Below are positions 1-64,000 of a stretch of 64,000 bases of DNA, one piece after another; the first letter of the stretch is position 1; each line of letters opens with the position of its first letter. The DNA comes from Anaeromassilibacillus sp. An250 (lineage in GTDB: Bacteria > Bacillota > Clostridia > Oscillospirales > Acutalibacteraceae), in the NCBI RefSeq assembly GCF_002159845.1, contig NZ_NFJK01000014.1, positions 1 to 64,000 of the forward strand. The letters are read 5' to 3'. A program made the position numbers and the translations under genes. Under the pieces are notes generated by a model. It was given only the letters and a program-made list of their open reading frames with translations, did no database searches and was not told the origin of the DNA.

Positions 1-110
1 GTTTCATCAAGGACGGGCTTCATGGTAAACTCGTCATGCTCAAAAAGCAGGTATTGTTCGGCGGCTCCGTAGTCGGCGTTTTTAGAGTTGATATGCTTGA
101 GTGTTGCCAA
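1..110 (-). CDS. Relaxase/mobilization nuclease, N-terminal fragment (runs off window)
   Basis: The minus-strand frame from a TTG at 110 reads ATLKHINSKNADYGAAEQYL and continues off the left edge. This is the typical N terminus of Firmicutes conjugative relaxases, which nick oriT and covalently lead the DNA strand into the conjugation channel. It overlaps the end of mobC by 29 nt, so the two are translationally coupled. Only about 36 residues are visible, so no catalytic Tyr or His triad can be checked. An in-frame GTG at 119 is an alternative start. Confidence 0.7.
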   Translation of the reverse strand, partial: MATLKHINSKNADYGAAEQYLLFEHDEFTMKPVLDE

Positions 111-480
111 CCGCGTCACCTACTTTCTGTAAGACTTCATACTTGAGGGCGGCAAGGTCGGCTATGGCGGCGCGTACTTCGCCGGACAGCGCATTGTAGG
201 GTGCGCCGTACTCATTCAGATACCGGGCAATCTGGTTGAGGTTGCCGCCGATCCTGCCGTACTCGGCGGCCAGCTTCCCGACAGCAGAGAGCAGTTCATC
301 ATTGACCGCCGACACATGGATAATGGGGCGTATGGCGGTGCGCCGTATCGCCTGCCGGAGAAATTCGGACTGGCTGATACCATAGGGCGCAAGCCGCGCT
401 GTGAAGTCGGCGTATTCATCTTCGGACAGCCGGGTTTTCACAACGCGGCTGCGGTGGGGTGTGTTGTATCGCTTCGGCAT
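82..480 (-). CDS. mobC: MobC-family relaxosome accessory protein
   Basis: A 132-aa protein that begins MPKRYN. I chose the ATG at 480 over an upstream GTG because AAAGGAGG lies 9 nt before it. The N-terminal half has a ribbon-helix-helix look (RVVKTRLSEDEY, then SQSEFLRQAI). The C-terminal half has the MobC signature GRIGGNLNQIARYLN. MobC proteins bind oriT and open it for the relaxase, whose gene follows directly with overlap. This is a cytoplasmic DNA-binding protein. The match is good; it probably belongs with the off-window relaxase rather than with the ICE to the right. Confidence 0.85.
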   Translation of the reverse strand: MPKRYNTPHRSRVVKTRLSEDEYADFTARLAPYGISQSEFLRQAIRRTAIRPIIHVSAVNDELLSAVGKLAAEYGRIGGNLNQIARYLNEYGAPYNALSGEVRAAIADLAALKYEVLQKVGDAVGNTQAYQL

Positions 481-501
481 GGGCTGTAAACCTCCTTTCA
501 C

Positions 502-1012
502 TTATCACAAAAAATTCTCTTATCTGTTAGCCATTTCCGGGGCGAAAGTGAGAAAAAACTTTTCGCCGGTCGGGAATATTTTTGCGGCGTAAGCCGCCAT
601 AGCAGGGTTTGGGGAAGGCACTCCCCAACAAGTTTCCCGCGAGGGACAAAACCGCAGAATTGCGGATTTTGGCACCGTGGTAGAAACTTGCTCTCAGTAA
701 GCCGTAGACTGCCCCTGTCCGGGATTTCCGTACATAGAGCGAACGGGGTGGGGCTTTCAGCCCGCTGTACGCGGCCTTTTTCCCTTTCGCCAAAGATACA
801 TTTGAAAGGCCGCCAGCTACCCGCTGAACGGGGATTGCTACAAACTTTCTTTTGCTTCTGTAATGCGGAAAAAGGAAATTTGGCAACCGGCGGGGCAGAA
901 AATTTTTCCTTTCACTCCCTACAACACCAGCAAAGGCAAAAATGACGGAAATTCTGGAAATTTTTTCTTTGCTTCTTAATACGGACAAATTTCAAAAATG
1001 CCAAACGGACAA
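502..1012. other. Non-coding region upstream of mobC, candidate oriT
   Basis: No convincing gene is seen over about 500 bp. Open frames here lack ribosome sites and read as basic, low-complexity protein. The stretch holds several short inverted repeats, for example around 613-628 and 650-666. Its position just upstream of mobC-relaxase is where oriT lies in many related elements. No known nic motif was recognised, so the oriT call is positional inference. Confidence 0.35.
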
Positions 1013-1050
1013 CAAAAAAAGCAGCAAATCTTTTTCAGACTTACTGCTTT
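1013..1050 (-). terminator. Rho-independent terminator
   Basis: On the minus strand AAAGCAG and CTGCTTT form a stem, followed by a run of seven T (plus-strand A-run at 1013-1020). It sits downstream of the small gene at 1124-1297. Confidence 0.65.
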
Positions 1051-1123
1051 CGTTGGCCGCCGGTGACGGCTGGTATTCAGTTTTGAAAATTCGAGTAAGG
1101 TTAGCCCAATGATGACATAGCAA

Positions 1124-1297
1124 TTAAAGCAGGCTACCTTTTAATCCTTTCTTGAAAACTAACACGGCTTTGTCCGTTCCTAAAAATGACATAGTCTTAA
1201 CCTGATAGCTCTCTTTTTCCATTTCTGTTACTTTTTCATTGATTTTTTGCTCCACATTTTCAGTCGTAATTCCTTCAATCAATATAGTTCTATACAT
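1124..1297 (-). CDS. Small hypothetical protein (57 aa)
   Basis: A 57-aa frame starting MYRTILIEGITT, with GGAGG 9 nt before the ATG and a promoter-like TATAAT about 40 bp upstream. The product is charged, with a helical centre (VEQKINEKVTEMEKE) and a short beta-like tail ending GSLL. No family was recognised. Its own promoter and a downstream terminator suggest a single-gene unit. It is shorter than common gene-calling cut-offs, so it could be missed. Confidence 0.6.
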   Translation of the reverse strand: MYRTILIEGITTENVEQKINEKVTEMEKESYQVKTMSFLGTDKAVLVFKKGLKGSLL

Positions 1298-1334
1298 TAC
1301 GCGTGCCTCCGTAAAACTCGATTTTATTGGTCTT

Positions 1335-1362
1335 ATTATACTACGGTTGATTTCTCTTGAAA
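1335..1362 (-). promoter_or_regulatory. Sigma-A-type promoter for the 57-aa gene
   Basis: Minus-strand -10 TATAAT (1335-1340) and a weak -35 TTTCAA (1357-1362) are separated by 16 bp. The start codon of the small gene is at 1297. Confidence 0.5.
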
Positions 1363-1423
1363 ATAGATGAATTGTAAACTTGCTGGTGAAAATCGCTAAT
1401 GACAGTCGGTGTTCGTTCTTTGC

Positions 1424-1621
1424 TTATCGGTCAAAGCGAAATTTGAACAGCGCGGCGATTAGCTTCTGTTTTATATGTTCCTCAACCTCGGCGCTGACTT
1501 TCCCGTGTACTTTGGAACAGTATCGGATATATCCGGCGTAGTGGGAAAGAACGGTGTCGATTGCGTCCGGGTCGCCCTCATGCGCCTTGACGATTGTTTC
1601 ATAGGGGAGAAGTTTACTCAT
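1424..1621 (-). CDS. Helix-turn-helix protein of conjugative-transposon type
   Basis: A 65-aa protein, MSKLLPYETIVKAHEGD..., matching the small helix-turn-helix domain found beside sigma-like regulators in Tn916-type elements. The motif GDPDAIDTVLSHYAGYIRY is characteristic. Its start overlaps the stop of the upstream sigma-like gene by 8 nt, so the two form a pair. The likely role is control of excision or transfer genes of the tet(W)-bearing element, which is inference from the family. Confidence 0.75.
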   Translation of the reverse strand: MSKLLPYETIVKAHEGDPDAIDTVLSHYAGYIRYCSKVHGKVSAEVEEHIKQKLIAALFKFRFDR

Positions 1622-2036
1622 GGTCTTTTCCCTCCATGAGCCGCCGCAGCCGTTTCAAAGCAAGCTGGATATGCCGCCCCGCTGTGCTGCGTGTCCGGCC
1701 GATATGTACGCCGATCACGCGCTGCGGCTGGCGCAGGAAGTAGTAACGGAAAAGTTCTTCCTGTGCCTGCTCCGGCAAAACAGAGATCGCGTCGGCAAGG
1801 GCGGCGTTGCAGAGCAGGACGGTCTGACCGCAGACGGTAAATGGGTATTCCTCGTCCGGCTCCGACGCGGCAAACTGGACAAACTTCTCGTTCATCAGAT
1901 AGTCAAGGGAAACTTGCCGTTCCCATTGCCGTTTAAGCTTCAAAATCTTGTCCAAGGCGGCACAGCGGATAACAGTCTTGCAAAAGGCGTTGTACCTGCG
2001 CTGGATATATTCTTGATAGGCTATCTGGTCGGTCAT
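1614..2036 (-). CDS. Sigma-70-family regulator of conjugative-transposon type
   Basis: A 140-aa protein from the ATG at 2036 (GAAAGGGG upstream). The C-terminal part, LPEQAQEELFRYYFLRQPQRVIGVHIGRTRSTAGRHI, is a sigma region 4-like helix-turn-helix. Related genes lie beside the HTH gene in Tn916-like elements and regulate transfer and excision. The first 60 residues are unremarkable. It overlaps the HTH gene by 8 nt. Confidence 0.75.
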   Translation of the reverse strand: MTDQIAYQEYIQRRYNAFCKTVIRCAALDKILKLKRQWERQVSLDYLMNEKFVQFAASEPDEEYPFTVCGQTVLLCNAALADAISVLPEQAQEELFRYYFLRQPQRVIGVHIGRTRSTAGRHIQLALKRLRRLMEGKDHE

Positions 2037-2125
2037 GGAAATTCCCCTTTCTGAATAATAGTGCGGGGCGGTGGCACTTCTTGCTGTCGCCCCTTGATTG
2101 CCTACCAGCAAAGGCGGGCGGGGCT

Positions 2126-2167
2126 GTCAACGGCTGCGCATATGCGCCGTTCATCTTGACCGTTGAC
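2126..2167. repeat. Inverted repeats between methyltransferase and sigma genes
   Basis: GTCAACGG (2126-2133) is repeated inverted as CCGTTGAC (2160-2167). Between them lies a near-palindrome centred on GCGCATATGCGC. It could be a terminator lacking a T-run, a protein site, or an element junction; nothing decides between these. Confidence 0.4.
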
Positions 2168-2207
2168 TGGCTCGGCTGGGTTTGCTATTTACCCGACAAA
2201 CTTGAAT

Positions 2208-2975
2208 TTATTTTAAGCTATCACGTTTTACCTTCTTAAGCCTTACTATCATTACCATAGGAATTTCTTTGTTGGTTTTAAAACATTCTTCATAAAATCC
2301 ATCAATGACAAATCCAGCTCTAAAACAAAGGTTAAAAATATCTTGTATGGAACGATGATAATAAATCTGCTCTTTCGGTTGCCCTTCAATCGCTATATCA
2401 TAGTAACTGTGCGGTGTCATATATTTTTCAGTCAACGTGACAAAACAAGGGTGTTGCGTTGCAAAGACAAAAATTCCGCTTTCCTGCAACAGTTCATAAA
2501 CAGCCATAAGAAGTGGTTCAATATCCGTAATATCCATAATTGCCATATTAGAAACTGCTTTCGTAAAGGCTCGATTTCTTTTTAATTCTAATATACTTTT
2601 TCTATCGGTCGCATCCGCCACACAAAATTCAATTTGTTTTGCATATTGTGATTGCCGTCTTTTAGCCAATTCTATCATTTTTTTGCTGTAATCAAAAGCG
2701 ACAACCGAAGCGCCTCTTTGTGCAAGATACGAAGAATAATTTCCATTGCCACACGCAATATCCAAAATGTAATCCGCAGGATTAGGAGATAGAAGTTCCG
2801 TTACTTTGGGACGCACTACCTCTCTGTGAAATTCATTAGATTCGTCACCCATTGCATTATCCCAAAATTGTGCGTTCTCCTCCCAGATTTTTTTACTTTC
2901 CTCTGTTCCCATGTTCTCTCCCACTCCCCAAATTTGCTTTTTTGCTTCCATTAAATCTTCCTTACTATATTCCAT
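2208..2975 (-). CDS. Class I SAM-dependent methyltransferase
   Basis: A 255-aa protein with GGAGGG 6 nt before the ATG at 2975. Motif I (ILDIACGNGNYSSYLAQRGA) lies near residues 69-88 and the acidic loop VVAFDYSKKMIELA follows, as in the Methyltransf_25/11 fold. The C terminus lacks rRNA-methylase hallmarks, so the substrate is unknown. It begins 50 bp after the tet(W) stop on the same strand and may be cotranscribed. Its AT-richness compared with tet(W) suggests a separate origin. Confidence 0.75.
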   Translation of the reverse strand: MEYSKEDLMEAKKQIWGVGENMGTEESKKIWEENAQFWDNAMGDESNEFHREVVRPKVTELLSPNPADYILDIACGNGNYSSYLAQRGASVVAFDYSKKMIELAKRRQSQYAKQIEFCVADATDRKSILELKRNRAFTKAVSNMAIMDITDIEPLLMAVYELLQESGIFVFATQHPCFVTLTEKYMTPHSYYDIAIEGQPKEQIYYHRSIQDIFNLCFRAGFVIDGFYEECFKTNKEIPMVMIVRLKKVKRDSLK

Positions 2976-3025
2976 TGTTACCCTCCATAACTTCTGATTG
3001 TTGCCGTCTTGACGATTATGTATCT

Positions 3026-4945
3026 TTACATTACCTTCTGAAACATATGGCGCACCTTGTCCAGGCGGCTGTTTGGACGGCGGGGCTGGATGACCGGCTG
3101 ACCGACAGCGGCCTGATATCCTTTCAGCTCTGTAAGGCATACGCTCCGCCCGTTGGTGTAAAAGGCCAGATCAGTACGGTATGCCTGTATACAGCGGGCG
3201 GGAATCTCGCCAGTAAAGACAACTTCATCCTTTTTTACCTGGGCCGTTTCGATGGTGGCACAGTATTTCGGTGCATCATGATAAGCCCTGGAAAGGTATT
3301 CCTGGGGCGCATAGAGGATGAAGGAGAGATAAGGTTCCAGCAGCTGCGTCCCCGATTCCTTCAATGCCTGTTCCAATACAATCGGGGCCAATGAGCGGAA
3401 GTCCGCCGGCGTGCTGACCGGACTGTAATAAAGCCCGTATTCAAAGCAAATCTTACAGTCCGTTACGTTCCAGCCGAACAAGCCCTGCTCCAGCCCGTAA
3501 CGGATACCATCCCTGACAGCGTTTTGAAAACTCTGGTTCAAGTATCCCAGCGAAACCCGGCTCTCGTATTGTACACCGGAGCCAAGCGAGAGTGGTGTAA
3601 CAGACAGTCCTATGGATGCCCAAAACGGGTTGGGCGGCACCTCGATATGGATGGTGTGGCTGGCTGCTTTGAGCGGCCGCTCCATATAAATGACGGAGGG
3701 TTCCTTTACCACTGTTTCAAGCTTGTATTTTTCCGACAGCAAAGCGGAAACAACCTCCAACTGCACCCGGCCCAAAAAAGAAAGAATGATCTCATGGGTG
3801 ATGGAATCCACTTCGCAACGCAAAAGCGGGTCAGTATCCGCAAGTTGCGTAAGAGCGTCCAGCAGCCGTTCTCTTTGCGCTGCCGTTTTCGGCGCAATCG
3901 TCGTCCGCAGCATGGGGAGGGGGTCCTCGCGCCACCTTTTACGAGGGAGCCGGGTTTGGTCCCCTAATACATCGTTTAACCTCACGCTGTCGCTGGGAAG
4001 GATAACAATTTCACCCTGATAAGCGGTGTCTGTCCGAACAATTTCCCCTTTGGATGGAATACGCATCTCTGTGATTTTCAGCTTTTCTCTCCCGGCCAGG
4101 GCCACCGTATCCCGCAGGCGCAGCGTTCCGCTGTATAACCGTAGATAGACACGCCGCTGGCCGCAATCGGTGTACTCAACCTTGAAAACGCTGCCGCATA
4201 GGGCGGCGCCCCCCTGTTCCCCAATCGGTTGGAACAGCCCTGTCACCGCATCCATCAACGGTTGAATGCCAAGGCCATTTTTGGCGCTGCCATGATAGAC
4301 TGGGAACAGGGAGGCGTCTTGAACCCGCTGCTGTTCCTCCCGCGCAAGTTTTTCCCGGCTGATTGGTTCTCCTGCGATATACTTTTCCAATAATTCATCG
4401 TTATTTTCGATGACCGCATCCCATGCTTCTATGTCGGTATTTTCCTCCAGGACTATTTCCGGGGACAGCGACACCGTCTGCTTGATGATAATATCGGCGG
4501 AGAGCTTATCCCGAACAGACTGAACCACGCTCTGCAAATCAACGCCAGCCTGGTCGATCTTGTTGATAAAGATAACGGTGGGAATGTTCATTTTCCGCAG
4601 GGCATGGAACAGAATACGGGTCTGGGCCTGCACGCCATCTTTAGCGGAGATCACCAAGATGGCCCCATCTAAAACAGCCAAAGAGCGGTACACCTCCGCC
4701 AAAAAATCCATGTGGCCGGGCGTATCCACAATGTTAACTTTACATCTGTGCCACTGGAAGGAAGTGACTGCCGCTTGAATGGTAATCCCACGCTGCCGCT
4801 CCAAAAACATGGTGTCCGTCCTCGTTGTCCCTTTTTCGACGCTCCCCGGTTCTGAAATGGCTCCGCTGGCATATAGCAGGCTCTCCGTCAAGGTCGTCTT
4901 TCCAGCGTCTACATGGGCAAGAATTCCAATATTGATTATTTTCAT
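3026..4945 (-). CDS. tet(W): Tetracycline resistance ribosomal protection protein Tet(W)
   Basis: A 639-aa translation-factor GTPase, full length for Tet(W). GTPase motifs are all present: AHVDAGKT at residues 10-17, DTPGH near 74, NKID near 128. Domains follow the EF-G plan, with the C-terminal domain IV/V regions intact. Family knowledge: it binds the ribosome and releases tetracycline from the decoding site. From memory the sequence matches Tet(W) nearly throughout. A leader peptide and attenuator hairpin lie upstream. The ATG at 4945 has GGGAGGAC before it. No truncation or frameshift is seen. Confidence 0.97.
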
Positions 4946-4982
4946 GTGATTGTCCTCCCTTTACAGCCCCAAAGGGCATAAA

Positions 4983-5019
4983 AATCCCCAGCAGTAAAAT
5001 ACTTTTACCACTGGGGATT
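4983..5019 (-). promoter_or_regulatory. Attenuator hairpin in the tet(W) leader
   Basis: AATCCCCAG (4983-4991) pairs with CTGGGGATT (5011-5019). In the RNA the stem follows, and overlaps the end of, the 14-aa leader reading frame and is followed by TTTT. This is the known arrangement in tet(M)-type genes, where ribosome behaviour on the leader controls read-through. Confidence 0.75.
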
Positions 5020-5049
5020 ATAAGTTGCGGACATACACATATACAGCAT
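5005..5049 (-). CDS. tet(W) leader peptide (14 aa)
   Basis: The frame ATG(5049)-TAA(5005) encodes MLYMCMSATYNPQW, resembling the leader peptides of tet(M)/tet(O)-type genes. The last codons lie in the 5' arm of the attenuator stem, so ribosome stalling under tetracycline would melt it. Function is by analogy. Confidence 0.7.
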   Translation of the reverse strand: MLYMCMSATYNPQW

Positions 5050-5103
5050 ACACCTGTTTGTGATTGCTGTTTTTGGGGATATGTCAAAATTGATAAGGCA
5101 AAA

Positions 5104-5200
5104 GTATTCTTAAATTGGGTACAAAAAACTAAGCCCCTACAAAAGGAGCTATCATAATCCTTTGTTCCCACTATTTGATTATAGTTTTATTTAAGAATAC
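5104..5200. repeat. 12-bp perfect inverted repeat upstream of the tet(W) leader
   Basis: GTATTCTTAAAT (5104-5115) and ATTTAAGAATAC (5189-5200) are perfect inverted copies 73 bp apart, flanking the probable promoter zone of tet(W). It may be a further leader structure or a regulator site. No clean -35/-10 pair was resolved. Confidence 0.45.
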
Positions 5201-5472
5201 CTTGCCGCATATTTTTTACTCCTTTTCTGGATTAAATCATTGTATCACATCAGTTTTAGGAAAGCAAGTACCTAAAAGAAATTTTTCTTCCCCTTATATG
5301 TAACAATCATACCGGCTTCCTAGCGTTCAGAATGTTTTCTGCTGTCTGCTGTGGTGTTTGGTTGGAATTGTCCAACCAAAAGCCGATCCGTGGTGTTGTC
5401 TGCATTTTACTAAATACAAATTCAATGTATACAGAAAGATATAAGGAGTGGGAGGGATTCCGCCGTAGTTGG

Positions 5473-5512
5473 CATTGTAGGAAAATCCAAAAGTTTAGAT
5501 TTTCCCACAATG
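5473..5512. repeat. 15-bp hairpin near the maff2 junction
   Basis: CATTGTAGGAAAATC (5473-5487) and GATTTTCCCACAATG (5498-5512) are inverted copies with one mismatch and a 10-nt loop. It lies between tet(W) and the truncated maff2, close to an element end, and could be a recombinase site or terminator. The rest of 5201-5585 shows no convincing gene. Confidence 0.45.
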
Positions 5513-5585
5513 CTTATCTTTTGGTCTTTGGTTCGGAATAGTGTAGTGCTGGCGGTCTATCTCTTGTTTTCGGTTGCTTGCTTCC

Positions 5586-5726
5586 TTACCGTACATGAGC
5601 ATTCGCACCGGGGTTGTCGTTGCCGTAACCTTCCAGCAGGTTGATGACACCCCAGATGCCGAGACCAGCGCCCAGAGCGATAACGAGGGTCTGAAGAACG
5701 GTGATAGCCTGATTGAAAAATGCCAT
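5586..5726 (-). pseudogene. maff2: Maff2-family ICE membrane protein, 3' truncated
   Basis: The 46-aa frame begins MAFFNQAITVLQTLVIALGA and contains INLLEGYGNDNPGA, a recognisable Maff2 protein. These normally continue with KSQG... and a second membrane helix to about 60-75 aa. Here the reading frame switches after GA to unrelated residues and stops. The coding end is replaced by foreign sequence, as expected from an insertion. No good ribosome site precedes the ATG. In related ICEs maff2 lies just downstream of the coupling-protein gene, as it does here apart from IS110. Confidence 0.8.
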
Positions 5727-5786
5727 AAATTATAGTTAGCCGGAATCATTTGAAAAGTTTGATTTAGTCATTCATAGGCATACAAA

Positions 5787-5830
5787 AGCCGGAACAATCG
5801 GCACCCGGTTTCCGGGGCCTGATTCCGGCT
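5787..5830 (+). terminator. Hairpin followed by T-run
   Basis: AGCCGGAA (5787-5794) and TTCCGGCT (5823-5830) enclose a second small stem and are followed by CTCCTTTTTT on the plus strand. It would stop plus-strand transcription entering the IS110 region. Confidence 0.45.
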
Positions 5831-5943
5831 GTCCTCCTTTTTTCATTATTTTTTGGTGATTGTCCGCTTTGTACGCCGATGGCCCCATCCGGGGCGGTTG
5901 AGGCGGGTAGATAAGATCACTCCTATTACAATAAATTTGGACA

Positions 5944-5972
5944 GGAAAGCCGGACAGCCAGTCCGGCTTTCC
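5944..5972. repeat. 12-bp perfect hairpin just left of IS110
   Basis: GGAAAGCCGGAC (5944-5955) and GTCCGGCTTTCC (5961-5972) form a perfect stem with a 5-nt loop. It may be an ICE terminator or mark the insertion target of IS110 elements, some of which prefer stem-loops. Confidence 0.55.
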
Positions 5973-5984
5973 CTCCATCTCGTG

Positions 5985-6190
5985 CCTAAGCTACAATGAG
6001 AGGAGCAACTGGCTGACCAATCACTCCTTGGGCTTGTATGTCCGTGTGAAAGACTGTTAGCCATCCTCTCGTTGCAGCGTTCGATTTAAGCAGGTTGAAC
6101 CACCGGATGTCGGAGAGTTCGTGTCACACAATAGATTGAATCGGCAGCGAGAAAAGATGGATTCCGGTTGCAGATTCTTTGTATTGGAGG
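5985..6190 (+). ncRNA. Candidate bridge RNA of IS110 element
   Basis: Family knowledge: IS110-group recombinases use a structured non-coding RNA from the element end next to the transposase start, with loops that pair to target and donor DNA. The 200 bp before the ATG at 6198 has no gene and is rich in short complementary segments, for example AGAGGA near 6000 against TCCTCT near 6065. No fold was computed, so this is inference from position. Confidence 0.4.
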
Positions 6191-6197
6191 AATGTGA

Positions 6198-7406
6198 ATG
6201 AACTGCGTTGGCATCGATGTTTCCAAGGGTAAGAGCATGATTGCAGTCATGCGGCCCTTCGGAGAGGTAGTGGTTTCACCCTTTGAAGTACGTCACACCG
6301 CCAATGAACTGAGCGAGCTGGCAGGACTGCTCAAAAGCCTGGACGGCGAGACCCGTGTGGTGATGGAATCCACGGGTAATTACCATGCTCCGGTGGCCTG
6401 GCTGCTCCACGACGCGGGCCTTTATGTCTCGGTAGTCAATGCAATGCTGGTGCATGACTACGGAAACAACAGTTTAAGACGGGCCAAAACCGACAAAAAG
6501 GATGCCGTAAAGCTGGCCAACTACGGTCTTGACCACTGGCTCACATTGCCGAGATATATCCCGGAGGAGGATACCCGACTCATGCTGAAAATCTGCTACC
6601 GGCAGTACCAACAGTATTCCAAAGTTCAGACCATGCTGAAGAATAACCTGATCTCCCTGCTGGACACCACCTTCCCAGACGCAAATCGCTTGTTTACCAG
6701 TCCGCCCCGCGCCGATGGCAGCGAGAAGTGGGTGGACTTTGTCGCTACTTTTTGGCATTGCGAGTGCGTTTGTGGCCGGTCTGAGAAGGCCTTTACTACC
6801 CAATACCAGAAGTGGTGCAGAAAGCACGGCTACAATTTCAGCGAGGATAAGGCGCTGGATATTTATGCCTCTGCTTGCAGACACTTCGGTGTCATACCGA
6901 AAACGGATACGGCAAAACTTTTGGTAGAACAGGCCATTTCTCAACTCCAGACAACTTCTTCCGCGTTAGCTGCTCTCAAACAGGAGATGCAATCCCTGGC
7001 AGCTTCTCTGCCGGAGTATCCTGTAGTGATGGGGATGTTTGGTGTTGGCCCAACCCTCGGCCCTCAACTCCTGGCTGAAATTGGCGATGTACGCCGTTTT
7101 CATTCCAAAAAAGCGTTGGTTGCCTTTGCGGGTATTGACGCCCCGCCCTACCAATCCGGTCAAATAGATGTCCGTAGCCGTAGCATTTCCAAGCGAGGAT
7201 CTGCCTCACTGCGCAGGACGCTCTTTCTGGTGATGAGCGTCATCCTGCAATGTGCTCCAATAGACGAGCCGGTGTACCAGTTCATGGACAAGAAACGCTC
7301 TGAAGGCAAGCCATATCGTGTCTACATGATGGCCTCTGCCAACAAGTTCCTGCGCATCTACTACGCTTCTGTGAAAGCCTACTTGGAATCCCTGGAGCAC
7401 GACTGA
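6198..7406 (+). CDS. IS110-family transposase (bridge recombinase)
   Basis: A 402-aa protein with GGAGG 7 nt before the ATG. The N-terminal RuvC-like DEDD domain shows GIDVSK (Asp7), MESTGNYH (Glu near 58) and RRAKTDKKDA (two Asp near 97-101). The C-terminal Transposase_20 domain shows FGVGPTLGPQLLAEIGDVRRF and FAGIDAPPYQSGQ, the latter holding the conserved serine region. Length is normal for the family and no frameshift is seen, so it may be active. It uses the opposite strand to the flanking ICE genes. Confidence 0.95.
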   Translation: MNCVGIDVSKGKSMIAVMRPFGEVVVSPFEVRHTANELSELAGLLKSLDGETRVVMESTGNYHAPVAWLLHDAGLYVSVVNAMLVHDYGNNSLRRAKTDKKDAVKLANYGLDHWLTLPRYIPEEDTRLMLKICYRQYQQYSKVQTMLKNNLISLLDTTFPDANRLFTSPPRADGSEKWVDFVATFWHCECVCGRSEKAFTTQYQKWCRKHGYNFSEDKALDIYASACRHFGVIPKTDTAKLLVEQAISQLQTTSSALAALKQEMQSLAASLPEYPVVMGMFGVGPTLGPQLLAEIGDVRRFHSKKALVAFAGIDAPPYQSGQIDVRSRSISKRGSASLRRTLFLVMSVILQCAPIDEPVYQFMDKKRSEGKPYRVYMMASANKFLRIYYASVKAYLESLEHD

Positions 7407-7409
7407 TTT

Positions 7410-7481
7410 TTACACTCTATACCATCTGGCTGGCCGCCGTTTTAATTTTGAGATGCTCAGCGGCTTGATTTTGTATTGCAT
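7410..7481 (-). CDS. Tiny frame downstream of virD4 (23 aa)
   Basis: The frame encodes MQYKIKPLSISKLKRRPARW plus YRV, with TTAGGGAGG 8 nt upstream. It lies where a short gene often separates the coupling protein from maff2. Its stop is only 4 bp from the IS110 transposase stop, so it may be the 5' stump of a longer gene cut by IS110. Not recognised. Confidence 0.35.
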   Translation of the reverse strand: MQYKIKPLSISKLKRRPARWYRV

Positions 7482-7552
7482 TTTTTCGCCTCCCTAAAAA
7501 TCTGAAATTTCTACTTGACTTTTATTAGCAGGTCTTTCACAGCGGAACAGAT

Positions 7553-7798
7553 TTACACGCCCTCTGCGTCTACTTCATACACATCGTAGACCTCGTTGGG
7601 CTTGAGCTTGAGCCGGGTGGACAGGAACGCCTCGATGTCAAAGGCGTTCTTGGGGTCCGCGTCGGCGGTGTACGGGTAATTGGGGTGCTTGGTGATGTCG
7701 TACTTGTCCGAGAGGAAAGGCCGCACACCGCGCAGCTGGAGGATACACTTGCCGCCGTCCATGACGGCCAGTTCATCCTGGCTCATAAGCTCTTTGCC
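7553..7798 (-). pseudogene. virD4: VirD4-type coupling protein, piece D (C terminus)
   Basis: The frame ending at 7553 reads GKELMSQDELAVMDGGKCIL and RGVRPFLSDKYDITKHPNY, the usual C terminus of ICE T4CPs. Upstream the frame meets a stop in unrelated AT-rich DNA. The last shared bases are TCTTTGCC (7791-7798), also present at 19669-19676 next to piece C. Joining C to D there gives ...YQKLGKELMSQ..., in frame. This is therefore the final 79 residues of the split gene. Confidence 0.9.
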
Positions 7799-7835
7799 AC
7801 AATGTCAAGTGATGAATTTAAAATGGACAAAAAGT

Positions 7836-7861
7836 AACCCTCCCCAATTAAGAGGAGGGTT
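7836..7861. terminator. Hairpin near the left end of E3
   Basis: AACCCTCC (7836-7843) and GGAGGGTT (7854-7861) form an 8-bp stem with a 10-nt loop, downstream of the cargo operon. The T-run is weak. The rest of 7862-8060 is AT-rich with no gene seen. Confidence 0.4.
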
Positions 7862-8060
7862 GGTATAATATACACAGAAAATAAGAGTTTTTAAATTTCG
7901 CTTTCATAGTCTTTTCTTCAAAAGGACTACAGAAACATGAAATGGAATTGAGAAAATTTGAATGGGATTCTTTAATTCCTATACAAGTTATTAGCGACAC
8001 AAAATGTAAAATGATAGAGTTCGTATAAAAACAGAATTTTTACATCATATTAAAAGCAAA

Positions 8061-8624
8061 TTATCTGTTGCTAATTTTAATTTCCAGTTCTTCAAGTGAA
8101 TCCAGGATACATGTTATCGTGTGTTCAAATATGGGATTTTCTTTAATTTCTCCACGATACTTACCAGTAACATGCCCCAAGTATTTTTGGGCTTCTTGAT
8201 GCTTTCGTTCATTAGCATTGTATTCACTTCGATATTGATAACTACTCTCAATTCTTGCTACACCAAGTGCCCTACGGACTCTGTTCACATGTCGAATAAT
8301 TTCACCTGTTGCCTTATCAAGTTGTTCTAGAATAGATTTACTTGAGTTGATTGCAAACTTGTTACCTTTTTCATCTGACATTTTTATTTGGTAAATCTCC
8401 CAATCGATACTAAAGGTGATTTGTCCAACCAGAACATTATTTCTATCGTAATAATATAAAAATATTTTTTCTATAATATTACGTTCATATACTCCTTTTT
8501 CGATAGATTGGATACAAGCATCATCTGCACCAAAGGCGGTGGCAAATTCTGATATCGTTAATGCTAAGACTTGTAATCGACTATATACTTCAACATCTAT
8601 GCTTTCCAATTCTACATCCGCCAT
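8061..8624 (-). CDS. Unknown partner of the Rca-like ATPase (187 aa), possibly HORMA-like
   Basis: Not recognised with confidence. It has no signal peptide or membrane segment and should be cytosolic. The first 45 residues look helical. Then comes a strand pair, EKIFLYYYDRNNVLVGQITFSID, followed by helix ILEQLDKATGEIIRHVNRVRRAL and a polar tail. The strand pattern recalls bacterial HORMA proteins, which are remodelled by AAA+ ATPases of the TRIP13 type; this is a weak resemblance by eye. It overlaps the ATPase gene by 13 nt and is last in a three-gene operon, so it is probably the ATPase substrate or adaptor. Confidence 0.6.
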   Translation of the reverse strand: MADVELESIDVEVYSRLQVLALTISEFATAFGADDACIQSIEKGVYERNIIEKIFLYYYDRNNVLVGQITFSIDWEIYQIKMSDEKGNKFAINSSKSILEQLDKATGEIIRHVNRVRRALGVARIESSYQYRSEYNANERKHQEAQKYLGHVTGKYRGEIKENPIFEHTITCILDSLEELEIKISNR

Positions 8625-9487
8625 TTTTTCTCCAATTTCCTTTCTCTATCTTTTTTACGTTGTGTTGCTAATTCATCTAGTTGTGATAATGTGATTTTAT
8701 CCAAATGCATTCTTATAGATTGACTTAAGTATTTTATACTAGTTGTAGATACAGAATCAATTTGCGCAATCTGATCACTAAGCTGTTTCCTACGAAGATC
8801 ATTAATTAACTGGGCAAAAAATGCGACATTACAATCTTGATATTTTAGAAAAAATTTTTTAAAATTTCCAGTATCTCTATCTAACAGTATGGAACCATAT
8901 AATGATTTTACAGTTTCATACTTTTCATCGCTTGTTGGTTCCCAAAAGAAAATATCGGCTCTCCCATCTCTAATTAAAGCAGGGTATACTTTAGAAAAAT
9001 CATTGCCTGTTAAAATAATTGGAATTCTTTGCTTAGGAATTGCTTCTGCCAAATTCATCATATAACCAATTAGTAAGTTGGAGTTAATTGTTTTATTCAC
9101 TTTTTCGTCTGTTGTGGCATTTCCCATATGAAAGTCATCGATTAGTATGCACGGATATATGCCACTATACAACAATTCCAAAGCTTCGTTATACACTTTT
9201 TGTAAAGCTTCTCTTGATTCACCCTCTTTTTTGCCTGATAATTGGGATGCAGAAATATACTTTACAGCAATTCCTTTTTTATTGCATGCCGCAATTGTCT
9301 GCATTGTCTTCCCCTGACCAGGAGAGCCTTCAATAACTAGATATAGCGGTGGTTGAAAGAAATGATTGTCCTCTAAATAGTTCAGAATTATATGGTCAGT
9401 AACTCTTCGCATAAATCGTTCGGGAATAAACATATTATCATATGCTTTACTATACACCAAATTTTCTGCGGCACACTCATTAGTCAT
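8612..9487 (-). CDS. Rubisco-activase-like AAA+ ATPase (291 aa)
   Basis: A single AAA+ module. Walker A is EGSPGQGKT near residues 53-61, Walker B CILIDDFH near 113, sensor 1 IPIILTGNDF near 155, and the arginine region LIRDGRADIFFWEPT near 170. The run from GQGKT to RDGR-x-FW-x-PT parallels plant Rubisco activase segment by segment, a class that remodels a partner protein. No Rubisco gene is present, so the target must be something else, most simply the 187-aa product next door. The C-terminal 90 residues are helical and end in a basic tail. It overlaps both neighbours (8 and 13 nt). Confidence 0.8.
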   Translation of the reverse strand: MTNECAAENLVYSKAYDNMFIPERFMRRVTDHIILNYLEDNHFFQPPLYLVIEGSPGQGKTMQTIAACNKKGIAVKYISASQLSGKKEGESREALQKVYNEALELLYSGIYPCILIDDFHMGNATTDEKVNKTINSNLLIGYMMNLAEAIPKQRIPIILTGNDFSKVYPALIRDGRADIFFWEPTSDEKYETVKSLYGSILLDRDTGNFKKFFLKYQDCNVAFFAQLINDLRRKQLSDQIAQIDSVSTTSIKYLSQSIRMHLDKITLSQLDELATQRKKDRERKLEKKWRM

Positions 9488-9812
9488 GTTTAGTTCTCCT
9501 TGATATTTTTATGACTGTCTTGTCATTCTTTTGTATGGCAAGTCGTGTAGCTAAAGTTTTATAATATTCATCAGATAAAGGATCAAGGCTTTCGATATCT
9601 TTTATTCCACCTAGATTGCTCTTCAAACGGCTAAGCGGATCGATTTCAGGTGGGATGATGACCGTTTCTTGTTGTTTTGGCGTATCTTTTTTATCATCAC
9701 GCCTCATTTTTGCAATGAGCGCGGCAATTATTGTTCCCATTGCAGTAATAATTGCTGCAATGATTGCTGCATACTGCGGATTCTCTGATATTGTTTTCAA
9801 TACAGCTTCCAT
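9480..9812 (-). CDS. Small membrane-anchored protein of the Rca-like operon (110 aa)
   Basis: One hydrophobic helix near residues 14-35 (YAAIIAAIITAMGTIIAALIA) is followed by a basic stop-transfer stretch and a polar cytosolic tail of about 70 residues with a Pro-rich linker (ETVIIPPEIDP). First gene of the operon; it overlaps the ATPase start by 8 nt. It could anchor the complex to the membrane or be an effector. Not recognised. An IS lies 24 bp upstream of the start codon and separates it from its original upstream DNA. Confidence 0.6.
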   Translation of the reverse strand: MEAVLKTISENPQYAAIIAAIITAMGTIIAALIAKMRRDDKKDTPKQQETVIIPPEIDPLSRLKSNLGGIKDIESLDPLSDEYYKTLATRLAIQKNDKTVIKISRRTKHD

Positions 9813-9836
9813 AATTTAACCCCCCGTATTTGCCTG

Positions 9837-11715
9837 GGTAGTGTCAAAACTACCTTCATTTTTTATTGTAAAAGTTACGTTTTACCTTGATTTTTCGGAG
9901 GTTTGCAAATTAAAAGAGCATTGACCTCCCTTTTCGTGTATAATGTCATCGACCAAAACAACCTTATACGAAAGGAGCCAATGCTCATGGACATTATACT
10001 TTATCTTCTCACCATCATTCAATACCTTTATCAGATGAATTGCTGGTTATTAAATTTTATCTGCAGATACATTCCACTCAGGCAGTGGGCGTTTGATGAC
10101 TCCCATTCCCCGAAATACCAGAAATACAGGATTGATGAACTCCCTCTGATCACAGATTTCCGTCAGGACTGGACTTACAAAGAACTCATCCCTCACTTTG
10201 AAAAACGTTACGGCAAGAAGATCCGTCCCATCAAACGGCGGTCCAGATGTGACATCCCCGATGACTGTTCCTGTCCCCGTTGTCAGGCTCCGAAGCCATA
10301 TCTTTACAAGAATAACGGTTCCAAAGGTCAGCTCTCCTGTAAGGTCTGTGACGCAAAGTTCTCCCAACAGGATAACCGCTTCTCTACGATAAAGCTGCGC
10401 TGCCCTCACTGCGGGAATACCCTCGTTCCCAAAAAGGACCGCAAGTTTTTTGTCCTGCATAAGTGTGTGAACCCGAAATGCCCTTACTATCTCCACAATC
10501 TTAAAAAAGTGAATCCTGAACATCTCAATGAGGCTTACGGAAAGAATAAATACAAGCTCCATTACATCTACCGTGAATTCACCGTGGATTTCTTCCGCAT
10601 GGATTTAAACTCCCTTCCGAAAAACGCCTCTTCCCTGAAGTTCAGCCGGCATGACGCCCATGTCATGGGGCTCTGTCTGACTCTCCATGTAAATCTTGGT
10701 CTCTCCCTGCGCAAGACTTCTCAGGCTCTCAAAGATCTTTACAACATCCGGATCTCCCACCAGCAGGTCGCCAATTATGCCCGGACTGCCGCCCTCGTCA
10801 TCAAGCCTTTCGTTGACAACTATGAGTATAAGACCGGAACCACCTTTATCGCCGATGAAACCTATATCAAAGTCCGCGGGATCAAAGGATACATCTGGTT
10901 CATCATGGATGCGGTATCCCGCTCCATTCTTGGCTATCAGGTCTCTGACAACCGCGGGGTAGGTCCCTGCATCCTTGCTATGCGCATGGCTTTCCGTAAG
11001 TTGAAGCAGCTTCCGGAAAACTTCCGCTTTATCGCCGATGGCTACAGCGCCTATCCGCTTGCGGCACAGCAGTTCTTCCACCAATTCGGTGAGAACTTCC
11101 GCTTTGATATCACTCAGGTCATCGGGCTCACGAACGAGGACGAAGTCTCCAAAGAGTTCCGCCCTTTCAAACAGATGATCGAGCGGCTCAACCGTACGTT
11201 CAAAGCCTCCTACCGCATAACATGCGGCTATGACAACTATGAGGGTGCCAGCTACAATGTCGCCCTCTGGGTCGCTTATTATAACTTTCTCAGACCGCAT
11301 CAGCACAACCACTATCGTGTTCTCAATAAAGCAGAGCATCTGGAAAATGCCGACAACATGCCGGGCAAGTGGCAGCTGCTTATCTTTCTCGGGCAACAGA
11401 CCATCCTGCAGATGCAGAAGTCTCAAGCAGAAGAATAAGTCTGTTCCTAGATTCAGAGCCGGAGATAACAACTCAGCCATCCCGGAGGGATTTACCCTTG
11501 ATGGCACGCAAAAACAATGCTACAATGCTGTGATCCAGACGGAGAAACCAGCCTGTTCCTGAGTTCTTCGCCGTCGATAAGGCACTCAGAGCATTGCTTT
11601 TGTGTGCTGTCAAGGGTGGCGTAAGCTGCCATCAAACATCATATCTGCAATTTTCAAGGTTCAATCTGAGCCTATTTCTTAGACTTCATTTTTTCATAAC
11701 TCATTTGACACTACC
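9837..11715 (+). mobile_element. DDE insertion sequence with 8-bp target duplication
   Basis: The ends are GGTAGTGTCAAA (9837-9848) and its perfect inverse TTTGACACTACC (11704-11715). Both sides are flanked by the direct repeat TTTGCCTG (9829-9836 and 11716-11723), an 8-bp target duplication. Length is 1,879 bp with one intact transposase gene. Perfect ends and duplication point to recent insertion. About 265 bp after the gene are non-coding. Confidence 0.95.
9987..11438 (+). CDS. DDE transposase with N-terminal zinc ribbons (IS6-like rve fold)
   Basis: A 483-aa protein from the ATG at 9987, chosen because AAAGGAG sits 10 nt upstream; an ATG 6 nt earlier is too close. Two zinc-ribbon-like pairs (CPRCQAPK...CKVCDAKF and CPHCGNTL...CVNPKCPYY) lie near residues 95-185. 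Catalytic residues are likely in FIADETYIKVRGIKGY, FIADGYSAYPLA and KQMIERLNRTFK (D, D, E). The 8-bp target duplication fits IS6-type elements. The gene is intact. Confidence 0.9.
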   Translation: MDIILYLLTIIQYLYQMNCWLLNFICRYIPLRQWAFDDSHSPKYQKYRIDELPLITDFRQDWTYKELIPHFEKRYGKKIRPIKRRSRCDIPDDCSCPRCQAPKPYLYKNNGSKGQLSCKVCDAKFSQQDNRFSTIKLRCPHCGNTLVPKKDRKFFVLHKCVNPKCPYYLHNLKKVNPEHLNEAYGKNKYKLHYIYREFTVDFFRMDLNSLPKNASSLKFSRHDAHVMGLCLTLHVNLGLSLRKTSQALKDLYNIRISHQQVANYARTAALVIKPFVDNYEYKTGTTFIADETYIKVRGIKGYIWFIMDAVSRSILGYQVSDNRGVGPCILAMRMAFRKLKQLPENFRFIADGYSAYPLAAQQFFHQFGENFRFDITQVIGLTNEDEVSKEFRPFKQMIERLNRTFKASYRITCGYDNYEGASYNVALWVAYYNFLRPHQHNHYRVLNKAEHLENADNMPGKWQLLIFLGQQTILQMQKSQAEE

Positions 11716-11788
11716 TTTGCCTGATATATGAAGAGAGAACTGCTGAATCACTCTTTGGTATAAACCGATATTTTAAGGAAGGTAAATT
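11439..11788. other. IS right arm and E3 spacer, no gene
   Basis: 11439-11715 is the non-coding right arm of the IS. 11716-11788 is the original DNA between the E3 recombinase stop and the cargo operon. Before the IS arrived, the operon start would have lain about 90 bp from the recombinase stop on the same strand. No clear promoter was found in the remaining 73 bp. Confidence 0.6.
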
Positions 11789-13432
11789 CTATATTGATAT
11801 TTCCCCCACAAAATTATAAACAATCCTGACTTCCTGCGTTTTTTGCCCATCAACTTTCTTGACTTCACCCACTAAAATCCGGCTAATAAGACGGTTCAAA
11901 ATGGTTTCGTCCAACTCCTGAATGGTGGCATACTGTCGAATCTCCCGGATAAAGGTGCGGACTTCACTTTCCTGAGCATCAGTCTGCTGACGCATTCGCA
12001 ACAGCTCCTGCAAACGGCGCTGATTTTCTTCCTGTTCCTGCTCCATGGCGGCGGTCAACTTCACAAACCGCTGCTCAGAGATCACGCCTTTGGCCTTATC
12101 GGTATAAAGGCTCAGAAACATATCGTCAATTTGCCGGTTTCTGGCTTCCAGGCGCTCACGCTCTTTCTGCATCTCGGAAGCATCCACCATATATCGGCGC
12201 TCCATCCGGCTGCTCAACCGTTGATAAAAGGCATCTGCATCTTTGAGCGCCATCGCTGCCAGTTCCTGAATATCCTTCAGAACGAGATTATACAAATCCC
12301 TGGCTTCGATTTTATGGCTGGTGCAGGCGTTTTTGCCCAGCCGGTTGTAGGTCTGGCAGATATAATACGCCTTGTCAATTGGTTCCCGCATCTCGCCGGT
12401 AAAGCGGTTTTTGCCAGTTCTGCCGACCTTTTCATACCGCACCTGCATGGATTTCCCACAGGTGGCACAGTAGATAATACCGTGGAACAAGTTGTAGAAG
12501 GGGCAGGCATTGCCTTTCATAATAGGTGGCCTGCGATCTACGATTGCCTGCACCTGTTCCCATTCCTCCGGTGTCACAATCGCTTCATGGCAGCCCTCAA
12601 TGATTTCCCAGTCCTCACGGGGAATGATGTCATAGGTGTTGGAGCGAATCCCTTTCTGGTGCGTCCTGCAAACCAGATGAGCGCCCTTATAAAAAGGGTT
12701 ACGCAGGATATGGCTGATTCTTGCGCCGCCCCACGCATAGTAGTTGACATCGCAAGCGGTATTTCCTTTTACTCTGGTGATGGGAACCTTGTCCTCCATC
12801 AGCTGCTTGGCAATCCGCATACAGCCCCAGCCATCCAGTGCCAGGTCATAGATTTTGCGAATCACTGGAGCAGTTTCCGGGTCGAGGATCAAATGCCCCC
12901 GATCCTCCGGGTCACGCATCAGCCCCAGGGGAGGCTGTCCGCCACAGAACTTTCCCTGCCGGGAACGGGTCATACGCCCCGCCAGCACTTTCTTGGAAAT
13001 ATCCCGGCTATACATATCATTCAGGATATTCTTGAACGGCGTGATGTCCATTTCCTGACGGGTCAAACTGTCCACACCATCGGTAATGGCGATATAACGG
13101 ACATTGTGTTTGGGGAAGAAGATTTCAATATAGCTTCCAGCTTCGATATAATTTCTTCCCAGTCTGGACAGGTCTTTGGTAATGACACAACCGATTTTAC
13201 CGGTCTCAATATCGGCAATCATACGCTGAAAAGCTGGACGATTGAAATTGCGGCCGGTGTAACCATCGTCCACATAATACTCATACTGGAACATCCCATT
13301 TTTCTCGGCAAATTCCTTGAGCATAAGTTTCTGATTGCTGATACTCATACTCTCGTTATCGCCGCCATCGTCCAGAGAAATACGGCAATAGAGGGCTGTG
13401 ATTTTCTGATTGACTTGTTTTTTCCTGCTCAT
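11789..13432 (-). CDS. Large serine recombinase of E3
   Basis: 547 aa. The N-terminal resolvase domain starts ITALYCRISLDDGGDNESMSI, with the catalytic serine in CRIS and the arginine-rich site near CVITKDLSRLGRNY. A recombinase domain and a zinc ribbon (IYCATCGKSM ... CQTYNRLGKNACTSHKI) follow, then a coiled coil near residues 390-480. It is full length for TnpX/TndX-type large recombinases, which excise and integrate elements using a 2-bp core and no accessory protein for integration. GGAG precedes the ATG. It probably moves E3. The three-gene cargo operon lies downstream on the same strand. Confidence 0.93.
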   Translation of the reverse strand: MSRKKQVNQKITALYCRISLDDGGDNESMSISNQKLMLKEFAEKNGMFQYEYYVDDGYTGRNFNRPAFQRMIADIETGKIGCVITKDLSRLGRNYIEAGSYIEIFFPKHNVRYIAITDGVDSLTRQEMDITPFKNILNDMYSRDISKKVLAGRMTRSRQGKFCGGQPPLGLMRDPEDRGHLILDPETAPVIRKIYDLALDGWGCMRIAKQLMEDKVPITRVKGNTACDVNYYAWGGARISHILRNPFYKGAHLVCRTHQKGIRSNTYDIIPREDWEIIEGCHEAIVTPEEWEQVQAIVDRRPPIMKGNACPFYNLFHGIIYCATCGKSMQVRYEKVGRTGKNRFTGEMREPIDKAYYICQTYNRLGKNACTSHKIEARDLYNLVLKDIQELAAMALKDADAFYQRLSSRMERRYMVDASEMQKERERLEARNRQIDDMFLSLYTDKAKGVISEQRFVKLTAAMEQEQEENQRRLQELLRMRQQTDAQESEVRTFIREIRQYATIQELDETILNRLISRILVGEVKKVDGQKTQEVRIVYNFVGEISI

Positions 13433-13446
13433 AGCAATCTCCTTCT

Positions 13447-13498
13447 ATGAACAGGGACACGATATACATATTATACCATGCCCCTGTTTTTCCTTCAA
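13447..13498 (-). promoter_or_regulatory. Promoter of the E3 recombinase with a palindromic operator
   Basis: Minus strand: -35 TTGAAG (13493-13498), 17-bp spacer, -10 TATAAT (13470-13475). A 7-bp inverted repeat, AACAGGG/CCCTGTT (13450-13456 and 13482-13488), straddles the -10, a plausible repressor site. The start codon is at 13432. Confidence 0.65.
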
Positions 13499-13507
13499 CC
13501 AATTCCC

Positions 13508-13672
13508 TCAGCTTGCCTTGCGTTCCAGCCATTCTTCAAAGTGTTCGCAAGTTTGCCGTTCAATGAGCTGTTCAAAGGCTTCCTGCATGGTTTTATCACC
13601 TGAAAACTCCCGTATCACGATAAACTTCACTTTTTTGCTCAGCTTGTTTTCTTGCTTTTGGGTTTTCTCCAT
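13508..13672 (-). CDS. Small hypothetical protein (54 aa) before the recombinase
   Basis: The frame begins MEKTQKQENKLSKKVKFIVI, with GGAGG 7 nt before the ATG, and ends LERKAS. It is basic at the N terminus and acidic and helical at the C terminus. Small proteins like this often precede the recombinase in such elements. Function unknown. The 267 bp upstream, to the VapE stop at 13940, holds no gene that I can support. Confidence 0.6.
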   Translation of the reverse strand: MEKTQKQENKLSKKVKFIVIREFSGDKTMQEAFEQLIERQTCEHFEEWLERKAS

Positions 13673-13939
13673 AGGCTACCTCCATAGATCAGAAAGGCCA
13701 GGCAAAGGGAGCCTGCAACGAAGTCCGGCAACAGACCTCGAAAAACCTGCAACCTATCGTCTGACCATCGTTTCTTACTTTTCAAATTTTCTTGTGAAAT
13801 CTCGTTGCTTTCGTTGTCAGAGAACAAATACCCGCCCAAAAGTCTTGCTTTACGGGTATTTATCGTATCTACACCCCCACTTTTGCGGCAACAAAGTCAG
13901 CAACCAGCCGACAACCTACTGGGCAACAAACCCCGTAAA

Positions 13940-15325
13940 TCAGGCAATCCACTCCTTTGGCAGCTCCAGTTGACGGACTTCTTCCTCGCTCAGCTCTACA
14001 AATCCACCTTCGTTGTCGGGCGGTTCGTTGTCGGAAATCTCCCGTTCCCAGCCCCGCTGCCGACCATAGCCCGCAAACATTCGGGGATTGGAGAAGGGCT
14101 TCCAGCCCGTCACCACTGTGTTCATGATCTCGTTGATGTTGTGCAGCTGCCAACGCTTCGGCTCATCAATGGCGTGTCCCAACGCTTCCTTGAATAGCTG
14201 CTTGGAGCAGACCACATTGCCGGTGTAGTGTTCCAGAAAGCCCTGGATTTGCCCGGCCTCGGTATCCTCCGGCATGAAGTCCTTCTGAACCTCCACCAGC
14301 TGCTTCTGAATCTCCTTTGAAAACTTCATGGAATACTCTCCACTGCGGTAAATGGTCATAGCCTCCGCCCATACCTGCAACAGATATTCCCTGGAAGCGG
14401 CTTCGTCCTCCAAAATGTGAACCTCCGCTTTCTCCGGGTCAATCATCACTGGCAGGAACCGGCGGTTTCCGGCCCGGTCAAGGGGTAGGAAATCCAGCGT
14501 GTTGGAGGAACCACCGAACACACACTGCCGCAGACGGTCTTTGGGCTGGGTCTCATAGGGGGTGCGGTAGGTTTCCTTTTGGCGACTGATAAAGGAGCGG
14601 ATCTCCTCAATGCTCTTGGCGTTGCTGGTGGCCAGCATCTCAGACATCTCGATGATCCAGTGGCCTTGCAACTTGGCAAACACCTTGTCATCATCCAGCT
14701 TTTTCAGGTCATCAGAGAACCACTCATCATGTATAGCCAGGAAGCGAAAGAAGGTAGACTTTCCGGCTCCCTGGCCGCCCACCAGACAGAGCAGTTCCTC
14801 ATACTTGGAACCAGGATGGAACACCCGGCGGATGGCTCCCAACAGAAAGTGTTTGAGCATTTCTTCCACATAGTTGCCCTCATCCGCCCCCAGAAAGTGA
14901 TGCAGGCAGGAGCGTATCCGGGGTATGCCGTCCCAAACCAAGCCATTCAACACATCCTGAATGGGGTGATAGCAATTTTCGTTTGCCACGATAGAGAGCG
15001 CCGCCATCAGCTTCTTTTCACTGGTCAGGCAATAGTTCTGCTCAAAGTAAAGGAGCAGATATTTGACATCGGTATCGGTCAAGGCACTGGTGCTTCTGCG
15101 CCAGCCCAGATCCCGCACAATGTCCACACGGTCGGTCAGCAGATTCAGCCGGATTGCTCTCCGTAAAAGCGGATCTTGGCAAAACACCGTGCGGCAATTT
15201 CCAATGGTATTGGCCGGTTGTCCTTTTTCCGTCGTGGAAAGGCTTTCCCGCACTTCAGCAACGGTCAATTCCTCACTTTCGGCCTGCCAAGTGACAGGCA
15301 CTAAACTCTGAGTTTCGCTGTTCAA
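13940..15325 (-). CDS. VapE/VirE-type P-loop helicase (P4-like)
   Basis: 461 aa from a TTG at 15325 with GAGGAGGTG 7 nt upstream. The conserved core includes Walker A CLVGGQGAGKSTFFR, then LQGHWIIEMSEM (Walker B-like), FGGSSNTLDFLPLDRAGNRRFLPV and a C-terminal winged region. VapE proteins are superfamily 3-like helicases of phages and islands and support element replication. Many relatives carry an N-terminal primase domain that is missing here, so this one may act with a host primase. A hairpin separates it from the mob gene upstream. Confidence 0.88.
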   Translation of the reverse strand: MNSETQSLVPVTWQAESEELTVAEVRESLSTTEKGQPANTIGNCRTVFCQDPLLRRAIRLNLLTDRVDIVRDLGWRRSTSALTDTDVKYLLLYFEQNYCLTSEKKLMAALSIVANENCYHPIQDVLNGLVWDGIPRIRSCLHHFLGADEGNYVEEMLKHFLLGAIRRVFHPGSKYEELLCLVGGQGAGKSTFFRFLAIHDEWFSDDLKKLDDDKVFAKLQGHWIIEMSEMLATSNAKSIEEIRSFISRQKETYRTPYETQPKDRLRQCVFGGSSNTLDFLPLDRAGNRRFLPVMIDPEKAEVHILEDEAASREYLLQVWAEAMTIYRSGEYSMKFSKEIQKQLVEVQKDFMPEDTEAGQIQGFLEHYTGNVVCSKQLFKEALGHAIDEPKRWQLHNINEIMNTVVTGWKPFSNPRMFAGYGRQRGWEREISDNEPPDNEGGFVELSEEEVRQLELPKEWIA

Positions 15326-15347
15326 TGTTTCTCACCTCCTCAAGGAA

Positions 15348-15382
15348 AAGGCACCTGATTTGTATGCAAAATCAGATGCCTT
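15348..15382 (-). terminator. Terminator between the Pre/Mob and VapE genes
   Basis: The minus-strand stem AAGGCATCTGATTT / AAATCAGGTGCCTT has one T-G wobble and is followed by TTTT. It overlaps the mob stop codon. Confidence 0.65.
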
Positions 15383-16610
15383 ACCGATCCATATCCTGTT
15401 TTCGCTGCCGTTGCTTTTTCCGCTTTTCCTCCCGCTGGGTGCTATCCTGTTTGGCCCTGTGCAGAAAATCCAAAATGGATTCTTTGGCCTTTTCCTGAAT
15501 CTGCTGTTTGCCAGCCTGCTTGACCTCCGGCTGCATCAGCTTCTTCTGGATTTTTGTCAGCGCAGACTGCATAGTATTTTTGATTTTGGAAATTACTCCA
15601 TCCAGCCGGGCAGCGGCATACTCACGCTCTTTTTGCGGCGCTTTCCGTTCCGGCGAGAGTACCCACTTTTTTGTTTCCTCCACCAGCCGGAGATCCTCTT
15701 TATGGGTTTCCTGCCGGACAGTATCGGTGACAACCTCTACCGCCTTGTCATAGGCAATATCCGAAACTTCCTCCACCAGTGTTTCTACATCCTCGATTTT
15801 CAGGGTCAGTTCCTCCAGTTTTTGTTCCTGAGCCGCCAGCTGCTCCTTTTGCTTCATCAGAATGTAGTCCTGCTTTTCCAGATACGCCCGCCCGCCATAG
15901 GACGGCTCCTGCTCCAAATGCACCCCATGTTTGCGGCTGATGTCAAAGAGCAGCGTGCGGCATACTGCATCAAAGGTTTGCTTGCGGTTGTTATGTTTGC
16001 CCTTGGGTTTACTCGGATCAGGCAATTCAAACCCCAGTTCTTCCAGCGCCTTTTCCTGTTGGGGGCACAGCTCCCCATACCGGTTTTTACAGTCAAACAC
16101 ATGGCGTTCATGGATGTGGGGCGTGCCCTCATCCAGATGCAGCGCCCAGTCCAGAATGTGGATATGGGAACCAAAGCGCCGTTCAAACTCCTCGTAAAAT
16201 TCGCTGACAATGAGTGCCAGAGTACCCGGTGGAACGGATTCTTCCATGGTGCCAATCTGGTAAATACTTTCCTCCGGGCAGGTCTTGTTGTTTTTCAAAA
16301 GATCTTCCACCGTGCGGTTGCGCTCAGTGTGCCGGGTTTTCTCGTTCCGGGCGTTCTGGGCATCCACATGGTCAGAGTAATGCTCGTAGTAGTACATCCG
16401 CTCGATTTCTTCAAAGCTGAAATCCGGCTGTTCTGGGTTCTCCCGAAGTTCGGGGGTAGTGAATCCACGGTAGCAGTCCCAGTACACATTTTTCTTGGCT
16501 CGCTGGGCATCAATGTGTTCGCTGTTCTCCATATCAAACCGGCGGTCATTGTGCCGGGGATTATAGGTGCCATGCTTACCGGAGCGTCCGTTGTGCCGTG
16601 TCAGTTTCAA
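15381..16610 (-). CDS. mob: Plasmid recombination/mobilization relaxase (Pre/Mob, MobV type)
   Basis: 409 aa from a TTG at 16610, GGAGG 8 nt upstream. The hallmark is WALHLDEGTPHIHE near residue 155, the metal-binding histidine motif of MobV relaxases, preceded by AYINPRHNDR-like sequence GTYNPRHNDRRF. The C-terminal 170 residues are a long charged coiled coil. The role is nicking oriT so that E3 can be mobilized by a helper conjugation system. An ATG one base away, in another frame, also overlaps the ribosome site. Confidence 0.88.
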   Translation of the reverse strand: MKLTRHNGRSGKHGTYNPRHNDRRFDMENSEHIDAQRAKKNVYWDCYRGFTTPELRENPEQPDFSFEEIERMYYYEHYSDHVDAQNARNEKTRHTERNRTVEDLLKNNKTCPEESIYQIGTMEESVPPGTLALIVSEFYEEFERRFGSHIHILDWALHLDEGTPHIHERHVFDCKNRYGELCPQQEKALEELGFELPDPSKPKGKHNNRKQTFDAVCRTLLFDISRKHGVHLEQEPSYGGRAYLEKQDYILMKQKEQLAAQEQKLEELTLKIEDVETLVEEVSDIAYDKAVEVVTDTVRQETHKEDLRLVEETKKWVLSPERKAPQKEREYAAARLDGVISKIKNTMQSALTKIQKKLMQPEVKQAGKQQIQEKAKESILDFLHRAKQDSTQREEKRKKQRQRKQDMDR

Positions 16611-17035
16611 TTTTCATCCCTCCATTCTCCGTTGATTTTTCCAGAAGGGGAGCAGCGGCGAAGCCGCCAAACCTGCGGATTTCTGCGTCAGGTAATACCC
16701 AGTACAAGTTGACGCAGGCATCAACTTTCCCTGGGCAAGGCGTTTCGCCCTTGACCCGATGGGGCGGCTGCCCTCAACCCGCCAATGGGCGTTGCCCCTT
16801 GACCCCAGCAGTGCGCTGCCGCCCCTGCACCCAGGCACAAAGGGCTTGCAGCCCTCTGTACTCCCGCTCCGGCGAAGCTGGCTTCCACCGCAGAAGCGGT
16901 TTCCGCCAGTTTCACCGGCTCCGCATCCACACAGTTACGCCCATCGGCGGGAAGTGGATACGGAATACGCCTGCGGGGATTGCCGGTCAAAACGCCGGGT
17001 GCAGACCCGGCATTTTTGCCGTAATCGCCCCAATT
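16611..17035. other. GC-rich non-coding region upstream of mob, candidate oriT
   Basis: About 425 bp with no supported gene. It has degenerate repeats of the kind TTGACCC/CTCAACCC near 16745-16815 and paired segments around 16925-16990. MobV relaxases usually act at an oriT just upstream of their gene, so this is the expected place for the E3 oriT. No published nic sequence was recognised. Confidence 0.35.
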
Positions 17036-17341
17036 TCAGGCGATTTTTTCTTCCGTTGTCACCACCTGAAAGCCATGCTCTCTGGCGTAGGCGCTGGCGG
17101 CGGCTTTCCGTTCCTCGCTGTACGGTGGGATGAACCGAATCGACAGCCGGGACTTGTCCAGCACATAGGTCACGCTGCCCTCCGGCGTGCTGCGCTCCAA
17201 CCGGCACAGCAGCGGATACTTCCGGCTGAAATCGGCCAGCCTGCGCTTCAAGCTGGCGTTGAAGGTGTAGATGCTGGCAAGGTTCTCGGCCTCGTTCCAG
17301 TTGATGATGGTTTCTTTTTCATACTTAGACAGCTTCGTCAT
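17036..17341 (-). CDS. Small ICE/IME accessory protein (101 aa)
   Basis: Begins MTKLSKYEKETIINWNEAEN. The central region, ASLKRRLADFSRKYPLLCRL, and the end, RFIPPYSEERKAAASAYAREHG, match the plan of the 41442-41738 protein in E1 (both have PYSEERR/KAA...YARE). They form one family spread over different elements. It overlaps the upstream gene by 17 nt. Molecular role unknown; no membrane segment or known catalytic motif. Confidence 0.7.
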   Translation of the reverse strand: MTKLSKYEKETIINWNEAENLASIYTFNASLKRRLADFSRKYPLLCRLERSTPEGSVTYVLDKSRLSIRFIPPYSEERKAAASAYAREHGFQVVTTEEKIA

Positions 17342-17618
17342 ACAAATCCTCCTCATAAACGGTGTAAGATTTCAGCACACGCAGGCTGCGCTTGAGACGG
17401 CGGTACTCGTCCATCTCCATGCGCAGATGGTGGTAAAAAGCCTCGTACCAGCTTTCGCCCACCTCCGTCTCCATCTTTCGGGCCAGCCCCAACATCCGGC
17501 GTTTCGCCTCCGGGTCAACGGTCAGGGCCGTCAGCCATTTCAGCCGTGTCACCGTGTTGTGGTGGCTGGGACAGGCGAAAGCGTAGAGAATCTTCTTTTC
17601 TTTCATGCTCAGTTTCAT
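17325..17618 (-). CDS. Conserved hypothetical helical protein (97 aa)
   Basis: MKLSMKEKKILYAFACPSHH..., with GGAGG 8 nt before the ATG. It is rich in Arg, Lys and Glu helices (MLGLARKMETEVGESWYEAFYHHLRMEMDEYRRLKRSLR). It is followed by, and overlaps, the 101-aa gene. Function unknown. Probably cytosolic and part of the E3 mobilization operon. Confidence 0.65.
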   Translation of the reverse strand: MKLSMKEKKILYAFACPSHHNTVTRLKWLTALTVDPEAKRRMLGLARKMETEVGESWYEAFYHHLRMEMDEYRRLKRSLRVLKSYTVYEEDLYDEAV

Positions 17619-17763
17619 AATGATATTCCTCCATTTCTTTGCTGCGGAGCCATGCGCCCCGCATGATAAACTTGTTTTTTGTCCGCCGGTCTGCCTGCAA
17701 GCCGTTCCTGTCCGGAATTTCTCCCGGCGTATCGGCCTCTTTGGTGCGCTCGATTTCTGTCAT
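17515..17763 (-). CDS. Possible small protein (82 aa), overlapping
   Basis: The frame from the ATG at 17763 (MTEIERTKEADTPGEIPDRN...) reads as plausible, hydrophilic protein, but it overlaps the next gene by 104 nt and has only a weak ribosome site (GGGGAAGTG). It may end in reality as a short coupling frame. Low confidence. Confidence 0.3.
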   Translation of the reverse strand: MTEIERTKEADTPGEIPDRNGLQADRRTKNKFIMRGAWLRSKEMEEYHYETEHERKEDSLRFRLSQPPQHGDTAEMADGPDR

Positions 17764-17904
17764 GGCGTCACTTCCCCGGAGGTCATACCCCTTGCAGCCG
17801 GTCATTCGATTTTCAAGGTCCAGTGCCTGTCTGCAAGAACCATTCTATCGAAAAAAGGGGGCTGCTCCCGTATATCCAAGACGTTGGAAAAACGCTTGAA
17901 AACC

Positions 17905-17938
17905 GCATATTTCCACGCTTATGGAATCGTGCTATAAT
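17905..17938 (+). promoter_or_regulatory. Promoter of the E3 XRE regulator with operator-like repeat
   Basis: -10 TATAAT at 17933-17938 and a weak -35 TTTCCA at about 17910-17915. The inverted repeat TTCCA-N6-TGGAA (17911-17926) lies between -35 and -10, where the regulator could repress its own gene. Confidence 0.55.
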
Positions 17939-17982
17939 GGGTGTAATCACTGAAAAAACGATAACGAGAGAGGGGGCATTGG

Positions 17983-18831
17983 ATGTACACAAAGCTGTCA
18001 ATCCCGGAGCGGCTCAAAGACCTGCGGGTGGTGGACAAGCACCTGACGTTGGAACAGCTGGCGGAGCAGACCGGCCTGTCCAGATCGGCGCTGGGAAAAT
18101 ATGAAAGCGATGATTATAAGGACATCAGCCCGTTTGCGGTTGCGACACTGGCGGATTTTTACGGCGTGTCCGCCGACTATTTGATGGGGCTGACCGATAA
18201 CAAGGAGGTTCCCAACGCCGATGTGCAGTCTCTTCATTTGAACGATGAGATGATTGAGCTTCTGCGGAGCGGCAAGATCAACAACCGGCTTCTCTGCGAA
18301 CTTGCCACGCATCCGAACTTCCGGCGGCTGATGGTGGATATGGAAATTTGTATCGACCGGATCGCCAATATGCGGGTGGAGCAGATGAATCTGGTGATGG
18401 AGGCCACCCGGCAGACCGTCCTCAGCAAATATGCGCCCGGAGAAGATGACCTCTATGTGCGGACACTGGAGCTGGGGCAGGTGCAGGAAAGCGACTTTTA
18501 CAGCCACGTCATGCACGATGACCTGGACAGCATCGTCCGGGATATACGGGAAGCCCACTTGAAGGACAAGACCACCGCCGACCCGCAGCTCACGCTGGAT
18601 GACGTGAAGGAAAAGTTTGAGCAGGCACTCGAACAGGGCAGTCAGGAAGAAATGGTAATCCACGAATTTTGTAACAGGATGCAGATACCCTTCGAGAAGA
18701 TTTCCTCGGAGGACTTCTCGGCGTTTTTGCGGATACTGAGCCTGTCCAAGATGCTCAAAAATCCCAACAACATGAGGGGAAAGGCCAAGCCGCAGCCGTA
18801 CTATGCACCCAAGCGTAAGAAACGCAGATAA
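17983..18831 (+). CDS. XRE-family transcriptional regulator of E3
   Basis: 282 aa. The helix-turn-helix occupies residues 7-68 (LTLEQLAEQTGLSRSALGKYESDDYKDIS, then TLADFYGVSADYLMGLTD). A long helical C-terminal domain of unknown fold follows and the protein ends in a basic tail (APKRKKRR). It is divergent from the mob/helicase operon and the only plus-strand gene of E3 besides the IS, so it is a likely switch between quiescence and mobilization. A bidirectional-looking terminator follows. Confidence 0.85.
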   Translation: MYTKLSIPERLKDLRVVDKHLTLEQLAEQTGLSRSALGKYESDDYKDISPFAVATLADFYGVSADYLMGLTDNKEVPNADVQSLHLNDEMIELLRSGKINNRLLCELATHPNFRRLMVDMEICIDRIANMRVEQMNLVMEATRQTVLSKYAPGEDDLYVRTLELGQVQESDFYSHVMHDDLDSIVRDIREAHLKDKTTADPQLTLDDVKEKFEQALEQGSQEEMVIHEFCNRMQIPFEKISSEDFSAFLRILSLSKMLKNPNNMRGKAKPQPYYAPKRKKRR

Positions 18832-18835
18832 CAAA

Positions 18836-18867
18836 AAAGCCATCCACCGTAAAAAGTGAATGGCTTT
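18836..18867. terminator. Terminator between convergent genes
   Basis: AAAGCCATCCAC (18836-18847) pairs with GTGAATGGCTTT (18856-18867) with one mismatch on this strand, a T-G wobble on the other. A/T runs on both sides suit both converging genes. Confidence 0.65.
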
Positions 18868-18893
18868 CATGTTTTCAGGCTATACAACAGGGA

Positions 18894-19175
18894 CTATTTA
18901 TTCTCGCCCCGCTGCACCTGTTCGTGGGCCTCCTGCTGGACAAGTAACCCAGCTGAAAAACCGTATTTGAAGTGGCTTTCGTTTTCCTCGCACTGGGCTA
19001 TCGACACCTGCTCTCGCAGTTCCTCGACCAGTTTATAGTCCTCCTTGCTCAGACGCTCCGATAATGTCTCCATCAGGTCTGAACAGGCTTTGACCGCCCG
19101 TTTGTACTCCGGGGAATCAGCGACCACCGTTTCACAAGGATAAAACCTGCCGTTATACATTTCTTCCAGAATCAT
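18894..19175 (-). CDS. DUF6809-like small protein
   Basis: 93 aa from the ATG at 19175 (GGAGGTGGGG upstream). The sequence MILEEMYNGRFYPCETVV and the helix SDLMETLSERLSKEDYKLVEELREQ match a small family found next to TnpV in clostridial elements. Function unknown. It follows the TnpV gene by 14 bp on the same strand. Confidence 0.6.
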   Translation of the reverse strand: MILEEMYNGRFYPCETVVADSPEYKRAVKACSDLMETLSERLSKEDYKLVEELREQVSIAQCEENESHFKYGFSAGLLVQQEAHEQVQRGENK

Positions 19176-19189
19176 GCACCCCACCTCCT

Positions 19190-19567
19190 TCAGGCGAAAA
19201 TCATCTCTGCCCGGATGATTTCCTCTGCCCGGATGCGGATGCTGTTCATGGCTCCAACCCAGGCAAGCTGGTCACGGGCTTTTAGTTCCTCGGTGATACC
19301 CTCCGCAACCTGCATCTGCGAGATGATACACGCCAGCCGGTCATCGGCCTGCTCATTCAGATCGGCAAGATATGTCCAGAGTTTTCCCGACAGAAGCAGT
19401 TCATTGTACTGGCCAGGACGGTGTTCTTGCAGAAACGCCTTGTGCATCCGCCCCCACCGCCCGATGGGGCGGCTTTCCTCCGGCAGCTTCAGATCGGGGA
19501 TGTAGTAGTCTCCCACCAGCGTATAGCTGATGCCGTTGTGATGGACTTTCTTTGGTAAATGCTCCAT
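19190..19567 (-). CDS. tnpV: TnpV-family transposon protein
   Basis: 125 aa, GGAGG 6 nt before the ATG. The family core is DYYIPDLKLPEESRPIGRWGRM and the C-terminal stretch is EGITEELKARDQLAWVGAMNSI. It parallels the TnpV of E2 at 33346-33699. Role unknown; the gene family travels with large serine recombinases. Here it sits about 100 bp from the right boundary of E3, where E1 and E2 have the recombinase itself. Confidence 0.8.
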   Translation of the reverse strand: MEHLPKKVHHNGISYTLVGDYYIPDLKLPEESRPIGRWGRMHKAFLQEHRPGQYNELLLSGKLWTYLADLNEQADDRLACIISQMQVAEGITEELKARDQLAWVGAMNSIRIRAEEIIRAEMIFA

Positions 19568-19668
19568 GTTCGACCTCCTGTATTCAGTTTTTTCAGAATC
19601 CAGTTGATCGTGTCCCTGTTCATGATAAATTCAAGGCAACTGAACTCTTCACGAACAAGTATGGCACA

Positions 19669-20245
19669 TCTTTGCCGAGCTTTTGGTAGTTAAGAGAATG
19701 GGATGTCTCGCGGCCCCGGCTCTCGCCGGTGTTGTAGGTGTCGATGGTCTCCTTGCCCAGCACGGCGGCCAGCTCCTTGAGGGTTGTCGGCTCTTTGCCG
19801 CCCAGGAAGATGGAGGTATCCATGTTGCCGATGATGGTATCGGCGTTGTCCTTGTAGATAGCTTTGAGCTGGGACTGTGCTTGCAGCACCAGGCAGGCGG
19901 AAATCTCACGGCTTCGGATGGTGGCAACCAGCTTTTCCAGCCGAGGGATCTGTCCAATATTGGCGGCCTCGTCAATGAGGCACCGCACATGGACCGGCAG
20001 CCGCCCGCCGTACACATCGTCCGCTTTTTCGCAGAGCAGATTGAACAGCTGGGTGTAGCACATGGAGATCAGGAAGTTAAAGCTATCGTCCGTGTCGCTC
20101 ATAATCAAGAACAAGGCGGTTTTCCGGTCTCCCAGGGTATCCAGCTCCAGCTCGTCGTAGGCCGTGACCTCCCGCAGCTCCGCGATGTCGAACACGGCAA
20201 GGCGCGCACCGCAGGAAATCAGGATGGATTTTGCGGTTTTGCCCG
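19669..20245 (-). pseudogene. virD4: VirD4-type coupling protein, piece C (middle)
   Basis: The frame runs GKTAKSILISCGARL...FDIAELREVT...HVRCLIDEAANIGQIP...LNYQKLGK. CLIDEA is the Walker B of TraG/VirD4 ATPases. The left end (minus strand) begins within CGGG at 20242-20245, shared with 35699-35702 next to piece B. The right end is at TCTTTGCC (19669-19676). Past each limit the frame turns into unrelated protein. On its own it would start at an internal GTG and lack Walker A, so it cannot work as a coupling protein. Confidence 0.92.
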
Positions 20246-20293
20246 AAACGAGTTGTCAAGGACTTTTTAATCAAATTCACAAAAAAGCCACAA

Positions 20294-20331
20294 AAAAGTG
20301 CCAGAAGCAGATTTTAGCTCCTGACACTTTT
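20294..20331 (-). terminator. Terminator at the left end of E2
   Basis: The minus-strand stem AAAAGTGTCAG / CTGGCACTTTT (one T-G wobble) is followed by TTTTTT. It closes the 121-aa gene at 20341. Confidence 0.65.
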
Positions 20332-20340
20332 GCGGATGGG

Positions 20341-20706
20341 TTATTTGCTCCTGCTTAACAGTTCGTCGCAAAGGTACGCATATTCCGGCAGTTGGTCGAT
20401 ATAGGGTTGCCAGCGTCGCTTTATCTCGGCCAGTTCCAGCGGATCAGCGTCCTCGAAGTCGTGATCGTTTCCGGTCATTCCGAAAACATCCAGTGCTATA
20501 TCGTTCAAGCACTCATAACAAAGACCGACAGCAGACTCTATCCAGTTGCCGGTGTCGATATAAACCGGGTCGATACATATTGCCAGCCACACATAGCCGA
20601 CCTTGTCCGACCAAACCAAATCATAAGCGGTCATCTGCTGGATATGTTTCTCAAACACTTTGCGGACGCGCTCAATCTCATTTTTCTCTTTTTCTGTGTA
20701 CAGCAT
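20341..20706 (-). CDS. Hypothetical acidic protein (121 aa), E2 left-end cargo
   Basis: Starts at the ATG at 20706 (GGAGG 8 nt upstream; an ATG 6 nt earlier is too close). Acidic, soluble, with several Trp/Tyr motifs (DKVGYVWLAICIDP, RRWQPYIDQLPEYAYLCDELL). No family recognised. It is more AT-rich than the replication genes upstream and is flanked by the element end, as expected for cargo. Confidence 0.6.
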   Translation of the reverse strand: MLYTEKEKNEIERVRKVFEKHIQQMTAYDLVWSDKVGYVWLAICIDPVYIDTGNWIESAVGLCYECLNDIALDVFGMTGNDHDFEDADPLELAEIKRRWQPYIDQLPEYAYLCDELLSRSK

Positions 20707-20784
20707 TTTCATGTCCTCCTTGGCTAAAAGTTTTGGTGTGTACCATCATCAGTTTAACACAAGGCGGCTGGCTTTATTAGCCGG

Positions 20785-20976
20785 TCACATCTGCTGTATT
20801 TCGTTTTTGAGCATACGCTTGATTTTGTCGCTCATGGTTTCGGTGCTGGTCTGGCTGAAATGGACGCGCACCTTGTAGGTGGTCTTGCCGATTTTCTTTA
20901 CCAGCGCGGGGGCATCCTCCGGCGCTCTGGCCGGGGTGGTGTCTGCGGTCTGCATGGTACGGGTTTCTTCGCTCAT
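20785..20976 (-). CDS. tnpW: TnpW-family transposon protein
   Basis: 63 aa from the ATG at 20976 (AAAGGAG upstream). The core IGKTTYKVRVHFSQTSTETMSDKIKRML is the TnpW signature. A relative lies in E1 at 41873-42088. Function unknown; it is associated with serine-recombinase elements. Confidence 0.75.
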   Translation of the reverse strand: MSEETRTMQTADTTPARAPEDAPALVKKIGKTTYKVRVHFSQTSTETMSDKIKRMLKNEIQQM

Positions 20977-21020
20977 GGCGCTCCTTTCTCCGGGCGGGGC
21001 TGCGCCGTCCGGCAAAACAA

Positions 21021-21884
21021 TCAATCGCTCTTACGGTTCACAAGGTCTTTCGCCGCCTGCTTGGTGGCCCCGGCGTTTTCCTCCCGGAAGTTCTTCCCGG
21101 CAAAGAGGATCGGGGCGCACCGTTCTAGGATACGGTCATAGATACGGGCGTGGGCCAGGTCAGACGGGTTCTTGAGTTCGGCCAGTTTCAGGTTGGTGGT
21201 GATTATCATGGGCCTGCGGCTGCGGTAGCGGCTGTCAATGACGAAAAACATCTGCTCCATCGCATACTCGGTACTGCGCTCCACACCCAGATCGTCAATG
21301 ATAAGCAGGTCGTACTCGTCAAAGCTGGCGATAAAGTCGGCCCTGTCCTCGGAGAACATCCCCGTCAGGCGGTTCAGGATGGTGGGAAAGTTTGTCATCA
21401 GCACCGGCACATCCCGGTCAAGCAGGGCGTTGGCGATACAACCGGCGAAAAAGGACTTGCCGGTTCCCACATCCCCGAACAGCAGCAGGCCGGTGTTGTT
21501 CCTGTATGCCTCCTTCCAGTTCTCAACATAGGCGCGGGCCTTGTCCATTAGGGGATTTTGGCCATTGTCGTTGGCAAAAGTGTAGTCGTACAGATAGCGG
21601 TCTTGCAGGCCCTGGGCCTTCCGGCGCTTGATACGCTCCATGCGGCGTTGCCGTTCCTCGGCAGCTTTGCGCTGTTCCTCGGCCTCACGCTGGCACTGGC
21701 AGATACAGCGGGGCATGAAGTAGCCGGGTTTCCCAAAGCATGGCACAACGGTCTGCCTCTGGCCGCCGCACTTTTTACAGTGAATAAGGCCGTCTGCCGG
21801 GTCTATGTACTCGTCCCCGGCCAGCTCCACACCGGCGGCTGCCTTGTCGATCAGCGCCCGGATTTCTGCGGTAATCTCCATCAT
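21021..21884 (-). CDS. DnaC/IstB-like helicase loader ATPase
   Basis: 287 aa. The N-terminal zinc-binding pair CKKC...CICQC near residues 37-62 is followed by an Arg-rich helix. The AAA+ core has Walker A LLLFGDVGTGKS near 132, Walker B LLIIDDLG near 190, and sensor ITTNLKL near 218. It loads the replicative helicase during element replication. The ATG overlaps the replisome-organizer stop by 4 nt, so the two are coupled. Confidence 0.88.
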   Translation of the reverse strand: MMEITAEIRALIDKAAAGVELAGDEYIDPADGLIHCKKCGGQRQTVVPCFGKPGYFMPRCICQCQREAEEQRKAAEERQRRMERIKRRKAQGLQDRYLYDYTFANDNGQNPLMDKARAYVENWKEAYRNNTGLLLFGDVGTGKSFFAGCIANALLDRDVPVLMTNFPTILNRLTGMFSEDRADFIASFDEYDLLIIDDLGVERSTEYAMEQMFFVIDSRYRSRRPMIITTNLKLAELKNPSDLAHARIYDRILERCAPILFAGKNFREENAGATKQAAKDLVNRKSD

Positions 21885-22615
21885 ACGGTTTCATCCTCCT
21901 TTACGCTGTAATCACGGTTGCGGGTGGGCGGGGACGCTTTCTTCGCGTCCTCACCGGCCCAGCGCCGGATGGTGGCGGCATGGCTCTGATACCGCTTGCC
22001 GGTAGAAGCCATGTACTCGGACAGCTTTTCGATGTACTGGCCCCATACGGTGGGAAAGCTGGCCTGCAAGTCTGCCAGTTCCTCATCCGTCAGAAAAACA
22101 TTCTGGTAACGGCCATAGGCGCGGGCGGAGCGTCCCTTCTCTATCTCTCTCTTTATTTCTATCTCTTTCTCTAACTCTATCTCTATCTCTGGTGGACGAA
22201 TGTCGGACAAATGTCCAACCTTTGTCCGGGGCGTGGAAAGAGCCTTGTTTTGGAGCCTCGCCGCCCGCTTTCGCTCGGCCTCGGTAGAGGACTGGCCGAT
22301 CAGCAGCTCGATATTGCTCATGTAAAAAGTGCCGCTGTCCAGCACTTCCACAAGGCCCAGCTTCAGGAAAATTTGCAAGGCCCTCTCCACAGTGCCGATC
22401 TGCTGGCGGGTGATAGTGGCGATCATCTGCGCCGTGTAGGGGATATTCTCGTCAAGCTGGAGCCGCCCGCCGTGTTTCAGCGATTTCAGATACAGCTTGA
22501 GCAGAATGTTGGAGTACAGCACACCGTCCTGCATACTTTCCAGCAGCACGATGGAGTCATCGTCAAAATAGTTCTCTTTGAGTTTCAGGTAGTAATATTT
22601 TCGATTGTCTGACAT
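21881..22615 (-). CDS. Phage-type replisome organizer (N-terminal domain protein)
   Basis: 244 aa. The start, MSDNRKYYYLKLKENYFDDDSI, then MQDGVLYSNILLKLYLKSLKHGG and a winged-helix region (MIATITRQQIGTVERALQIFLKLGLVEV), match the phage replisome organizer N-terminal family. The middle has a Glu/Ile-rich low-complexity stretch (22140-22190). It probably recognises the E2 replication origin and recruits the loader encoded next. Confidence 0.85.
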   Translation of the reverse strand: MSDNRKYYYLKLKENYFDDDSIVLLESMQDGVLYSNILLKLYLKSLKHGGRLQLDENIPYTAQMIATITRQQIGTVERALQIFLKLGLVEVLDSGTFYMSNIELLIGQSSTEAERKRAARLQNKALSTPRTKVGHLSDIRPPEIEIELEKEIEIKREIEKGRSARAYGRYQNVFLTDEELADLQASFPTVWGQYIEKLSEYMASTGKRYQSHAATIRRWAGEDAKKASPPTRNRDYSVKEDETV

Positions 22616-22727
22616 GGGTTCCTCCTTGGGGTTATTTCAGGGGTCTATACGCCTTTAGAGGGCCGTTTTGGGGGCCAAAGGATAAATCTATCAGGCCCCC
22701 GCCGACACCCTCGAAAAAGTCCTTGAT

Positions 22728-23126
22728 TTACAAGGGGTTTTCGGCCCCTAAAGCGTGACATTTCGCCCTCTGTTTGCGCTTGCGCTGGGCGGCCTTGATA
22801 CGCTTCATGCGTCCGGCACATTCCGGGCAGTATTTGGCCCGGTTGGAGCCGGGTGTGAACAACGCCCCGCAGACGGCGCACCGTTTGGCGTCCAGGCAGT
22901 GGAACAGGGCCGTTTCCAGTTCCCTGTCCAGCGGCAGCACCGCCGCCCGGAACCACTGACACAGCAGGGAGTAGGAAATAGACTGGACACAGACACATTC
23001 CTCCCCATCGTCCAGCGCGATACAGTGGCCGCCGTCATAGTTGCAGCACTCATGTACCAGCCGCCGCGCTCTGCGGTACTGGCGGTAGTCCATGACGGGG
23101 ACGGGTTCAGGCTTGCTTTTTTTCAT
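22728..23126 (-). CDS. Cysteine-rich zinc-ribbon protein
   Basis: 132 aa from the ATG at 23126. It has one set of Cys in the first half (HECCNYDGGHC, GEECVC) and a treble-clef-like CAVCGALFTPGSNRAKYCPEC motif near 94-114, then a Lys/Arg tail. Such proteins occur in clostridial elements beside replication genes. Likely nucleic-acid binding. Its start lies inside the preceding 58-aa gene. Confidence 0.7.
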   Translation of the reverse strand: MKKSKPEPVPVMDYRQYRRARRLVHECCNYDGGHCIALDDGEECVCVQSISYSLLCQWFRAAVLPLDRELETALFHCLDAKRCAVCGALFTPGSNRAKYCPECAGRMKRIKAAQRKRKQRAKCHALGAENPL

Positions 23127-23283
23127 GCTGGCACTTCCCACACCCGCCGCAGTTGCCGCAGCCCTGGCAGGCATGGGCCTCCGGCTCCGGGCCGGTGGGC
23201 GCGTCTGCCGGTTCCGGCTGCAAGAGGGCAAGGGGCAGGTCGATATTCAGGTGGACGGTCACAAGATAGTGAGCGGTAATCAT
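23107..23283 (-). CDS. Small Cys/Gly-rich protein (58 aa)
   Basis: The frame MITAHYLVTVHLNIDLPLAL ends in a knuckle, CQGCGNCGGCGKC, and overlaps the next gene by 20 nt. GGAGG lies 7 nt before the ATG. The end would bind a metal. Not recognised, but the spacing and ribosome site are good. Confidence 0.6.
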   Translation of the reverse strand: MITAHYLVTVHLNIDLPLALLQPEPADAPTGPEPEAHACQGCGNCGGCGKCQHEKKQA

Positions 23284-23389
23284 AGGCGGTTCCTCCTTAA
23301 TTTTTTGTGAATTTCAAGTCTATTGAGTTGATTTTGCGTTGCAAATGGCATATACTATAAGTGCAATAAACTTGAAAGGGGCTGATACA

Positions 23390-23665
23390 ATGGCTAACAC
23401 GACAAATTTCAGCGTCCGTATGGACAGCGACATCAAAAAGCAGTGCGAAACGCTTTACAATGAATTAGGCGTGAACCTTACCACAGCGATCAATGTCTTT
23501 CTGCGTCAGTCGCTCCGCGCCGGTGGCTTTCCCTTTGAAGTCAGGCTGGAACAGCCCAACAAGGAAACCATTGCCGCCATGTTGGAGGCAGAACGGATTG
23601 CGCGTGATCCCAGCGTGAAGCACTACTCCGATGTGGAAGAAGCCCTCCGGGAGCTGAAAAGATGA
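23390..23665 (+). CDS. dinJ: RelB/DinJ-family antitoxin
   Basis: 91 aa from the ATG at 23390 with AAAGGGG 8 nt upstream. The ribbon-helix-helix N terminus (TTNFSVRMDSDIKKQCETLY) is followed by the typical LGVNLTTAINVFLRQSLRAGGFPFEV. It binds and blocks the toxin encoded next (4-nt overlap) and represses its own operon. Plus strand, opposite to the rest of E2, so independently transcribed. Confidence 0.92.
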   Translation: MANTTNFSVRMDSDIKKQCETLYNELGVNLTTAINVFLRQSLRAGGFPFEVRLEQPNKETIAAMLEAERIARDPSVKHYSDVEEALRELKR

Positions 23666-23943
23666 AGCGCGACATTGTTTGGACAACAAAGTTCAAAAAG
23701 GACTACAAGCTGGCGATGAAGCGTCACATGGACATCGGTCTGCTGGATGACATTATCCGGGCCTTGTCGCGGGGCGAAAAATTGCCAGAGAAAAACAAAG
23801 ACCATGAGCTGACCGGCGATTGGGTGGGGCATCGGGAATGCCACATTCAGCCGGACTGGCTGCTCATCTATCGCATTGAGGACGATGTGCTGGTGCTGAC
23901 GCTGGCCCGCACCGGGACGCACAGCGACCTGTTCGATAAATGA
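23662..23943 (+). CDS. yafQ: YafQ-family mRNA interferase toxin
   Basis: 93 aa, RelE superfamily. Features are FKKDYKLAMKRHMDIGLLDDII, the conserved LPEKNKDHELTGDWVGHRECHIQPDWLLIYRI core (His residues and the DWLLIY strand), and the TGTHSDLF end. YafQ proteins cut mRNA on the ribosome. Start overlaps the antitoxin stop. Likely role: to penalise loss of E2, including its excision from virD4. Confidence 0.92.
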   Translation: MKRDIVWTTKFKKDYKLAMKRHMDIGLLDDIIRALSRGEKLPEKNKDHELTGDWVGHRECHIQPDWLLIYRIEDDVLVLTLARTGTHSDLFDK

Positions 23944-24048
23944 GAGTGCTGCCGCCGTATGGGGAAACCTGTACGGCGGTTTTTCTGTGTGTAAAGGGCG
24001 TCACGAAACATGACACCCCTGCAAGGGGTCACCAAAACGCCGTACCCT

Positions 24049-25485
24049 TTACCGCTCCGGCCCCCGGTCATGGGGCTTGTCCCGTTCCTGCCGGGCCAGT
24101 TGGTCGGCGGCCTTGCGGAGCCGTTCCACGGCTTTCAGTTCCTCCCGCATGGCTTTCATGTCGATGCTGTCCACCTGTTTCTGGGCGGTCAGCAGGTCGA
24201 TCTCACGCCGCCATTCCTTGGGAGTGATTTCCTCGCCGCTGGCTTTCAGCTCTTTCAGATACCGGGCCGCCGCGTCATAGAGGATCAGTTCCCGACTGTG
24301 GCGCTGCTCGAACAGTTCCCGTTTCTCCGGCTTCACCTTGGCAAGCTGCCTATGGACAGCCTTGTACTTGTTGTACTGCGCCCACATCTCCCCGCGTTCA
24401 GTGAGGACAGCAATCCGGCGCTCGGCCTGGACAATCTTCCCCCGCAGGTCATAGTAGCTGCTGTTCATGTCGGAGATTTTATCGTGGAGCTGCTGCATGG
24501 TCTTGATCCCGTTTGCCTGCATAAAGCTGAACAGGGCGGCGCTCTCCTGCAAAGCCCGGATTTTACCGGTGCGGGTGTCGGGCCGCTTGAGCTGCTGCTG
24601 GGCCTCCCACAAGTCAATCATGCTGGGCTGCTGGCCCTCCGGCTTCTCCGCCTCGGCCTTCGACCAGTTGTAGAGACGGGTAATGCGGGCCTTGATTTCT
24701 TTCAGCAGCTTGTTGTCGGCGGCGATCTGCCGGTTGACTTCCCCCTTGTCGGTGCGGATGCCGCGCTTCTCCATCTGGCTGGCCGCTGGCCCCAGGTGGA
24801 CAGAGGGGATTTTATCAATGCCCCGGCGCTTGTAGCTGCGGTGGTCTACCAGAGCGGGATGCCCGGCGGCCTCCAATGCCCGGTTGGTATAGGCCGCCCA
24901 TGCCGCCCGCCAAATCTCCACATTCCCTTTGTCGTTCCAGTCTGTGGTGTCCTCCCGGTGGTTCTTCCAGCCGCCTTTCCCGTCCGGGATGCGCTGGCCG
25001 TTCTCGTCCAGGTCGTATGCCTTTCGGCACTTCGCGCCCCATGCGCCATTTTCTTTTAAGGGCCGGACGGTCAGCATGATATGGACATGGGGGTTGCCGG
25101 TTCCCTTGTCATGGATGGCAAAATCGGCGCACATCCCCTTGTCCACAAAGTTGTCCTTCACATAGGCCCGGACAAGGGCAAGCTGCTGTTCTCTGGTAAG
25201 CTCGCGGGGGAGGGCCGCTTCAATCTCGCGGGCAAGCTGGCTGTCCCTGGCTTTCTCGACCTGCTCCACACTGTTCCAGAGGGTGTAGCGGTCTGCAAAT
25301 GACCGCGGGGCGTGGGCGGGCAGCATGATTTCCGCATGGACAACGCCGCCTTTCCGGGTGTAATCGTGGGTCAGGCCGTCCCATTCATTCGTCAGCCTGG
25401 TTCCGCTTCGGTAGGCGGCTGCGGCAACAGCGGAACGGCCCTCGCTGCGCTTGATGATACTGACGGGGATATGACAAAAATCTAT
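24049..25485 (-). CDS. mobA: MobA/MobL (MobQ) relaxase of E2, likely ATA start
   Basis: About 478 aa. Relaxase motifs are SEGRSAVAAAAYRSG near residues 16-30, then CADFAIHDKGTGNPHVHIML near 113, the two-His metal site. The C-terminal half is a long coiled coil. The strongest ribosome site (AAAGGAGGTG) is followed 5 nt later by ATA at 25485, and no ATG, GTG or TTG lies in frame nearby. An ATA start is therefore the best reading. The oriT lies about 170 bp upstream. Confidence 0.88.
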   Translation of the reverse strand: MDFCHIPVSIIKRSEGRSAVAAAAYRSGTRLTNEWDGLTHDYTRKGGVVHAEIMLPAHAPRSFADRYTLWNSVEQVEKARDSQLAREIEAALPRELTREQQLALVRAYVKDNFVDKGMCADFAIHDKGTGNPHVHIMLTVRPLKENGAWGAKCRKAYDLDENGQRIPDGKGGWKNHREDTTDWNDKGNVEIWRAAWAAYTNRALEAAGHPALVDHRSYKRRGIDKIPSVHLGPAASQMEKRGIRTDKGEVNRQIAADNKLLKEIKARITRLYNWSKAEAEKPEGQQPSMIDLWEAQQQLKRPDTRTGKIRALQESAALFSFMQANGIKTMQQLHDKISDMNSSYYDLRGKIVQAERRIAVLTERGEMWAQYNKYKAVHRQLAKVKPEKRELFEQRHSRELILYDAAARYLKELKASGEEITPKEWRREIDLLTAQKQVDSIDMKAMREELKAVERLRKAADQLARQERDKPHDRGPER

Positions 25486-25635
25486 GGGGGCACCTCCTTT
25501 CGGTGAGGGATATTCAGGCCGCAGGGGACGGGACAGCCGCTTGCGGATGTTCCGTGACCTGTGGCGCACAAGGGGTTTGGGGAGTGTAGCTCCCCATCGC
25601 GGACGAAGTACGCTGGCAGCCCCCGGCAGGGCGCA

Positions 25636-25682
25636 CGACACCGGCAACGGTGTATAAGTGCGCCCTTGTAAACAAGGGACTT
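25636..25682. other. oriT: oriT of E2 (R1162/RSF1010-like nic region)
   Basis: ACACCGGCAACGGTGT forms an inverted repeat just before TAAGTGCGCCCT (25655-25666), the nic core known for MobQ relaxases. CCTTGTAAACAAGG follows. The same arrangement occurs upstream of the E1 relaxase. Confidence 0.8.
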
Positions 25683-25977
25683 ACGGCTTGTCCCCGGATT
25701 TCGGCAGTTTTGCGGCCAGTTCTGCCGCCCCCGGAAGATGGGACAGGGCAATCAGGAACGCCTTGACCTCTACGCCGGGAAGGTCGGGGGCCAGAGGGAA
25801 AATGCCCTCCAAAATGGCCCCGCGCTCAATCAGGCGGCGGGTGCGGGCCTTGCGTTCCTCGTTGCGCTGTTTGTTCTCCAAAATCTTCTGGCGGTTCTCA
25901 AGCTGCCGGATCTCCTTCAGGACTTCTTCGCGCTCGTCTTTTTTCTGTTTCGCTTGGGCGGTGCTGTCTTTGTGCAT
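25681..25977 (-). CDS. DUF3847-family small protein
   Basis: 98 aa from the ATG at 25977 (AAAGGAG upstream). A coiled coil (EEVLKEIRQLENRQKILENKQRNEERKARTRRLIERGAILE) is followed by a short C-terminal domain. A homologue sits in the same place in E1 (40183-40479), beside oriT. A role as relaxosome accessory protein is plausible from position only. It overlaps the upstream sigma-like gene by 61 nt. Confidence 0.75.
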   Translation of the reverse strand: MHKDSTAQAKQKKDEREEVLKEIRQLENRQKILENKQRNEERKARTRRLIERGAILEGIFPLAPDLPGVEVKAFLIALSHLPGAAELAAKLPKSGDKP

Positions 25978-26456
25978 ATCGCTTTCTCCTTTGGCGGCTC
26001 CATCCAGCCGCGCCTGATATAATATTTCTGTAACTTGATGATGGCGTTGCGTACCGTGACAATGGCAGCCGATGTGGTAAAGCCCTCGGCCCCGGCAATT
26101 TCCTTGAAGGGCTTGCCCTCCCAAAACCGGGCGTGAAGGCAGCTCGCCTGCCGGGGCGTCAGGGTGGCAAGGGCCTCCCGGAGCTGTTCCATCCTCAGGG
26201 CACGGGCGGCCTCCTGTTCCCGTTCCGTTTCCTTCTCCATCAGAATATCCTCCGGGGAAACGGCCTGCTCCGGGAAATGGTTTTCCATGCCGGGGGATGC
26301 GTCCAGAGAGTAACAGTGATAGTGCTGTTTGGCGTCATTGGCGTCCTCTGCGCGGCTTTCCTCCACAATGGCGTCTGCCACCTCGTCCGGCACTTCCACA
26401 AAGGTGTCTTTCTTACAAATCGGGTAGTAGTATTTTTTCAGGTTGATGGTTTTCAT
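25917..26456 (-). CDS. Sigma-70-like regulator, copy 1 of 4
   Basis: 179 aa from the ATG at 26456. The family N terminus MKTINLKKYYYPICKKDTFVEVPDEV is followed by an acidic middle and a sigma region 4-like helix-turn-helix (LREALATLTPRQASCLHARFWEGKPFKEIAGAEGF). The Lys-rich tail overlaps the DUF3847 gene. One of four related genes in a row; overlaps copy 2 by 4 nt. Confidence 0.8.
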   Translation of the reverse strand: MKTINLKKYYYPICKKDTFVEVPDEVADAIVEESRAEDANDAKQHYHCYSLDASPGMENHFPEQAVSPEDILMEKETEREQEAARALRMEQLREALATLTPRQASCLHARFWEGKPFKEIAGAEGFTTSAAIVTVRNAIIKLQKYYIRRGWMEPPKEKAICTKTAPPKRNRKKTSAKKS

Positions 26457-26914
26457 AGGCCACCTGTCCATTTTCGGCGCACGAAGTACCGGCGCAGCCG
26501 CCGAAGCGCCGCATGGATGGACTTCCCCGCCTGGGATGGGGTGATACCCTCCATCACGGCAATGTCCTTCACTTTCATCCCCAGCATATACCGGGCATGG
26601 ACGCGGCGGGCCTGCGTTGGGGGCAAAGAGGAAATGGCCTCATAGAGCCGCCGGAGCAGTTCGGCGTGTTCAGCCTGTTCCTCTTTCTGCACGATGTAGT
26701 CCTCTGGCGATGGCTGCGCCCAGCCGATGGCAGCCTTCTCAATCCCGTCGTCACAGTCAAGGGAGTAGTGGGCCTTGTAGCGGTACATCTTGCGCTCCCT
26801 GGCGGCCTCAGCCCGCTTGTCCAGCAGAAACGCTTCAACGATTTCATCCGACACCTCTACAAAGGTGTCCTCGGTGCAGAACGGGTAATACTGTTTCAGG
26901 TTGATCGTCTGCAT
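26453..26914 (-). CDS. Sigma-70-like regulator, copy 2 of 4
   Basis: 153 aa from the ATG at 26914. N terminus MQTINLKQYYPFCTEDTFVEVSDEIVEAFL; region 4-like part LPPTQARRVHARYMLGMKVKDIAVMEGIT. Same plan as copies 1 and 3 but clearly diverged. Separated from copy 3 by 10 bp. Confidence 0.8.
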   Translation of the reverse strand: MQTINLKQYYPFCTEDTFVEVSDEIVEAFLLDKRAEAARERKMYRYKAHYSLDCDDGIEKAAIGWAQPSPEDYIVQKEEQAEHAELLRRLYEAISSLPPTQARRVHARYMLGMKVKDIAVMEGITPSQAGKSIHAALRRLRRYFVRRKWTGGL

Positions 26915-26924
26915 AGGCCCGCCC

Positions 26925-27377
26925 TCATTCTGACGGGAAAAGGCCGTCATAGCAGCGGCGCATATTCCGCAGGCCTCGCCGGATGGCAATGCTGACTTTG
27001 CTACTGTGTACGCCCTCCATCTGGGCAATTTGGGGCTGGTTGATACCGGCGATGTAGTAGGCCCGGACACGGCGGGCCTGGGTGGGAGTGGTATGAGACA
27101 GGGCCTCCGGCAAGGCGGCAACCAGCCGCAGGCGGGCGGCCCGTTCCTCACGCTCCAAAAGGATTTCCTCCGGCGACCTGCCGTGTTCCAGCGCGTAGTT
27201 CTCCGCCCAGCTATATGCGTCCAGAGAGTACCAGGCGCGGTGGTAGACCTTCCGGCGCTCATAGTTGTTCATCTCGCGCTGGGCCTGCCGCATGGCCTCC
27301 CAAACCTCATCGCTGACCTCTACAAACTCGTCGTGCCGGTAGTGGGGATAAATCCACCGCAGATTGATTGTTTTCAT
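26925..27377 (-). CDS. Sigma-70-like regulator, copy 3 of 4
   Basis: 150 aa from the ATG at 27377 (GGAGG upstream). N terminus MKTINLRWIYPHYRHDEFVEVSDEVWEAM; region 4-like part TPTQARRVRAYYIAGINQPQIAQMEGVHSSKVSIAI. Aromatic and His residues in the N-terminal 20 aa recur in all copies and may form a small binding domain. Confidence 0.8.
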   Translation of the reverse strand: MKTINLRWIYPHYRHDEFVEVSDEVWEAMRQAQREMNNYERRKVYHRAWYSLDAYSWAENYALEHGRSPEEILLEREERAARLRLVAALPEALSHTTPTQARRVRAYYIAGINQPQIAQMEGVHSSKVSIAIRRGLRNMRRCYDGLFPSE

Positions 27378-27480
27378 AGGCTTACCTCCTGAAAATGGGA
27401 GAGGCGGGCAGCTTGTCCGCTGTCCGCCTCCCGCTGGGATAAGGGAAACAATCCCTTTCACTTGGTAGCCCGAAAAGGGG

Positions 27481-27894
27481 TCATTCGTATGGGTGGTTTC
27501 TCAAAATTTTTTGAAAAATTTTTCTGACCGCTTCAATGGAGCCTTGCACCGAACTCTTGGAGCAGCCGCACAGGGCAGCGATTTCCGAAAAACTCAGCCC
27601 GTCCAGGGCATAGAGCAGGAACCGGCGGCGCTGGGCCTCGGTGCAGGTGTCCAGGACGGCCATCAGCTCCCCCAGCGTTTCCATGCGGCAAAGGTAGTCC
27701 TCCGGCGTTTCGCCGTAGATACCCACGCCCTCGGTGGCAACTATGTACTCGTCAAACTCCCGGCCATCCCAGTGCCGCCGCTGCTCATGGAACAGGTTCT
27801 CGGTCTTGTGGTCGGCCCGGTCAAGAAATTCATAGACTTCCAGCGTGACCTCCACGGCCACAGCTTGTCCGTCGTAATTGATGGTGACTTCCAT
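27481..27894 (-). CDS. Sigma-70-like regulator, copy 4 of 4
   Basis: 137 aa. Begins MEVTINYDGQAVAVEVTLEVYEF, a divergent version of the N-terminal module. The C terminus CTEAQRRRFLLYALDGLSFSEIAALCGCSKSSVQGSIEAVRKIF is a clear sigma region 4 helix-turn-helix. First transcribed of the four. Genes of this kind control transfer functions in Tn916-type elements, but a row of four is unusual. Confidence 0.8.
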   Translation of the reverse strand: MEVTINYDGQAVAVEVTLEVYEFLDRADHKTENLFHEQRRHWDGREFDEYIVATEGVGIYGETPEDYLCRMETLGELMAVLDTCTEAQRRRFLLYALDGLSFSEIAALCGCSKSSVQGSIEAVRKIFQKILRNHPYE

Positions 27895-28062
27895 CTGCCT
27901 TTCCTCCGTTCAGATTTTTTGCGGGAAAATCTGAACGGGGCGGCGGGGAACGGCACCGGGGGCAGGGCTCGGGCCATGTTGACCCGATGTTCCGTCCCCA
28001 CAGGTATGAAAAAGCGCCCGGACAGCAGAAAGCTATTCGAGCGCAAAAAATACGGTATTCAG

Positions 28063-28176
28063 TTACATTGTGACAATTTTCGCACTGGCTGCCAGACGGG
28101 GCCTGTTCAGTGGCTGGGCTTTTTTTGACGGTAGTGCAAACATCGTCTGAATTTGTCGGCGGTCAGTGTGCTTCAT
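28063..28176 (-). CDS. Possible small peptide (37 aa)
   Basis: The frame starts MKHTDRRQIQTMFALPSKKA, with GGAGGGAG 6 nt before the ATG. Too short to classify. The rest of 27895-28343 contains no other gene that I can support, only a terminator. Confidence 0.35.
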   Translation of the reverse strand: MKHTDRRQIQTMFALPSKKAQPLNRPRLAASAKIVTM

Positions 28177-28240
28177 GGCGGCTCCCTCCGTAAGCCGCCG
28201 TGTCAGTGTGTAGGCGTCACTCCTTTGTCGAGGGCATAAA

Positions 28241-28275
28241 GAACGGCGGTCTTGATGTACTCAAAACCGCCGTTC
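28241..28275. terminator. Strong hairpin between the sigma array and the ABC cluster
   Basis: GAACGGCGGT (28241-28250) and ACCGCCGTTC (28266-28275) pair perfectly, extended by CTTGA/TCAA. On the plus strand ATTTT follows. Confidence 0.55.
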
Positions 28276-28343
28276 CATTTTAGGCGTGATGATTGTCTGC
28301 TGAACGACGGCTTTTTTTCTTTGCCGTCGTCCGGCAGAATATT

Positions 28344-28910
28344 TCACTCAATATTAAGTTCTGCACTACCTGTAAATTCTTCTCCCCATATTCCGAAATA
28401 GCTACTTCCGTTACCGACCTCAAATTTGCCGGTAAAGGTATCATTCGCCTGGAGAATTACAGTCGGGTCATTATTTCCTGATTGTAAGAAAATAATAGCT
28501 TCGCCTTCTTCAATCGTTAAAGTACATTCCACCTCAACGGTAGATCCTTTTTCACGCTCTACAGTAGTTCCTCCAAATAAAATTTCTGTTCCTGAAAAGC
28601 GAGTATAATCTGCCTGATATGTGCCAGTATAGCTATCTTCTCCTGCTGTACGTTTACCCTGCAAAAAGATTTCATTTGTAAGTGCAGTCTTTCCGCCTGC
28701 CTCATTGACTGAATTTATAGCATTTAATATTGTGTCCTTTACCTCGTCATCAGCAAGGTTCGCGGCAGAATCTAAAAGAGCATTTTTCCCATTTATCAGG
28801 TTTTCAAGAACAGCGTCTTTTCCATCAGCTAAAGCTTCAAAGACCTTTGAACAACCACATAAATTTAATACGCACGTCAGCGCTAATATGAAATAGATCT
28901 TTTTCTTCAT
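28344..28910 (-). CDS. Predicted lipoprotein (188 aa) of the ABC resistance cluster
   Basis: The signal peptide ends in a lipobox, LNLCGCSK, so Cys near residue 20 is the likely lipidation site. The rest is a helical segment (ALADGKDAVLENLINGKNALL) and a beta-rich domain (YTGTYQADYTRFSGTEILF). It follows two ABC permease genes on the same strand. Lantibiotic protection loci often carry a lipoprotein that traps the peptide outside the membrane; that function is inferred from context only. Confidence 0.65.
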   Translation of the reverse strand: MKKKIYFILALTCVLNLCGCSKVFEALADGKDAVLENLINGKNALLDSAANLADDEVKDTILNAINSVNEAGGKTALTNEIFLQGKRTAGEDSYTGTYQADYTRFSGTEILFGGTTVEREKGSTVEVECTLTIEEGEAIIFLQSGNNDPTVILQANDTFTGKFEVGNGSSYFGIWGEEFTGSAELNIE

Positions 28911-28914
28911 TTGC

Positions 28915-29691
28915 TCACCAGCCTCGTTTTCTGGCCGTCTTTCTTTTTTTCTTCGTGGCTACAAGTATCTGCGGCTTTCGCCCTTTTTTTGCCAGCAATA
29001 ATATGGAACATCCGATAATGGCCAATAATATAAAGATTGCAGGCAAAGGATGATAACTCATTCCATTTTCAACACCACACTCAGGGTCCATCAAAATCAT
29101 ACTTGCCTTAATTGGATACCAATTAAGCAACGTACCTTCAAAAGTACCAAAATAGCCGTAAACAAATGCAATCGCAACGCCCCCGAGAAAATTATTGGGA
29201 GAGCAGCTCATAATCAATATTATAGGTAAAACAGCAATATAAACGAGAACATTTGCTCCTGTTATCTGTAAAAGTGAGCTGCACACCGAACCCACGCTAA
29301 TTCCTGGAAATCCGGCTGCCGCACTAACCGTCAAACCAATCAGATTGCTAAAAAAGCTAAAAAAAATCGTAAGAAGCAAAAGGATCATCAATTTTCCTGC
29401 AAGCAGTCTGCGATAAGATAAAGGAATCGTCAAAATGTTTTTTATCGTATCGTTGGTATATTCTCTCGTGATAATATAACCGGCAATCAAGGTTATGATA
29501 ATCGGAAAAAACAACGTGCAGTTGTTAATCAAAACCTGACGCATAAAATATTCAAATGTCCATGTTTTTCCATCATCAGCCGTTGAATAAAAGAGAGACA
29601 GAAGTGCTGAGAGGGAAGTCATAATTATACCGGCTTTCACAACCGAGTATCGTTTCAGTTTAATAAACTCCATCTTTACTATTTTTCCCAT
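28915..29691 (-). CDS. ABC transporter permease 2 (lantibiotic-protection type)
   Basis: 258 aa from the ATG at 29691 (GAGGTG 6 nt upstream). Six hydrophobic segments, preceded by KMEFIKLKRYSVVKAG, the usual start of this permease family. The motif EYTNDTIKNILTIPLSYRRLLAGKL lies after the second membrane helix. Basic tail (KKKRKTARKRGW). It pairs with permease 1 to form the membrane half of the pump. Confidence 0.82.
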   Translation of the reverse strand: MGKIVKMEFIKLKRYSVVKAGIIMTSLSALLSLFYSTADDGKTWTFEYFMRQVLINNCTLFFPIIITLIAGYIITREYTNDTIKNILTIPLSYRRLLAGKLMILLLLTIFFSFFSNLIGLTVSAAAGFPGISVGSVCSSLLQITGANVLVYIAVLPIILIMSCSPNNFLGGVAIAFVYGYFGTFEGTLLNWYPIKASMILMDPECGVENGMSYHPLPAIFILLAIIGCSILLLAKKGRKPQILVATKKKRKTARKRGW

Positions 29692-29696
29692 CCTGT

Positions 29697-30515
29697 TCAC
29701 CTCGTCCATTTTTTATAAAATCGAATAATCAGCCACAAAGAAAGAGCAACCGTAATCAGCATGAGGAGTAGCGTATGGAGTGTACTGGGAATAATCGCAT
29801 ATGCCTCCGGCAGAAGATTATCTTTCTGTAAATGCTCCATCATGGAGCCGCTGGTCCAGTTCATCACACAGATTACTGGAAAAGAGTTCAAAAACATAAT
29901 TTTAGTTTCGCTGATTGTTGTTCCAACAGTGCCCAGTATTCCCCAATTTAAAATCGAGTAAAAGAATGACAGCAGGATGGACAACAGGAATGTACGGTTA
30001 AAATAAATAATCAGCAGAACAATCGGAAGAGATGCTGCAACGATGAGAATACCAAATACAATACTCATAATCAGCTTGTAACCCATCCCGTAAACCATTC
30101 CCATTTGAAAGACTTTTGCAAAAACAGCAACTGCAAGTGTGCTGATTATGCAAAAAGAAATACCAAAGATGAATAGCAGTGAAATCTTAGCCAAAATGAG
30201 TTGCGTATTCGTAACGGGGATCGTTCGTATATTTTTGAAAGTATCACAGTCACGTTCCATAAAAAACAGAACAGCAGCAATAATGCCGATTAAACATGGC
30301 AGCAAAAATACCAGGCCATATCCCAACATCATGGTGTAGGCGTAATCAAATCGGGTTTGCAGATAATGTTCTGTCGTATCTGCCGTCGAACCGGCTTTTG
30401 TCATATATACCAAAATAACAGGGAAAAACAATGCCAATGACAGAAACGCATAAATTAACTTTTTGCGCTTTAATTTCCAAAATTCACACTTAATCAATTT
30501 AAGCAATTCCTTCAC
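29697..30515 (-). CDS. ABC transporter permease 1 (lantibiotic-protection type)
   Basis: 272 aa, six predicted membrane helices. Start LLKLIKCEFWKLKRKKLIYAF and motif ERDCDTFKNIRTIPVTNTQLILAKI match the same family as permease 2. It overlaps the ATP-binding gene by 17 nt. Probable role: expulsion of a membrane-active peptide. Confidence 0.82.
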   Translation of the reverse strand: MKELLKLIKCEFWKLKRKKLIYAFLSLALFFPVILVYMTKAGSTADTTEHYLQTRFDYAYTMMLGYGLVFLLPCLIGIIAAVLFFMERDCDTFKNIRTIPVTNTQLILAKISLLFIFGISFCIISTLAVAVFAKVFQMGMVYGMGYKLIMSIVFGILIVAASLPIVLLIIYFNRTFLLSILLSFFYSILNWGILGTVGTTISETKIMFLNSFPVICVMNWTSGSMMEHLQKDNLLPEAYAIIPSTLHTLLLMLITVALSLWLIIRFYKKWTR

Positions 30516-31422
30516 CTCCGGTAACCTTTTTGAAATAATCCTCTAATGTTTCTTCACAAAGGTGAGCTTCGCTGACTGCAACTTTGTTGGAATCAAAAGC
30601 ATGAATTATAAAAGCCGCGTCCAGATTGAGATCGTACAGCATAAGGTTATGGTCGTCTTTTATGCTGAAATTTTGTGTATGGAACTCTGTTTCCAGAATG
30701 CGCCCCGCCTGCGCAGCGTCTGATATTCTAAAATGAATATATCTTCCATTTCTTTGTTCTAATTCTTCCAAACTTTCTTCTTCCAGCAAAACACCATGAT
30801 CGATAATTCCAATATCATCAGCCAGCAGTGCAATTTCGGACAAGATATGACTTGAAATCAAAATGGTTTTTCCGCGTTCCGTACAAAGGCTGCGGATAAA
30901 TTTTCTGACCTCAGCAATACCGATGGGGTCAAGTCCGTTAATTGGTTCGTCCAGAATTAAAAGTTCCGGGTCATGCATGATTGCAAGGGCAATCGCAAGA
31001 CGCTGTTTCATTCCTAAAGAATATTGGGAAAACAGCTTCTTATCCCGATAAGGCAGCCCTACCAATTCAAGAGAACGGCGAATGGAATCCCTTCCCGGCA
31101 CGCCTCTAAGCTCTGCAAAAATCCGAAGATTTTCAGTGCCAGTTAAATTGGGATAAAAACCCGGCGATTCAATCAAGCTACCAATACGGGGAAGTATTGT
31201 TCTTTCATCCGTCTGGATATTCCTGCCAAAAATATGCACAGTTCCGGAAGTTGGTTCTGTCAGCCCCAACAGCATTTTCATGGTTGTAGTTTTACCGGCT
31301 CCATTTCTCCCCAATAAACCATAGATACGTCCCCTTTTTACATGAATATTCAAGTCCGCAACACTTTTTTGTGTTTCATACTGTTTAGTAAGATTTCGTG
31401 TTTCAATAACATAATTATTCAT
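30499..31422 (-). CDS. ABC transporter ATP-binding protein (BcrA/LanF-like)
   Basis: 307 aa from the ATG at 31422 (GGAGG 9 nt upstream). Walker A GLLGRNGAGKTT near 36-47, signature YSLGMKQRLAIALA near 137, Walker B LLILDEPINGLDP near 155, H-loop SSHILSE near 187. A C-terminal extension of about 80 residues is usual in this group. First gene of the four-gene resistance operon, driven by the promoter with three direct repeats just upstream. Confidence 0.93.
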   Translation of the reverse strand: MNNYVIETRNLTKQYETQKSVADLNIHVKRGRIYGLLGRNGAGKTTTMKMLLGLTEPTSGTVHIFGRNIQTDERTILPRIGSLIESPGFYPNLTGTENLRIFAELRGVPGRDSIRRSLELVGLPYRDKKLFSQYSLGMKQRLAIALAIMHDPELLILDEPINGLDPIGIAEVRKFIRSLCTERGKTILISSHILSEIALLADDIGIIDHGVLLEEESLEELEQRNGRYIHFRISDAAQAGRILETEFHTQNFSIKDDHNLMLYDLNLDAAFIIHAFDSNKVAVSEAHLCEETLEDYFKKVTGGEGIA

Positions 31423-31448
31423 TATACATAGCCTCCTTTTTGCCACTG

Positions 31449-31496
31449 ATTATACTTTACCATGCCAACCTAACTTAAACCTAACCTAAACCTAAC
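31449..31496 (-). promoter_or_regulatory. Response-regulator operator and promoter of the ABC operon
   Basis: AACCTAAC occurs three times with exact 11-bp spacing (31467, 31478, 31489), the pattern bound by OmpR-type regulators. The minus-strand -10 TATAAT is at 31449-31454, and the -35 position falls inside the repeats, as in activated promoters. The regulator encoded at 32489 is the obvious binder. Confidence 0.8.
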
Positions 31497-31524
31497 CGGC
31501 AGCTAAAATTTATCCTCTTACAAA

Positions 31525-31552
31525 AAGTCCCCTGCGTTTGGCAGGGGAAACT
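31525..31552 (-). terminator. Terminator of the two-component operon
   Basis: TCCCCTG (31528-31534) and CAGGGGA (31542-31548) form the stem. On the minus strand TTTTT follows at 31522-31526. It separates the kinase gene from the ABC operon promoter. Confidence 0.7.
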
Positions 31553-32485
31553 TCAAGCACTCAAGGGGAAATCTATCATGAATATTGTTTTTTTATTAGG
31601 AACGCTGCTGACCGATATTGCTCCTCCCATTTTTTCAACCAACTGCTTTGTAATGGAAAGACCCAAACCGCTCCCTTTTCCAGACCTCCCTTTATCACAT
31701 TTGTACAATCGTTCAAAAACATGCTGTAAATCTTCCTTGCTAATTCCAATACCATTATCACAGATAGAAATTTCAATATGACGTTCCATTTTGTGCATGA
31801 TAATTTCAATGGAACTGGCATGGCTATGAGATATGACATTTTGTATCAGATTGTTGATAATACGGGTATAAGCATTTTCATCAATCATGATTTCACAGGC
31901 AGAAGATGGAAAATCTATATTAAAATCCAATCCGCATTCTTCAAAGACAGGTATCCAGTCTTTCAATATTGTACGGGTAAATTCAGTAACTTCAGTAGGT
32001 GTCATTACTATATCAAGATCTCCTGAATTTAATTTGAACCAATCAAACAGTATGTCGATATAATCTTTCAAATCATGGGCTTTTTTCCGGGCTGTTTCTA
32101 TATAGGTTTCTTTATCAGCCCCAACCACAATTTCTTTATGAACAGCATCCAGATAGCCGATCAGAATGGTAAGCGGTGTTCTTACGTCGTGAGATAGGCT
32201 TGACATTAGCTGTTTGTTGGCTTCATCCAGTTTGTTCATGGAAATAATGCGGCTTTCATAATTATTTACAATCGCATTGATTTTATAGGCTAACGGGGCT
32301 GTCAGGTCACTTTGGCTTGCAAGTATTTTAAGGTTTGCATTTCCACCTTCAATTTCCCCCAAAGCCTCTTCCATATCTGAAAATTTTTTCTTTGTATGAA
32401 TCAGTTTCGCCCATAGTATCACTGATACGAGGAAGAAAAATATACATCCTCCAAGGGCATATACAAAAGCATTTGAATACAGCAA
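31553..32485 (-). CDS. Sensor histidine kinase
   Basis: 310 aa. One N-terminal membrane helix (FVYALGGCIFFFLVSVILWAKLI) with almost no extracellular part. DHp motif SSLSHDVRTPLTILIGYLD near residue 95; ATP-binding N box NNLIQNVISHS, G1 DNGIGIS, G2 GKGSGLGLSI. Kinases of this short type sense through a partner, often the ABC permease. The gene starts 3 nt after the regulator stop. Confidence 0.9.
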   Translation of the reverse strand: MLYSNAFVYALGGCIFFFLVSVILWAKLIHTKKKFSDMEEALGEIEGGNANLKILASQSDLTAPLAYKINAIVNNYESRIISMNKLDEANKQLMSSLSHDVRTPLTILIGYLDAVHKEIVVGADKETYIETARKKAHDLKDYIDILFDWFKLNSGDLDIVMTPTEVTEFTRTILKDWIPVFEECGLDFNIDFPSSACEIMIDENAYTRIINNLIQNVISHSHASSIEIIMHKMERHIEISICDNGIGISKEDLQHVFERLYKCDKGRSGKGSGLGLSITKQLVEKMGGAISVSSVPNKKTIFMIDFPLSA

Positions 32486-32488
32486 GCC

Positions 32489-33181
32489 TTACACCTCCTT
32501 ACTAAAGCGATACCCCATACCTTTTACCGTTTGAATAACAGAAGATTTGTCAGAATCCGGTTCTATTTTTTTGCGGAGTTTGCTAATCATAACCATGATG
32601 TTTGCATCGTCAAAACAATATTCTTCCTTCCATACAGCCTCATAAATCTGTTTTTTTGTCAGAATTTTTCCCTGATTGCGCGCAAGGTATAAAAGAAGTT
32701 CAAATTCTTTATTTGGCAATTCAAAAGTACCTTTTTCCGTGGTAACACTATGCTCGTCCAGATTGATCTCCAACCCCTTGTAAACCAGTTTTCCCAAAGT
32801 ATCATCAATCACACTGAACTGGGTAAAACGACGAATCAGAGATATAACACGCGCCACAAATTCATCAACATCAAACGGCTTTGTCAGATAATCGTCTGCG
32901 CCAGCCCGCAGTCCCCGAACCTTACTAAGATTATCGCTTTTCGCCGTTAACATCAGAATTGGGATATTGCTTTTTTCTCTGATATGCTCCATTGTCTCAA
33001 AGCCATCCAATCCAGGCATCATTATATCTAATACAATTAACTGATATTGTTTGGTTGAGAGAAGAAATATTCCATCTTTTCCCGAATGGCAAACATCAGC
33101 ATTTATATTTTCTACCAATACGCTTCGTTGTAATAACTCACATAATTCTTTATCATCATCTATAATTAAAATTTTGTTCAT
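32489..33181 (-). CDS. OmpR-family response regulator
   Basis: 230 aa. Receiver domain with IIDDDKELC, phosphorylation site VLDIMMPG (Asp near 53), and LTAKSD/KPF at the end. The C-terminal winged helix is ELPNKEFELLLYLARNQGKILTKKQIYEAVW. It likely binds the three 11-bp-spaced repeats before the ABC operon. Confidence 0.93.
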   Translation of the reverse strand: MNKILIIDDDKELCELLQRSVLVENINADVCHSGKDGIFLLSTKQYQLIVLDIMMPGLDGFETMEHIREKSNIPILMLTAKSDNLSKVRGLRAGADDYLTKPFDVDEFVARVISLIRRFTQFSVIDDTLGKLVYKGLEINLDEHSVTTEKGTFELPNKEFELLLYLARNQGKILTKKQIYEAVWKEEYCFDDANIMVMISKLRKKIEPDSDKSSVIQTVKGMGYRFSKEV

Positions 33182-33345
33182 CCCACTTCTCCTTTATGAT
33201 TTGCAAATTCTGTTCTTTGACTTCAAACTATTTATCCGGGTTTTTCCCATATATCCAATTATATTTCTTTGTTTTGCGGAATACAAGGTGGGAAATGTGT
33301 CGGTATTATTATAATTTAATGCAAATCGAAGTCTTTACCTAAAAG

Positions 33346-33699
33346 CTAATTGTAGATCAATTCGTCTTGAATGATTTCCTCCACCTGCACTTTCAGAGTG
33401 TCCATCAGCCCCACCCAGCGCATAGGGTCACGGGCTTTTAGTTCCTCGGTGACGCCCGCCGCCTCCATCATGCGGGGCAGCATGGCGTCCATGCGCTCCC
33501 GCGCCGTCCGGTCAATCTCCAACAGGTGCGGGTACAGCTTTTCACTCAAAATCAAGCTGCTGTAAAGGCCGGGCCGGTGTTCCTTCAGGTAGCGTTGCCG
33601 CATACGGCCATACTTGCCGATGGGGGCCTCCGGCTGCCCGGAAAGTTTCAGGTCGGGGATGTAGTAATCCCCGCAGCGGGTGTAAGTCAATTCGTTCAT
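33346..33699 (-). CDS. tnpV: TnpV-family transposon protein (E2)
   Basis: 117 aa from the ATG at 33699 (GGAGG upstream). Core GDYYIPDLKLSGQPEAPIGKYGRM and VTEELKARDPMRWVGLMDTL. Follows the recombinase gene by 26 bp. Homologous to the E3 copy at 19190. Confidence 0.82.
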   Translation of the reverse strand: MNELTYTRCGDYYIPDLKLSGQPEAPIGKYGRMRQRYLKEHRPGLYSSLILSEKLYPHLLEIDRTARERMDAMLPRMMEAAGVTEELKARDPMRWVGLMDTLKVQVEEIIQDELIYN

Positions 33700-33725
33700 G
33701 TTCGTCCTCCTTTGCACTGTGACGG

Positions 33726-35606
33726 TTAAACTGCGGCGCTGGCCGATATGGTGGCCTTGCGCGGCTCCTGCCTGGGCAACTGGCTGACAGGGATAAAAAT
33801 GCCTTTTTCCATGTCCTCAGCCCGGATCGCGGCCTTTGCCACCTCCACCTGGACCTTGCGCTTGGCGTTGTAGCGTTCTTCCCATTCCTTCTGCTTGCCG
33901 TTGGCCTTGCGACGTAAGTAGTTCTGGTGAAGCCTGTCCTTGCGCTCCTCCTTCTTCCGCAGTTCTTCCTGTTCCTCCGGGGTCAGGGGAACCGGCTGCA
34001 AGGCGGGCGGGATATACCGGCCCACAAAGTTGAAGTAGATTTCAACCTCCTGTGTGGTGTCTTGGCTGCCTTTCCGGGCGCGTTCATGGACAAGGATTTT
34101 CTCTACAAACTCGTTGAGCATGGTGTTTGTCAGCGTGTCGAAGTTTTCATACTTGTCAATCAGGGCAATAAACTTCTCCGCAGATTTCCGGCTCTGCTCG
34201 TAGCCAGTAACGGCCTTTTCCAGTTCCGCGATTTCCGCATTGAGAGCGTCCTGCTCTTTGGCATACTGTGCGTCCAGGGCCTCATACCGGGCGTCCGGCA
34301 GCTTACCCAGGGCGTTGTCCTCATAGATTTTGCAGATCAGCTTTTCCAGTTCCCCGGCCCGCTTTTGGGCGGCGGCCAGCCGTTTCCGCTTTTTGGATAT
34401 GTCGGCGGTCTGCTGGGCGGCCTGCGTTTCCTGGACAGTGCGGATAAACTCAGCCCTGTCATTCTTGGAATACTCCGCGATGGCCCGGAGCATATCGGTT
34501 ATCAGGGTCAGGACGGCCTCGGCCCGGATGCGGTGCTGTGTGCCGCAGAGCGTCCCGCATGGGACTTTGGTGTATTGGCTGCAAGTAAACTGTGGATCGC
34601 GCTTTCCGTTGTAGGTGCGGTGAACATACATCTTGCCGCCGCAGTCAGCGCAGTACATCAGGCCGGTCAGGGGATGGGCCTCGCCCCAGCCGTCCGGGTA
34701 GCGCCGGACATTTGCCCGGATACGCTGCACATTGTCAAAGGTTTCCTGGTCGATGATGGCCTCATGGGTATTCTCGAAAATCGTCCACTCGCTTTCGTCA
34801 ACATAGTGGCTTTTCTTGTCCTTGAAGTGCTTGCGGGTCTTGAAATTGATGGTGTGGCCCAGGTATTCCCGCTTTTTCAGGATGTTTACAATGGTGGATG
34901 AACCCCAGCCATAAGGGTCTTTGACCGGCTTCGTCCTGTTTACTCCTTCGTCAAAGCGTGCCAGATGGACAGCGGGGATTTCAACCTTTGCCTCGGACAG
35001 TAGCCTGGAGATTTGATAGGGGCCGTAGCCCTCCATCGTCAGGGAAAAGATACGGCGTACCACTTCGGCGGCTTCTTCGTCCACAAGCCAGTGTTCCCGC
35101 TTCTCGTCCCACAAGTAGCCGTAAATAACGGTGCCGGTCAGGTGCTTGCCGCTCATGCCCTTGGACTTGAACACGGAGCGGATTTTCCGGCTGGTGTCGC
35201 GGGCGTAAAACTCATTCATAATGTTGCGGAAAGGGGTAAAATCATCATCACCTTTCAGACTGTCTACACCGTCATTGATGGCGATCAGCCGGACACCGCG
35301 CTGCCGCAAAATCTCCATAACCTGGCCGACTTTCAGATAGTCACGCCCCAGGCGGCTCATGTCTTTGATAACAATGGCCTCCACCCGTCCGGCCTCGACT
35401 TCCTCCATCATCGCCAGAAAGCCGGGGCGGTCAAAGCGGGTTCCCGATACACCGTCATCGGTGAAATGCCGGGGATTGGGCAGGTTATTCCGGCGGGCAA
35501 ACTCCTCTAACATCTGCTTTTGATGGCTTATGGAATTACTCTCGCCCTGTAACTCATCGTCGCGGCTCAAACGCTCGTACAGTGGGGTGATTTTTTCGTT
35601 TCTCAT
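33726..35606 (-). CDS. Large serine recombinase of E2
   Basis: 626 aa, GGAGG before the ATG. Catalytic serine region ITPLYERLSRDDELQGESNSI; VIKDMSRLGRDYLKV; recombinase domain; zinc ribbon MYCADCGGKMY with later Cys residues; long coiled coil; basic C-terminal tail. It lies about 90 bp from the right boundary of E2, directly against virD4 piece B, the position expected for the enzyme that integrated E2. Confidence 0.94.
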   Translation of the reverse strand: MRNEKITPLYERLSRDDELQGESNSISHQKQMLEEFARRNNLPNPRHFTDDGVSGTRFDRPGFLAMMEEVEAGRVEAIVIKDMSRLGRDYLKVGQVMEILRQRGVRLIAINDGVDSLKGDDDFTPFRNIMNEFYARDTSRKIRSVFKSKGMSGKHLTGTVIYGYLWDEKREHWLVDEEAAEVVRRIFSLTMEGYGPYQISRLLSEAKVEIPAVHLARFDEGVNRTKPVKDPYGWGSSTIVNILKKREYLGHTINFKTRKHFKDKKSHYVDESEWTIFENTHEAIIDQETFDNVQRIRANVRRYPDGWGEAHPLTGLMYCADCGGKMYVHRTYNGKRDPQFTCSQYTKVPCGTLCGTQHRIRAEAVLTLITDMLRAIAEYSKNDRAEFIRTVQETQAAQQTADISKKRKRLAAAQKRAGELEKLICKIYEDNALGKLPDARYEALDAQYAKEQDALNAEIAELEKAVTGYEQSRKSAEKFIALIDKYENFDTLTNTMLNEFVEKILVHERARKGSQDTTQEVEIYFNFVGRYIPPALQPVPLTPEEQEELRKKEERKDRLHQNYLRRKANGKQKEWEERYNAKRKVQVEVAKAAIRAEDMEKGIFIPVSQLPRQEPRKATISASAAV

Positions 35607-35628
35607 GGCTGTACCTCCTGAAATGAAA

Positions 35629-35692
35629 ATGCTCTAAGTGACTGCTTCACTAACCATGACAAAAGCCATGATTAAGAAGTCACTTAGAGCAT
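35629..35692. repeat. 15-bp perfect inverted repeat at the right end of E2
   Basis: ATGCTCTAAGTGACT (35629-35643) and AGTCACTTAGAGCAT (35678-35692) are perfect inverse copies, with a smaller nested repeat between. They sit between the recombinase start and the crossover bases. Likely a recombinase site or a repressor site for its promoter. Confidence 0.7.
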
Positions 35693-35698
35693 ACATCT

Positions 35699-36417
35699 CC
35701 CGCAGCCAGCTTGTACTTTTTGTACTGACGGACGGCGAAGTGGTTGGGCTTCTCTGCCTCCAGCGCGTCAAACATCAGGTCCACGGGGTTCTTGAACTCC
35801 TCGTCATCCTCCCGGACCTCCATCGCGTTGATGAACTCGATGAGGGTGGAGAAATTCTGTTCCTCCACCGGGGCCTCGTAGTGGATATACCCAATGAGGG
35901 CGCAGTACAAAAGCGTCTCGGCCTTAACCCAAAAATCGTCCCCGGCCTTGCCCTCGCCCTTGGTGTTGGCGATCAGCGTCGTGACCAGTTTCAAGATGTC
36001 CTTTTCGGAGTGGATGTAGGCAAAGGGATTATAGTGCATGGACTTCTTGAAGTTGATGGTATTGAGGACTTTGATCCGATAAGGCTCATAGATGTCCTTG
36101 CCGTGCTTATCCTTCATGGGCTTGCCGTCCTTGCCCAGCTTGGGTGTGCCGCGCTGAAGCATTTTGCCGCACTCCACCAGGATGGTGCCTTTTGGGTCTG
36201 TCACCACATAGGAGCTGTGCATCTGCATCAGGTTCGGTTTCAGCCAGAAGCGGGTCTTGCCGGAACCGGAGCCACCGATCACCAGCACATTTTTGTTTCT
36301 GGCGGTCTTGGGGTCCTTGGGGCGGCTGTTCATGGTCAGGCTCTCGGTTTTAGTCAGAATCACATTGTTCTGGAACACCGGGTCGATGTAGGGTGCGATG
36401 TCCTCATGGGTGCCCCA
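35699..36417 (-). pseudogene. virD4: VirD4-type coupling protein, piece B (Walker A part)
   Basis: The frame runs WGTHEDIAPYIDPVFQNNVI...NVLVIGGSGSGKTRFW...YKKYKLAAG, then switches to unrelated codons. GGSGSGKT is Walker A. The left limit is TGG (36415-36417), shared with 44074-44076 at the end of piece A. The right limit is CGGG (35699-35702). In the joined protein this covers about residues 103-342. Intact T4CPs are about 600 aa. Confidence 0.92.
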
Positions 36418-36511
36418 TGAGGCGTTTTGTCAAGTGCTTTTTTGAGTTATTGACGCAAATGATAGTGAAAGCGCGAAAGTGCAAAGTGCAAAGGGTCTGC
36501 GTTTTGCACTT

Positions 36512-38416
36512 TCAGCTTGCGGTTTCGGGCGGCTGCTTCTTTTTGAGGAAGTTGTACCATTGACCGCCGACGCGCCTTGCGCCCAAAATGCCGCCCATAT
36601 TGCGCTTGGCGTTCTGTACTGTCCTCTCGGATATTCCGGCTTCGGCTGCGGCTTTTACAATGTCCTCGCTGGCAAGCTCTTTCCCGTCTGCAAGTAAATC
36701 CAGTATCAGCCGTTCCGCCTGTTCGGTCTTGGTGGCGGTATTCCCGCCCGCGCCGGATAGAAGTTCCTCGGCGGTTATGTCGTATTCGCCTATCCATGAA
36801 AATCCTGTTTCCGGGTCAAGGCAAAAGGCAACGGGCTTTCCCTCCGGCGCAAGGGAAGATTTGTCATGGACGATTACCCGCACATTCGGCTCACGCTTCA
36901 CGCGCCCGATTAAAAGCACGCTCCTTGCCGCCGCCCGGAAGTCGATAGAGCCTAAGCCCCGGTACGCGCTTTGTCCTCCGGCGGCTTTGTTCAAGTGTCC
37001 GATAAGGATAACGGCGCAGCCGGTACGCTCGGCAACTTCGGCAAGCCTGCGGAAAATGGGGCGTACCTCGTTTGCCTTGTTCATGTCGGCTTTCTCGCCC
37101 ATGTACGCCTGTATGGGGTCAAGGATAATCAGCCGCGCCCCATTCTGTACGATTGCCTTTTCTATGCGCTCGTCGGAGAGGGTAAGCTCCCGCTTGGCTT
37201 CGTCAATGACAAGTACGCGGTCAAGGTCTGCGGCGGCTTCTATCAACCGGGGCTTGACGGTATCGCCCAAACCGTCCTCGGCGGTCTGGTAAATCACTTG
37301 GAACGGCGGCAGGGGCTTCATTCCCGGCAGCGTTCCCCCTGTGGTACAGGCGGCGGCAAGGCGTAGGGCAAAGGTGGTCTTTCCCTCGCCGGGGTTGCCC
37401 TGTACGATAGTCACTTTCCCAAAGGGGATATACGGCTCCCATAGCCATTCAACGGCTTGCGTGTCAACCTCGCTCATGCGGATAATCTCAACGGTTTCTT
37501 CCTGTGGCGGCGGCTCTTTCAAGCCGTAAACGGCTTCCCGCAAATACTTCCCGTCTGTGATTTCCCCCTTGCGCTGCAATACCTCGTTCCAGTCTTTGAA
37601 AAGCGGCACAAGGCGGTGGACGGTCAAGCCCTCCGTCGTGAGGTCTACAAGGCGGCTGCAAGCGTCGTTCCCGGCTTGGTCGCTGTCAAGGCAGAGGTAA
37701 ACGGTCTTGATGTTCGGACGGTCAGAGAGGAAACGCAACAGGGCTTTTTCCCCCACGCCGCCCAATGACAGGTAGCTTTGTTTCTGCCATTCCTTTTTGA
37801 ACAGGCAGAGAAAAGATAACAGGTCAATAGGGGCTTCAAAGACGAAAAGCCGTTCGCCCTCGCCCCGGTAGCAGAAATTAAATGCCTTGTCGCTGCCTTT
37901 CACATCAAGCCGGAAGTTTCCGGCTGTGCCGCGCTGGTGGGCGTATCTCGGTACGCCGTCCTCGTCCCGCCCCACAAATACGGCGTTGTGGTGGGCGGCT
38001 TCCTCGTAAATATCCCCGCTGGCAAGAAAAAAGCCCGTCACATCTTCGTCAATGCGGCGGGCTGCTGTGAGGTAGTTCCTCGCTGTTCGGTTGTCGGTGT
38101 TCCGGGGCGGTAGCCGGAAGTCGGAGAGGGGCGCGGGGCAAGGTCTGTCCGGCGGCGGGGCGGCTCCTTTCTCGCCTGTGAGAAATTCAACGGCTTCGGT
38201 AAAGCTCTTGCCGAAAAACTCCATGACAAAATCAACGGGGCCGCCGCCTTTGCTCTGGCTGTGCCTGTACCACTTGTTCCCCCGGATTGTCAGGCTGTCG
38301 TGCCGCTTCCAGCGGTATTCCTGTCCGGCGCGGGTAAGCTGCTCGCCCTGTGATTGCAGGAACGAAACAAGGTCGGCTTGGTTTGCCCGGTCTATCTGGT
38401 CTTGGGTATAATACAA
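36512..38416 (-). CDS. DUF3991/TOPRIM primase fused to RepA-like helicase
   Basis: 634 aa from a TTG at 38416 (GGAG 9 nt upstream). The N terminus has the DUF3991 region (RHDSLTIRGNKWYRHSQSKGGGPVDFVMEF), then a TOPRIM part (KTVYLCLDSDQAGNDA). The second half is a RepA/AAA_25 ATPase: Walker A VQGNPGEGKTTFALR, Walker B RLIILDPIQAYMG, then HLNKAAGG and a winged C terminus. Family role: primer synthesis and unwinding for replication of the element. Confidence 0.88.
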   Translation of the reverse strand: MYYTQDQIDRANQADLVSFLQSQGEQLTRAGQEYRWKRHDSLTIRGNKWYRHSQSKGGGPVDFVMEFFGKSFTEAVEFLTGEKGAAPPPDRPCPAPLSDFRLPPRNTDNRTARNYLTAARRIDEDVTGFFLASGDIYEEAAHHNAVFVGRDEDGVPRYAHQRGTAGNFRLDVKGSDKAFNFCYRGEGERLFVFEAPIDLLSFLCLFKKEWQKQSYLSLGGVGEKALLRFLSDRPNIKTVYLCLDSDQAGNDACSRLVDLTTEGLTVHRLVPLFKDWNEVLQRKGEITDGKYLREAVYGLKEPPPQEETVEIIRMSEVDTQAVEWLWEPYIPFGKVTIVQGNPGEGKTTFALRLAAACTTGGTLPGMKPLPPFQVIYQTAEDGLGDTVKPRLIEAAADLDRVLVIDEAKRELTLSDERIEKAIVQNGARLIILDPIQAYMGEKADMNKANEVRPIFRRLAEVAERTGCAVILIGHLNKAAGGQSAYRGLGSIDFRAAARSVLLIGRVKREPNVRVIVHDKSSLAPEGKPVAFCLDPETGFSWIGEYDITAEELLSGAGGNTATKTEQAERLILDLLADGKELASEDIVKAAAEAGISERTVQNAKRNMGGILGARRVGGQWYNFLKKKQPPETAS

Positions 38417-38431
38417 AAAAATCAACTCCTT

Positions 38432-39931
38432 TCATCGGTCTAAGTCGTGTCGCTTGGTGCGGCTTTGCTCCGGCTGCTCGGCGCGGAGTGCGACATCAAC
38501 ACACTTGCGTATCTTCTGAAGCTCGGCTACTTCGGCGCAGGCAGCTTTCAGTTTTGCATAGTCCTCGCTGTCCTGCGCCTTTAGGGTGGCGTATTCCTGT
38601 TCCCATTCCGCGATAGGCAGGCTCTTTGTTCCTTTCGGCAGCTTCGCATGGAGATAGCGGCTTGCCGCTTCCCATAGGGCAAGCTCGGCGCGGTGGGCTT
38701 CCTCGTACTTGTCGCGTTTGCTCGTCCAGCCGTTTTTCAGCGTCTTTAGCTGGTCGCGGACGGGCTTATACTTGGTGTAGTTCTTCCCGCACTCAATCAG
38801 CTTTTGAAGCTCTTTCATTCGCTGCTCGGCGGTTTTCATTCCCGCCCGGATAGAATAGGCGTTATCACTGACAGAGGAAAGGGCTGCGTCCAGCTCCGCA
38901 AGGGTGGAAATGCCATGCTCGGATAAATAGTTGACTGCCGCCGATACGGTTTTCAGTTCGTCGGCTACGTGCTGCCTTTGCCAACTCTGCGAATACTTCC
39001 GGCTCTTTTCCCTCTGAATGCTTAGATATTTCATCAAGAGGTTTGCAAGTCCGGGGGATTGCGGGGGCTGCTCCGGGGCGGTTTCCCTTTCGGCAAGCAG
39101 TCCGGCAAGCCATTCTTTGAGCTTGCCGATCTGCGCCCGGATTTCCCGGATAAGACGGTTTGCTTTCTGGATATTCCGGTTAAGCTCGCCTTTCTCGGTG
39201 GTTACGCCTTTCTTCTCCATTTGGCAAGCCGCCACGCCCATGTGGACGGTGGGTATCTCGTCAATGCCGCGCTCGGCGTTGCTGCGGTGGTCGATACGCT
39301 CCGTACTTCCGGCGCGTTCAAGGTAGGCATTTGAAATGTCCGCCCACGCCTTGCGCCACAAGAGGGCGTTGCCCTTGTCGTTCCAGCCGGTAAGGTCTAC
39401 TTTGTGCGTCTTGTATCTGCCGCTTGGTAAGCGTATGCGCTCGCCGTTTTCGTCAAGGTCATATTCCTTTTTGGATTTCGCCGCCCATGCGCCGCGCTCG
39501 TCAAGGGGGCGCATGGTAAGCATGATATGACAATGGGGATTTCCGTCGCCCTTGTCGTGTATGCAGAAGTCGGCGCACATTCCTTTGGAAACAAATTGAG
39601 AGGAACAGTATTCCCGGACAAGCCGTATCTGTTCCTCTCGTGATAATTCTATGGGGAGTGCCGCGTCAATCTCCCTTGCAAGCTGGGCGTTTCCGGCTTT
39701 CTCGTAAAGCTCCACACTGTTCCACAAAGTAGCGCGGTCAGAGAAAGAGGGCGGGGCGTGGGGCGGCAACAGGATTTCCGTATGGACTACACCGCCTTTA
39801 TGGGTGTAGTCATGGGTTTCTCCGTCCCACTCGTTTGTGATTTTCTCGCCGCTTCGGTAAGCGGCTGCGGCAACGGCAGATTTGCCTTTTCCCCGGCTGA
39901 TTATGCTGATGTTACAATGGTAAATGGCTAT
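38432..39931 (-). CDS. mobA: MobA/MobL (MobQ) relaxase of E1, likely ATA start
   Basis: About 499 aa. Motifs: AIYHCNISIISRGKGKSAVAAAAYRSG at the N terminus and CADFCIHDKGDGNPHCHIML, the metal-binding His pair; long coiled-coil C terminus. After the ribosome site GGAGGTG, ATA at 39931 falls at the family's normal start position. The in-frame GTG at 39940 is inside the ribosome site itself. The E2 relaxase shows the same ATA. The oriT lies about 225 bp upstream. Confidence 0.88.
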   Translation of the reverse strand: MAIYHCNISIISRGKGKSAVAAAAYRSGEKITNEWDGETHDYTHKGGVVHTEILLPPHAPPSFSDRATLWNSVELYEKAGNAQLAREIDAALPIELSREEQIRLVREYCSSQFVSKGMCADFCIHDKGDGNPHCHIMLTMRPLDERGAWAAKSKKEYDLDENGERIRLPSGRYKTHKVDLTGWNDKGNALLWRKAWADISNAYLERAGSTERIDHRSNAERGIDEIPTVHMGVAACQMEKKGVTTEKGELNRNIQKANRLIREIRAQIGKLKEWLAGLLAERETAPEQPPQSPGLANLLMKYLSIQREKSRKYSQSWQRQHVADELKTVSAAVNYLSEHGISTLAELDAALSSVSDNAYSIRAGMKTAEQRMKELQKLIECGKNYTKYKPVRDQLKTLKNGWTSKRDKYEEAHRAELALWEAASRYLHAKLPKGTKSLPIAEWEQEYATLKAQDSEDYAKLKAACAEVAELQKIRKCVDVALRAEQPEQSRTKRHDLDR

Positions 39932-40134
39932 GGGTATCACCTCCGTTAGAGCGTCATTCAAACTTGTCGGAAGTGAACAGCTTGCAGCGCAAGGTGTTCG
40001 CTTCCGGCAAGTACACAAAGGGGTAGACAGCGCAAGCTGTCGCAGGGGAAGTGTAGCTTCCCCTGTCTGCGGCAAAGCCGCCATATCGGAGCGTGGGGAA
40101 AGTTCCCTGTGCGGAGATAAGCCCTCGGCAGAGC

Positions 40135-40180
40135 GCACACGCCCGTAAGGGTGTATAAGTGCGCCCTTAGTGCCTAAGGG
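40135..40180. other. oriT: oriT of E1 (R1162/RSF1010-like nic region)
   Basis: ACACGCCCGTAAGGGTGT forms the upstream arm pair; TAAGTGCGCCCT (40156-40167) is the nic core; CCCTTAGTGCCTAAGGG follows. Same plan as the E2 oriT, with different flanking sequence. Confidence 0.8.
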
Positions 40181-40182
40181 AT

Positions 40183-40479
40183 TTATCCGGCGTTCCCGCC
40201 CTCGGCTCGTTTTTTCAAAAACTCATGCGCTGGCTCGCTCGTCAAGGCAACCCTGAGAAGCGCGGCGGCTTCCTCGTCGGTCATGGTCTTGGCTTCCGGC
40301 ACAATGCTTTCAAAGACCGCGCCCCGGACGATAAGGCGGTGGCTGCGTGTCCGGCGTTCTTCCTGTGACAGCTTTTGCCGCAGCACCTTTTCCCGGTTTT
40401 CGTACTGCTGGATTTTCTTCTTGCTGTCCTCAATCTCGGCGGTCAATTCCTCGCGGGTTTTCTCTCTCGGTTTTGTCAT
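40183..40479 (-). CDS. DUF3847-family small protein (E1)
   Basis: 98 aa from the ATG at 40479 (GAAAGGAG upstream). Coiled-coil N-terminal half (EELTAEIEDSKKKIQQYENREKVLRQKLSQEERRTRSHRLIVRGAVFE). Ends next to oriT, like its E2 relative, which supports a relaxosome-linked role. Confidence 0.75.
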   Translation of the reverse strand: MTKPREKTREELTAEIEDSKKKIQQYENREKVLRQKLSQEERRTRSHRLIVRGAVFESIVPEAKTMTDEEAAALLRVALTSEPAHEFLKKRAEGGNAG

Positions 40480-40516
40480 AGCTGGTCGCTCCTTTCTGCC
40501 TGTCGGCATAGAAAAA

Positions 40517-40541
40517 GGACAGTCGATTTTCTCGGCTGTCC
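40517..40541 (-). terminator. Short terminator-like hairpin
   Basis: GGACAG (40517-40522) and CTGTCC (40536-40541), followed on the minus strand by TTTTT. It lies between the lipoprotein and DUF3847 genes. Confidence 0.5.
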
Positions 40542-40624
40542 CCTGTGGGTGGTTTATTTAATTTTACTGTGTTTTTCTTGCTAATCTGGAAGTCGCATAT
40601 TGTATTCTATGTCGGCATTTTGGC

Positions 40625-41353
40625 TTATTTATCAAACGAAATATCAATATCCCCATCTTGTGTTGAAATTGATATTGTTTTATCTCCGCCAACCTTAGAA
40701 TTGAGATTGCTATTACCACCTACGGTTTCGGTAACAATACTATAATCTGCCATGTTGCCACTAAATGTTCCTATAACATTCCCATTTTTCGTTTCACAAG
40801 CTAACTCTTGCATTATAGCGGTGTTGTCAAAAGAAATATTACCATCAAGTGTGTTTATTTGCAAATGGTTGATTGTCGCACTTCCAAAAGCTATATTTCC
40901 ATTATTAGTAGTTATTGTTATATCCTGAATATCCACATTTCCGATATTTATATCACCATCCAGTGTTTCAATACACAAATTGCCGGTGTAATTATCGGGA
41001 AGCGATAACACTAATTTAACATTTTTATAAGAGTCATCTTCAGAATATCTATCCCCTATATTAGATTGAGATTGCTTTGTAATCGTCAACTCTCCATTTT
41101 CTTCTGTTATCTCATAATCTTCACTTCCATCATCTGCTCGATAATATGTGACAGAAACAGTTTTACTATCTGAACTGACTATCTGAATGGGAGTATTTTT
41201 CTCATCTATCGTAACGCTTTCAATCTCGTCCGAAGCAGAATATGTATTTTCTTCATAATGAGGTGCCGTTCCTCTTAAATGAATATTACTACATCCGCAA
41301 AATAGGTATGTCATACTTAATAACAACAAAAAGGCAAGGAACTTTTTCATCAT
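40625..41353 (-). CDS. DUF4097-type beta-repeat lipoprotein
   Basis: 242 aa. The signal peptide ends in lipobox TYLFCGCSN. The body is a regular beta-repeat with recurring Gly-Asp/Asn turns (LDGDINIGNVDIQDITITTNNGNIAFGSATINHLQINTLDGNISF), typical of DUF4097 adhesin-like beta-helices. Much more AT-rich than the mobilization genes around it, so it is E1 cargo from another source. Surface-anchored; function unknown. Confidence 0.8.
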   Translation of the reverse strand: MMKKFLAFLLLLSMTYLFCGCSNIHLRGTAPHYEENTYSASDEIESVTIDEKNTPIQIVSSDSKTVSVTYYRADDGSEDYEITEENGELTITKQSQSNIGDRYSEDDSYKNVKLVLSLPDNYTGNLCIETLDGDINIGNVDIQDITITTNNGNIAFGSATINHLQINTLDGNISFDNTAIMQELACETKNGNVIGTFSGNMADYSIVTETVGGNSNLNSKVGGDKTISISTQDGDIDISFDK

Positions 41354-41441
41354 TTATTCTCCTTTTAAATTTTCAGTTTGCCGCTCGGTTTACTTTGGCT
41401 TGTTTTTTTAAGTATAGCACAAGACTATGAACAAATCTACA

Positions 41442-41738
41442 TCATTTTAGCCTGTCGGCGGCGTTGTTCTCTCTGGCATACTGCCGCGCTGCTTCCCGCC
41501 GTTCCTCGCTGTATGGGGCGGTCAGACGGAAAGAGAAGCGTCCTTTCTCAATATCAAACTCCATGCAGCCCGTTTCCGGGTCTGCGTCGGTCTGCTGGCA
41601 ATTCGCCGGATAACGGCGGCTGTATGCAAGCAGCCGCTTCTTTAAGGCGGTGTTGTGGGTGCGGATATGGATAAGAGGGTCTTTCTCGTCAAACCAAATG
41701 TCGGTGGTCTTTTCCTGCTTGGTAAGCCCTGTTTTCAT
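41442..41738 (-). CDS. Small IME accessory protein (98 aa)
   Basis: MKTGLTKQEKTTDIWFDEKD..., GGAG before the ATG. Shares PYSEERREAARQYARE and the LKKRLLAYSRRYPANC-like middle with the E3 protein at 17036. Conserved in clostridial elements, function unknown. Confidence 0.7.
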   Translation of the reverse strand: MKTGLTKQEKTTDIWFDEKDPLIHIRTHNTALKKRLLAYSRRYPANCQQTDADPETGCMEFDIEKGRFSFRLTAPYSEERREAARQYARENNAADRLK

Positions 41739-41872
41739 AAACTCTCCTTTCTGCGCCCCTGTTACGCAATAGGGGCATTTTTCGGGTGTTTTCCCCGGCT
41801 CTTGACTTGGGAAAAACGGCGTTTTTGACGATAAAAACCGCCCGGACGGGGAATGTATCGTCGGGGCGGCTG

Positions 41873-42088
41873 TTATCGCAAGGTTTCCGTTTTTTCCGGC
41901 TCTTGACCGTCAGACGCGGAAAAGCGCAAACTGTCGGCAAGTATCAGTTTTAGCAGCTTGTCGCGGAAAGTTTCTGTGCCGCTGCGGTTAAAAAACAATT
42001 CCGCAACAATGGTCTGCCCGTTTCCCTGTGTCGTGATAACTCCGTCCGGCTTGGTCGGCGGGATAGGCGTTCCTTTCTTTTCTGTCAA
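41873..42088 (-). CDS. tnpW: TnpW-family transposon protein (E1)
   Basis: About 71 aa from a TTG at 42088 (GGAG 6 nt upstream). Core TIVAELFFNRSGTETFRDKLLKLIL matches the TnpW plan seen in E2 (VRVHFSQTSTETMSDKIKRML). Precedes the recombinase-distal genes of E1. Confidence 0.7.
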   Translation of the reverse strand: MTEKKGTPIPPTKPDGVITTQGNGQTIVAELFFNRSGTETFRDKLLKLILADSLRFSASDGQEPEKTETLR

Positions 42089-42166
42089 TGGCAACTCCTT
42101 TCTCCGGGCGCGAAAAAGGGATTTCCCGTATCTGGAAAATCCCTCTCTGCTGTCGGCTATTCTGTT

Positions 42167-44017
42167 TTACTGTGCGGGGGCTGCGGCGGCTGCCTGCGCC
42201 TTTTTCCTCGCCCTGTATTCCCGCGCTTTCATGCGGTCATATTCCCGCTGCTTTTCAAGGTTACGCGCCCGGTACTCCCTTGAATACGCTCTGTGATAAG
42301 CGCGGCTCCTTTCCTTTTTTGCTTCCTCGATTTCCTCCCGCATTTGCCGGATTTCCTGCTCCGTCGGCTCGGCAAGCTGTGTCACTTCGTTTTCAAACCT
42401 GCCGATGTGGTTGAAATATATCCCGATGTGCTGAATGGCGTATCTCGCCCTTTTCTGGTCGCGCTCATGCACTTCAATCCGGCTGATAAACTCGTTGAGA
42501 ATTGCGGGGGTAAGGTCGGTAAAGGCGGCATAGCGTTCCGTCAGCTTCAAAAACTTCTGCGCCCGTCCTCCCGCATTTTCAAAAGCGGATAGCTGTTCTT
42601 GGAGTGCAGCAAGCTCCGCTTTCAGCGTGTAGTATTCTTCTGAATACTTCTGCGACATTTGCTCATAGCGGTCTTGCGGGATAGTACCCAGCGCGTTGTC
42701 CTCATAAAGTTTATTCAGTACCTTGTCAATCTGTTCAAGGCGCGTCGTGATTTGCGGGATACGCTTCTGCTGTTTCTTTGTCTTGTCGGTCTGCTGCATG
42801 GCAAGGCTCTTTTTTACTAAGGCTTCAAACTCTGCCCGATTGCTGATAGAGTATTCCGCGATTTTTTTCAGCACGTCCGCGACGGTCTGCATAAGCAGAT
42901 CCGCGTCGATGATGTGCGGGGAATTGCATTTAGGATTTTTGGCTTTCCCTTTATGGTACTCGCTGCAATAGGCAATATGCCGCTTGCCGCCGTTTCGGTA
43001 ATCTATGCGAATGTGCATTTTTGAACCGCAGTCTTTACAGAAAAGCAAGCCGGCAAGAGGGTGGATTTCTCCGTCCCCGTTGGGGCGTTTGACAGGTGCG
43101 TTTTCCAAAATCCGCTGCACATTTTCAAAGTCTGTGCGGTCGATAATCGGCTCATGCACATTTTCTGTGATGTGCCACTGGCTTCTGTCTACATAGTGGT
43201 TTCGCTTATCCCGGAAATGCTTTGTAGTCTTGAAATTGACTACATCGCCGCAATACTCCTGCCGCGTGAGGATATGGGTCAGCGTGGCTTTGTTCCACTT
43301 ATAGCGGTTATCCTCGTTGAGCGTCTTATTTTTACAAGTTCCCCGCCCCCGGTCTTTCATGTAGAAAGTGGGGGTCGGGATTTGCTCTTGTGTCAGATAT
43401 ACGGCGATTTGGTTTCGGTTTTTCCCGTCCAGAAACAGACGAAAAATAAGGCGTACAACCTCGGCGGCTTCCTCGTCGATTATCCAAAAATCCTTGCTGT
43501 CGGGGTCTTTGACATAGCCGTAAGGGGCTTCGGTGGCAATCGGCTTTCCACTCATGCCTTTGGTCTTAATGCCCGTTTTCACTTTCTTGCTTATGTCCTT
43601 TGCGTACCACTCCGACATGATGTTGATAAAGGGCGCAAACTCCAATGTGTCGGGCTTCTCGCTGTCTATGCCGTTGTTTACCGCGATAAAGCGCACATTG
43701 TTCCGTCTGAATATCTCCATAGCGTTTCCAACTTGGAGATAGTCGCGCCCCCAGCGGGTCAGGTCTTTCATAATGCACACGCCGATTTTGCCGCTTTCCA
43801 CATCTTCAATCATGCGGGAGTAGGCGGAACGGTCAAAAAATCTGCCGCTTTCGTCGTCGTCGATGTAGTGCCGGATATTGGTTAGGTGCTGCCCTCTGGC
43901 GTAGTTCTCTAAAAAAATCTTCTGGTTTTGTATGCTGTTGCTCTCGCCGCCGTCCCTGTCCTCGTCCCCTACGGAAAGGCGGGAGTAAAGGGCTGTGATT
44001 TTGCTGTAATTAGTCAT
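42167..44017 (-). CDS. Large serine recombinase of E1
   Basis: 616 aa from the ATG at 44017 (GGAGG 8 nt upstream); longer frames upstream run into virD4 piece A and are spurious. Catalytic serine region ITALYSRLSVGDEDRDGGESNSI, CIMKDLTRWGRDYLQV, zinc ribbon LFCKDCGSKM, coiled coil, and a very basic Arg/Tyr/Ala tail. It ends 56 bp from the crossover bases at 44074, so it is the probable integrase of E1. A 7-bp inverted repeat TGCATAA/TTATGCA (44019-44071) lies in that gap. Confidence 0.94.
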   Translation of the reverse strand: MTNYSKITALYSRLSVGDEDRDGGESNSIQNQKIFLENYARGQHLTNIRHYIDDDESGRFFDRSAYSRMIEDVESGKIGVCIMKDLTRWGRDYLQVGNAMEIFRRNNVRFIAVNNGIDSEKPDTLEFAPFINIMSEWYAKDISKKVKTGIKTKGMSGKPIATEAPYGYVKDPDSKDFWIIDEEAAEVVRLIFRLFLDGKNRNQIAVYLTQEQIPTPTFYMKDRGRGTCKNKTLNEDNRYKWNKATLTHILTRQEYCGDVVNFKTTKHFRDKRNHYVDRSQWHITENVHEPIIDRTDFENVQRILENAPVKRPNGDGEIHPLAGLLFCKDCGSKMHIRIDYRNGGKRHIAYCSEYHKGKAKNPKCNSPHIIDADLLMQTVADVLKKIAEYSISNRAEFEALVKKSLAMQQTDKTKKQQKRIPQITTRLEQIDKVLNKLYEDNALGTIPQDRYEQMSQKYSEEYYTLKAELAALQEQLSAFENAGGRAQKFLKLTERYAAFTDLTPAILNEFISRIEVHERDQKRARYAIQHIGIYFNHIGRFENEVTQLAEPTEQEIRQMREEIEEAKKERSRAYHRAYSREYRARNLEKQREYDRMKAREYRARKKAQAAAAAPAQ

Positions 44018-44073
44018 GTGCATAACCTCCTGTGCGTCCATATAGGTTTCCTTTACACTTAAAATTATGCACT

Positions 44074-44382
44074 CCAGCGGGCGCTGCCATACTCCATACC
44101 GTGCCGGTACTTCTTGGCGTTCTTGCTTTTGAGATACACGGCCAATCGCAGGCCAGCGCCGCAGCACAGCCCCACCAGCAGGTCCAAAGGGTGCAGGCTG
44201 GGCCACCAGCTGGCCAGCGCCACCGGCAGCGTGGAGAAGAACGAAAGCATTTTTGCCGAAGCGTCCGCACCCACGGCCATCCGCCATCCTTCACCGAAGT
44301 TGGTTGCGAACAGCCCCATCAGGATATAGGGCATATTCAGCAAAAGGAGCTTTTTGATGTCAAGTTGCTTTTTCATCTTCAT
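44074..44382 (-). pseudogene. virD4: VirD4-type coupling protein, piece A (N terminus)
   Basis: 103 residues from the ATG at 44382 (GGAG upstream, start overlapping the PcfB stop). Two membrane-spanning stretches (LLLLNMPYILMGLFATNF and PLDLLVGLCCGAGLRLAVYL) match the T4CP membrane anchor, and the piece ends KKYRHGMEYGSARW. The frame then runs three codons into E1 and stops. With pieces B, C and D removed from their insertions, the gene is 1,836 nt. Confidence 0.92.
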
Positions 44383-44879
44383 CGTTCCAGCTCCTTCCGC
44401 TTGTTCCGGTCCACAACGGCGTGTTTCACCAGCTCTTTGAACTGGCTCAGCTTTGCCAGCACGGACGGACGCTCTGTTTTCTGCGCCTTTCTGACCTTCT
44501 TGCCGGTGTACTCGGTAAAGGCAGCGGTCAGGGCATCCGCATCGCGGCCTTTGAAAAAGATCAGGTACTTGGGCGGGGAGCTGCTGCGGTCCTTCTTCAC
44601 CGCATAGTCAACGCCGTATTTCCGGGCGATCTTTTCAAACTCCTTGATGGAGGGGTCGGTGATCTCGATGTTGGAAACGCCCTGATTCTGGCCGATCAGC
44701 TGCTTCACCGTCTGTTTGCCGTGGGGAATCACGGGGGTATCCCGGCTTTTCTGCTTTTGCAGCTTCTTTTCCTTGCGGTGGGCAAGGTACTTGGTGATGG
44801 CGGCCTTAAACAGCCGCCCGGTAAACTTTGTTCCGCTGACTACCAGCGTCAAAGTCCTGTTTTCCACTTCCTCCTGCAT
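44379..44879 (-). CDS. PcfB-family conjugation protein
   Basis: 166 aa, GGAGG before the ATG. DUF3801/PcfB features: KFTGRLFKAAITKYLAHRK, then IGQNQGVSNIEITDPSIKEFEKIARKYGVDYAVKKD and the KYLIFFKGRDADALTAAFTEY motif. PcfB works with the coupling protein and relaxosome in ICEs and pCF10-like plasmids. Overlaps the virD4 start by 4 nt, the standard gene order. Confidence 0.9.
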   Translation of the reverse strand: MQEEVENRTLTLVVSGTKFTGRLFKAAITKYLAHRKEKKLQKQKSRDTPVIPHGKQTVKQLIGQNQGVSNIEITDPSIKEFEKIARKYGVDYAVKKDRSSSPPKYLIFFKGRDADALTAAFTEYTGKKVRKAQKTERPSVLAKLSQFKELVKHAVVDRNKRKELER

Positions 44880-44926
44880 AGGTCATCGCCTCCTTTCCAC
44901 GGATTTTGCAGGGGTGGCGCTTGATA

Positions 44927-44968
44927 CTAAGGCGGGACCACCAGCCGCCGCAGCAGGTATTTCATCAT
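44927..44968 (-). CDS. Possible 13-aa peptide
   Basis: The frame MMKYLLRRLVVPP has GGAG 6 nt upstream. It sits between the 104-aa and PcfB genes. Could be a leader or chance; low confidence. Confidence 0.25.
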   Translation of the reverse strand: MMKYLLRRLVVPP

Positions 44969-44980
44969 GGCAGGCTCCTT

Positions 44981-45292
44981 TCAACGCAGCTGATCGGAGC
45001 GGTCATAGTACAGATGTCCCTGGCGCACCTTGGCATGGCTGAGAATCTTGATGTGGCCCTTTTCCTGGTTCTCCAGGCTTTTCTGGTATCCGGCCTCCGT
45101 CAGAAACAGGCGGGTCCGTTCGCCTTTCCAGCCCACCGGCGAATCGTGGGTCAGCACATCGAAGATAATCATGTGCCGGGTGTCCTCGGCAAACCGCTCC
45201 AAATCCATGTACTCATGGCCGTGGTAGTTCTGCGCCCCGGCCTTGAGCCGCATTTCCTCCATCAGCTGGCCCACGGTCTTACGCTCAGGCAT
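44981..45292 (-). CDS. ICE accessory protein (103 aa), paralogue of 46878
   Basis: From the ATG at 45292 (GGAGGTG upstream). The core RLFLTEAGYQKSLENQEKGHIKILSHAKVRQGHLY matches the 46878-47153 protein (RLFLTEDGYQAALVSQKRREIKIKRYARVIEGHVL), so the ICE carries two relatives. Function unknown, cytosolic. Overlaps the next gene upstream by 8 nt. Confidence 0.7.
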   Translation of the reverse strand: MPERKTVGQLMEEMRLKAGAQNYHGHEYMDLERFAEDTRHMIIFDVLTHDSPVGWKGERTRLFLTEAGYQKSLENQEKGHIKILSHAKVRQGHLYYDRSDQLR

Positions 45293-45647
45293 GGCGCGCA
45301 CCTCCTTTCCCGCGTCCCTGGCCTTTCACAGTCAGGATACCGTCCAGGGTGGTAGCGGTGATCCGCAGGCGCTCAGCGGTGGCGATGTCATTCTTCACGG
45401 TCTCGTCGATGCCGTGGCCGCAGACCACCAGCACATGGGACCGGCGCAGATAGTCTCGCACCATATCCAGCCCGTCCTTGTGTTCCTGGGGAATCTCGTC
45501 CTTGAGGAAGGTGGACAAGAACAGAACCGGGCAGATGGGCGAATACCCGGCGTTGTACACCTGGCGGCAGTAGGTGGCAGCGTTCTCGGCGTTCTCATAC
45601 TGGTTGTTGCTCCAGGGAGCCGTAATGTAGGCAAGAGGTCGTTTCAT
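45285..45647 (-). CDS. DUF4406-like protein, nucleoside deoxyribosyltransferase fold
   Basis: 120 aa from the ATG at 45647. N terminus RPLAYITAPWSNNQYENAENAATYCRQVYNAGYSPICPVLFLS, then DYLRRSHVLVVCGHGIDETVKNDIATAERLRI. This is the small Rossmann-like fold of 2-deoxyribosyltransferase relatives. Common in ICEs and phages; actual substrate unknown. Confidence 0.7.
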   Translation of the reverse strand: MKRPLAYITAPWSNNQYENAENAATYCRQVYNAGYSPICPVLFLSTFLKDEIPQEHKDGLDMVRDYLRRSHVLVVCGHGIDETVKNDIATAERLRITATTLDGILTVKGQGRGKGGARHA

Positions 45648-45695
45648 GGCAAAATCCTTTCTCCCGGTATTGCCGGGCAACAGAAAAGCGGCTGT

Positions 45696-46589
45696 TTACC
45701 AGCCGCCTGTGTTCATATCGTGATTGACTTGTACGGTGTAGTGATTGCTGATCGTGGTGGGCGCGTTGAACAGCACTGCAAGCAAATACTGTTTCATATT
45801 GCGGACCTCCGTGGTGTTTTTCTGCATACCGTCCATGACAAATCGGATATGCTCGCTATCCAGCTTCAAGAACCGGGAGCGCACGACTTCATGGGGAAAG
45901 TCGCTGCCAGCGATCCGAGTGGTTTTACGTTTGGCACAAACGGTCTCCACCATCAGCTCCACAATCTCGTCCAGGTCCTCACGGTAGGTCGAAAACTCTC
46001 TGCACAGATAGTCATACTCGATGTTCTCCAGAATCAATTCCCGATAATTTTCTATCTCTGAGACAGACATCGCATCCCTTCCTTTCCGTTCCGGCAGCTG
46101 TGCTGCCGCTGTTTCCCGGAAGGGAATGGAATCGGTACTTGCTCCATGAGTATTTTGTTTTTGAGTATTTGGTTTCTCTATATTTAATTCTGCGGGCTTT
46201 TCCGTATCCGGTTTATCCAGATACGGGTTTTCCGTATCTGGTGAAGCCGTATCTGGTACAGCCGTATCCGGCCTTGGCGTTTCTGGCTGCCTGGGCTGGG
46301 GTTTCTCATAAATCACATACTCGGTGTCGCTGATCCGGCCTTGTTGGTCCCGCAGCTGGTTCCGCACGATGTAACCGGCGGTTTCCAACTCCCGCAGCGC
46401 ACTGCCGATGGCATCAACGCCCTCCTTGCAGATTTTCGCAAGTCCACGGGTAGTATAGTTCCAGTCATCAGGCAGGGATAACATCATGGAAAGAAGCCCC
46501 TTTGCCTTGAGGGATAGTTCGTGGTTCCGCAGGTGATGATTGCTCATCACGGTATAATCTTTGGTCCGTTCAATGCGAAAAACGGCCAT
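45696..46589 (-). CDS. RepA-like winged-helix protein of the ICE
   Basis: 297 aa from the ATG at 46589. N-terminal winged helix: MAVFRIERTKDYTVMSNHHLRN, SLKAKGLLSMMLSLPDDWNYTTRGLAKICKEGVDAIGSALRELETAGYI. A linker rich in repeated Pro-Asp-Thr units (residues about 110-150) is followed by a DUF6017-like C-terminal domain (ENYRELILENIEYDYL...). Such proteins begin ICE or plasmid replication. The repeat linker makes this region variable. Confidence 0.8.
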   Translation of the reverse strand: MAVFRIERTKDYTVMSNHHLRNHELSLKAKGLLSMMLSLPDDWNYTTRGLAKICKEGVDAIGSALRELETAGYIVRNQLRDQQGRISDTEYVIYEKPQPRQPETPRPDTAVPDTASPDTENPYLDKPDTEKPAELNIEKPNTQKQNTHGASTDSIPFRETAAAQLPERKGRDAMSVSEIENYRELILENIEYDYLCREFSTYREDLDEIVELMVETVCAKRKTTRIAGSDFPHEVVRSRFLKLDSEHIRFVMDGMQKNTTEVRNMKQYLLAVLFNAPTTISNHYTVQVNHDMNTGGW

Positions 46590-46623
46590 TGACTTCACTC
46601 CTTTCTAATTTTAGGGCATGAAA

Positions 46624-46659
46624 AAAGCCACAATCCTTCGTGAAAAAGACTGTGGCTTT
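46624..46659 (-). terminator. Terminator between two ICE genes
   Basis: AAAGCCACA (46624-46632) and TGTGGCTTT (46651-46659) form a 9-bp stem; on the minus strand TTTTTT follows. It overlaps the stop of the 63-aa gene. Confidence 0.7.
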
Positions 46660-46850
46660 CAGCTGTTTTTGTTGTTCTGCCAGGGCCGGTAAGGACGCTT
46701 GTACTTCGGCGGATGACTGAACATCGGCTCATGCTCCGAAAACGGGAGGGTCTGCAAAACCCGGTCAATGTCGGTGGATTCCATATCATACTGGGACTGG
46801 CAACTTTCCCGGATGGCATCTTTGATGCTCTGGACAGTACACATATTCAT
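46659..46850 (-). CDS. Small ICE protein (63 aa)
   Basis: MNMCTVQSIKDAIRESCQSQ..., AAAGGAAAGG before the ATG. Middle SEHEPMFSHPPKYKRPYRPW is Pro/Tyr-rich. Not recognised; between the RepA-like gene and the ParB-side genes. Confidence 0.55.
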   Translation of the reverse strand: MNMCTVQSIKDAIRESCQSQYDMESTDIDRVLQTLPFSEHEPMFSHPPKYKRPYRPWQNNKNS

Positions 46851-46877
46851 TCCTTTCCTTTCGTAGTGATAATGAGT

Positions 46878-47153
46878 TTACGGGTGGCGGCGGCGCTTGT
46901 CCGGTTTGAAGTCGAGCACATGGCCCTCGATCACACGGGCATACCGCTTGATTTTGATTTCCCGACGCTTCTGGCTTACGAGGGCGGCCTGATACCCGTC
47001 CTCCGTAAGAAACAGCCGCATATCATCGCCGGGGCTGCCGTAGGAACCGGGGCGCAGGACGGAAAACTCGATCATCCAGCGGGTATTGTCCCGAAACCGC
47101 TCCACGGCAAGAATGTTGTGTCCTTTCAGCTCACGGGCTGAAATATCCCTCAT
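46878..47153 (-). CDS. ICE accessory protein (91 aa), paralogue of 44981
   Basis: From the ATG at 47153 (GAAAGGAG upstream). Core MIEFSVLRPGSYGSPGDDMRLFLTEDGYQAAL. Same family as the 44981-45292 protein. Basic C terminus (KPDKRRRHP). Function unknown; follows parB by 11 bp. Confidence 0.7.
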   Translation of the reverse strand: MRDISARELKGHNILAVERFRDNTRWMIEFSVLRPGSYGSPGDDMRLFLTEDGYQAALVSQKRREIKIKRYARVIEGHVLDFKPDKRRRHP

Positions 47154-47164
47154 AGGCGCTCCTT

Positions 47165-48091
47165 TCATCGCTCCTGGTCTCTCTGGCGCTTCTTCTGCCA
47201 CGCCTCCAGCAGTTTGATAATGGTTTCCTGCATCCGCTGGGGCGTATAGCTTTTGGGGAAATACTTCCGCAGGGTGTCGGAGGTGAAAGTCACTTTGTCG
47301 AGATCACTTTTCTTTTCCTCACCCATGATGACGCGCATCATATCGAGGGTCAGATGTCCCTCCTGGCTGTATTTCTTGAGTCGCTGAGCCTGGGAGAGAG
47401 AGGGGGTAGCCTGTTCGCTGTCCATCGCGTCCAGCAAATCCCGCTGTTCTTCTTTTTTGAGAAAGGACAGCTCATAAGCCGGATTGAGGGCGATTTTCTT
47501 TTCATCGACCATATCCAGCAGTTCGGGAATCAGCTCCGTCAGGCGGATATAGCGCTGCACCTGGTTCCTACTCGAACCAGCCTGCTGCGCCAACAATTCA
47601 TCTGCACGCAACTTCGTCCCAAGTTGGGACGAAGTTAAGTCCCCCCGTGCGCCTTGGTGTTTCATAGCCTCCAGCTTCATCTTGTAAGCAAAGGCCCTTT
47701 CGCTGGGGAGCAGGCTTTCACGTTGTAAGTTGCTGTCCACCATGATGATAGTGGCAGCATCATCGTCCAGGTCTCGGACAATGACAGGCATGGTTTCTTT
47801 CTCGGCCAGCTCACTGGCCCGGTGCCGCCTGTGACCGGCAACCAGCTCATAGCCGCCCTCCGGGTCCGGGCGGGCGATCGCCGGAACCAGAACACCATAC
47901 TGCCGAACGCTGTCGGCGGTCTCCATCATGGCCTCGTCATCCTTGACTTTGAAGGGATGCCCCTTAAATGAGTGCAGCTCAGACAGCGGAATTTCCTGTA
48001 TCTTCTCCAGCTTGGCATCCTGGCGGCTTTCCTCGGTGGAAAACAAATCATCGTATGGAGCCAGCTCTACTTTTTTCGCGCTGCTTTTCAA
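47165..48091 (-). CDS. parB: ParB-family partition protein of the ICE
   Basis: 308 aa from a TTG at 48091, overlapping parA by 44 nt. N-terminal CTPase-type motifs: IPLSELHSFKGHPFKV, GYELVAGHRRHRAS (the G-x-R-R box), VDSNLQRE. Helix-turn-helix ADELLAQQAGSSRNQVQRYIRL. It should bind a centromere site and keep the excised, replicating ICE stable. Confidence 0.9.
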   Translation of the reverse strand: MKSSAKKVELAPYDDLFSTEESRQDAKLEKIQEIPLSELHSFKGHPFKVKDDEAMMETADSVRQYGVLVPAIARPDPEGGYELVAGHRRHRASELAEKETMPVIVRDLDDDAATIIMVDSNLQRESLLPSERAFAYKMKLEAMKHQGARGDLTSSQLGTKLRADELLAQQAGSSRNQVQRYIRLTELIPELLDMVDEKKIALNPAYELSFLKKEEQRDLLDAMDSEQATPSLSQAQRLKKYSQEGHLTLDMMRVIMGEEKKSDLDKVTFTSDTLRKYFPKSYTPQRMQETIIKLLEAWQKKRQRDQER

Positions 48092-48869
48092 GTTTCAACA
48101 CCTCCTTCGTCAGATTTCGGTAGCCTTCGGACACCTTGCCGCCGGGATCGTGGGCGAAGATGCTCTTGCCCTCGGCGCTGGTCTCCTTGGCCCGGACAGA
48201 ATGGGGAATCTCGGTGCCGAACACCTTGATTTTGCTGCCATAGGTCTCCCGCAGCAGGGCGGCGATCTCCTTGGCAAAGTTGGTGCGGTTGTCCACCATC
48301 GTCAGCAGAATACCGTCGATCTGGAGCTTGGGGTTGATCTGCCGCTTCACCTTGTTTACGGTCTGGAGCAGCTGTTCCAGGCCCTTGGCGGGCAGGTACT
48401 CCGCCTGAACGGGGATTATGACCCTGTTGGCGGCGGCCAGGGCGTTGACCGTGAGCATACCCAGGGATGGCTGGCAGTCAATCAGGATATGGGAATACTG
48501 TCCCTTGAGCGTGTCCAGATACTGCCGCAGGATGGTCTCTCGGCTCATGGCGTTCACCAGGGAGACCTCCATGCCGGAGAGCTGGATGTCTGCGGGCATC
48601 AGGTCAACGCCCTCCGGGTGGTGCAGGATACCCTCGCCGGGGCGCAGCGGCTCGTCCATCAGGATACGGCCCATCGCGTCGGACAGGGTAAAGGGCAGCT
48701 TGTCCGGCTGGGGGTGGCCCAGGCTGATGGTCAGGCTGCCTTGCGGGTCCCCGTCGATCAGCAGCACTTTCTTTCCGGCCTGCGCCAGCCCAATCCCCAG
48801 GTTCGCGCAGGTGGTTGTCTTGCCAACGCCGCCTTTCTGGTTGGCGATGGCGATGATTTGCGTGTTCAA
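48048..48869 (-). CDS. parA: ParA-family partition ATPase of the ICE
   Basis: 273 aa. I chose the TTG at 48869 (protein NTQIIAIANQKGGVGKTTT) because GAGGTG lies 6 nt upstream; a GTG at 48878 overlaps that site. Deviant Walker A KGGVGKTT, then LLIDGDPQGSLT and ILIDCQPSLG. Works with ParB in segregation of the circular ICE form. First gene from the rpsI side. Confidence 0.93.
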   Translation of the reverse strand: MNTQIIAIANQKGGVGKTTTCANLGIGLAQAGKKVLLIDGDPQGSLTISLGHPQPDKLPFTLSDAMGRILMDEPLRPGEGILHHPEGVDLMPADIQLSGMEVSLVNAMSRETILRQYLDTLKGQYSHILIDCQPSLGMLTVNALAAANRVIIPVQAEYLPAKGLEQLLQTVNKVKRQINPKLQIDGILLTMVDNRTNFAKEIAALLRETYGSKIKVFGTEIPHSVRAKETSAEGKSIFAHDPGGKVSEGYRNLTKEVLKLEKQREKSRAGSIR

Positions 48870-48915
48870 TGACTTCACCTCATTTCTGAATTGTTCTATG
48901 GCTTCTGGAAATAGA

Positions 48916-49017
48916 AAAAGCCGCCACTTCAAAAATTGAAAGTGACGGCCTTTTCTTATCCCGGAATGAAATTCCCCGGAAACGCAAAAAGCGCCCAGTA
49001 GAAAATACTGAGCGCTT
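48916..49017 (-). terminator. Two consecutive terminator-like hairpins
   Basis: Stem 1: GCCGCCACTT (48920-48929) / AAGTGACGGC (48940-48949). Stem 2: AAGCGCCCAGTA (48989-49000) / TACTGAGCGCTT (49006-49017). Each has a single T-G wobble on the minus strand and T-runs after it. They isolate the ICE operon from rpsI transcription. Confidence 0.6.
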
Positions 49018-49151
49018 GGCGATTAGATTTATTCTCTTTTGTTCAAATTAGGTCAAATTCAGACAAACCGTTTTCACGAAAAAGGTCTCTTGGAGATGTA
49101 TAAATAAACATCCCCTTGGCATCCCAAAATCGCGTCTCGGTTGTCCTATTT

Positions 49152-49216
49152 TTTAACCCATAAGCCCTCTTTTTGGGGTGGTTGTCCACCATTTAACCCA
49201 TAGAAAACGGGTTAAA
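49152..49216. repeat. Direct and inverted repeats at the ICE end
   Basis: TTTAACCCATA occurs at 49152-49162 and 49192-49202, with the inverse GGGTTAAA at 49209-49216. GTCAAA-type repeats lie further out (49043-49070, 49229-49250). Integrase arm-type sites or ParB sites are both possible at an element end beside parA. No gene is seen from 48870 to 49312. Confidence 0.5.
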
Positions 49217-49260
49217 AGAGGCTTCGTTCTGTCAAATTGCGTCAAACCATTTGAAAAGGA

Positions 49261-49293
49261 AAAACCCCGGAAACCGCGTAGTTCCGGGGTTTT
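49261..49293. terminator. Terminator downstream of rpsI
   Basis: AAAACCCCGGAA (49261-49272) and TTCCGGGGTTTT (49282-49293) form a perfect 12-bp stem, bidirectional by its A/T runs. It lies 20 bp past the rpsI stop. Confidence 0.75.
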
Positions 49294-49312
49294 TGACCAC
49301 TTTTGATAAAGT

Positions 49313-49714
49313 TTAGCGCTTGCTGAACTGCGGTGCACGGCGTGCAGCCTTCAAGCCGTACTTCTTGCGTTCCTTCATTCTCGGGTCGCGCGTGAGGAAG
49401 CCGGCCTTCTTCAAAGAGGCGCGGAGGTTCTCGGAATCGTACTGCAACAGGGCGCGCGCAATGCCGTGGCGGATTGCACCGGCCTGTCCCGTTACGCCGC
49501 CGCCTGCCACACGGCAGACAACGTCGAACTTCTCGTTGGTCTCGGTGAGCACCAGCGGCTGACGCACGATCAGCTTGAGGGTCTCGAGACCGAAATAATC
49601 GTCGATGTCACGATCGTTGATCGTCACCTTGCCGGTGCCCTGGTACAGGCGCACACGGGCGACGGAGCTCTTTCTTCTGCCAGTTCCGTAAAAATAAGGC
49701 GCTTTCTCGTACAT
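49313..49714 (-). CDS. rpsI: 30S ribosomal protein S9
   Basis: 133 aa, full length. N terminus [18 protein letters not shown] terminus [25 protein letters not shown], whose last Lys-Arg contacts P-site tRNA in the ribosome. Follows rplM by 15 bp. The accessory region begins just past its stop codon; the 3' end of rpsI is a known integration site for ICEs. Confidence 0.98.
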
Positions 49715-49729
49715 AGTTCAGTCCCTCCC

Positions 49730-50158
49730 TTATAACTCCCAGGCTGCGGGCTTCTGGGCGGCATGCTTGTGCTCCGCGCCGTCAAACAAACGCAGTCTGG
49801 TCAATGCAGCGCGGCCGATGGTGGTGCTCGGAATCATGCCCTTGACGGCCAATTCCATCGCCTTGGTCGGACGCTGTTCCATGAGGGTGTCATAGCGGAC
49901 CGCCTTCAGGTGGCCGATATAACCGGTGTGGCGGTAATAGAACTTCTTCTCCAGCTTCTTGCCGGTGAGAACTGCCTTTGCGCAGTTGATGATGATGACA
50001 TGATCCCCGCAATCGACATGGGGAGCATAGGTCGGCTTATGCTTGCCGCGCAGAAGAACCGCAGCCTGGGCAGCAACACGGCCCAGCGGCTTTCCTGCCG
50101 CGTCAATCACATACCACTTGCGGTCGACTTCGCCGGCCTTGGGCATATACGTGGACAT
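49730..50158 (-). CDS. rplM: 50S ribosomal protein L13
   Basis: 142 aa from the ATG at 50158 (TTGGAGG upstream). Recognisable by MPKAGEVDRKWYVIDAAGKPLGRVAAQAA, LRGKHKPTYAPHVDCGDHVI and KAMELAVKGMIPSTTIGR. Operon with rpsI, as usual. A strong promoter and a long leader hairpin lie upstream. Confidence 0.98.
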   Translation of the reverse strand: MSTYMPKAGEVDRKWYVIDAAGKPLGRVAAQAAVLLRGKHKPTYAPHVDCGDHVIIINCAKAVLTGKKLEKKFYYRHTGYIGHLKAVRYDTLMEQRPTKAMELAVKGMIPSTTIGRAALTRLRLFDGAEHKHAAQKPAAWEL

Positions 50159-50191
50159 AGCGTTTACCTCCAATATTCTTTCAAGATTCCC

Positions 50192-50242
50192 GAGCCTATC
50201 CCTGAATCGCCGCAGGGTTTCCGGCGGCTCAGGGATAGGCTC
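50192..50242 (-). promoter_or_regulatory. rplM leader hairpin (candidate L13 autoregulation site)
   Basis: GAGCCTATCCCTGA (50192-50205) and TCAGGGATAGGCTC (50229-50242) pair perfectly, with an inner GCCGCC/GGCGGC stem. It lies between the promoter and the rplM ribosome site. Firmicutes carry an L13 leader RNA at this position; identity was not confirmed by covariance search. Confidence 0.6.
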
Positions 50243-50297
50243 TTGGCGGGACGGCCATCCCTCAAAAAGGCATGGCACTTCCTACAGTGCGGTTCTT

Positions 50298-50326
50298 AAT
50301 ATACCATCTGCGGCGCACGGTGTCAA
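50298..50326 (-). promoter_or_regulatory. Sigma-A promoter of rplM-rpsI
   Basis: Minus strand: -35 TTGACA (50321-50326), 17-bp spacer, -10 TATATT (50298-50303). The transcript would start near 50290 and include the leader hairpin. Confidence 0.85.
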
Positions 50327-50568
50327 GACCAAAACGCGAAATTTTTAATTTACTTTGCGGATAGCTTCCGTTTTCTCGCATTTTTGGCCGATTATCTCCT
50401 GCAAACTCCCCCGTCATTTCAATTGTTAAAGAAATGTCAATTCGGGTAGCGCTTTTCTTTTTGCCGCGTTTCCGGTATAATAGCACGGAATCCATTGGAA
50501 CGCTCTTATACATTATATAATATAGATATATGGCCGGGAGCGGCTTGAGACGGAACGGGGGATCATTC

Positions 50569-51279
50569 ATGCAAAAGATTATGGGGGAGATGCGCGCCGC
50601 CATGGAGCGCTACGAAATGGTATCATCCGGGGACCGCATTGCGGTCGGCGTCTCCGGCGGGAAGGACTCCCTGGCGCTGCTCTGCGGCATGGCCCGCCTG
50701 CGGGACTACTACCCGCAGCCTTTTGAGGTCGTCGCGCTGACCGCCGACCCCTGCTTTGGCGGCCAGGAGACGGATTACAGCCCGATCGCCTCCCTGTGCG
50801 CCTCCCTGGGTGTGGAATACCATCTGCGCCGCACGCGCCTGGGGGAGATCATCTTTGAGGAGCGCAAGGAGAAGAACCCCTGTAGCCTCTGCGCGCGCAT
50901 GCGGCGCGGCATCCTGCACAACATGGCCAAGGAAGCGGGCTGCAACAAGCTGGCGCTGGGGCATCACTTCGACGACGCCGTGCAGACTTTTTTTATGAAC
51001 CTCTTCTACGGCGGCAAGCTCTCCTGCTTTTCCCCAAAGACGTATCTCTCCCGCAAGGACCTCTGGATGATCCGCCCCCTGATCTTTACCGAAGAGGCGT
51101 CCATCCGGGCCGCCGCGCGCCGGAACGCCTTCCCCGTGGTCAAAAGCGCCTGCCCTGCGGACGGCGCAACCAGCCGGCAGGACACGGCCACGCTTCTTGC
51201 CAACCTGGAGCAGCAGTTCCCCGACCTGCGCTCCAAGGTGATGGGCGCCATGCAGCGGGCGCACCTCTCGGGCTGGTGA
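50569..51279 (+). CDS. ttcA: TtcA-like PP-loop tRNA thiolation protein
   Basis: 236 aa from the ATG at 50569 (GGGGGA upstream). PP-loop VGVSGGKDSLALL near residues 28-40 binds ATP; CSLC (about 107) and other Cys residues suit the TtcA/Fe-S group; LGHHFDDAVQTFFMNLFYGGKL is the family motif. TtcA adds 2-thio to C32 of tRNAs. Shorter than E. coli TtcA (about 310 aa), so the exact substrate may differ. A TATAAT lies at 50476-50481, with no clear -35. A strong terminator follows. Confidence 0.85.
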   Translation: MQKIMGEMRAAMERYEMVSSGDRIAVGVSGGKDSLALLCGMARLRDYYPQPFEVVALTADPCFGGQETDYSPIASLCASLGVEYHLRRTRLGEIIFEERKEKNPCSLCARMRRGILHNMAKEAGCNKLALGHHFDDAVQTFFMNLFYGGKLSCFSPKTYLSRKDLWMIRPLIFTEEASIRAAARRNAFPVVKSACPADGATSRQDTATLLANLEQQFPDLRSKVMGAMQRAHLSGW

Positions 51280-51397
51280 GCGGGTTACCCTGCCAGCAGC
51301 CATTCAAAGGGGCCCTGCCCCATGAAACAACCGGGCGCACCGCACAAAGGACGCTAAGAGGCAACGTTCACAAGGCGTCCCTTAAACGATCTCGCAG

Positions 51398-51441
51398 AAA
51401 CGGCATCCAAGCGGGTATTTCCCGCTGGATGCCGTTTTTTT
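51398..51441 (+). terminator. Rho-independent terminator after ttcA
   Basis: AAACGGCATCCAAGCGGG pairs with CCCGCTGGATGCCGTTT, followed by TTTT. Long perfect stem; may also serve the CotH gene on the other strand. Confidence 0.85.
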
Positions 51442-51463
51442 ACAATATCGCCTGGCAGCTATT

Positions 51464-52915
51464 TTACAACGCCCCTTTTTGTAGGACCGTTTCCAGCGCC
51501 GCGTCCTGCTTCTCCTTTGCCCACTCCAAATCCTCAAAATCGCCAAGGGCGGCCAATGATACGGCAGAAGCGTCCACCCCGGCCTCCGGCTGTTCCTGCC
51601 GCCCGCGGATGGTCGCCGGGATTTTCCCTTCCAGCTGGCCCCGGGCACTCTGCGCCCGGAGCAGGCAGACCTGTTCCAGCGTATCCACGGCCAGCTGGTG
51701 ATCTTCATAGGAGCAAAACGCCGTCGGGTCCCGTTCCACATAGGGGGCAATCCTTTTTTCCGTCTGCCGGAGGACAGCTTCAAACCGGCCATTCTCAAAA
51801 TATCCCGAAAGGAATTCATCAAAGTACCTGTGATAGCGGGCAAAATATTCGTCATGCTTCATCAGGTTGTGATACAGGGGCCGGTTGCGCATAACCTCCC
51901 CTTCTGCGGGGGTGTTGATGGGATAATTGATCAGCACGTTGGAGTCCTTGATGGGATTGGTCATCCCCAGGGCATAGGTGCCAAAGGATAGGTTATAGTC
52001 CCAGGGAAGGATGCGGAGAATTCCGTCCTCCTCATATAAAAAGTAATTATGCCCGGTGCGTCCCAGATAGCTGTCCCAGTTCATCACAAAAACCTGTACG
52101 GTAAAATAGCGCAGCACCTCGTCCACATCGACCGCCGATTCCAAATTTTCGCCGGTCGATAAGACCCGCAGCGCCTCGACCAACCGTTCCCGGTCGGCCT
52201 CCGACGCTTTAAACTTCGCGTTCTCGAAGATGTTGGGGTAGCTGTCCGGGTCCCCGTCGATGTATTTGAGCGCTACATCGGCGTTTTCCTCGTTCAGGGA
52301 ACGATAATCCGGCTTGTATAATTGCCCAAAGTCCTTTCCGAAATTCCGGCGCGTGAAAGCTTCCTCCGGTTCTTCCACCGCCAGGAACAGCCCCCAGTCT
52401 TCCCCATTCACCGTCACCCACGCATAGCTGCACAGCGGGGTGGGGACGCCCATAAACGCCATCATATCATAGGCCATATAGGTTTTCAGGTAGCTGTTGT
52501 CCTGAAAGGAGGCGTCCAGCGACAATTTGTCAAGGCCGTAGTAATTGCCGCCGTCAATGAATTGGTCGAATTCCAGCTTGAGGCTGTACCGCGACAGGCC
52601 GTACTCTTCCGTCAGGCGCAGGGAATTGTTCCCCTTGGCGCGCAGGCCCACCTGCCGGAACGCCTCCCCGTCGATCTCCACCGTACAGGGGACGTACTCC
52701 TCTTTTCCCGCGTTTTCGACAAACGCGCCCCAGTCATCGATCTGAAGATCGATGGTATGTACCCTGCTGCTGTCAAACAGGCGGGACGCATACCCCGGCG
52801 AGGCACTCGCCTTTGGGAGCCCCAACGGTTCGCCAAACATCAGCAGTATGGCAAGCAGGGCCGCCAACGCTGCCGCGCCGGTGCAGATCCGGTCGATCCA
52901 TGCACTTTTTATCAT
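51464..52915 (-). CDS. cotH: CotH-kinase-family protein
   Basis: 483 aa from the ATG at 52915. One N-terminal membrane helix (AAALAALLAILLMFG) puts the rest outside. CotH kinase features: VGLRAKGNNSL, YSLKLEFDQFIDGGNYYGLDKLSLDA, NWDSYLGRTGHNYFLYEEDGILRILPWDYNLSFG. Bacterial CotH proteins are atypical protein kinases acting on spore-coat or surface proteins. Starts 4 nt after the DUF4956 stop, in a cluster with a polyphosphate-polymerase-like gene, a common association. Confidence 0.88.
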   Translation of the reverse strand: MIKSAWIDRICTGAAALAALLAILLMFGEPLGLPKASASPGYASRLFDSSRVHTIDLQIDDWGAFVENAGKEEYVPCTVEIDGEAFRQVGLRAKGNNSLRLTEEYGLSRYSLKLEFDQFIDGGNYYGLDKLSLDASFQDNSYLKTYMAYDMMAFMGVPTPLCSYAWVTVNGEDWGLFLAVEEPEEAFTRRNFGKDFGQLYKPDYRSLNEENADVALKYIDGDPDSYPNIFENAKFKASEADRERLVEALRVLSTGENLESAVDVDEVLRYFTVQVFVMNWDSYLGRTGHNYFLYEEDGILRILPWDYNLSFGTYALGMTNPIKDSNVLINYPINTPAEGEVMRNRPLYHNLMKHDEYFARYHRYFDEFLSGYFENGRFEAVLRQTEKRIAPYVERDPTAFCSYEDHQLAVDTLEQVCLLRAQSARGQLEGKIPATIRGRQEQPEAGVDASAVSLAALGDFEDLEWAKEKQDAALETVLQKGAL

Positions 52916-52919
52916 CGCT

Positions 52920-53591
52920 TTATCCCATATAATCGCCGTTGTAGGAGACAAGCACCACCCGGGAAACGCCGGGCATGGCCTCCAGCTGATTGACAAAGGC
53001 GCTGTTGTCATCCTTGAGGCGGACTTCATAGTTCAGCTCCACGCAGCCGCCGCACACGCTTTTGCTTTTCAGGTTCAGCCGTTTGACCTGCGTCTTTACA
53101 AAAATGCGCACCTGTTCCTCAATCTCGCTGTTTTCGCAATGCGCCACCAGGATATACGGCGAATCCACCGTCTTCCTTTTGGAGAATGCGACCAGCACCG
53201 CCCCAATAAAGATGCTGCCGAACACCGCCAGAGGGATGAGGCCGGCCGCCAGCACAATGCCCACCGCAATCGACCAGAACAAAAAGGCGATGTCCATGGG
53301 CTCCTTGATCGCCGTGCGGAAGCGCACAATGGACAGGGCGCCCACCATGCCGAGGGACAGCACAATATTGCTCACGACCGTCATAATCAGCAGCGTGGTG
53401 ATGAGCGAAAGGGCGACCAGCGTCACGCCGAAGCTGGCGGAATACATCACCCCGCTGTAGCTCTTTTTATAGACGAAAAAGATGAACAGCCCCAACAAAA
53501 AGGCCAAGACAAGGGCGATCGCCATGTCCAGCATGGAGATGCTGGCGATGTTCTCCAGAAAGCTGGATTTGAAAATATCCTGAAAAGTCAT
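52920..53591 (-). CDS. DUF4956 membrane protein
   Basis: 223 aa from the ATG at 53591. Four membrane helices in the first 130 residues; core LSLGMVGALSIVRFRTAIKEPMDIAFLFWSIAVGI is the DUF4956 signature. The C-terminal soluble domain (EEQVRIFVKTQVKRLNLKSKSVCGGCVELNYEVRLKDD) is ferredoxin-like. Usually encoded between a VTC-type polymerase and CotH, as here; joint function unknown. Confidence 0.88.
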   Translation of the reverse strand: MTFQDIFKSSFLENIASISMLDMAIALVLAFLLGLFIFFVYKKSYSGVMYSASFGVTLVALSLITTLLIMTVVSNIVLSLGMVGALSIVRFRTAIKEPMDIAFLFWSIAVGIVLAAGLIPLAVFGSIFIGAVLVAFSKRKTVDSPYILVAHCENSEIEEQVRIFVKTQVKRLNLKSKSVCGGCVELNYEVRLKDDNSAFVNQLEAMPGVSRVVLVSYNGDYMG

Positions 53592-53616
53592 TTCAGCCGT
53601 TCCTCCCGATTTTCCT

Positions 53617-54315
53617 TTAATCAAACCTGCGGCATACAGCGTATTTGGAACAGGCCGCCGCCTGCCTTCCGGGAACCTGCACCGCCATGCGGACAAGCTC
53701 CGGTAAAAACGCATCGTATTTGACCTCCAGCACCGTGCTCTGTTCCAGCGCCCGCAGGTAAAACGTGTCTGGGTTTTGGAAATCCACGTTCCCCAGCCCG
53801 GTACAGATGTCCCGGTCCAGGGTAATGCGCACATTGCCTGGCGCATAAAGGAACGCTTCGCGGTCGTAGCGGACGATGGTTTTCGGCCGCAGGCCCTTCC
53901 CTTGCAGTTTGCTGTAAAGCTCTATGAAGAGCGGTTCCCCGGAGTCCAACAGGAACCCGTATTCGCCGGCCAGAAGGCTTTGCACCTGCTCCGCCGTCAT
54001 GCGGGCGCTGCGCTTTCCGCACAGGCCGTTCTGCTTAAACTTTTTTTCCAAGCGGATAAAGGAGGGATCCGCCCCATAATAGCGCAGGCGGAATTTTTCC
54101 CTCCGGTTCACCCCGTCGAGCTTCTCCCGCAGGGCGCTGTCATAGGGGGTATCAAAGTAGAGGCTCGTCACCCGGTAGCATCCGTCCACCCCTGCATGCG
54201 GGTCATGGGGAAACAATTTGCGCAGCCTTTGGGAAAGCACCAGGTCTTCCCGCAGGTTGATCTGGTGCTTGTATTCGTGCCGCAGAGGGATGGCCTCCGG
54301 CGGGTTAGCTATCAT
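53617..54315 (-). CDS. VTC-domain polyphosphate polymerase-like protein
   Basis: 232 aa from the ATG at 54315, overlapping the upstream gene's stop by 11 nt. VTC/CYTH-type features: LRHEYKHQINL, YRVTSLYFDTPYDSALREKLDG, KFRLRYYGADPSFIRLEKKFK, KTIVRYDREAFL and VLEVKYD. The basic tunnel residues of this fold make polyphosphate from ATP. No membrane segment; partner DUF4956 may anchor it. Confidence 0.88.
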   Translation of the reverse strand: MIANPPEAIPLRHEYKHQINLREDLVLSQRLRKLFPHDPHAGVDGCYRVTSLYFDTPYDSALREKLDGVNRREKFRLRYYGADPSFIRLEKKFKQNGLCGKRSARMTAEQVQSLLAGEYGFLLDSGEPLFIELYSKLQGKGLRPKTIVRYDREAFLYAPGNVRITLDRDICTGLGNVDFQNPDTFYLRALEQSTVLEVKYDAFLPELVRMAVQVPGRQAAACSKYAVCRRFD

Positions 54316-55507
54316 AATCGGAATCCCCATCGTCGTTGTCACTGTAGTCGCTGCCGCCGTCATCATAGTTGGTGTCGCCGTTGTTGTAATCTGTGACCCC
54401 ATCGTTATTCGGGCCGTAATCTGTGTCATTGTAGTCCGTCACGCCGTCGTTGTTCGGGCCATAGTCCGTGTCGTTGTAATCCGTCACGCCGTCGTTGTTC
54501 GGGCCGTAGTCCGTGTCGTTGTAATCCGTCACGCCGTCGTTGTTCGGGCCATAGTCCGTGTCGTTGTAATCCGTCACGCCGTCGTTGTTCGGGCCATAAT
54601 CCGTGTCGTTGTAGTCCGTCACACCGTCGTTGTTCGGGCCATAGTCCGTGTCGTTGTAATCCGTCACGCCGTCGTTGTTCGGGCCATAGTCCGTGTCGTT
54701 GTAGTCCGTCACACCGTCGTTGTTCGGGCCGTAGTCCGTGTCGTTGTAATCCCCGGAGGAACTCGTCTGCTGCTGCCCGGCCTGCGCATCGACCGCCTTA
54801 TGCCCGGCTTTGACCACTTTCCCTGTGGCCGCGTGTACATCGTATTCGTATTCATTGCCATTGGCGGTGAACTCCAGTTCAAAAACCGGGGTCCCGTCGT
54901 CGTGGTCGAACTCCTTGTCGTCAAACACGGCGTCTTCTGCCGGAACGTTGGCCTGGGTCAGGGCAATCTCCTGCGCTTTTTCCAGGGTGATGTAGGGGGA
55001 GGGCTCCCCGCCCTTCGCATATGCGGGGTCATAATCGTCGCCGTCAATGGTCACAATCCCGGAAGAAAGGCTGATCTCTTTGACCACCGCCTGGGTGCTG
55101 GCGCTCATATCCGCCAGGAAATGGTCGCTTGGGAGTACCGATCCGGGTTCCAACTGCAACACAATATTCTTTTCGTTCCCGTCGATGTCCTCTACAAAGT
55201 ATCCGGCCTCGTTGATTTTCTCAACCAGGTCTCTCAAGACAACGTCGCAGTTCTTGCCGATGTAATCCGGGTAGGCTTCTACAATCCCCTTCCCCTCTTC
55301 ATTCTGGCCGGCGAGGGCGATCACTTTTCCCTCTTTGTTGTAATCGATTTGAATCTCAGGGTTCACGCTCAGCATCAGGGTTCCCGTTTCTTTCAGCGCA
55401 GCGCCTTCGGCTGCCGGTGTTTCCGGAGAGCCGCAGCCGGTCAGAAGGGCTGCTGTGAAAATCGCCAGGGAAGAGACCGCTGCAAAGATTTTTCTTCTCA
55501 ATTTCAT
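54305..55507 (-). CDS. RsgI-like lipoprotein with PepSY domain and 15-aa repeats
   Basis: 400 aa. Lipobox LLTGCGS near residue 22. Then an RsgI-type domain (GTLMLSVNPEIQIDYNKEGKVIALAGQN), a PepSY domain (ITLEKAQEIALTQANV... FELEFTANGNEYEYDVHAATGKVVK), and eight copies of a 15-residue acidic repeat, TDYGPNNDGVTDYND. It lacks the cytosolic anti-sigma domain, so it is not a classic RsgI. Possibly a surface protein working with the RsgI encoded next door. Confidence 0.8.
   Translation of the reverse strand: MKLRRKIFAAVSSLAIFTAALLTGCGSPETPAAEGAALKETGTLMLSVNPEIQIDYNKEGKVIALAGQNEEGKGIVEAYPDYIGKNCDVVLRDLVEKINEAGYFVEDIDGNEKNIVLQLEPGSVLPSDHFLADMSASTQAVVKEISLSSGIVTIDGDDYDPAYAKGGEPSPYITLEKAQEIALTQANVPAEDAVFDDKEFDHDDGTPVFELEFTANGNEYEYDVHAATGKVVKAGHKAVDAQAGQQQTSSSGDYNDTDYGPNNDGVTDYNDTDYGPNNDGVTDYNDTDYGPNNDGVTDYNDTDYGPNNDGVTDYNDTDYGPNNDGVTDYNDTDYGPNNDGVTDYNDTDYGPNNDGVTDYNDTDYGPNNDGVTDYNNGDTNYDDGGSDYSDNDDGDSDYDS
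54386..54745 (-). repeat. Eight tandem 45-bp coding repeats
   Basis: The marker TTCGGGCC recurs every 45 bp from 54408 to 54723, eight times. Only third-position changes separate the copies (GTA/ATA, AAT/GAT type). Encodes the 15-aa acidic repeat of the lipoprotein; copy number may vary between strains. Confidence 0.95.
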
Positions 55508-55617
55508 TTTGATAACTCCTCTCAATCTTATTTCAGGTGGCTTTTGTTTTGCCTTACACCCATAGATTACGGAGGGGCGTTTCAGGAACCGGGGTCTCTT
55601 GGAAAAATTTTTTAAAT

Positions 55618-56748
55618 TTAATCATCGCTGTCTTCGCCGTCATCGTCGTCGTCATCATCGTCATCGCCGTCATCATCCCCGCGGTCGTTGCCGCCGTCGT
55701 AGTCCGTACCGCCTTCCTCGTCCGGACCGTCATCGGTATCCCCATCGCTGTAGTCCGTGGCGCCGTCGTTTCCGGGCCCGTAGTCCGTATCTGCGGGAAT
55801 GGAGGCGCTGCCGGTGGGCGGCAGATTGCCGGAAACCCCGCCGCTATTCTGTCCATTGCCGGTATCCCGATCGCCGTAATCCGTCACGCCGTCGTTTCCG
55901 GAGCCATAGTCCGTGTCCGCTGGGGCGGGCGTGCTGCCGGTGGGCGGCGGGTCATTGGCCGCACCGCCGTTGCCCGGGCCATCGTTGGTATCGCTGTAGC
56001 TGGACGTCCCTGCCGGATTGGTGCTGTCCTGGCCGCCAGTGTTTTGGGGCTCGGAAGATGCCGGTGGCACAACGGCTGGCTCCGCCGGTTCGGACGCCGG
56101 CTCCGGCTGCGTTTGTGCGGGCTGGGAAGGCGCTGCGGGCAAAGCGCTCTCCGGCGGCTCCTGCCGCCCCTTCTTATGGTCCACAATTTCGACGGTAACC
56201 GTCATCCGCCCGGCCAGATGTTCCTCCACTTCCGTGCGCAGCTCCGTCCCGTATTCCTGGAACAGGATGTCGTCCGGGGAGTCGATGGAAATGGAAACCT
56301 GGCCCCCTTCGGAAAGGAAGCCCATCGCAATCGCCCGGTCGACCAGTTCATCGGCCACGATCACTTTGTCCTTCCCCTGGCCGTCGTAGCCCTCCAGGAG
56401 CTTCTCCCCGTCTTCGTTTGTTCCAACCAGCCCCACAACGTCCCCATGCCGGTTCAGGTCCATCTGAACCTCCGGATTGATGGTCAGGTAGATGGATGAG
56501 TAGGGCTGTATATAGTCCTGGTAATAGCCGAACCCAAAGAGGAAGAGGAAGCAGGCTGCGATTGCCGCAACCCCGCTGCAGACCCATCGGGCCGTGCGGC
56601 GTTGTTTGACCGGTCCCTCTTTCATCAGCACCGGATCGTATACCGTCTGCCCCACCTCATAGCGGAGATTTGCCGCTTTTAAAAACCGGCCCTCTTCATC
56701 CAGTAAAACCACGTAACCGGGGTGGCATTCCATAACGACATAACTCAT
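55618..56748 (-). CDS. rsgI: Anti-sigma-I factor RsgI
   Basis: 376 aa. Cytosolic RsgI N-terminal domain (VVMECHPGYVVLLDEEGRFLKAAN), one membrane helix near 54-75 (WVCSGVAAIAACFLFLFGFGYY), then the RsgI extracellular domain (SIYLTINPEVQMDLNRHGDVVGLVGTN). The rest is low-complexity Pro/Thr/Asp, with TDYGSGNDGVTDYG-like units akin to the neighbour's repeats, ending in a poly-Asp tail. Holds SigI at the membrane until a signal arrives. Overlaps sigI by 4 nt. Confidence 0.9.
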   Translation of the reverse strand: MSYVVMECHPGYVVLLDEEGRFLKAANLRYEVGQTVYDPVLMKEGPVKQRRTARWVCSGVAAIAACFLFLFGFGYYQDYIQPYSSIYLTINPEVQMDLNRHGDVVGLVGTNEDGEKLLEGYDGQGKDKVIVADELVDRAIAMGFLSEGGQVSISIDSPDDILFQEYGTELRTEVEEHLAGRMTVTVEIVDHKKGRQEPPESALPAAPSQPAQTQPEPASEPAEPAVVPPASSEPQNTGGQDSTNPAGTSSYSDTNDGPGNGGAANDPPPTGSTPAPADTDYGSGNDGVTDYGDRDTGNGQNSGGVSGNLPPTGSASIPADTDYGPGNDGATDYSDGDTDDGPDEEGGTDYDGGNDRGDDDGDDDDDDDDDGEDSDD

Positions 56749-57470
56749 TTTGCCGCCACTCCTTTCATCACCTGTTTTAAATGGCCTCGAATGATTTCAT
56801 ATCCATTGGTATAAATCAACAGGAGCGCGACCATGTATTTGCGATGCCGCTCCAGCGTTTTGCGTTCCACGCCGCTGCCGGCCGCGAGCTGTCCAACCGG
56901 CAGTTTTTTGGTATGTAAGAGCACATCGAAGAGCTCCGGGTTTTCCCTTGCATATTGCAGCGCTTGCCGGCACGCGGCCAACGTGCGCTGCTGCTTGGGG
57001 CAATTGTCCGCCACGTCGCTGATGCTGACGCCAAATTCCTGCATTTGCCGGGTCAACTCCTCGATTTCCGCACGGGTAGCGTCCCGGGAAAGCATTTCCT
57101 CCTGGTGATCCCTTTCTTCCGGCAGCGTATCCAAAAGCGCCGCATCCTCTTCCCCCGCCGGCGTGTCCAGCGAAAGGGTGCGGCTGTGCCGCCGTTCCCT
57201 GCGGCTGTAATCGATCAGACGGCTCCGGATCAGCATCGCCGCATATTTCAGGAAAGCCCCCCGGACGCGGGAATATCCGCCGATCGCCTCATGAAATGCG
57301 ATCATCGCGATGCTCAACTCGTCATCGTGCCCTTCCACCGGCGGTCGTTTTAAATATTTTGCCGTTTCCGCCTTGATAAAGGGCATGTATATGCCGATCA
57401 GACGGTCCGCCGCCTCCACATCTTCCTTTGCCGCATAGACCTGTTGAATGATTTTGTGTTCGTCACGCAT
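56745..57470 (-). CDS. sigI: RNA polymerase sigma-I factor
   Basis: 241 aa. Region 2: ELSIAMIAFHEAIGGYSRVRGAFLKYAAMLIRSRLIDYSRRERR. C-terminal region 4-like part: FGVSISDVADNCPKQQ ... VGQLAAGSGVERKTLERHRKYMVALLLI, characteristic of SigI. In clostridia SigI senses polysaccharides or heat through RsgI. A SigI-like promoter lies just upstream, suggesting self-activation. Confidence 0.92.
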   Translation of the reverse strand: MRDEHKIIQQVYAAKEDVEAADRLIGIYMPFIKAETAKYLKRPPVEGHDDELSIAMIAFHEAIGGYSRVRGAFLKYAAMLIRSRLIDYSRRERRHSRTLSLDTPAGEEDAALLDTLPEERDHQEEMLSRDATRAEIEELTRQMQEFGVSISDVADNCPKQQRTLAACRQALQYARENPELFDVLLHTKKLPVGQLAAGSGVERKTLERHRKYMVALLLIYTNGYEIIRGHLKQVMKGVAAK

Positions 57471-57498
57471 GCAGCAGATTCCCCCCCATTTATAGAAA

Positions 57499-57526
57499 TA
57501 CGGCCCCTGTTTTTTAAAACCGGGGT
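57499..57526 (-). promoter_or_regulatory. Candidate SigI-dependent promoter of sigI
   Basis: Minus strand ACCCC (57522-57526) and CGTA (57499-57502) are about 19 bp apart with an A/T tract between, resembling the SigI -35 (ACCCC) and -10 (CGWA) elements. A sigma-A-like TATAAT lies further up, near 57573. The rest of 57471-57796 shows no gene. Confidence 0.5.
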
Positions 57527-57799
57527 CGATAACAAAGGAACTGAAAAAATTATTTAGAATGTTCCATTATAATATCATACAAAGCACAAGGGGAAAGCAA
57601 AACGGATGCGGGTTAAATCTATGTAAAATCCATGTTAAATTTCTATTTTGATTTCGATCCCTATCGTTCCCTGAGTATGCGGTGGGACGTAAAGGCTTTC
57701 TTTATAAAATCATCTTCGGGCCCTATAACCGGTTGGAGGTCCTGTTTCCCTGGCGGCTTTTTCCGCGTTTTTCCGTATAGAGGTTTCCCTCCAGATACA

Positions 57800-57834
57800 A
57801 AAACCGGGCGCTTCGGTGTGAAGCGCCCGGTTTT
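57800..57834. terminator. Terminator after the kinase-like gene
   Basis: AAAACCGGGCGCTT (57800-57813) and AAGCGCCCGGTTTT (57821-57834) form a perfect 14-bp stem with a 7-nt loop. Confidence 0.85.
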
Positions 57835-57853
57835 CGGAGCCTGCTGCGGCCCG

Positions 57854-58456
57854 TCAAACAAAGAGCCTTGCAATTGCGGGTACAATCTCCTTGATGACGG
57901 TCTGTGTGGTGTTGATGCAAAGGTCAAAATTCAATTTATCTCCCCAGGCGTGCCCGGTATAGACCTCATAATACTTGGCACGCTTCTTATCGATTCCGGT
58001 AATCTTCTGTTTCAATTCCTTATCGGTCAGCTTTTCGTCCTCCGGACCCTTTTCCCGGCAGCGCTTGATTTTGCTTTCCATGTCCGCATAGATAAAGATC
58101 CGGAACGGCCGGTATTCCTTCAAAATATAATCCGCACACCGCCCCACGATCACGCAATTGGATTTCGCCGCCATTTGTGTGATGATGCGCGCCTGCTCCT
58201 GATAGACCGCCATCGTCTGCTCAAAAGCAGGGTTTACCGCAGGGTAAAAACTCCTTCCAATATGGATGGGGAACGAAAACGAGGGCTGATGTTCTACAAT
58301 CGCCTCCACATACTGTTCGGACAGTGAGGTCCGTTTTGCAATTTCGCTGATGATTTCCTGATCGTAATAGGCAAATCCCAGCTCTTCCGCCAACCGGCGG
58401 CCAAACTCGCGGCCGCCGCTTCCGAATTCGCGGCCAATGGTAATGATTCGGTTCAT
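57854..58456 (-). CDS. Cytidylate-kinase-like family protein
   Basis: 200 aa from the ATG at 58456 (GGAG upstream). P-loop-like GREFGSGGREFGRRLAEELGFAYYD at the N terminus; CVIVGRCADYIL near 99; LID-like KRAKYYEVYTGHAWGD. This group (Cytidylate_kin2) is distinct from Cmk and its substrate is uncertain. Starts just upstream of, and 1 nt from, the MATE stop: one operon. Confidence 0.88.
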   Translation of the reverse strand: MNRIITIGREFGSGGREFGRRLAEELGFAYYDQEIISEIAKRTSLSEQYVEAIVEHQPSFSFPIHIGRSFYPAVNPAFEQTMAVYQEQARIITQMAAKSNCVIVGRCADYILKEYRPFRIFIYADMESKIKRCREKGPEDEKLTDKELKQKITGIDKKRAKYYEVYTGHAWGDKLNFDLCINTTQTVIKEIVPAIARLFV

Positions 58457-58457
58457 C

Positions 58458-59795
58458 CTACACAACTCCTTTCGTTTTCAGAGGTTTTGTACATTTTACC
58501 ATCTCATAAACGACATAGATGGCAACGAGCAGCTCCGTAATGGGCATCGCGAACCAAATGGAGTCCGCCCCCGTGACCAACGGAAGCAAATAGATCAGGA
58601 CCCCGCTGACCACCAATCCGCGCGCCACGGACACAACAAACGCCACCTTGGGCTTCATAAGGGCCTGGAAGTAATAGGTAGAAAAGATGTTCAATGGCAG
58701 CAAAAGGAACGAGATGCCATAGCAGCGGAAAATCGTTGGAGCAATTTCCAGGACCTCGGGCGTTGGCGTCATAAAGACGCGGATAAACAGGTTGGGAACC
58801 GCCAAACTCAATGCTGTCCAAAAGATGCCGAAAAAGGCCGTTGTGCCCAAAGCGTATTTTAAGGCCTGACGGATCCGGTCCCCCTTGTTTGCACCGAAAT
58901 TTGTAGAAATAATGGGCTGGGAGGCCTGCCCAACACTGTAGGCGCAGCACTGCGCAAACGTACTGATGTTGACAATTACGCCGTACACCGCCAGCGCATT
59001 TGTCCCCAAATAGTGCATAATCTGCCGGTTAAACAGGATGGTGAGGATGCCCATCGCAACGTCAATGAAAAAGGTGGAAAATCCGGTTACAGAGATCTCC
59101 TTCAGCATTTTGAACAGGCCGGTGGGTTTCACGAAGTGCAGTGTATTCCGCTTCGTGAAGAAATGCGACAGCATCACGATAAACGTGATGGCCGAACCGA
59201 TGGCCGTGGCAAGCCCCGCGCCATACGCGCCCATATCGCATGTAAAGACAAAGAAATAATCCCCAAACACATTGAAAATGCCGCCCGCCAACACAGCCCC
59301 TGTGGCCAGCGCGGGGTTTTTATCGTTCCGCAGGTAGGCCGCAAGCATCTGGTTGAACAGGAACAGCGGGATTGCAAATTTGATGGGGCTCACGTATTCC
59401 CGCGCCAGAGAAAGCGTGTTGTCCTGCGCGCCAAACAGCAGCAGGAGCTCGCGGTCGAAAAAGATCACAACCAGCCAAATGACCGCCGCAAGAAAGATCG
59501 AGCCGATCACGGAAGCGGTAAAATACGCATTTGACCGCTTCTCCTGGCCTTCCGCCTTTCCCCGGATGGTGCTGAAAAGGACCGAGCCGCCGATCCCCAT
59601 CAGGAGCCCAAAGCTGTAGATGATGTTCCAGACGGGCGCGACCACCGCCAGGGCCGCCGACCCCTCCGGGCCGTGGTACTGGCCGACCATGGCCATGTCT
59701 ACAATCGAATAGATCGACGTGATCAGGGCGCTGCCAAACGCCGCCGCTAAGTATTTAAAATAGATGGTTTTGATGTTGCCGTTCAGAAAGTCCAT
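58458..59795 (-). CDS. MATE-family multidrug exporter
   Basis: 445 aa, 12 predicted membrane helices. Features: SIVDMAMVGQYHGPEGSAALAVV near residue 26 and the second-half equivalent NALAVYGVIVNISTFAQCCAYSVGQASQPIISTNFGA. Na+- or H+-driven exporter of cationic drugs or metabolites. GGAGG precedes the ATG. An attenuator hairpin and strong promoter lie upstream. Confidence 0.93.
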   Translation of the reverse strand: MDFLNGNIKTIYFKYLAAAFGSALITSIYSIVDMAMVGQYHGPEGSAALAVVAPVWNIIYSFGLLMGIGGSVLFSTIRGKAEGQEKRSNAYFTASVIGSIFLAAVIWLVVIFFDRELLLLFGAQDNTLSLAREYVSPIKFAIPLFLFNQMLAAYLRNDKNPALATGAVLAGGIFNVFGDYFFVFTCDMGAYGAGLATAIGSAITFIVMLSHFFTKRNTLHFVKPTGLFKMLKEISVTGFSTFFIDVAMGILTILFNRQIMHYLGTNALAVYGVIVNISTFAQCCAYSVGQASQPIISTNFGANKGDRIRQALKYALGTTAFFGIFWTALSLAVPNLFIRVFMTPTPEVLEIAPTIFRCYGISFLLLPLNIFSTYYFQALMKPKVAFVVSVARGLVVSGVLIYLLPLVTGADSIWFAMPITELLVAIYVVYEMVKCTKPLKTKGVV

Positions 59796-59823
59796 TCATA
59801 TTCTCCTCCTTCCAAATAAAAAA

Positions 59824-59866
59824 GGCTGGATAAGGTCAGACATTTCAGTCTGTGCCTTATCCAGCC
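59824..59866 (-). promoter_or_regulatory. Attenuator/terminator hairpin in the MATE leader
   Basis: GGCTGGATAAGG (59824-59835) and CCTTATCCAGCC (59855-59866) are perfect inverses, with an inner CAGAC/GTCTG stem. On the minus strand TTTTTT follows, then the MATE ribosome site 15 nt later. A 29-codon frame (ATG near 59872 to the stop at 59783) runs through the hairpin and overlaps the MATE start. Confidence 0.75.
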
Positions 59867-59909
59867 CATCATTTCTACCGAATGATTTGCCCTCCGAGCA
59901 AGCCTGTCT

Positions 59910-59938
59910 ATTGTAACAGATTTCTTTTTGCATGTCAA
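59910..59938 (-). promoter_or_regulatory. Sigma-A promoter of the MATE-kinase operon
   Basis: Minus strand: -35 TTGACA (59933-59938), 17-bp spacer, -10 TACAAT (59910-59915). About 110 nt of leader follow. 59939-60158 shows no gene. Confidence 0.85.
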
Positions 59939-60158
59939 ATGCGAGCGGAGGAACCCAGCGATGGGAAGCGCAAAATCCTGATCCCGGCCTTCCGCGCCAA
60001 ACAAAGAGGGGCAGGGTGGCGCCCCAGCGATCGTATCCTCTTCGGGCGCTGAATCGCTCCGCCGGTATAAAGGCGCTAAAGGTGATATCCTATTCGTATA
60101 AATCATTATGATTATACGAAACGTATCGTTTAATATGATACACTTTGTATAATTTGCT

Positions 60159-60563
60159 TTAATTATTACAGGTTCTACTTTGTCCCCGGCAGAGGTCCAG
60201 CCACTGGCACCCCTGGCAAACCTGCTCCAAACAGCCGGGCCGTAGGATCTGCTGCTCCACCCGCCGCTCAAATTCGTCCCAGGGAACCCGCTGCCCAAAC
60301 CGCAGGCCGCAGTATTGCAACACGGCACGGTCATACCTATCGGGCTTCGGCGCGGACGCGCACCAGCCGCTTTGATTGTGTGGGCAGCTCGCGCAGAGGA
60401 CGTCCGCACCTGCGGTCAGTTCGATGTCCGTCTCCGGTGCGGCTTGCAGGCCGGCGATGACGCGCGTCATATTCTCGACAAACGCAGGGCTATAGCCCTT
60501 TCCCGTAAAGTGCCGGATGCAGAGCCCGTGGTGGGGCCGCAGCCGTATGGCCTTCCCGTTCAT
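60159..60563 (-). CDS. DUF1284 cysteine-rich protein
   Basis: 134 aa. IRLRPHHGLCIRHFTGKGYS at the start, then CASCPHNQSGWCAS and a Cys-rich end (CLEQVCQGCQWLDLC). DUF1284 proteins are putative iron-sulfur or metal proteins often next to bioY, as here (4-nt overlap). Role in biotin uptake or use is unproven. Confidence 0.85.
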   Translation of the reverse strand: MNGKAIRLRPHHGLCIRHFTGKGYSPAFVENMTRVIAGLQAAPETDIELTAGADVLCASCPHNQSGWCASAPKPDRYDRAVLQYCGLRFGQRVPWDEFERRVEQQILRPGCLEQVCQGCQWLDLCRGQSRTCNN

Positions 60564-61111
60564 ACCGAAACCGCCATCCCTGCTTTGGACAGCGTCTTGC
60601 GCAGCACGGGTACCAACAGGGCGGCCACGGCAATCTTGGCCGCATCTCCCGGAAGGAAAGGAACGACACACAGCAACAGGGATTCCACCAGGCCGGTATG
60701 CGCGACCACCATATACCAGGCGGTGCCCAATAGATAGCAGAGCGCCAACCCGCCAGCCATGGACAGGGCAAACCAATATGCCTTCCCATGGCACCGTGCG
60801 GACAAGAGCCCCACCAGCCATGCCGCCGCAACGTACCCAACGATATAGCCGCCCGTCGGCCCAAGCAGGATTCCCATCCCTCCGCTGAAAGAGGCAAACA
60901 CCGGCAGGCCAATCACCCCCAGCAGGACATAGACGGCCTGGCTAATTGCACCGCGCTTCGCCCCCAGCACGCCGCCCGCCACAAAGACCGAGAAGGTCGC
61001 CAGGTTGACCGGCACGGGCTGAATCGGGATTGCAATCTGGGAAAGCACCGCGGTCAAGGCTGCAAACAGTGCGCAAAGGATCAAGCTTCTTGTTTTTTCC
61101 AACCGGTTCAT
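60560..61111 (-). CDS. bioY: BioY biotin-binding S component of ECF transporter
   Basis: 183 aa from the ATG at 61111 (GGGAGGAG upstream). Six membrane segments; signatures AALTAVLSQIAIPIQPVPVNLATFSVFVAGGVLGAKRGAISQAVYVLLGVIGLPVFA and GPTGGYIVGYVAAAWLVG are diagnostic. It captures biotin and works with the shared EcfAAT module. Controlled by a BirA-type operator. Confidence 0.95.
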   Translation of the reverse strand: MNRLEKTRSLILCALFAALTAVLSQIAIPIQPVPVNLATFSVFVAGGVLGAKRGAISQAVYVLLGVIGLPVFASFSGGMGILLGPTGGYIVGYVAAAWLVGLLSARCHGKAYWFALSMAGGLALCYLLGTAWYMVVAHTGLVESLLLCVVPFLPGDAAKIAVAALLVPVLRKTLSKAGMAVSV

Positions 61112-61125
61112 ACGTCTCCTCCCTA

Positions 61126-61157
61126 TTGTCAACCTATTGATTTCATAAAGTTTACAA
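61126..61157 (-). promoter_or_regulatory. BirA-type biotin operator
   Basis: TTGTCAACC (61126-61134), 15-bp spacer, GTTTACAA (61150-61157): two arms like the TTGTTAACC/GGTTAACAA operator bound by biotin-loaded BirA. It lies just downstream of the -10. Confidence 0.8.
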
Positions 61158-61161
61158 TGGC

Positions 61162-61190
61162 ATTATACAGGACGCATTGGGACCTGTCAA
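61162..61190 (-). promoter_or_regulatory. Sigma-A promoter of bioY
   Basis: Minus strand: -35 TTGACA (61185-61190), 17-bp spacer, -10 TATAAT (61162-61167): a consensus promoter. Confidence 0.9.
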
Positions 61191-61237
61191 GGATTGGAAA
61201 GATGAACGGGGCTGAATTTTCCAGAACCGTATGAGAG

Positions 61238-61260
61238 GAAGGCTTTTAATACAAGCCTTC
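61238..61260. terminator. Small hairpin between galM and bioY
   Basis: GAAGGCTT (61238-61245) and AAGCCTTC (61253-61260), loop of 7. No T-run, so terminator function is uncertain. Confidence 0.4.
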
Positions 61261-61350
61261 CCCTCGTCTCCCTGTTTTCGCAGCAAAGTCCAACCGGCCT
61301 TTGCTGACGGCAAATGCAGGGTATATGAAATACATTTTGGATAATTTTCT

Positions 61351-62388
61351 TTATTTACAACCAAACGTAAATGACGTGTCGTGTGCATAGAGCGCTCCCT
61401 TATGCAGCACGGGCGACGGAAAATGCGGGCACGACATCGCATTGGGGAAATACTGCGTCTCCAAGCACAAGCCCATGTTCGTCTCATAGGGCACCCCGGA
61501 TTTCCCGACCGGGCCATCCAACACATTCCCGCTGTAGAACTGCACGCCGGGCATGGTGGTGCGGACGGTCATCGCAATCCCTGTATCGGGCGAATAGAGC
61601 TCTGCGGCGACCTTCTCCCCATCCCCGCCGTCCAGGATAAAGTTGTGGTCGTATCCCTTCCCGTTGCGCAGCTGCGGGCAGTCCACGTCCATATCCCGCC
61701 CGATTTCCTTGCTCTCCCGGAAGTCAAACGGCGTCCCCTCGACGGAGAGGACGGTGCCGGTCGGCAGGCAGTCCGCATCGTTTTCCGTGAAAGATCCCGC
61801 CGGAATGCGCAGGATATGGTTGCGGATCGTCCCCTTCCCCTCGCCGGACAGGTTGAAATAGCAGTGGTTCGTGAGGTTGACCACGGTGTCCGCGTCGGTC
61901 TCCGCACGGTATTGCAGGAGCAGCCGGTTGTCATCGGTAAAGGTGTACGTCACGCGCACATCGAGGTTGCCGGGATACCCCTCTTCCCCGTCCGGGGAAA
62001 GCCGGTGGAACATCACCGACTGCCCCTCAATGCTGGCGTCCCAAACGCGCTTGTCAAATCCGCAAATCCCGCCGTGCAGATGGTTCGGCCCATCGTTGAC
62101 CGCCAGATGGTATTCCGTCCCATTGAGCTGGAAAATCCCCTTTTCAATGCGGTTGCCATGGCGCCCGACCACAGCCCCCAGATACCCATTGTTCTGCTCG
62201 TATTCCGCAAGGGTGCGGTACCCCAGGCAGACGTCCGTCAACGTCCCGTTGCGGTCGGGCACCCGGATTGCCTGGATGGTGCATCCGTAGTTCATCACGC
62301 TCACGGACGCCCCGCTCGCATTTTCGATGCAAAACCGGTATACGGGGACCCCGCCCCGTGTCGTGCCAAACAATTCTTGTGTGACCAT
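61351..62388 (-). CDS. galM: Aldose 1-epimerase (mutarotase)
   Basis: 345 aa from the ATG at 62388 (AAGGAGG upstream). Catalytic and binding residues sit in GRHGNRIEKGIF, NDGPNHLHGGICGFDKRVW, LTNHCYFNLSG (catalytic His) and GLCLETQYFPNAM (catalytic Glu). Interconverts alpha and beta sugars such as galactose. The neighbouring sugar-binding protein suggests a galactose or arabinose-type pathway. Confidence 0.95.
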   Translation of the reverse strand: MVTQELFGTTRGGVPVYRFCIENASGASVSVMNYGCTIQAIRVPDRNGTLTDVCLGYRTLAEYEQNNGYLGAVVGRHGNRIEKGIFQLNGTEYHLAVNDGPNHLHGGICGFDKRVWDASIEGQSVMFHRLSPDGEEGYPGNLDVRVTYTFTDDNRLLLQYRAETDADTVVNLTNHCYFNLSGEGKGTIRNHILRIPAGSFTENDADCLPTGTVLSVEGTPFDFRESKEIGRDMDVDCPQLRNGKGYDHNFILDGGDGEKVAAELYSPDTGIAMTVRTTMPGVQFYSGNVLDGPVGKSGVPYETNMGLCLETQYFPNAMSCPHFPSPVLHKGALYAHDTSFTFGCK

Positions 62389-62520
62389 GCTTTTTATCCT
62401 CCTTATCAAACTCAGTTGGTTGCTGCTGCGCGCCCCGGCATAAGGAAGCTTGCGCGGCTTTCCCTCCGGCACGCGCGCCGGGAAGTCTGGAAGCGATCCC
62501 GCTTCCCTTTTCCCCGGAAA

Positions 62521-64000
62521 TCAATATTTCCTGCTCCGGATGTACTGCTGCGCATTCTCCTGTGTATAGACCTTTTCGTCGGTGATAATGCGCAGGGGCA
62601 GCTCTTTTCCCGCCATCAAGTCCTTGACCGCCTTCATCAGCTGGGGTCCCAGCAGCGGGCTGCATTCCACCACACAGTTCAGCCGTTTATCGATCAGCGC
62701 TTGAAAGGCCGAGCGCACGCCGTCCACAGAGATCAGCTTGACGTCCACGCCGGGCTTCAGGCCATGGGCCTCCAACGCCTCCGCCGCGCCGAGCGCCATA
62801 TCGTCATTTTGGGAGAAGATCACGTCGATGTCCCACTTATGGGAGGCCATGTAATCCTCTACCACCTGTTTCCCGCCCTCATAGGTGAAATCCCCGCAGG
62901 CTGAATAGACAATTTGGCAATTGGGGTATTCCTGCATAACCTCCTGGAACCCCTGGCTGCGCTCCTCTGAAGGGGACGCCCCCACGGTGCCCTCAATTTC
63001 CATAATGCGCACATGCTCCAACGGGTCTTCCATGGTCCCGGCCAACCACCGCATGGCACGCCGCCCTTCCTCCAGGAAGTCCGCGCCGATAAACGTCATA
63101 TACATATCGTCCTTTTGTGTGCTGACCTTCCGGTCGGAAAGGAGGACCGGAATCCCCGCGTCCTGCGCTTCCTCCAGCACCTCGTCCCAGCCGCTGTCTA
63201 CAACCGGGCTTAGCACAATGACGTCCACTTCCATCTCAATGAACCGGCGCAGCGCCTCGATCTGCCGCTCCTGGCTCTGGTTGCCGTCCTCGTAGATCAG
63301 GTTGATGCCAAAATCCTTGGCCGCGGTCTTGATCGACTGGGTGTTTGCCAAGCGCCAGACGCTCTCCGTGCCAACCTGTGCATATCCCACGTCGATGATC
63401 CGGTCGGGCTCTTCATACACCCGGTTGAGGCTCTCGACGTATTCGTCCGCATTCTCCTTTGTGATGCTGTGGCTCCGCAGGATCACCTGCTTGGGGACGC
63501 CGCTGACATTCTGCAAAATCTCCAGCGCATATTGGACAGCCTCCCTGCCGCCGGTTGGGCAGGTGATCGTCTCGTCGATCAGCCCGCGGCGCACCAGGTC
63601 GATCCCCCGGTTCTCCCCGGTGAACCCATCGACCCCCACAATGCGGATATCGTCGTAGCCCAACTGTTCCAGCGCGCGGGCAGCGCCGAGGGCCATATAA
63701 TCGTTGTGTGCGAAAATCGCGTCGATGTCGCGCAGATGCGTGCCGAACGCCCGGACAATATCCTCCGCGGAGTCGCGGGATTCGCTCACAACATGCACCT
63801 GCTCCACCCTGACGTTGCCCGCTTCTTCGATGACGCTTCGGAAGCCCTCGCTCCGGTCGATGCTCGCCTGCGAGACGGAACTCCCGCAGAGCTCCAGGAC
63901 GGTCCCTTTGCCGCCCAGCATGGCAGACACGGATTTCCCCGCCCGCTTCCCAATCAGTTCGTTATCCGGGCCGATAAAGAGGGAATAATCGTACCCCTCC
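62521..64000 (-). CDS. Sugar-binding protein with two fused periplasmic-binding domains (partial)
   Basis: The frame is open to the window edge; its start is outside. Visible part about 493 aa. First domain, C-terminal part: LIGKRAGKSVSAMLGGKGTVLELCGSS... IDAIFAHNDYMALGAARALEQLG... VGVDGF. A linker at VYEEPDRIID leads to a complete second Peripla_BP_4 domain: VGYAQVGTESVWRLANTQSIKTAAKDFG, EVDVIVLSPVVDSGWDEVLEEAQDAGIPVLLSDR, VIFSQNDDMALGAAEALEAHG. The second is closest to galactofuranose-binding YtfQ types. Two binding domains in one chain is unusual for an ABC receptor. Confidence 0.85.
   Translation of the reverse strand, partial: EGYDYSLFIGPDNELIGKRAGKSVSAMLGGKGTVLELCGSSVSQASIDRSEGFRSVIEEAGNVRVEQVHVVSESRDSAEDIVRAFGTHLRDIDAIFAHNDYMALGAARALEQLGYDDIRIVGVDGFTGENRGIDLVRRGLIDETITCPTGGREAVQYALEILQNVSGVPKQVILRSHSITKENADEYVESLNRVYEEPDRIIDVGYAQVGTESVWRLANTQSIKTAAKDFGINLIYEDGNQSQERQIEALRRFIEMEVDVIVLSPVVDSGWDEVLEEAQDAGIPVLLSDRKVSTQKDDMYMTFIGADFLEEGRRAMRWLAGTMEDPLEHVRIMEIEGTVGASPSEERSQGFQEVMQEYPNCQIVYSACGDFTYEGGKQVVEDYMASHKWDIDVIFSQNDDMALGAAEALEAHGLKPGVDVKLISVDGVRSAFQALIDKRLNCVVECSPLLGPQLMKAVKDLMAGKELPLRIITDEKVYTQENAQQYIRSRKY

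What the first reader, a model, noticed from the sequence alone, without database searches (positions are those of the whole stretch)
7553..44382. One conjugative coupling-protein gene split into four in-frame pieces by three serine-recombinase elements
virD4 pieces lie in order and on one strand at 44382-44074, 36417-35699, 20245-19669 and 7798-7553. The pieces do not overlap. Each gap is bounded by bases shared by both sides: CCA, CCCG and TCTTTGCC. Removing one copy plus the insert at each site (7,659 + 15,457 + 11,878 bp) leaves 36,830 - 34,994 = 1,836 nt = 612 codons, with in-frame joins GSARW-GTHED, KLAA-GKTAKS and QKLGK-ELMSQ. Each insert carries its own large serine recombinase and relaxase. 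Three unrelated insertion points in one gene suggest that virD4 is a preferred target: the elements block the host ICE, yet precise excision would restore it. This resembles developmentally excised intervening elements such as skin/sigK, but stacked threefold.
Basis: partly seen in the sequence, partly recalled or inferred. Interest (0 to 1): 0.95.

Follow-up and report, generated by a model that had tools for sequence, protein, structure and literature searches.

The report
Three mobile elements in one gene
In this bacterial genome one gene for DNA transfer is cut into four by three different mobile elements, each sitting at its own fixed docking point in that gene; they are likely able to leave and return, which would switch the gene on and off, a habit already known from related elements and seen here with three in one gene.

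Summary
The inserts are three Tn4451/Tn6104-type integrative and mobilizable elements (IMEs). Their recombinases fall in separate clades, each tied to one virD4 site across genomes, with a few exceptions. The same virD4 (99.6-100% of nucleotides) occurs with no, one or three inserts. A second triple (G293) uses a fourth site. In 26 of 26 elements with both ends read, a -35 box at the far end and a -10-like box at the near end add up to 17 nt, so a promoter is predicted to form only in the excised circle. The kind is published: serine IMEs in traG/virD4, up to two per gene, excision on ICE induction already proposed (PMC5357655, PMC5704250), Tn6104 excision shown by PCR (PMC3158075). New here: three in one gene, recombinase-to-site fidelity, the split-promoter rule.

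The parts
44074..44382 (-). virD4 piece 1 (codons 1-103)
   Evidence: 100% nt to intact virD4 of L010, L011; also L013
36418..44073 (-). Insert 3 at site 1
   Evidence: between pieces 1 and 2; shared TGG; both ends as in 10 other site 1 elements
42167..44017 (-). Rec3, large serine recombinase of insert 3
   Evidence: Resolvase, Recombinase, Zn_ribbon_recom, DUF4368; start at 44017 by homologues
38432..40138 (-). MobA/MobL (MobQ) relaxase of insert 3
   Evidence: PF03389 320.6 bits; MobQ over cut-off
36512..38425 (-). Toprim/AAA primase-helicase-like protein of insert 3
   Evidence: PF13155, PF13481
36428..36433 (-). TTGACA at the far end of insert 3
   Evidence: 10 nt before piece 2; adds to 17 nt with CATAAT at the near end
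35699..36417 (-). virD4 piece 2 (codons 103-341)
   Evidence: 100% nt to L010, L011
20246..35698 (-). Insert 2 at site 2, Tn6104-like gene order
   Evidence: between pieces 2 and 3; gene order as described for Tn6104
33726..35606 (-). Rec2, large serine recombinase of insert 2
33346..33717 (-). TnpV of insert 2
   Evidence: PF14198
35626..35690 (-). Conserved hairpin between the junction and rec2
   Evidence: 98% of cells paired in 17 leaders, 0 of 500 shuffles reach the covariation score; role unknown; limits approximate
24049..25647 (-). MobA/MobL (MobQ) relaxase of insert 2
   Evidence: PF03389 320.9 bits
20253..20258 (-). TTGACA at the far end of insert 2
   Evidence: 10 nt before the first full codon of piece 3; adds to 17 nt with TATGCT
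19669..20245 (-). virD4 piece 3 (codons 342-533)
   Evidence: 100% nt to L010, L011
7799..19668 (-). Insert 1 at site 3
   Evidence: between pieces 3 and 4; same ends and gene set in own contig C56 and in G293, G353, G161
19190..19567 (-). TnpV of insert 1
   Evidence: PF14198
17983..18831 (+). HTH (XRE-type) regulator of insert 1
   Evidence: PF01381
15381..16610 (-). Probable divergent MobV-like relaxase of insert 1
   Evidence: HLDEGTPHIH motif; homologues P0125 and P0184 hit Mob_Pre; no family hit of its own
13940..15325 (-). VapE-like helicase of insert 1
   Evidence: PF05272; phage DNA helicase family
11789..13432 (-). Rec1, large serine recombinase of insert 1
7803..7808 (-). TTGACA at the far end of insert 1
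   Evidence: 4 nt before the first codon of piece 4; adds to 17 nt with CATACT
7553..7798 (-). virD4 piece 4 (to the stop)
   Evidence: 100% nt to L010, L011
44379..44879 (-). DUF3801 gene of the host ICE, directly upstream of virD4
   Evidence: PF12687

Best explanation
One virD4 gene of a conjugative element is interrupted at three points by three different predicted mobilizable elements of the Tn4451/Tn6104 type, whose large serine recombinases belong to three clades that each return to one point in virD4. Shown: order, boundaries, gene content, the link of clade to site, and natural copies of the same gene with no, one or three inserts. Predicted: each recombinase cuts its element out as a circle; a promoter whose -35 box lies at one end of the element and whose -10 box lies at the other is completed only in the circle; the circle then drives its own recombinase (inserts 2, 3) or its TnpV-led genes (insert 1), is mobilised through a coupling protein of the same or another conjugative element in the cell, and re-enters a virD4 whose site is empty. 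Inferred and least sure: while integrated, rec2 and rec3 have no promoter of their own and are read at a low level from the virD4 operon, so that induction of the host element would favour exit.
For: Pieces identical to an intact gene and collinear. Site fidelity: 12 of 12 other Rec3 relatives at 87% or more lie directly after piece 1; 20 of 30 loci fetched with Rec2 directly after piece 2; 5 of 6 other Rec1 relatives at 86% or more at site 3. Tree: site 1 rows 14 in one branch (100/100), site 3 rows 7 in one branch (100/96). Presence and absence on one gene. Ends: 26 of 26 elements give TTGACA or TTGACT plus a -10-like box at 17 nt, against 1-3 of 6 matches for the -35 position when integrated. 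In 6 of 28 site 2 loci virD4 and the recombinase form one open frame. Published precedent: Tn6104 excision and empty target by PCR (PMC3158075).
Against: No excision, transcription or transfer data for this genome. 2 of the 30 Rec2 loci lie outside virD4 (L123, L146), 8 show no virD4, and Rec1 relatives at 69-70% (L154, L155) show none either. In 22 of 28 site 2 loci, the window's included, the virD4 frame stops before the recombinase or (L144) inside it. Absence of promoter-like sites near rec2 and rec3 is weak, 0 found against 0.3-0.4 expected. A stable hairpin before rec2 might damp read-through. The split promoter rests on about four lineages, not 26 independent cases. Site 1 is not in a conserved stretch (30th percentile).
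Confidence: 0.8

Rival explanations
1. Dead-end pile-up: virD4 is simply a harmless landing place for the cell, the host ICE is crippled, and the inserts are one-way passengers that rarely leave.
For: No excision was seen for Tn6105 and Tn6106, and Tn6103 did not transfer (PMC3158075); PMC7168690 reports decayed IMEs and truncated target genes in ICEs; several relatives here carry broken recombinases (stops or partial matches).
Against: In this window the three recombinases, two relaxases and the ends are whole, and the virD4 pieces show no change against intact copies; near-identical virD4 genes carry different sets of inserts.
Confidence: 0.15
2. Programmed intervening elements, skin-like: the inserts are kept as a switch and leave in a set programme of the cell or the ICE.
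For: Precise collinear pieces with open frames; three serine recombinases in one gene.
Against: Most related virD4 genes are empty (site 2: 67 of 80); inserts carry relaxases and replication genes; the gene is found intact in many genomes; no sign of long-term upkeep, since the pieces are identical to intact copies and the insertions therefore recent.
Confidence: 0.03
3. Assembly artefact: contigs of several virD4 copies were stitched together at repeated element ends.
For: The genome has 76 contigs; contigs C8, C36 and C45 end in or next to related elements, and there are at least eight related virD4 genes.
Against: All four pieces match one and the same intact gene at 100%, while the other related copies are 41-97% identical per piece by protein; each insert has its proper matching ends; another genome (G293) has a triple in one contig.
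Confidence: 0.03

Closest known systems
Tn6103 of Clostridioides difficile R20291 with Tn6104, Tn6105, Tn6106 (PMC3158075, passages read)
   Same: An ICE with three serine-recombinase elements in its transfer region, two of them in one ORF (1743), one in ORF 1776; insert 2 has the gene order described for Tn6104, and insert 1 resembles Tn6106 (TnpV at one end, recombinase towards the other).
   Different: There the three lie in two ORFs as annotated; whether ORF 1743 and ORF 1776 are parts of one virD4 could not be checked. Tn6105 has two recombinases. Sequence not compared here.
IME_Sco1050_traG_site1 and _site2 of Streptococcus constellatus and other serine IMEs in traG, maff2, snf2 (PMC5357655, PMC5704250, passages; section 25 of the first)
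   Same: Serine IMEs with specific sites inside the virD4/traG gene of an ICE, two in one gene, families of integrases that follow the site, and the proposal that induction of conjugation provokes excision.
   Different: Two in one gene, not three; streptococci and Tn5252-type ICEs; no split promoter described in what I read. Site positions not compared.
Tn4451 (TnpX) and state-dependent integrase promoters of ICEKp1 (PMC13023037, abstract and passages)
   Same: Recombinase promoter formed or brought in only in the excised circle (Tn4451 known to me from a title in that reference list and recall); read-through from the host when integrated, with stem-loops before int (ICEKp1).
   Different: Tn4451 has low target specificity (PMC5704250); ICEKp1 uses a tyrosine integrase at a tRNA gene.
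skin/sigK and comK-prophage switches (recalled; the idea is cited in PMC5357655 section 25)
   Same: A serine-recombinase element inside a gene whose function returns when it leaves.
   Different: Those belong to sporulation or to infection programmes; nothing here shows a programme, and these inserts carry transfer genes.

Membership tests
Tn4451/Tn6104-type serine IME | Large serine recombinase of TnpX type | tested here: met
   Resolvase, Recombinase, Zn ribbon, DUF4368 in all three
Tn4451/Tn6104-type serine IME | Relaxase for mobilisation | tested here: met
   Inserts 2 and 3: MobA/MobL, MobQ
Tn4451/Tn6104-type serine IME | Relaxase in insert 1 | tested here: inconclusive
   Motif and homologues only; structure model poor, no PDB match at E 0.001
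Tn4451/Tn6104-type serine IME | tnpV | tested here: inconclusive
   Present in inserts 1 and 2; not found in insert 3-like elements of L026, L027, L044
Tn4451/Tn6104-type serine IME | No transfer apparatus of its own | tested here: met
   No T4SS family among 38 insert ORFs scanned with Pfam; not every short ORF was scanned
Tn4451/Tn6104-type serine IME | Very short shared bases at the ends | tested here: met
   3, 4 and 8 bases
Tn4451/Tn6104-type serine IME | Excision as a circle and transfer by a helper | not testable with these tools
   Needs cells or reads
IME specific for traG/virD4 | Recombinase clade returns to one point in virD4 | tested here: met
   two exceptions in the Rec2 clade
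Developmentally excised element (skin-like) | Fixed element, no transfer genes of its own | tested here: not met
   Presence polymorphic on the same gene; relaxases present
Developmentally excised element (skin-like) | Excision tied to a cell programme | not testable with these tools
   No expression or excision data

The most novel reading that the evidence does not exclude
virD4 is a docking station: at least four points in the coupling-protein gene are each the reserved landing place of a recombinase lineage, and the passengers are wired into it, silent while docked except for read-through from the virD4 operon, self-driven only in the circle where the split promoter closes. With three docked the host ICE carries a triple lock: its DNA pump exists only in cells that all three passengers have left, so the passengers decide when their vehicle can move.
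Probability: 0.3. Interest if true: 0.8.

Novelty: new variant of a known kind. Interest (0 to 1): 0.55.

Why it matters
IMEs need a coupling protein to move, yet these break the gene for one. A gene split three times by elements with strict sites, and natural near-identical copies with no, one or three inserts, make the published idea of excision on demand directly testable. If right, passengers control the transfer of the conjugative elements that carry genes between Clostridia. The split promoter gives a simple reason why the elements would be quiet when docked and active when free.

Tried and rejected
Skin-like developmental element: rejected as a family, because presence on the same gene is polymorphic. 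Masking of the ribosome site in read-through transcripts: tested on 30 leaders (11 site 1, 14 site 2, 5 site 3), no consistent difference between read-through and circle starts. Relaxase fold of ORF 15381-16610: mean pLDDT 67 and no PDB match at E 0.001, not used. PADLOC scan of 10 unknown ORFs: two weak matches of one short ORF only. tRNA and Rfam scans of the window: none. Two ORFs in insert 1 (10605-11507 and 17998-18870, minus strand) are not taken as genes, because the opposite strand codes a transposase and an HTH regulator. I first noted G293 as a site 1 insert (notes); two searches showed a fourth site instead. One search prints 7 occupied at site 1, but L050 is an artefact (its contig starts inside piece 2), so site 1 is 6 occupied, 73 empty, 1 unknown of 80. 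In one search two L186 rows were labelled site 2 although they are other recombinases inside that insert; the count of 6 label changes includes them. Left out of the 26: elements with only one junction held, and G035 (L151), whose near end is displaced by about 1.5 kb of other DNA.
Full report
WHAT WAS CHECKED. I searched the pieces apart. L009, L013, L026 and L050 hold some of the pieces, also at 100%. The intact gene has 611 codons and a stop. A misassembly is unlikely, because all pieces match one and the same gene while the related virD4 genes elsewhere in this genome are 41-97% identical per piece by protein.

SURROUNDINGS. Upstream lie DUF3801, DUF6017 and ParB genes of the host ICE. I place the ICE's right end at about 49313 by inference: the ORF after ribosomal protein L13 has the length and place of rpsI (my reading; only L13 was matched by a family). 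The flank from 44074 to 49322-49691 is shared with L010, L011 and L013 at 97-99%. Downstream come an IS110 element and a TetM/W/O/S-type ribosomal protection gene, 1284.7 bits against a cut-off of 1100; this arrangement is also seen in L050 at 98%. The window begins at the first base of its contig, so the rest of the ICE on that side is not seen.

THE INSERTS. Insert 3 (7.7 kb) has Rec3, a MobA/MobL relaxase, a Toprim/AAA protein and a DUF4097 protein. Insert 2 (15.5 kb) has Rec2, TnpV, a two-component pair, an ABC transporter, sigma-like proteins, a MobA/MobL relaxase, a YafQ toxin and a replisome organiser, the order reported for Tn6104 (PMC3158075, passages). Insert 1 (11.9 kb) has TnpV, an HTH regulator, a VapE helicase, Rec1, an inserted transposase gene and a probable divergent MobV-like relaxase: the protein itself matches no family, but two homologues at 59-63% identity hit Mob_Pre over the cut-off, and most residues of the HLDEGTPHIH motif are invariant in the 40 rows aligned. 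The three recombinases are 32-43% identical to each other.

SITE FIDELITY. Each recombinase was searched in 394 genomes of the order, drawn evenly from a larger group. Rec3 relatives at 87% or more were found at 12 other places, and all 12 lie directly after virD4 piece 1. Of the 30 loci fetched with Rec2 (of 37 places listed), 20, the window's own included, show the end of piece 2 directly before the recombinase; 2 lie elsewhere (L123, L146); 8 are partial or at most 55% identical and show no virD4 in the 1.5 kb held. Of six other Rec1 relatives at 86% or more, five lie at site 3 (own C56, G293, G353, G161, and G035, the last with about 1.5 kb extra at one end); G221 is unresolved; two at 69-70% (L154, L155) and five at 42-44% (L109-L111, L113, L114) show no virD4 in the sequence held. 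In a tree of 64 recombinases the site 1 rows form one branch (14 rows, 100/100), the site 3 rows one branch (7 rows, 100/96), and 26 site 2 rows sit in one branch of 28 with the two non-virD4 elements (95/91); two more rows labelled site 2 are other recombinases of L186. Labels need 6 changes, against a mean of 31.2 in shuffles, which related rows favour in any case. The target genes differ down to 43% amino-acid identity in piece 1 (L175). In 54 intact genes the sites lie at the 98th (site 2), 95th (site 4), 80th (site 3) and 30th (site 1) percentile of amino-acid conservation, so conservation explains only some of the choice.

HOW COMMON. In the best 80 loci (of 586 relatives) found with piece 2, site 1 is occupied in 6, empty in 73, unknown in 1 (corrected for L050); site 2 in 12, 67 and 1; site 3 in 1, 57 and 22. 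Doubles at sites 1 and 2: L044 and L078, L186 and L188. The same virD4 at 99.6-100% of nucleotides is found empty (L010, L011), with site 1 only (L009, L026), with site 2 (L013; site 3 not seen), with sites 1, 2 and 3 (window), and with sites 4, 2 and 3 (G293; site 1 not seen). Site 4, at the TDPKG motif, was seen by its far junction only, in G293, in own contig C19 and in G203. In the window's own genome five of eight related virD4 genes are interrupted (C6, C56, a second C19 gene, C36, C45) and three are intact as far as seen (first C19 gene, C18 from codon 78 on, C75); a further piece 1 with Rec3 on C8 may be the other half of C36 or C45.

THE ENDS. In 26 of 26 elements with both junctions located (11 at site 1, 10 at site 2, 5 at site 3) the far end carries TTGACA (23) or TTGACT (3), and the near end CATAAT (11), TATGCT (9), TAGAAT (1) or CATACT (5), at distances that add up to 17 nt; 16 and 18 were allowed for the second box. 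In the integrated setting the best -35 match at 16-18 nt is 1-3 of 6. About four recombinase lineages are represented, so independent cases are few; but the hexamer is what their ends have in common. A circle promoter for tnpX is known by title for Tn4451 (Lyras and Rood 2000, in the reference list of PMC13023037), and state-dependent switching of integrase promoters is described for ICEKp1 (PMC13023037, abstract and passages). rec3 starts 56 nt and rec2 94 nt after the last codon of the virD4 piece, in the direction of virD4. No promoter-like site was found in the two stretches scanned, where 0.3 and 0.4 would be expected by chance, so this is weak. In 6 of 28 site 2 loci the virD4 frame runs on through the recombinase; in the other 22, the window's included, it stops before it or, in L144, inside it. 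A covarying hairpin lies between junction and rec2 in 17 aligned leaders (98% of cells paired, 4 pairs with changes on both sides, 0 of 500 shuffles reach the covariation score); its role is unknown and it might damp read-through.

WHAT IS KNOWN. PMC5704250 (passages) and PMC5357655 (passages and section 25) report serine IMEs in traG/virD4, maff2 and snf2 of Tn5252-type ICEs, up to two in one traG, and propose excision on induction of conjugation. PMC7168690 (passages) reports IMEs in traG of Tn1549-type ICEs in Streptococcus suis, and many decayed ones. PMC3158075 (passages) shows Tn6104 excision with an empty target, finds no excision of Tn6105 or Tn6106, and no transfer of Tn6103. I saw no report of three elements in one virD4 in the listings, which cover open-licence papers only; ORF 1743 and ORF 1776 of Tn6103 remain a possible earlier case.

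VERDICT. Real, well supported, of a known kind, with new features: three in one gene, one recombinase clade per site at three sites plus a fourth site, and a split-promoter rule. Excision, read-through control and the block on transfer remain untested.

Noticed in passing
window 3026-4945: A whole-length TetM/W/O/S-type tetracycline resistance ribosomal protection gene beside the split virD4, with a methyltransferase ORF after it and an IS110 element between.
   Followed up: partly
L118, L138, L156 (virD4 piece 2, codon 73/74): A fourth insertion point in virD4 at the TDPKG motif, seen by its far junction only; the recombinase was not identified.
   Followed up: partly
L027, L037, L075 (within piece 3); L120, L148, L192 (piece 2): Further breaks in virD4 whose ends look like group II introns (GTGCG start; my reading, no family search).
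   Followed up: no
L023, L131, L132, L133, L134, L188: virD4 5' part and recombinase in one open frame across the junction: a possible VirD4-recombinase fusion protein.
   Followed up: partly
L186 9392-13801: A site 2 insert whose near end is of the Rec2 type but which carries two other, distantly related serine recombinases, reminiscent of Tn6105.
   Followed up: no
own contig C21 (L146, L161, L162) and G082:C45 (L195): Rec2-type elements outside virD4; secondary sites of an otherwise site-bound clade.
   Followed up: partly
window 49313-50278: The host ICE seems to end at the 3' end of an rpsI-like ORF next to rplM, a type of ICE site known from streptococci.
   Followed up: no
window 9903-11438: A DDE transposase gene (IS240-like domain) on the plus strand inside insert 1, probably an insertion sequence.
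   Followed up: no
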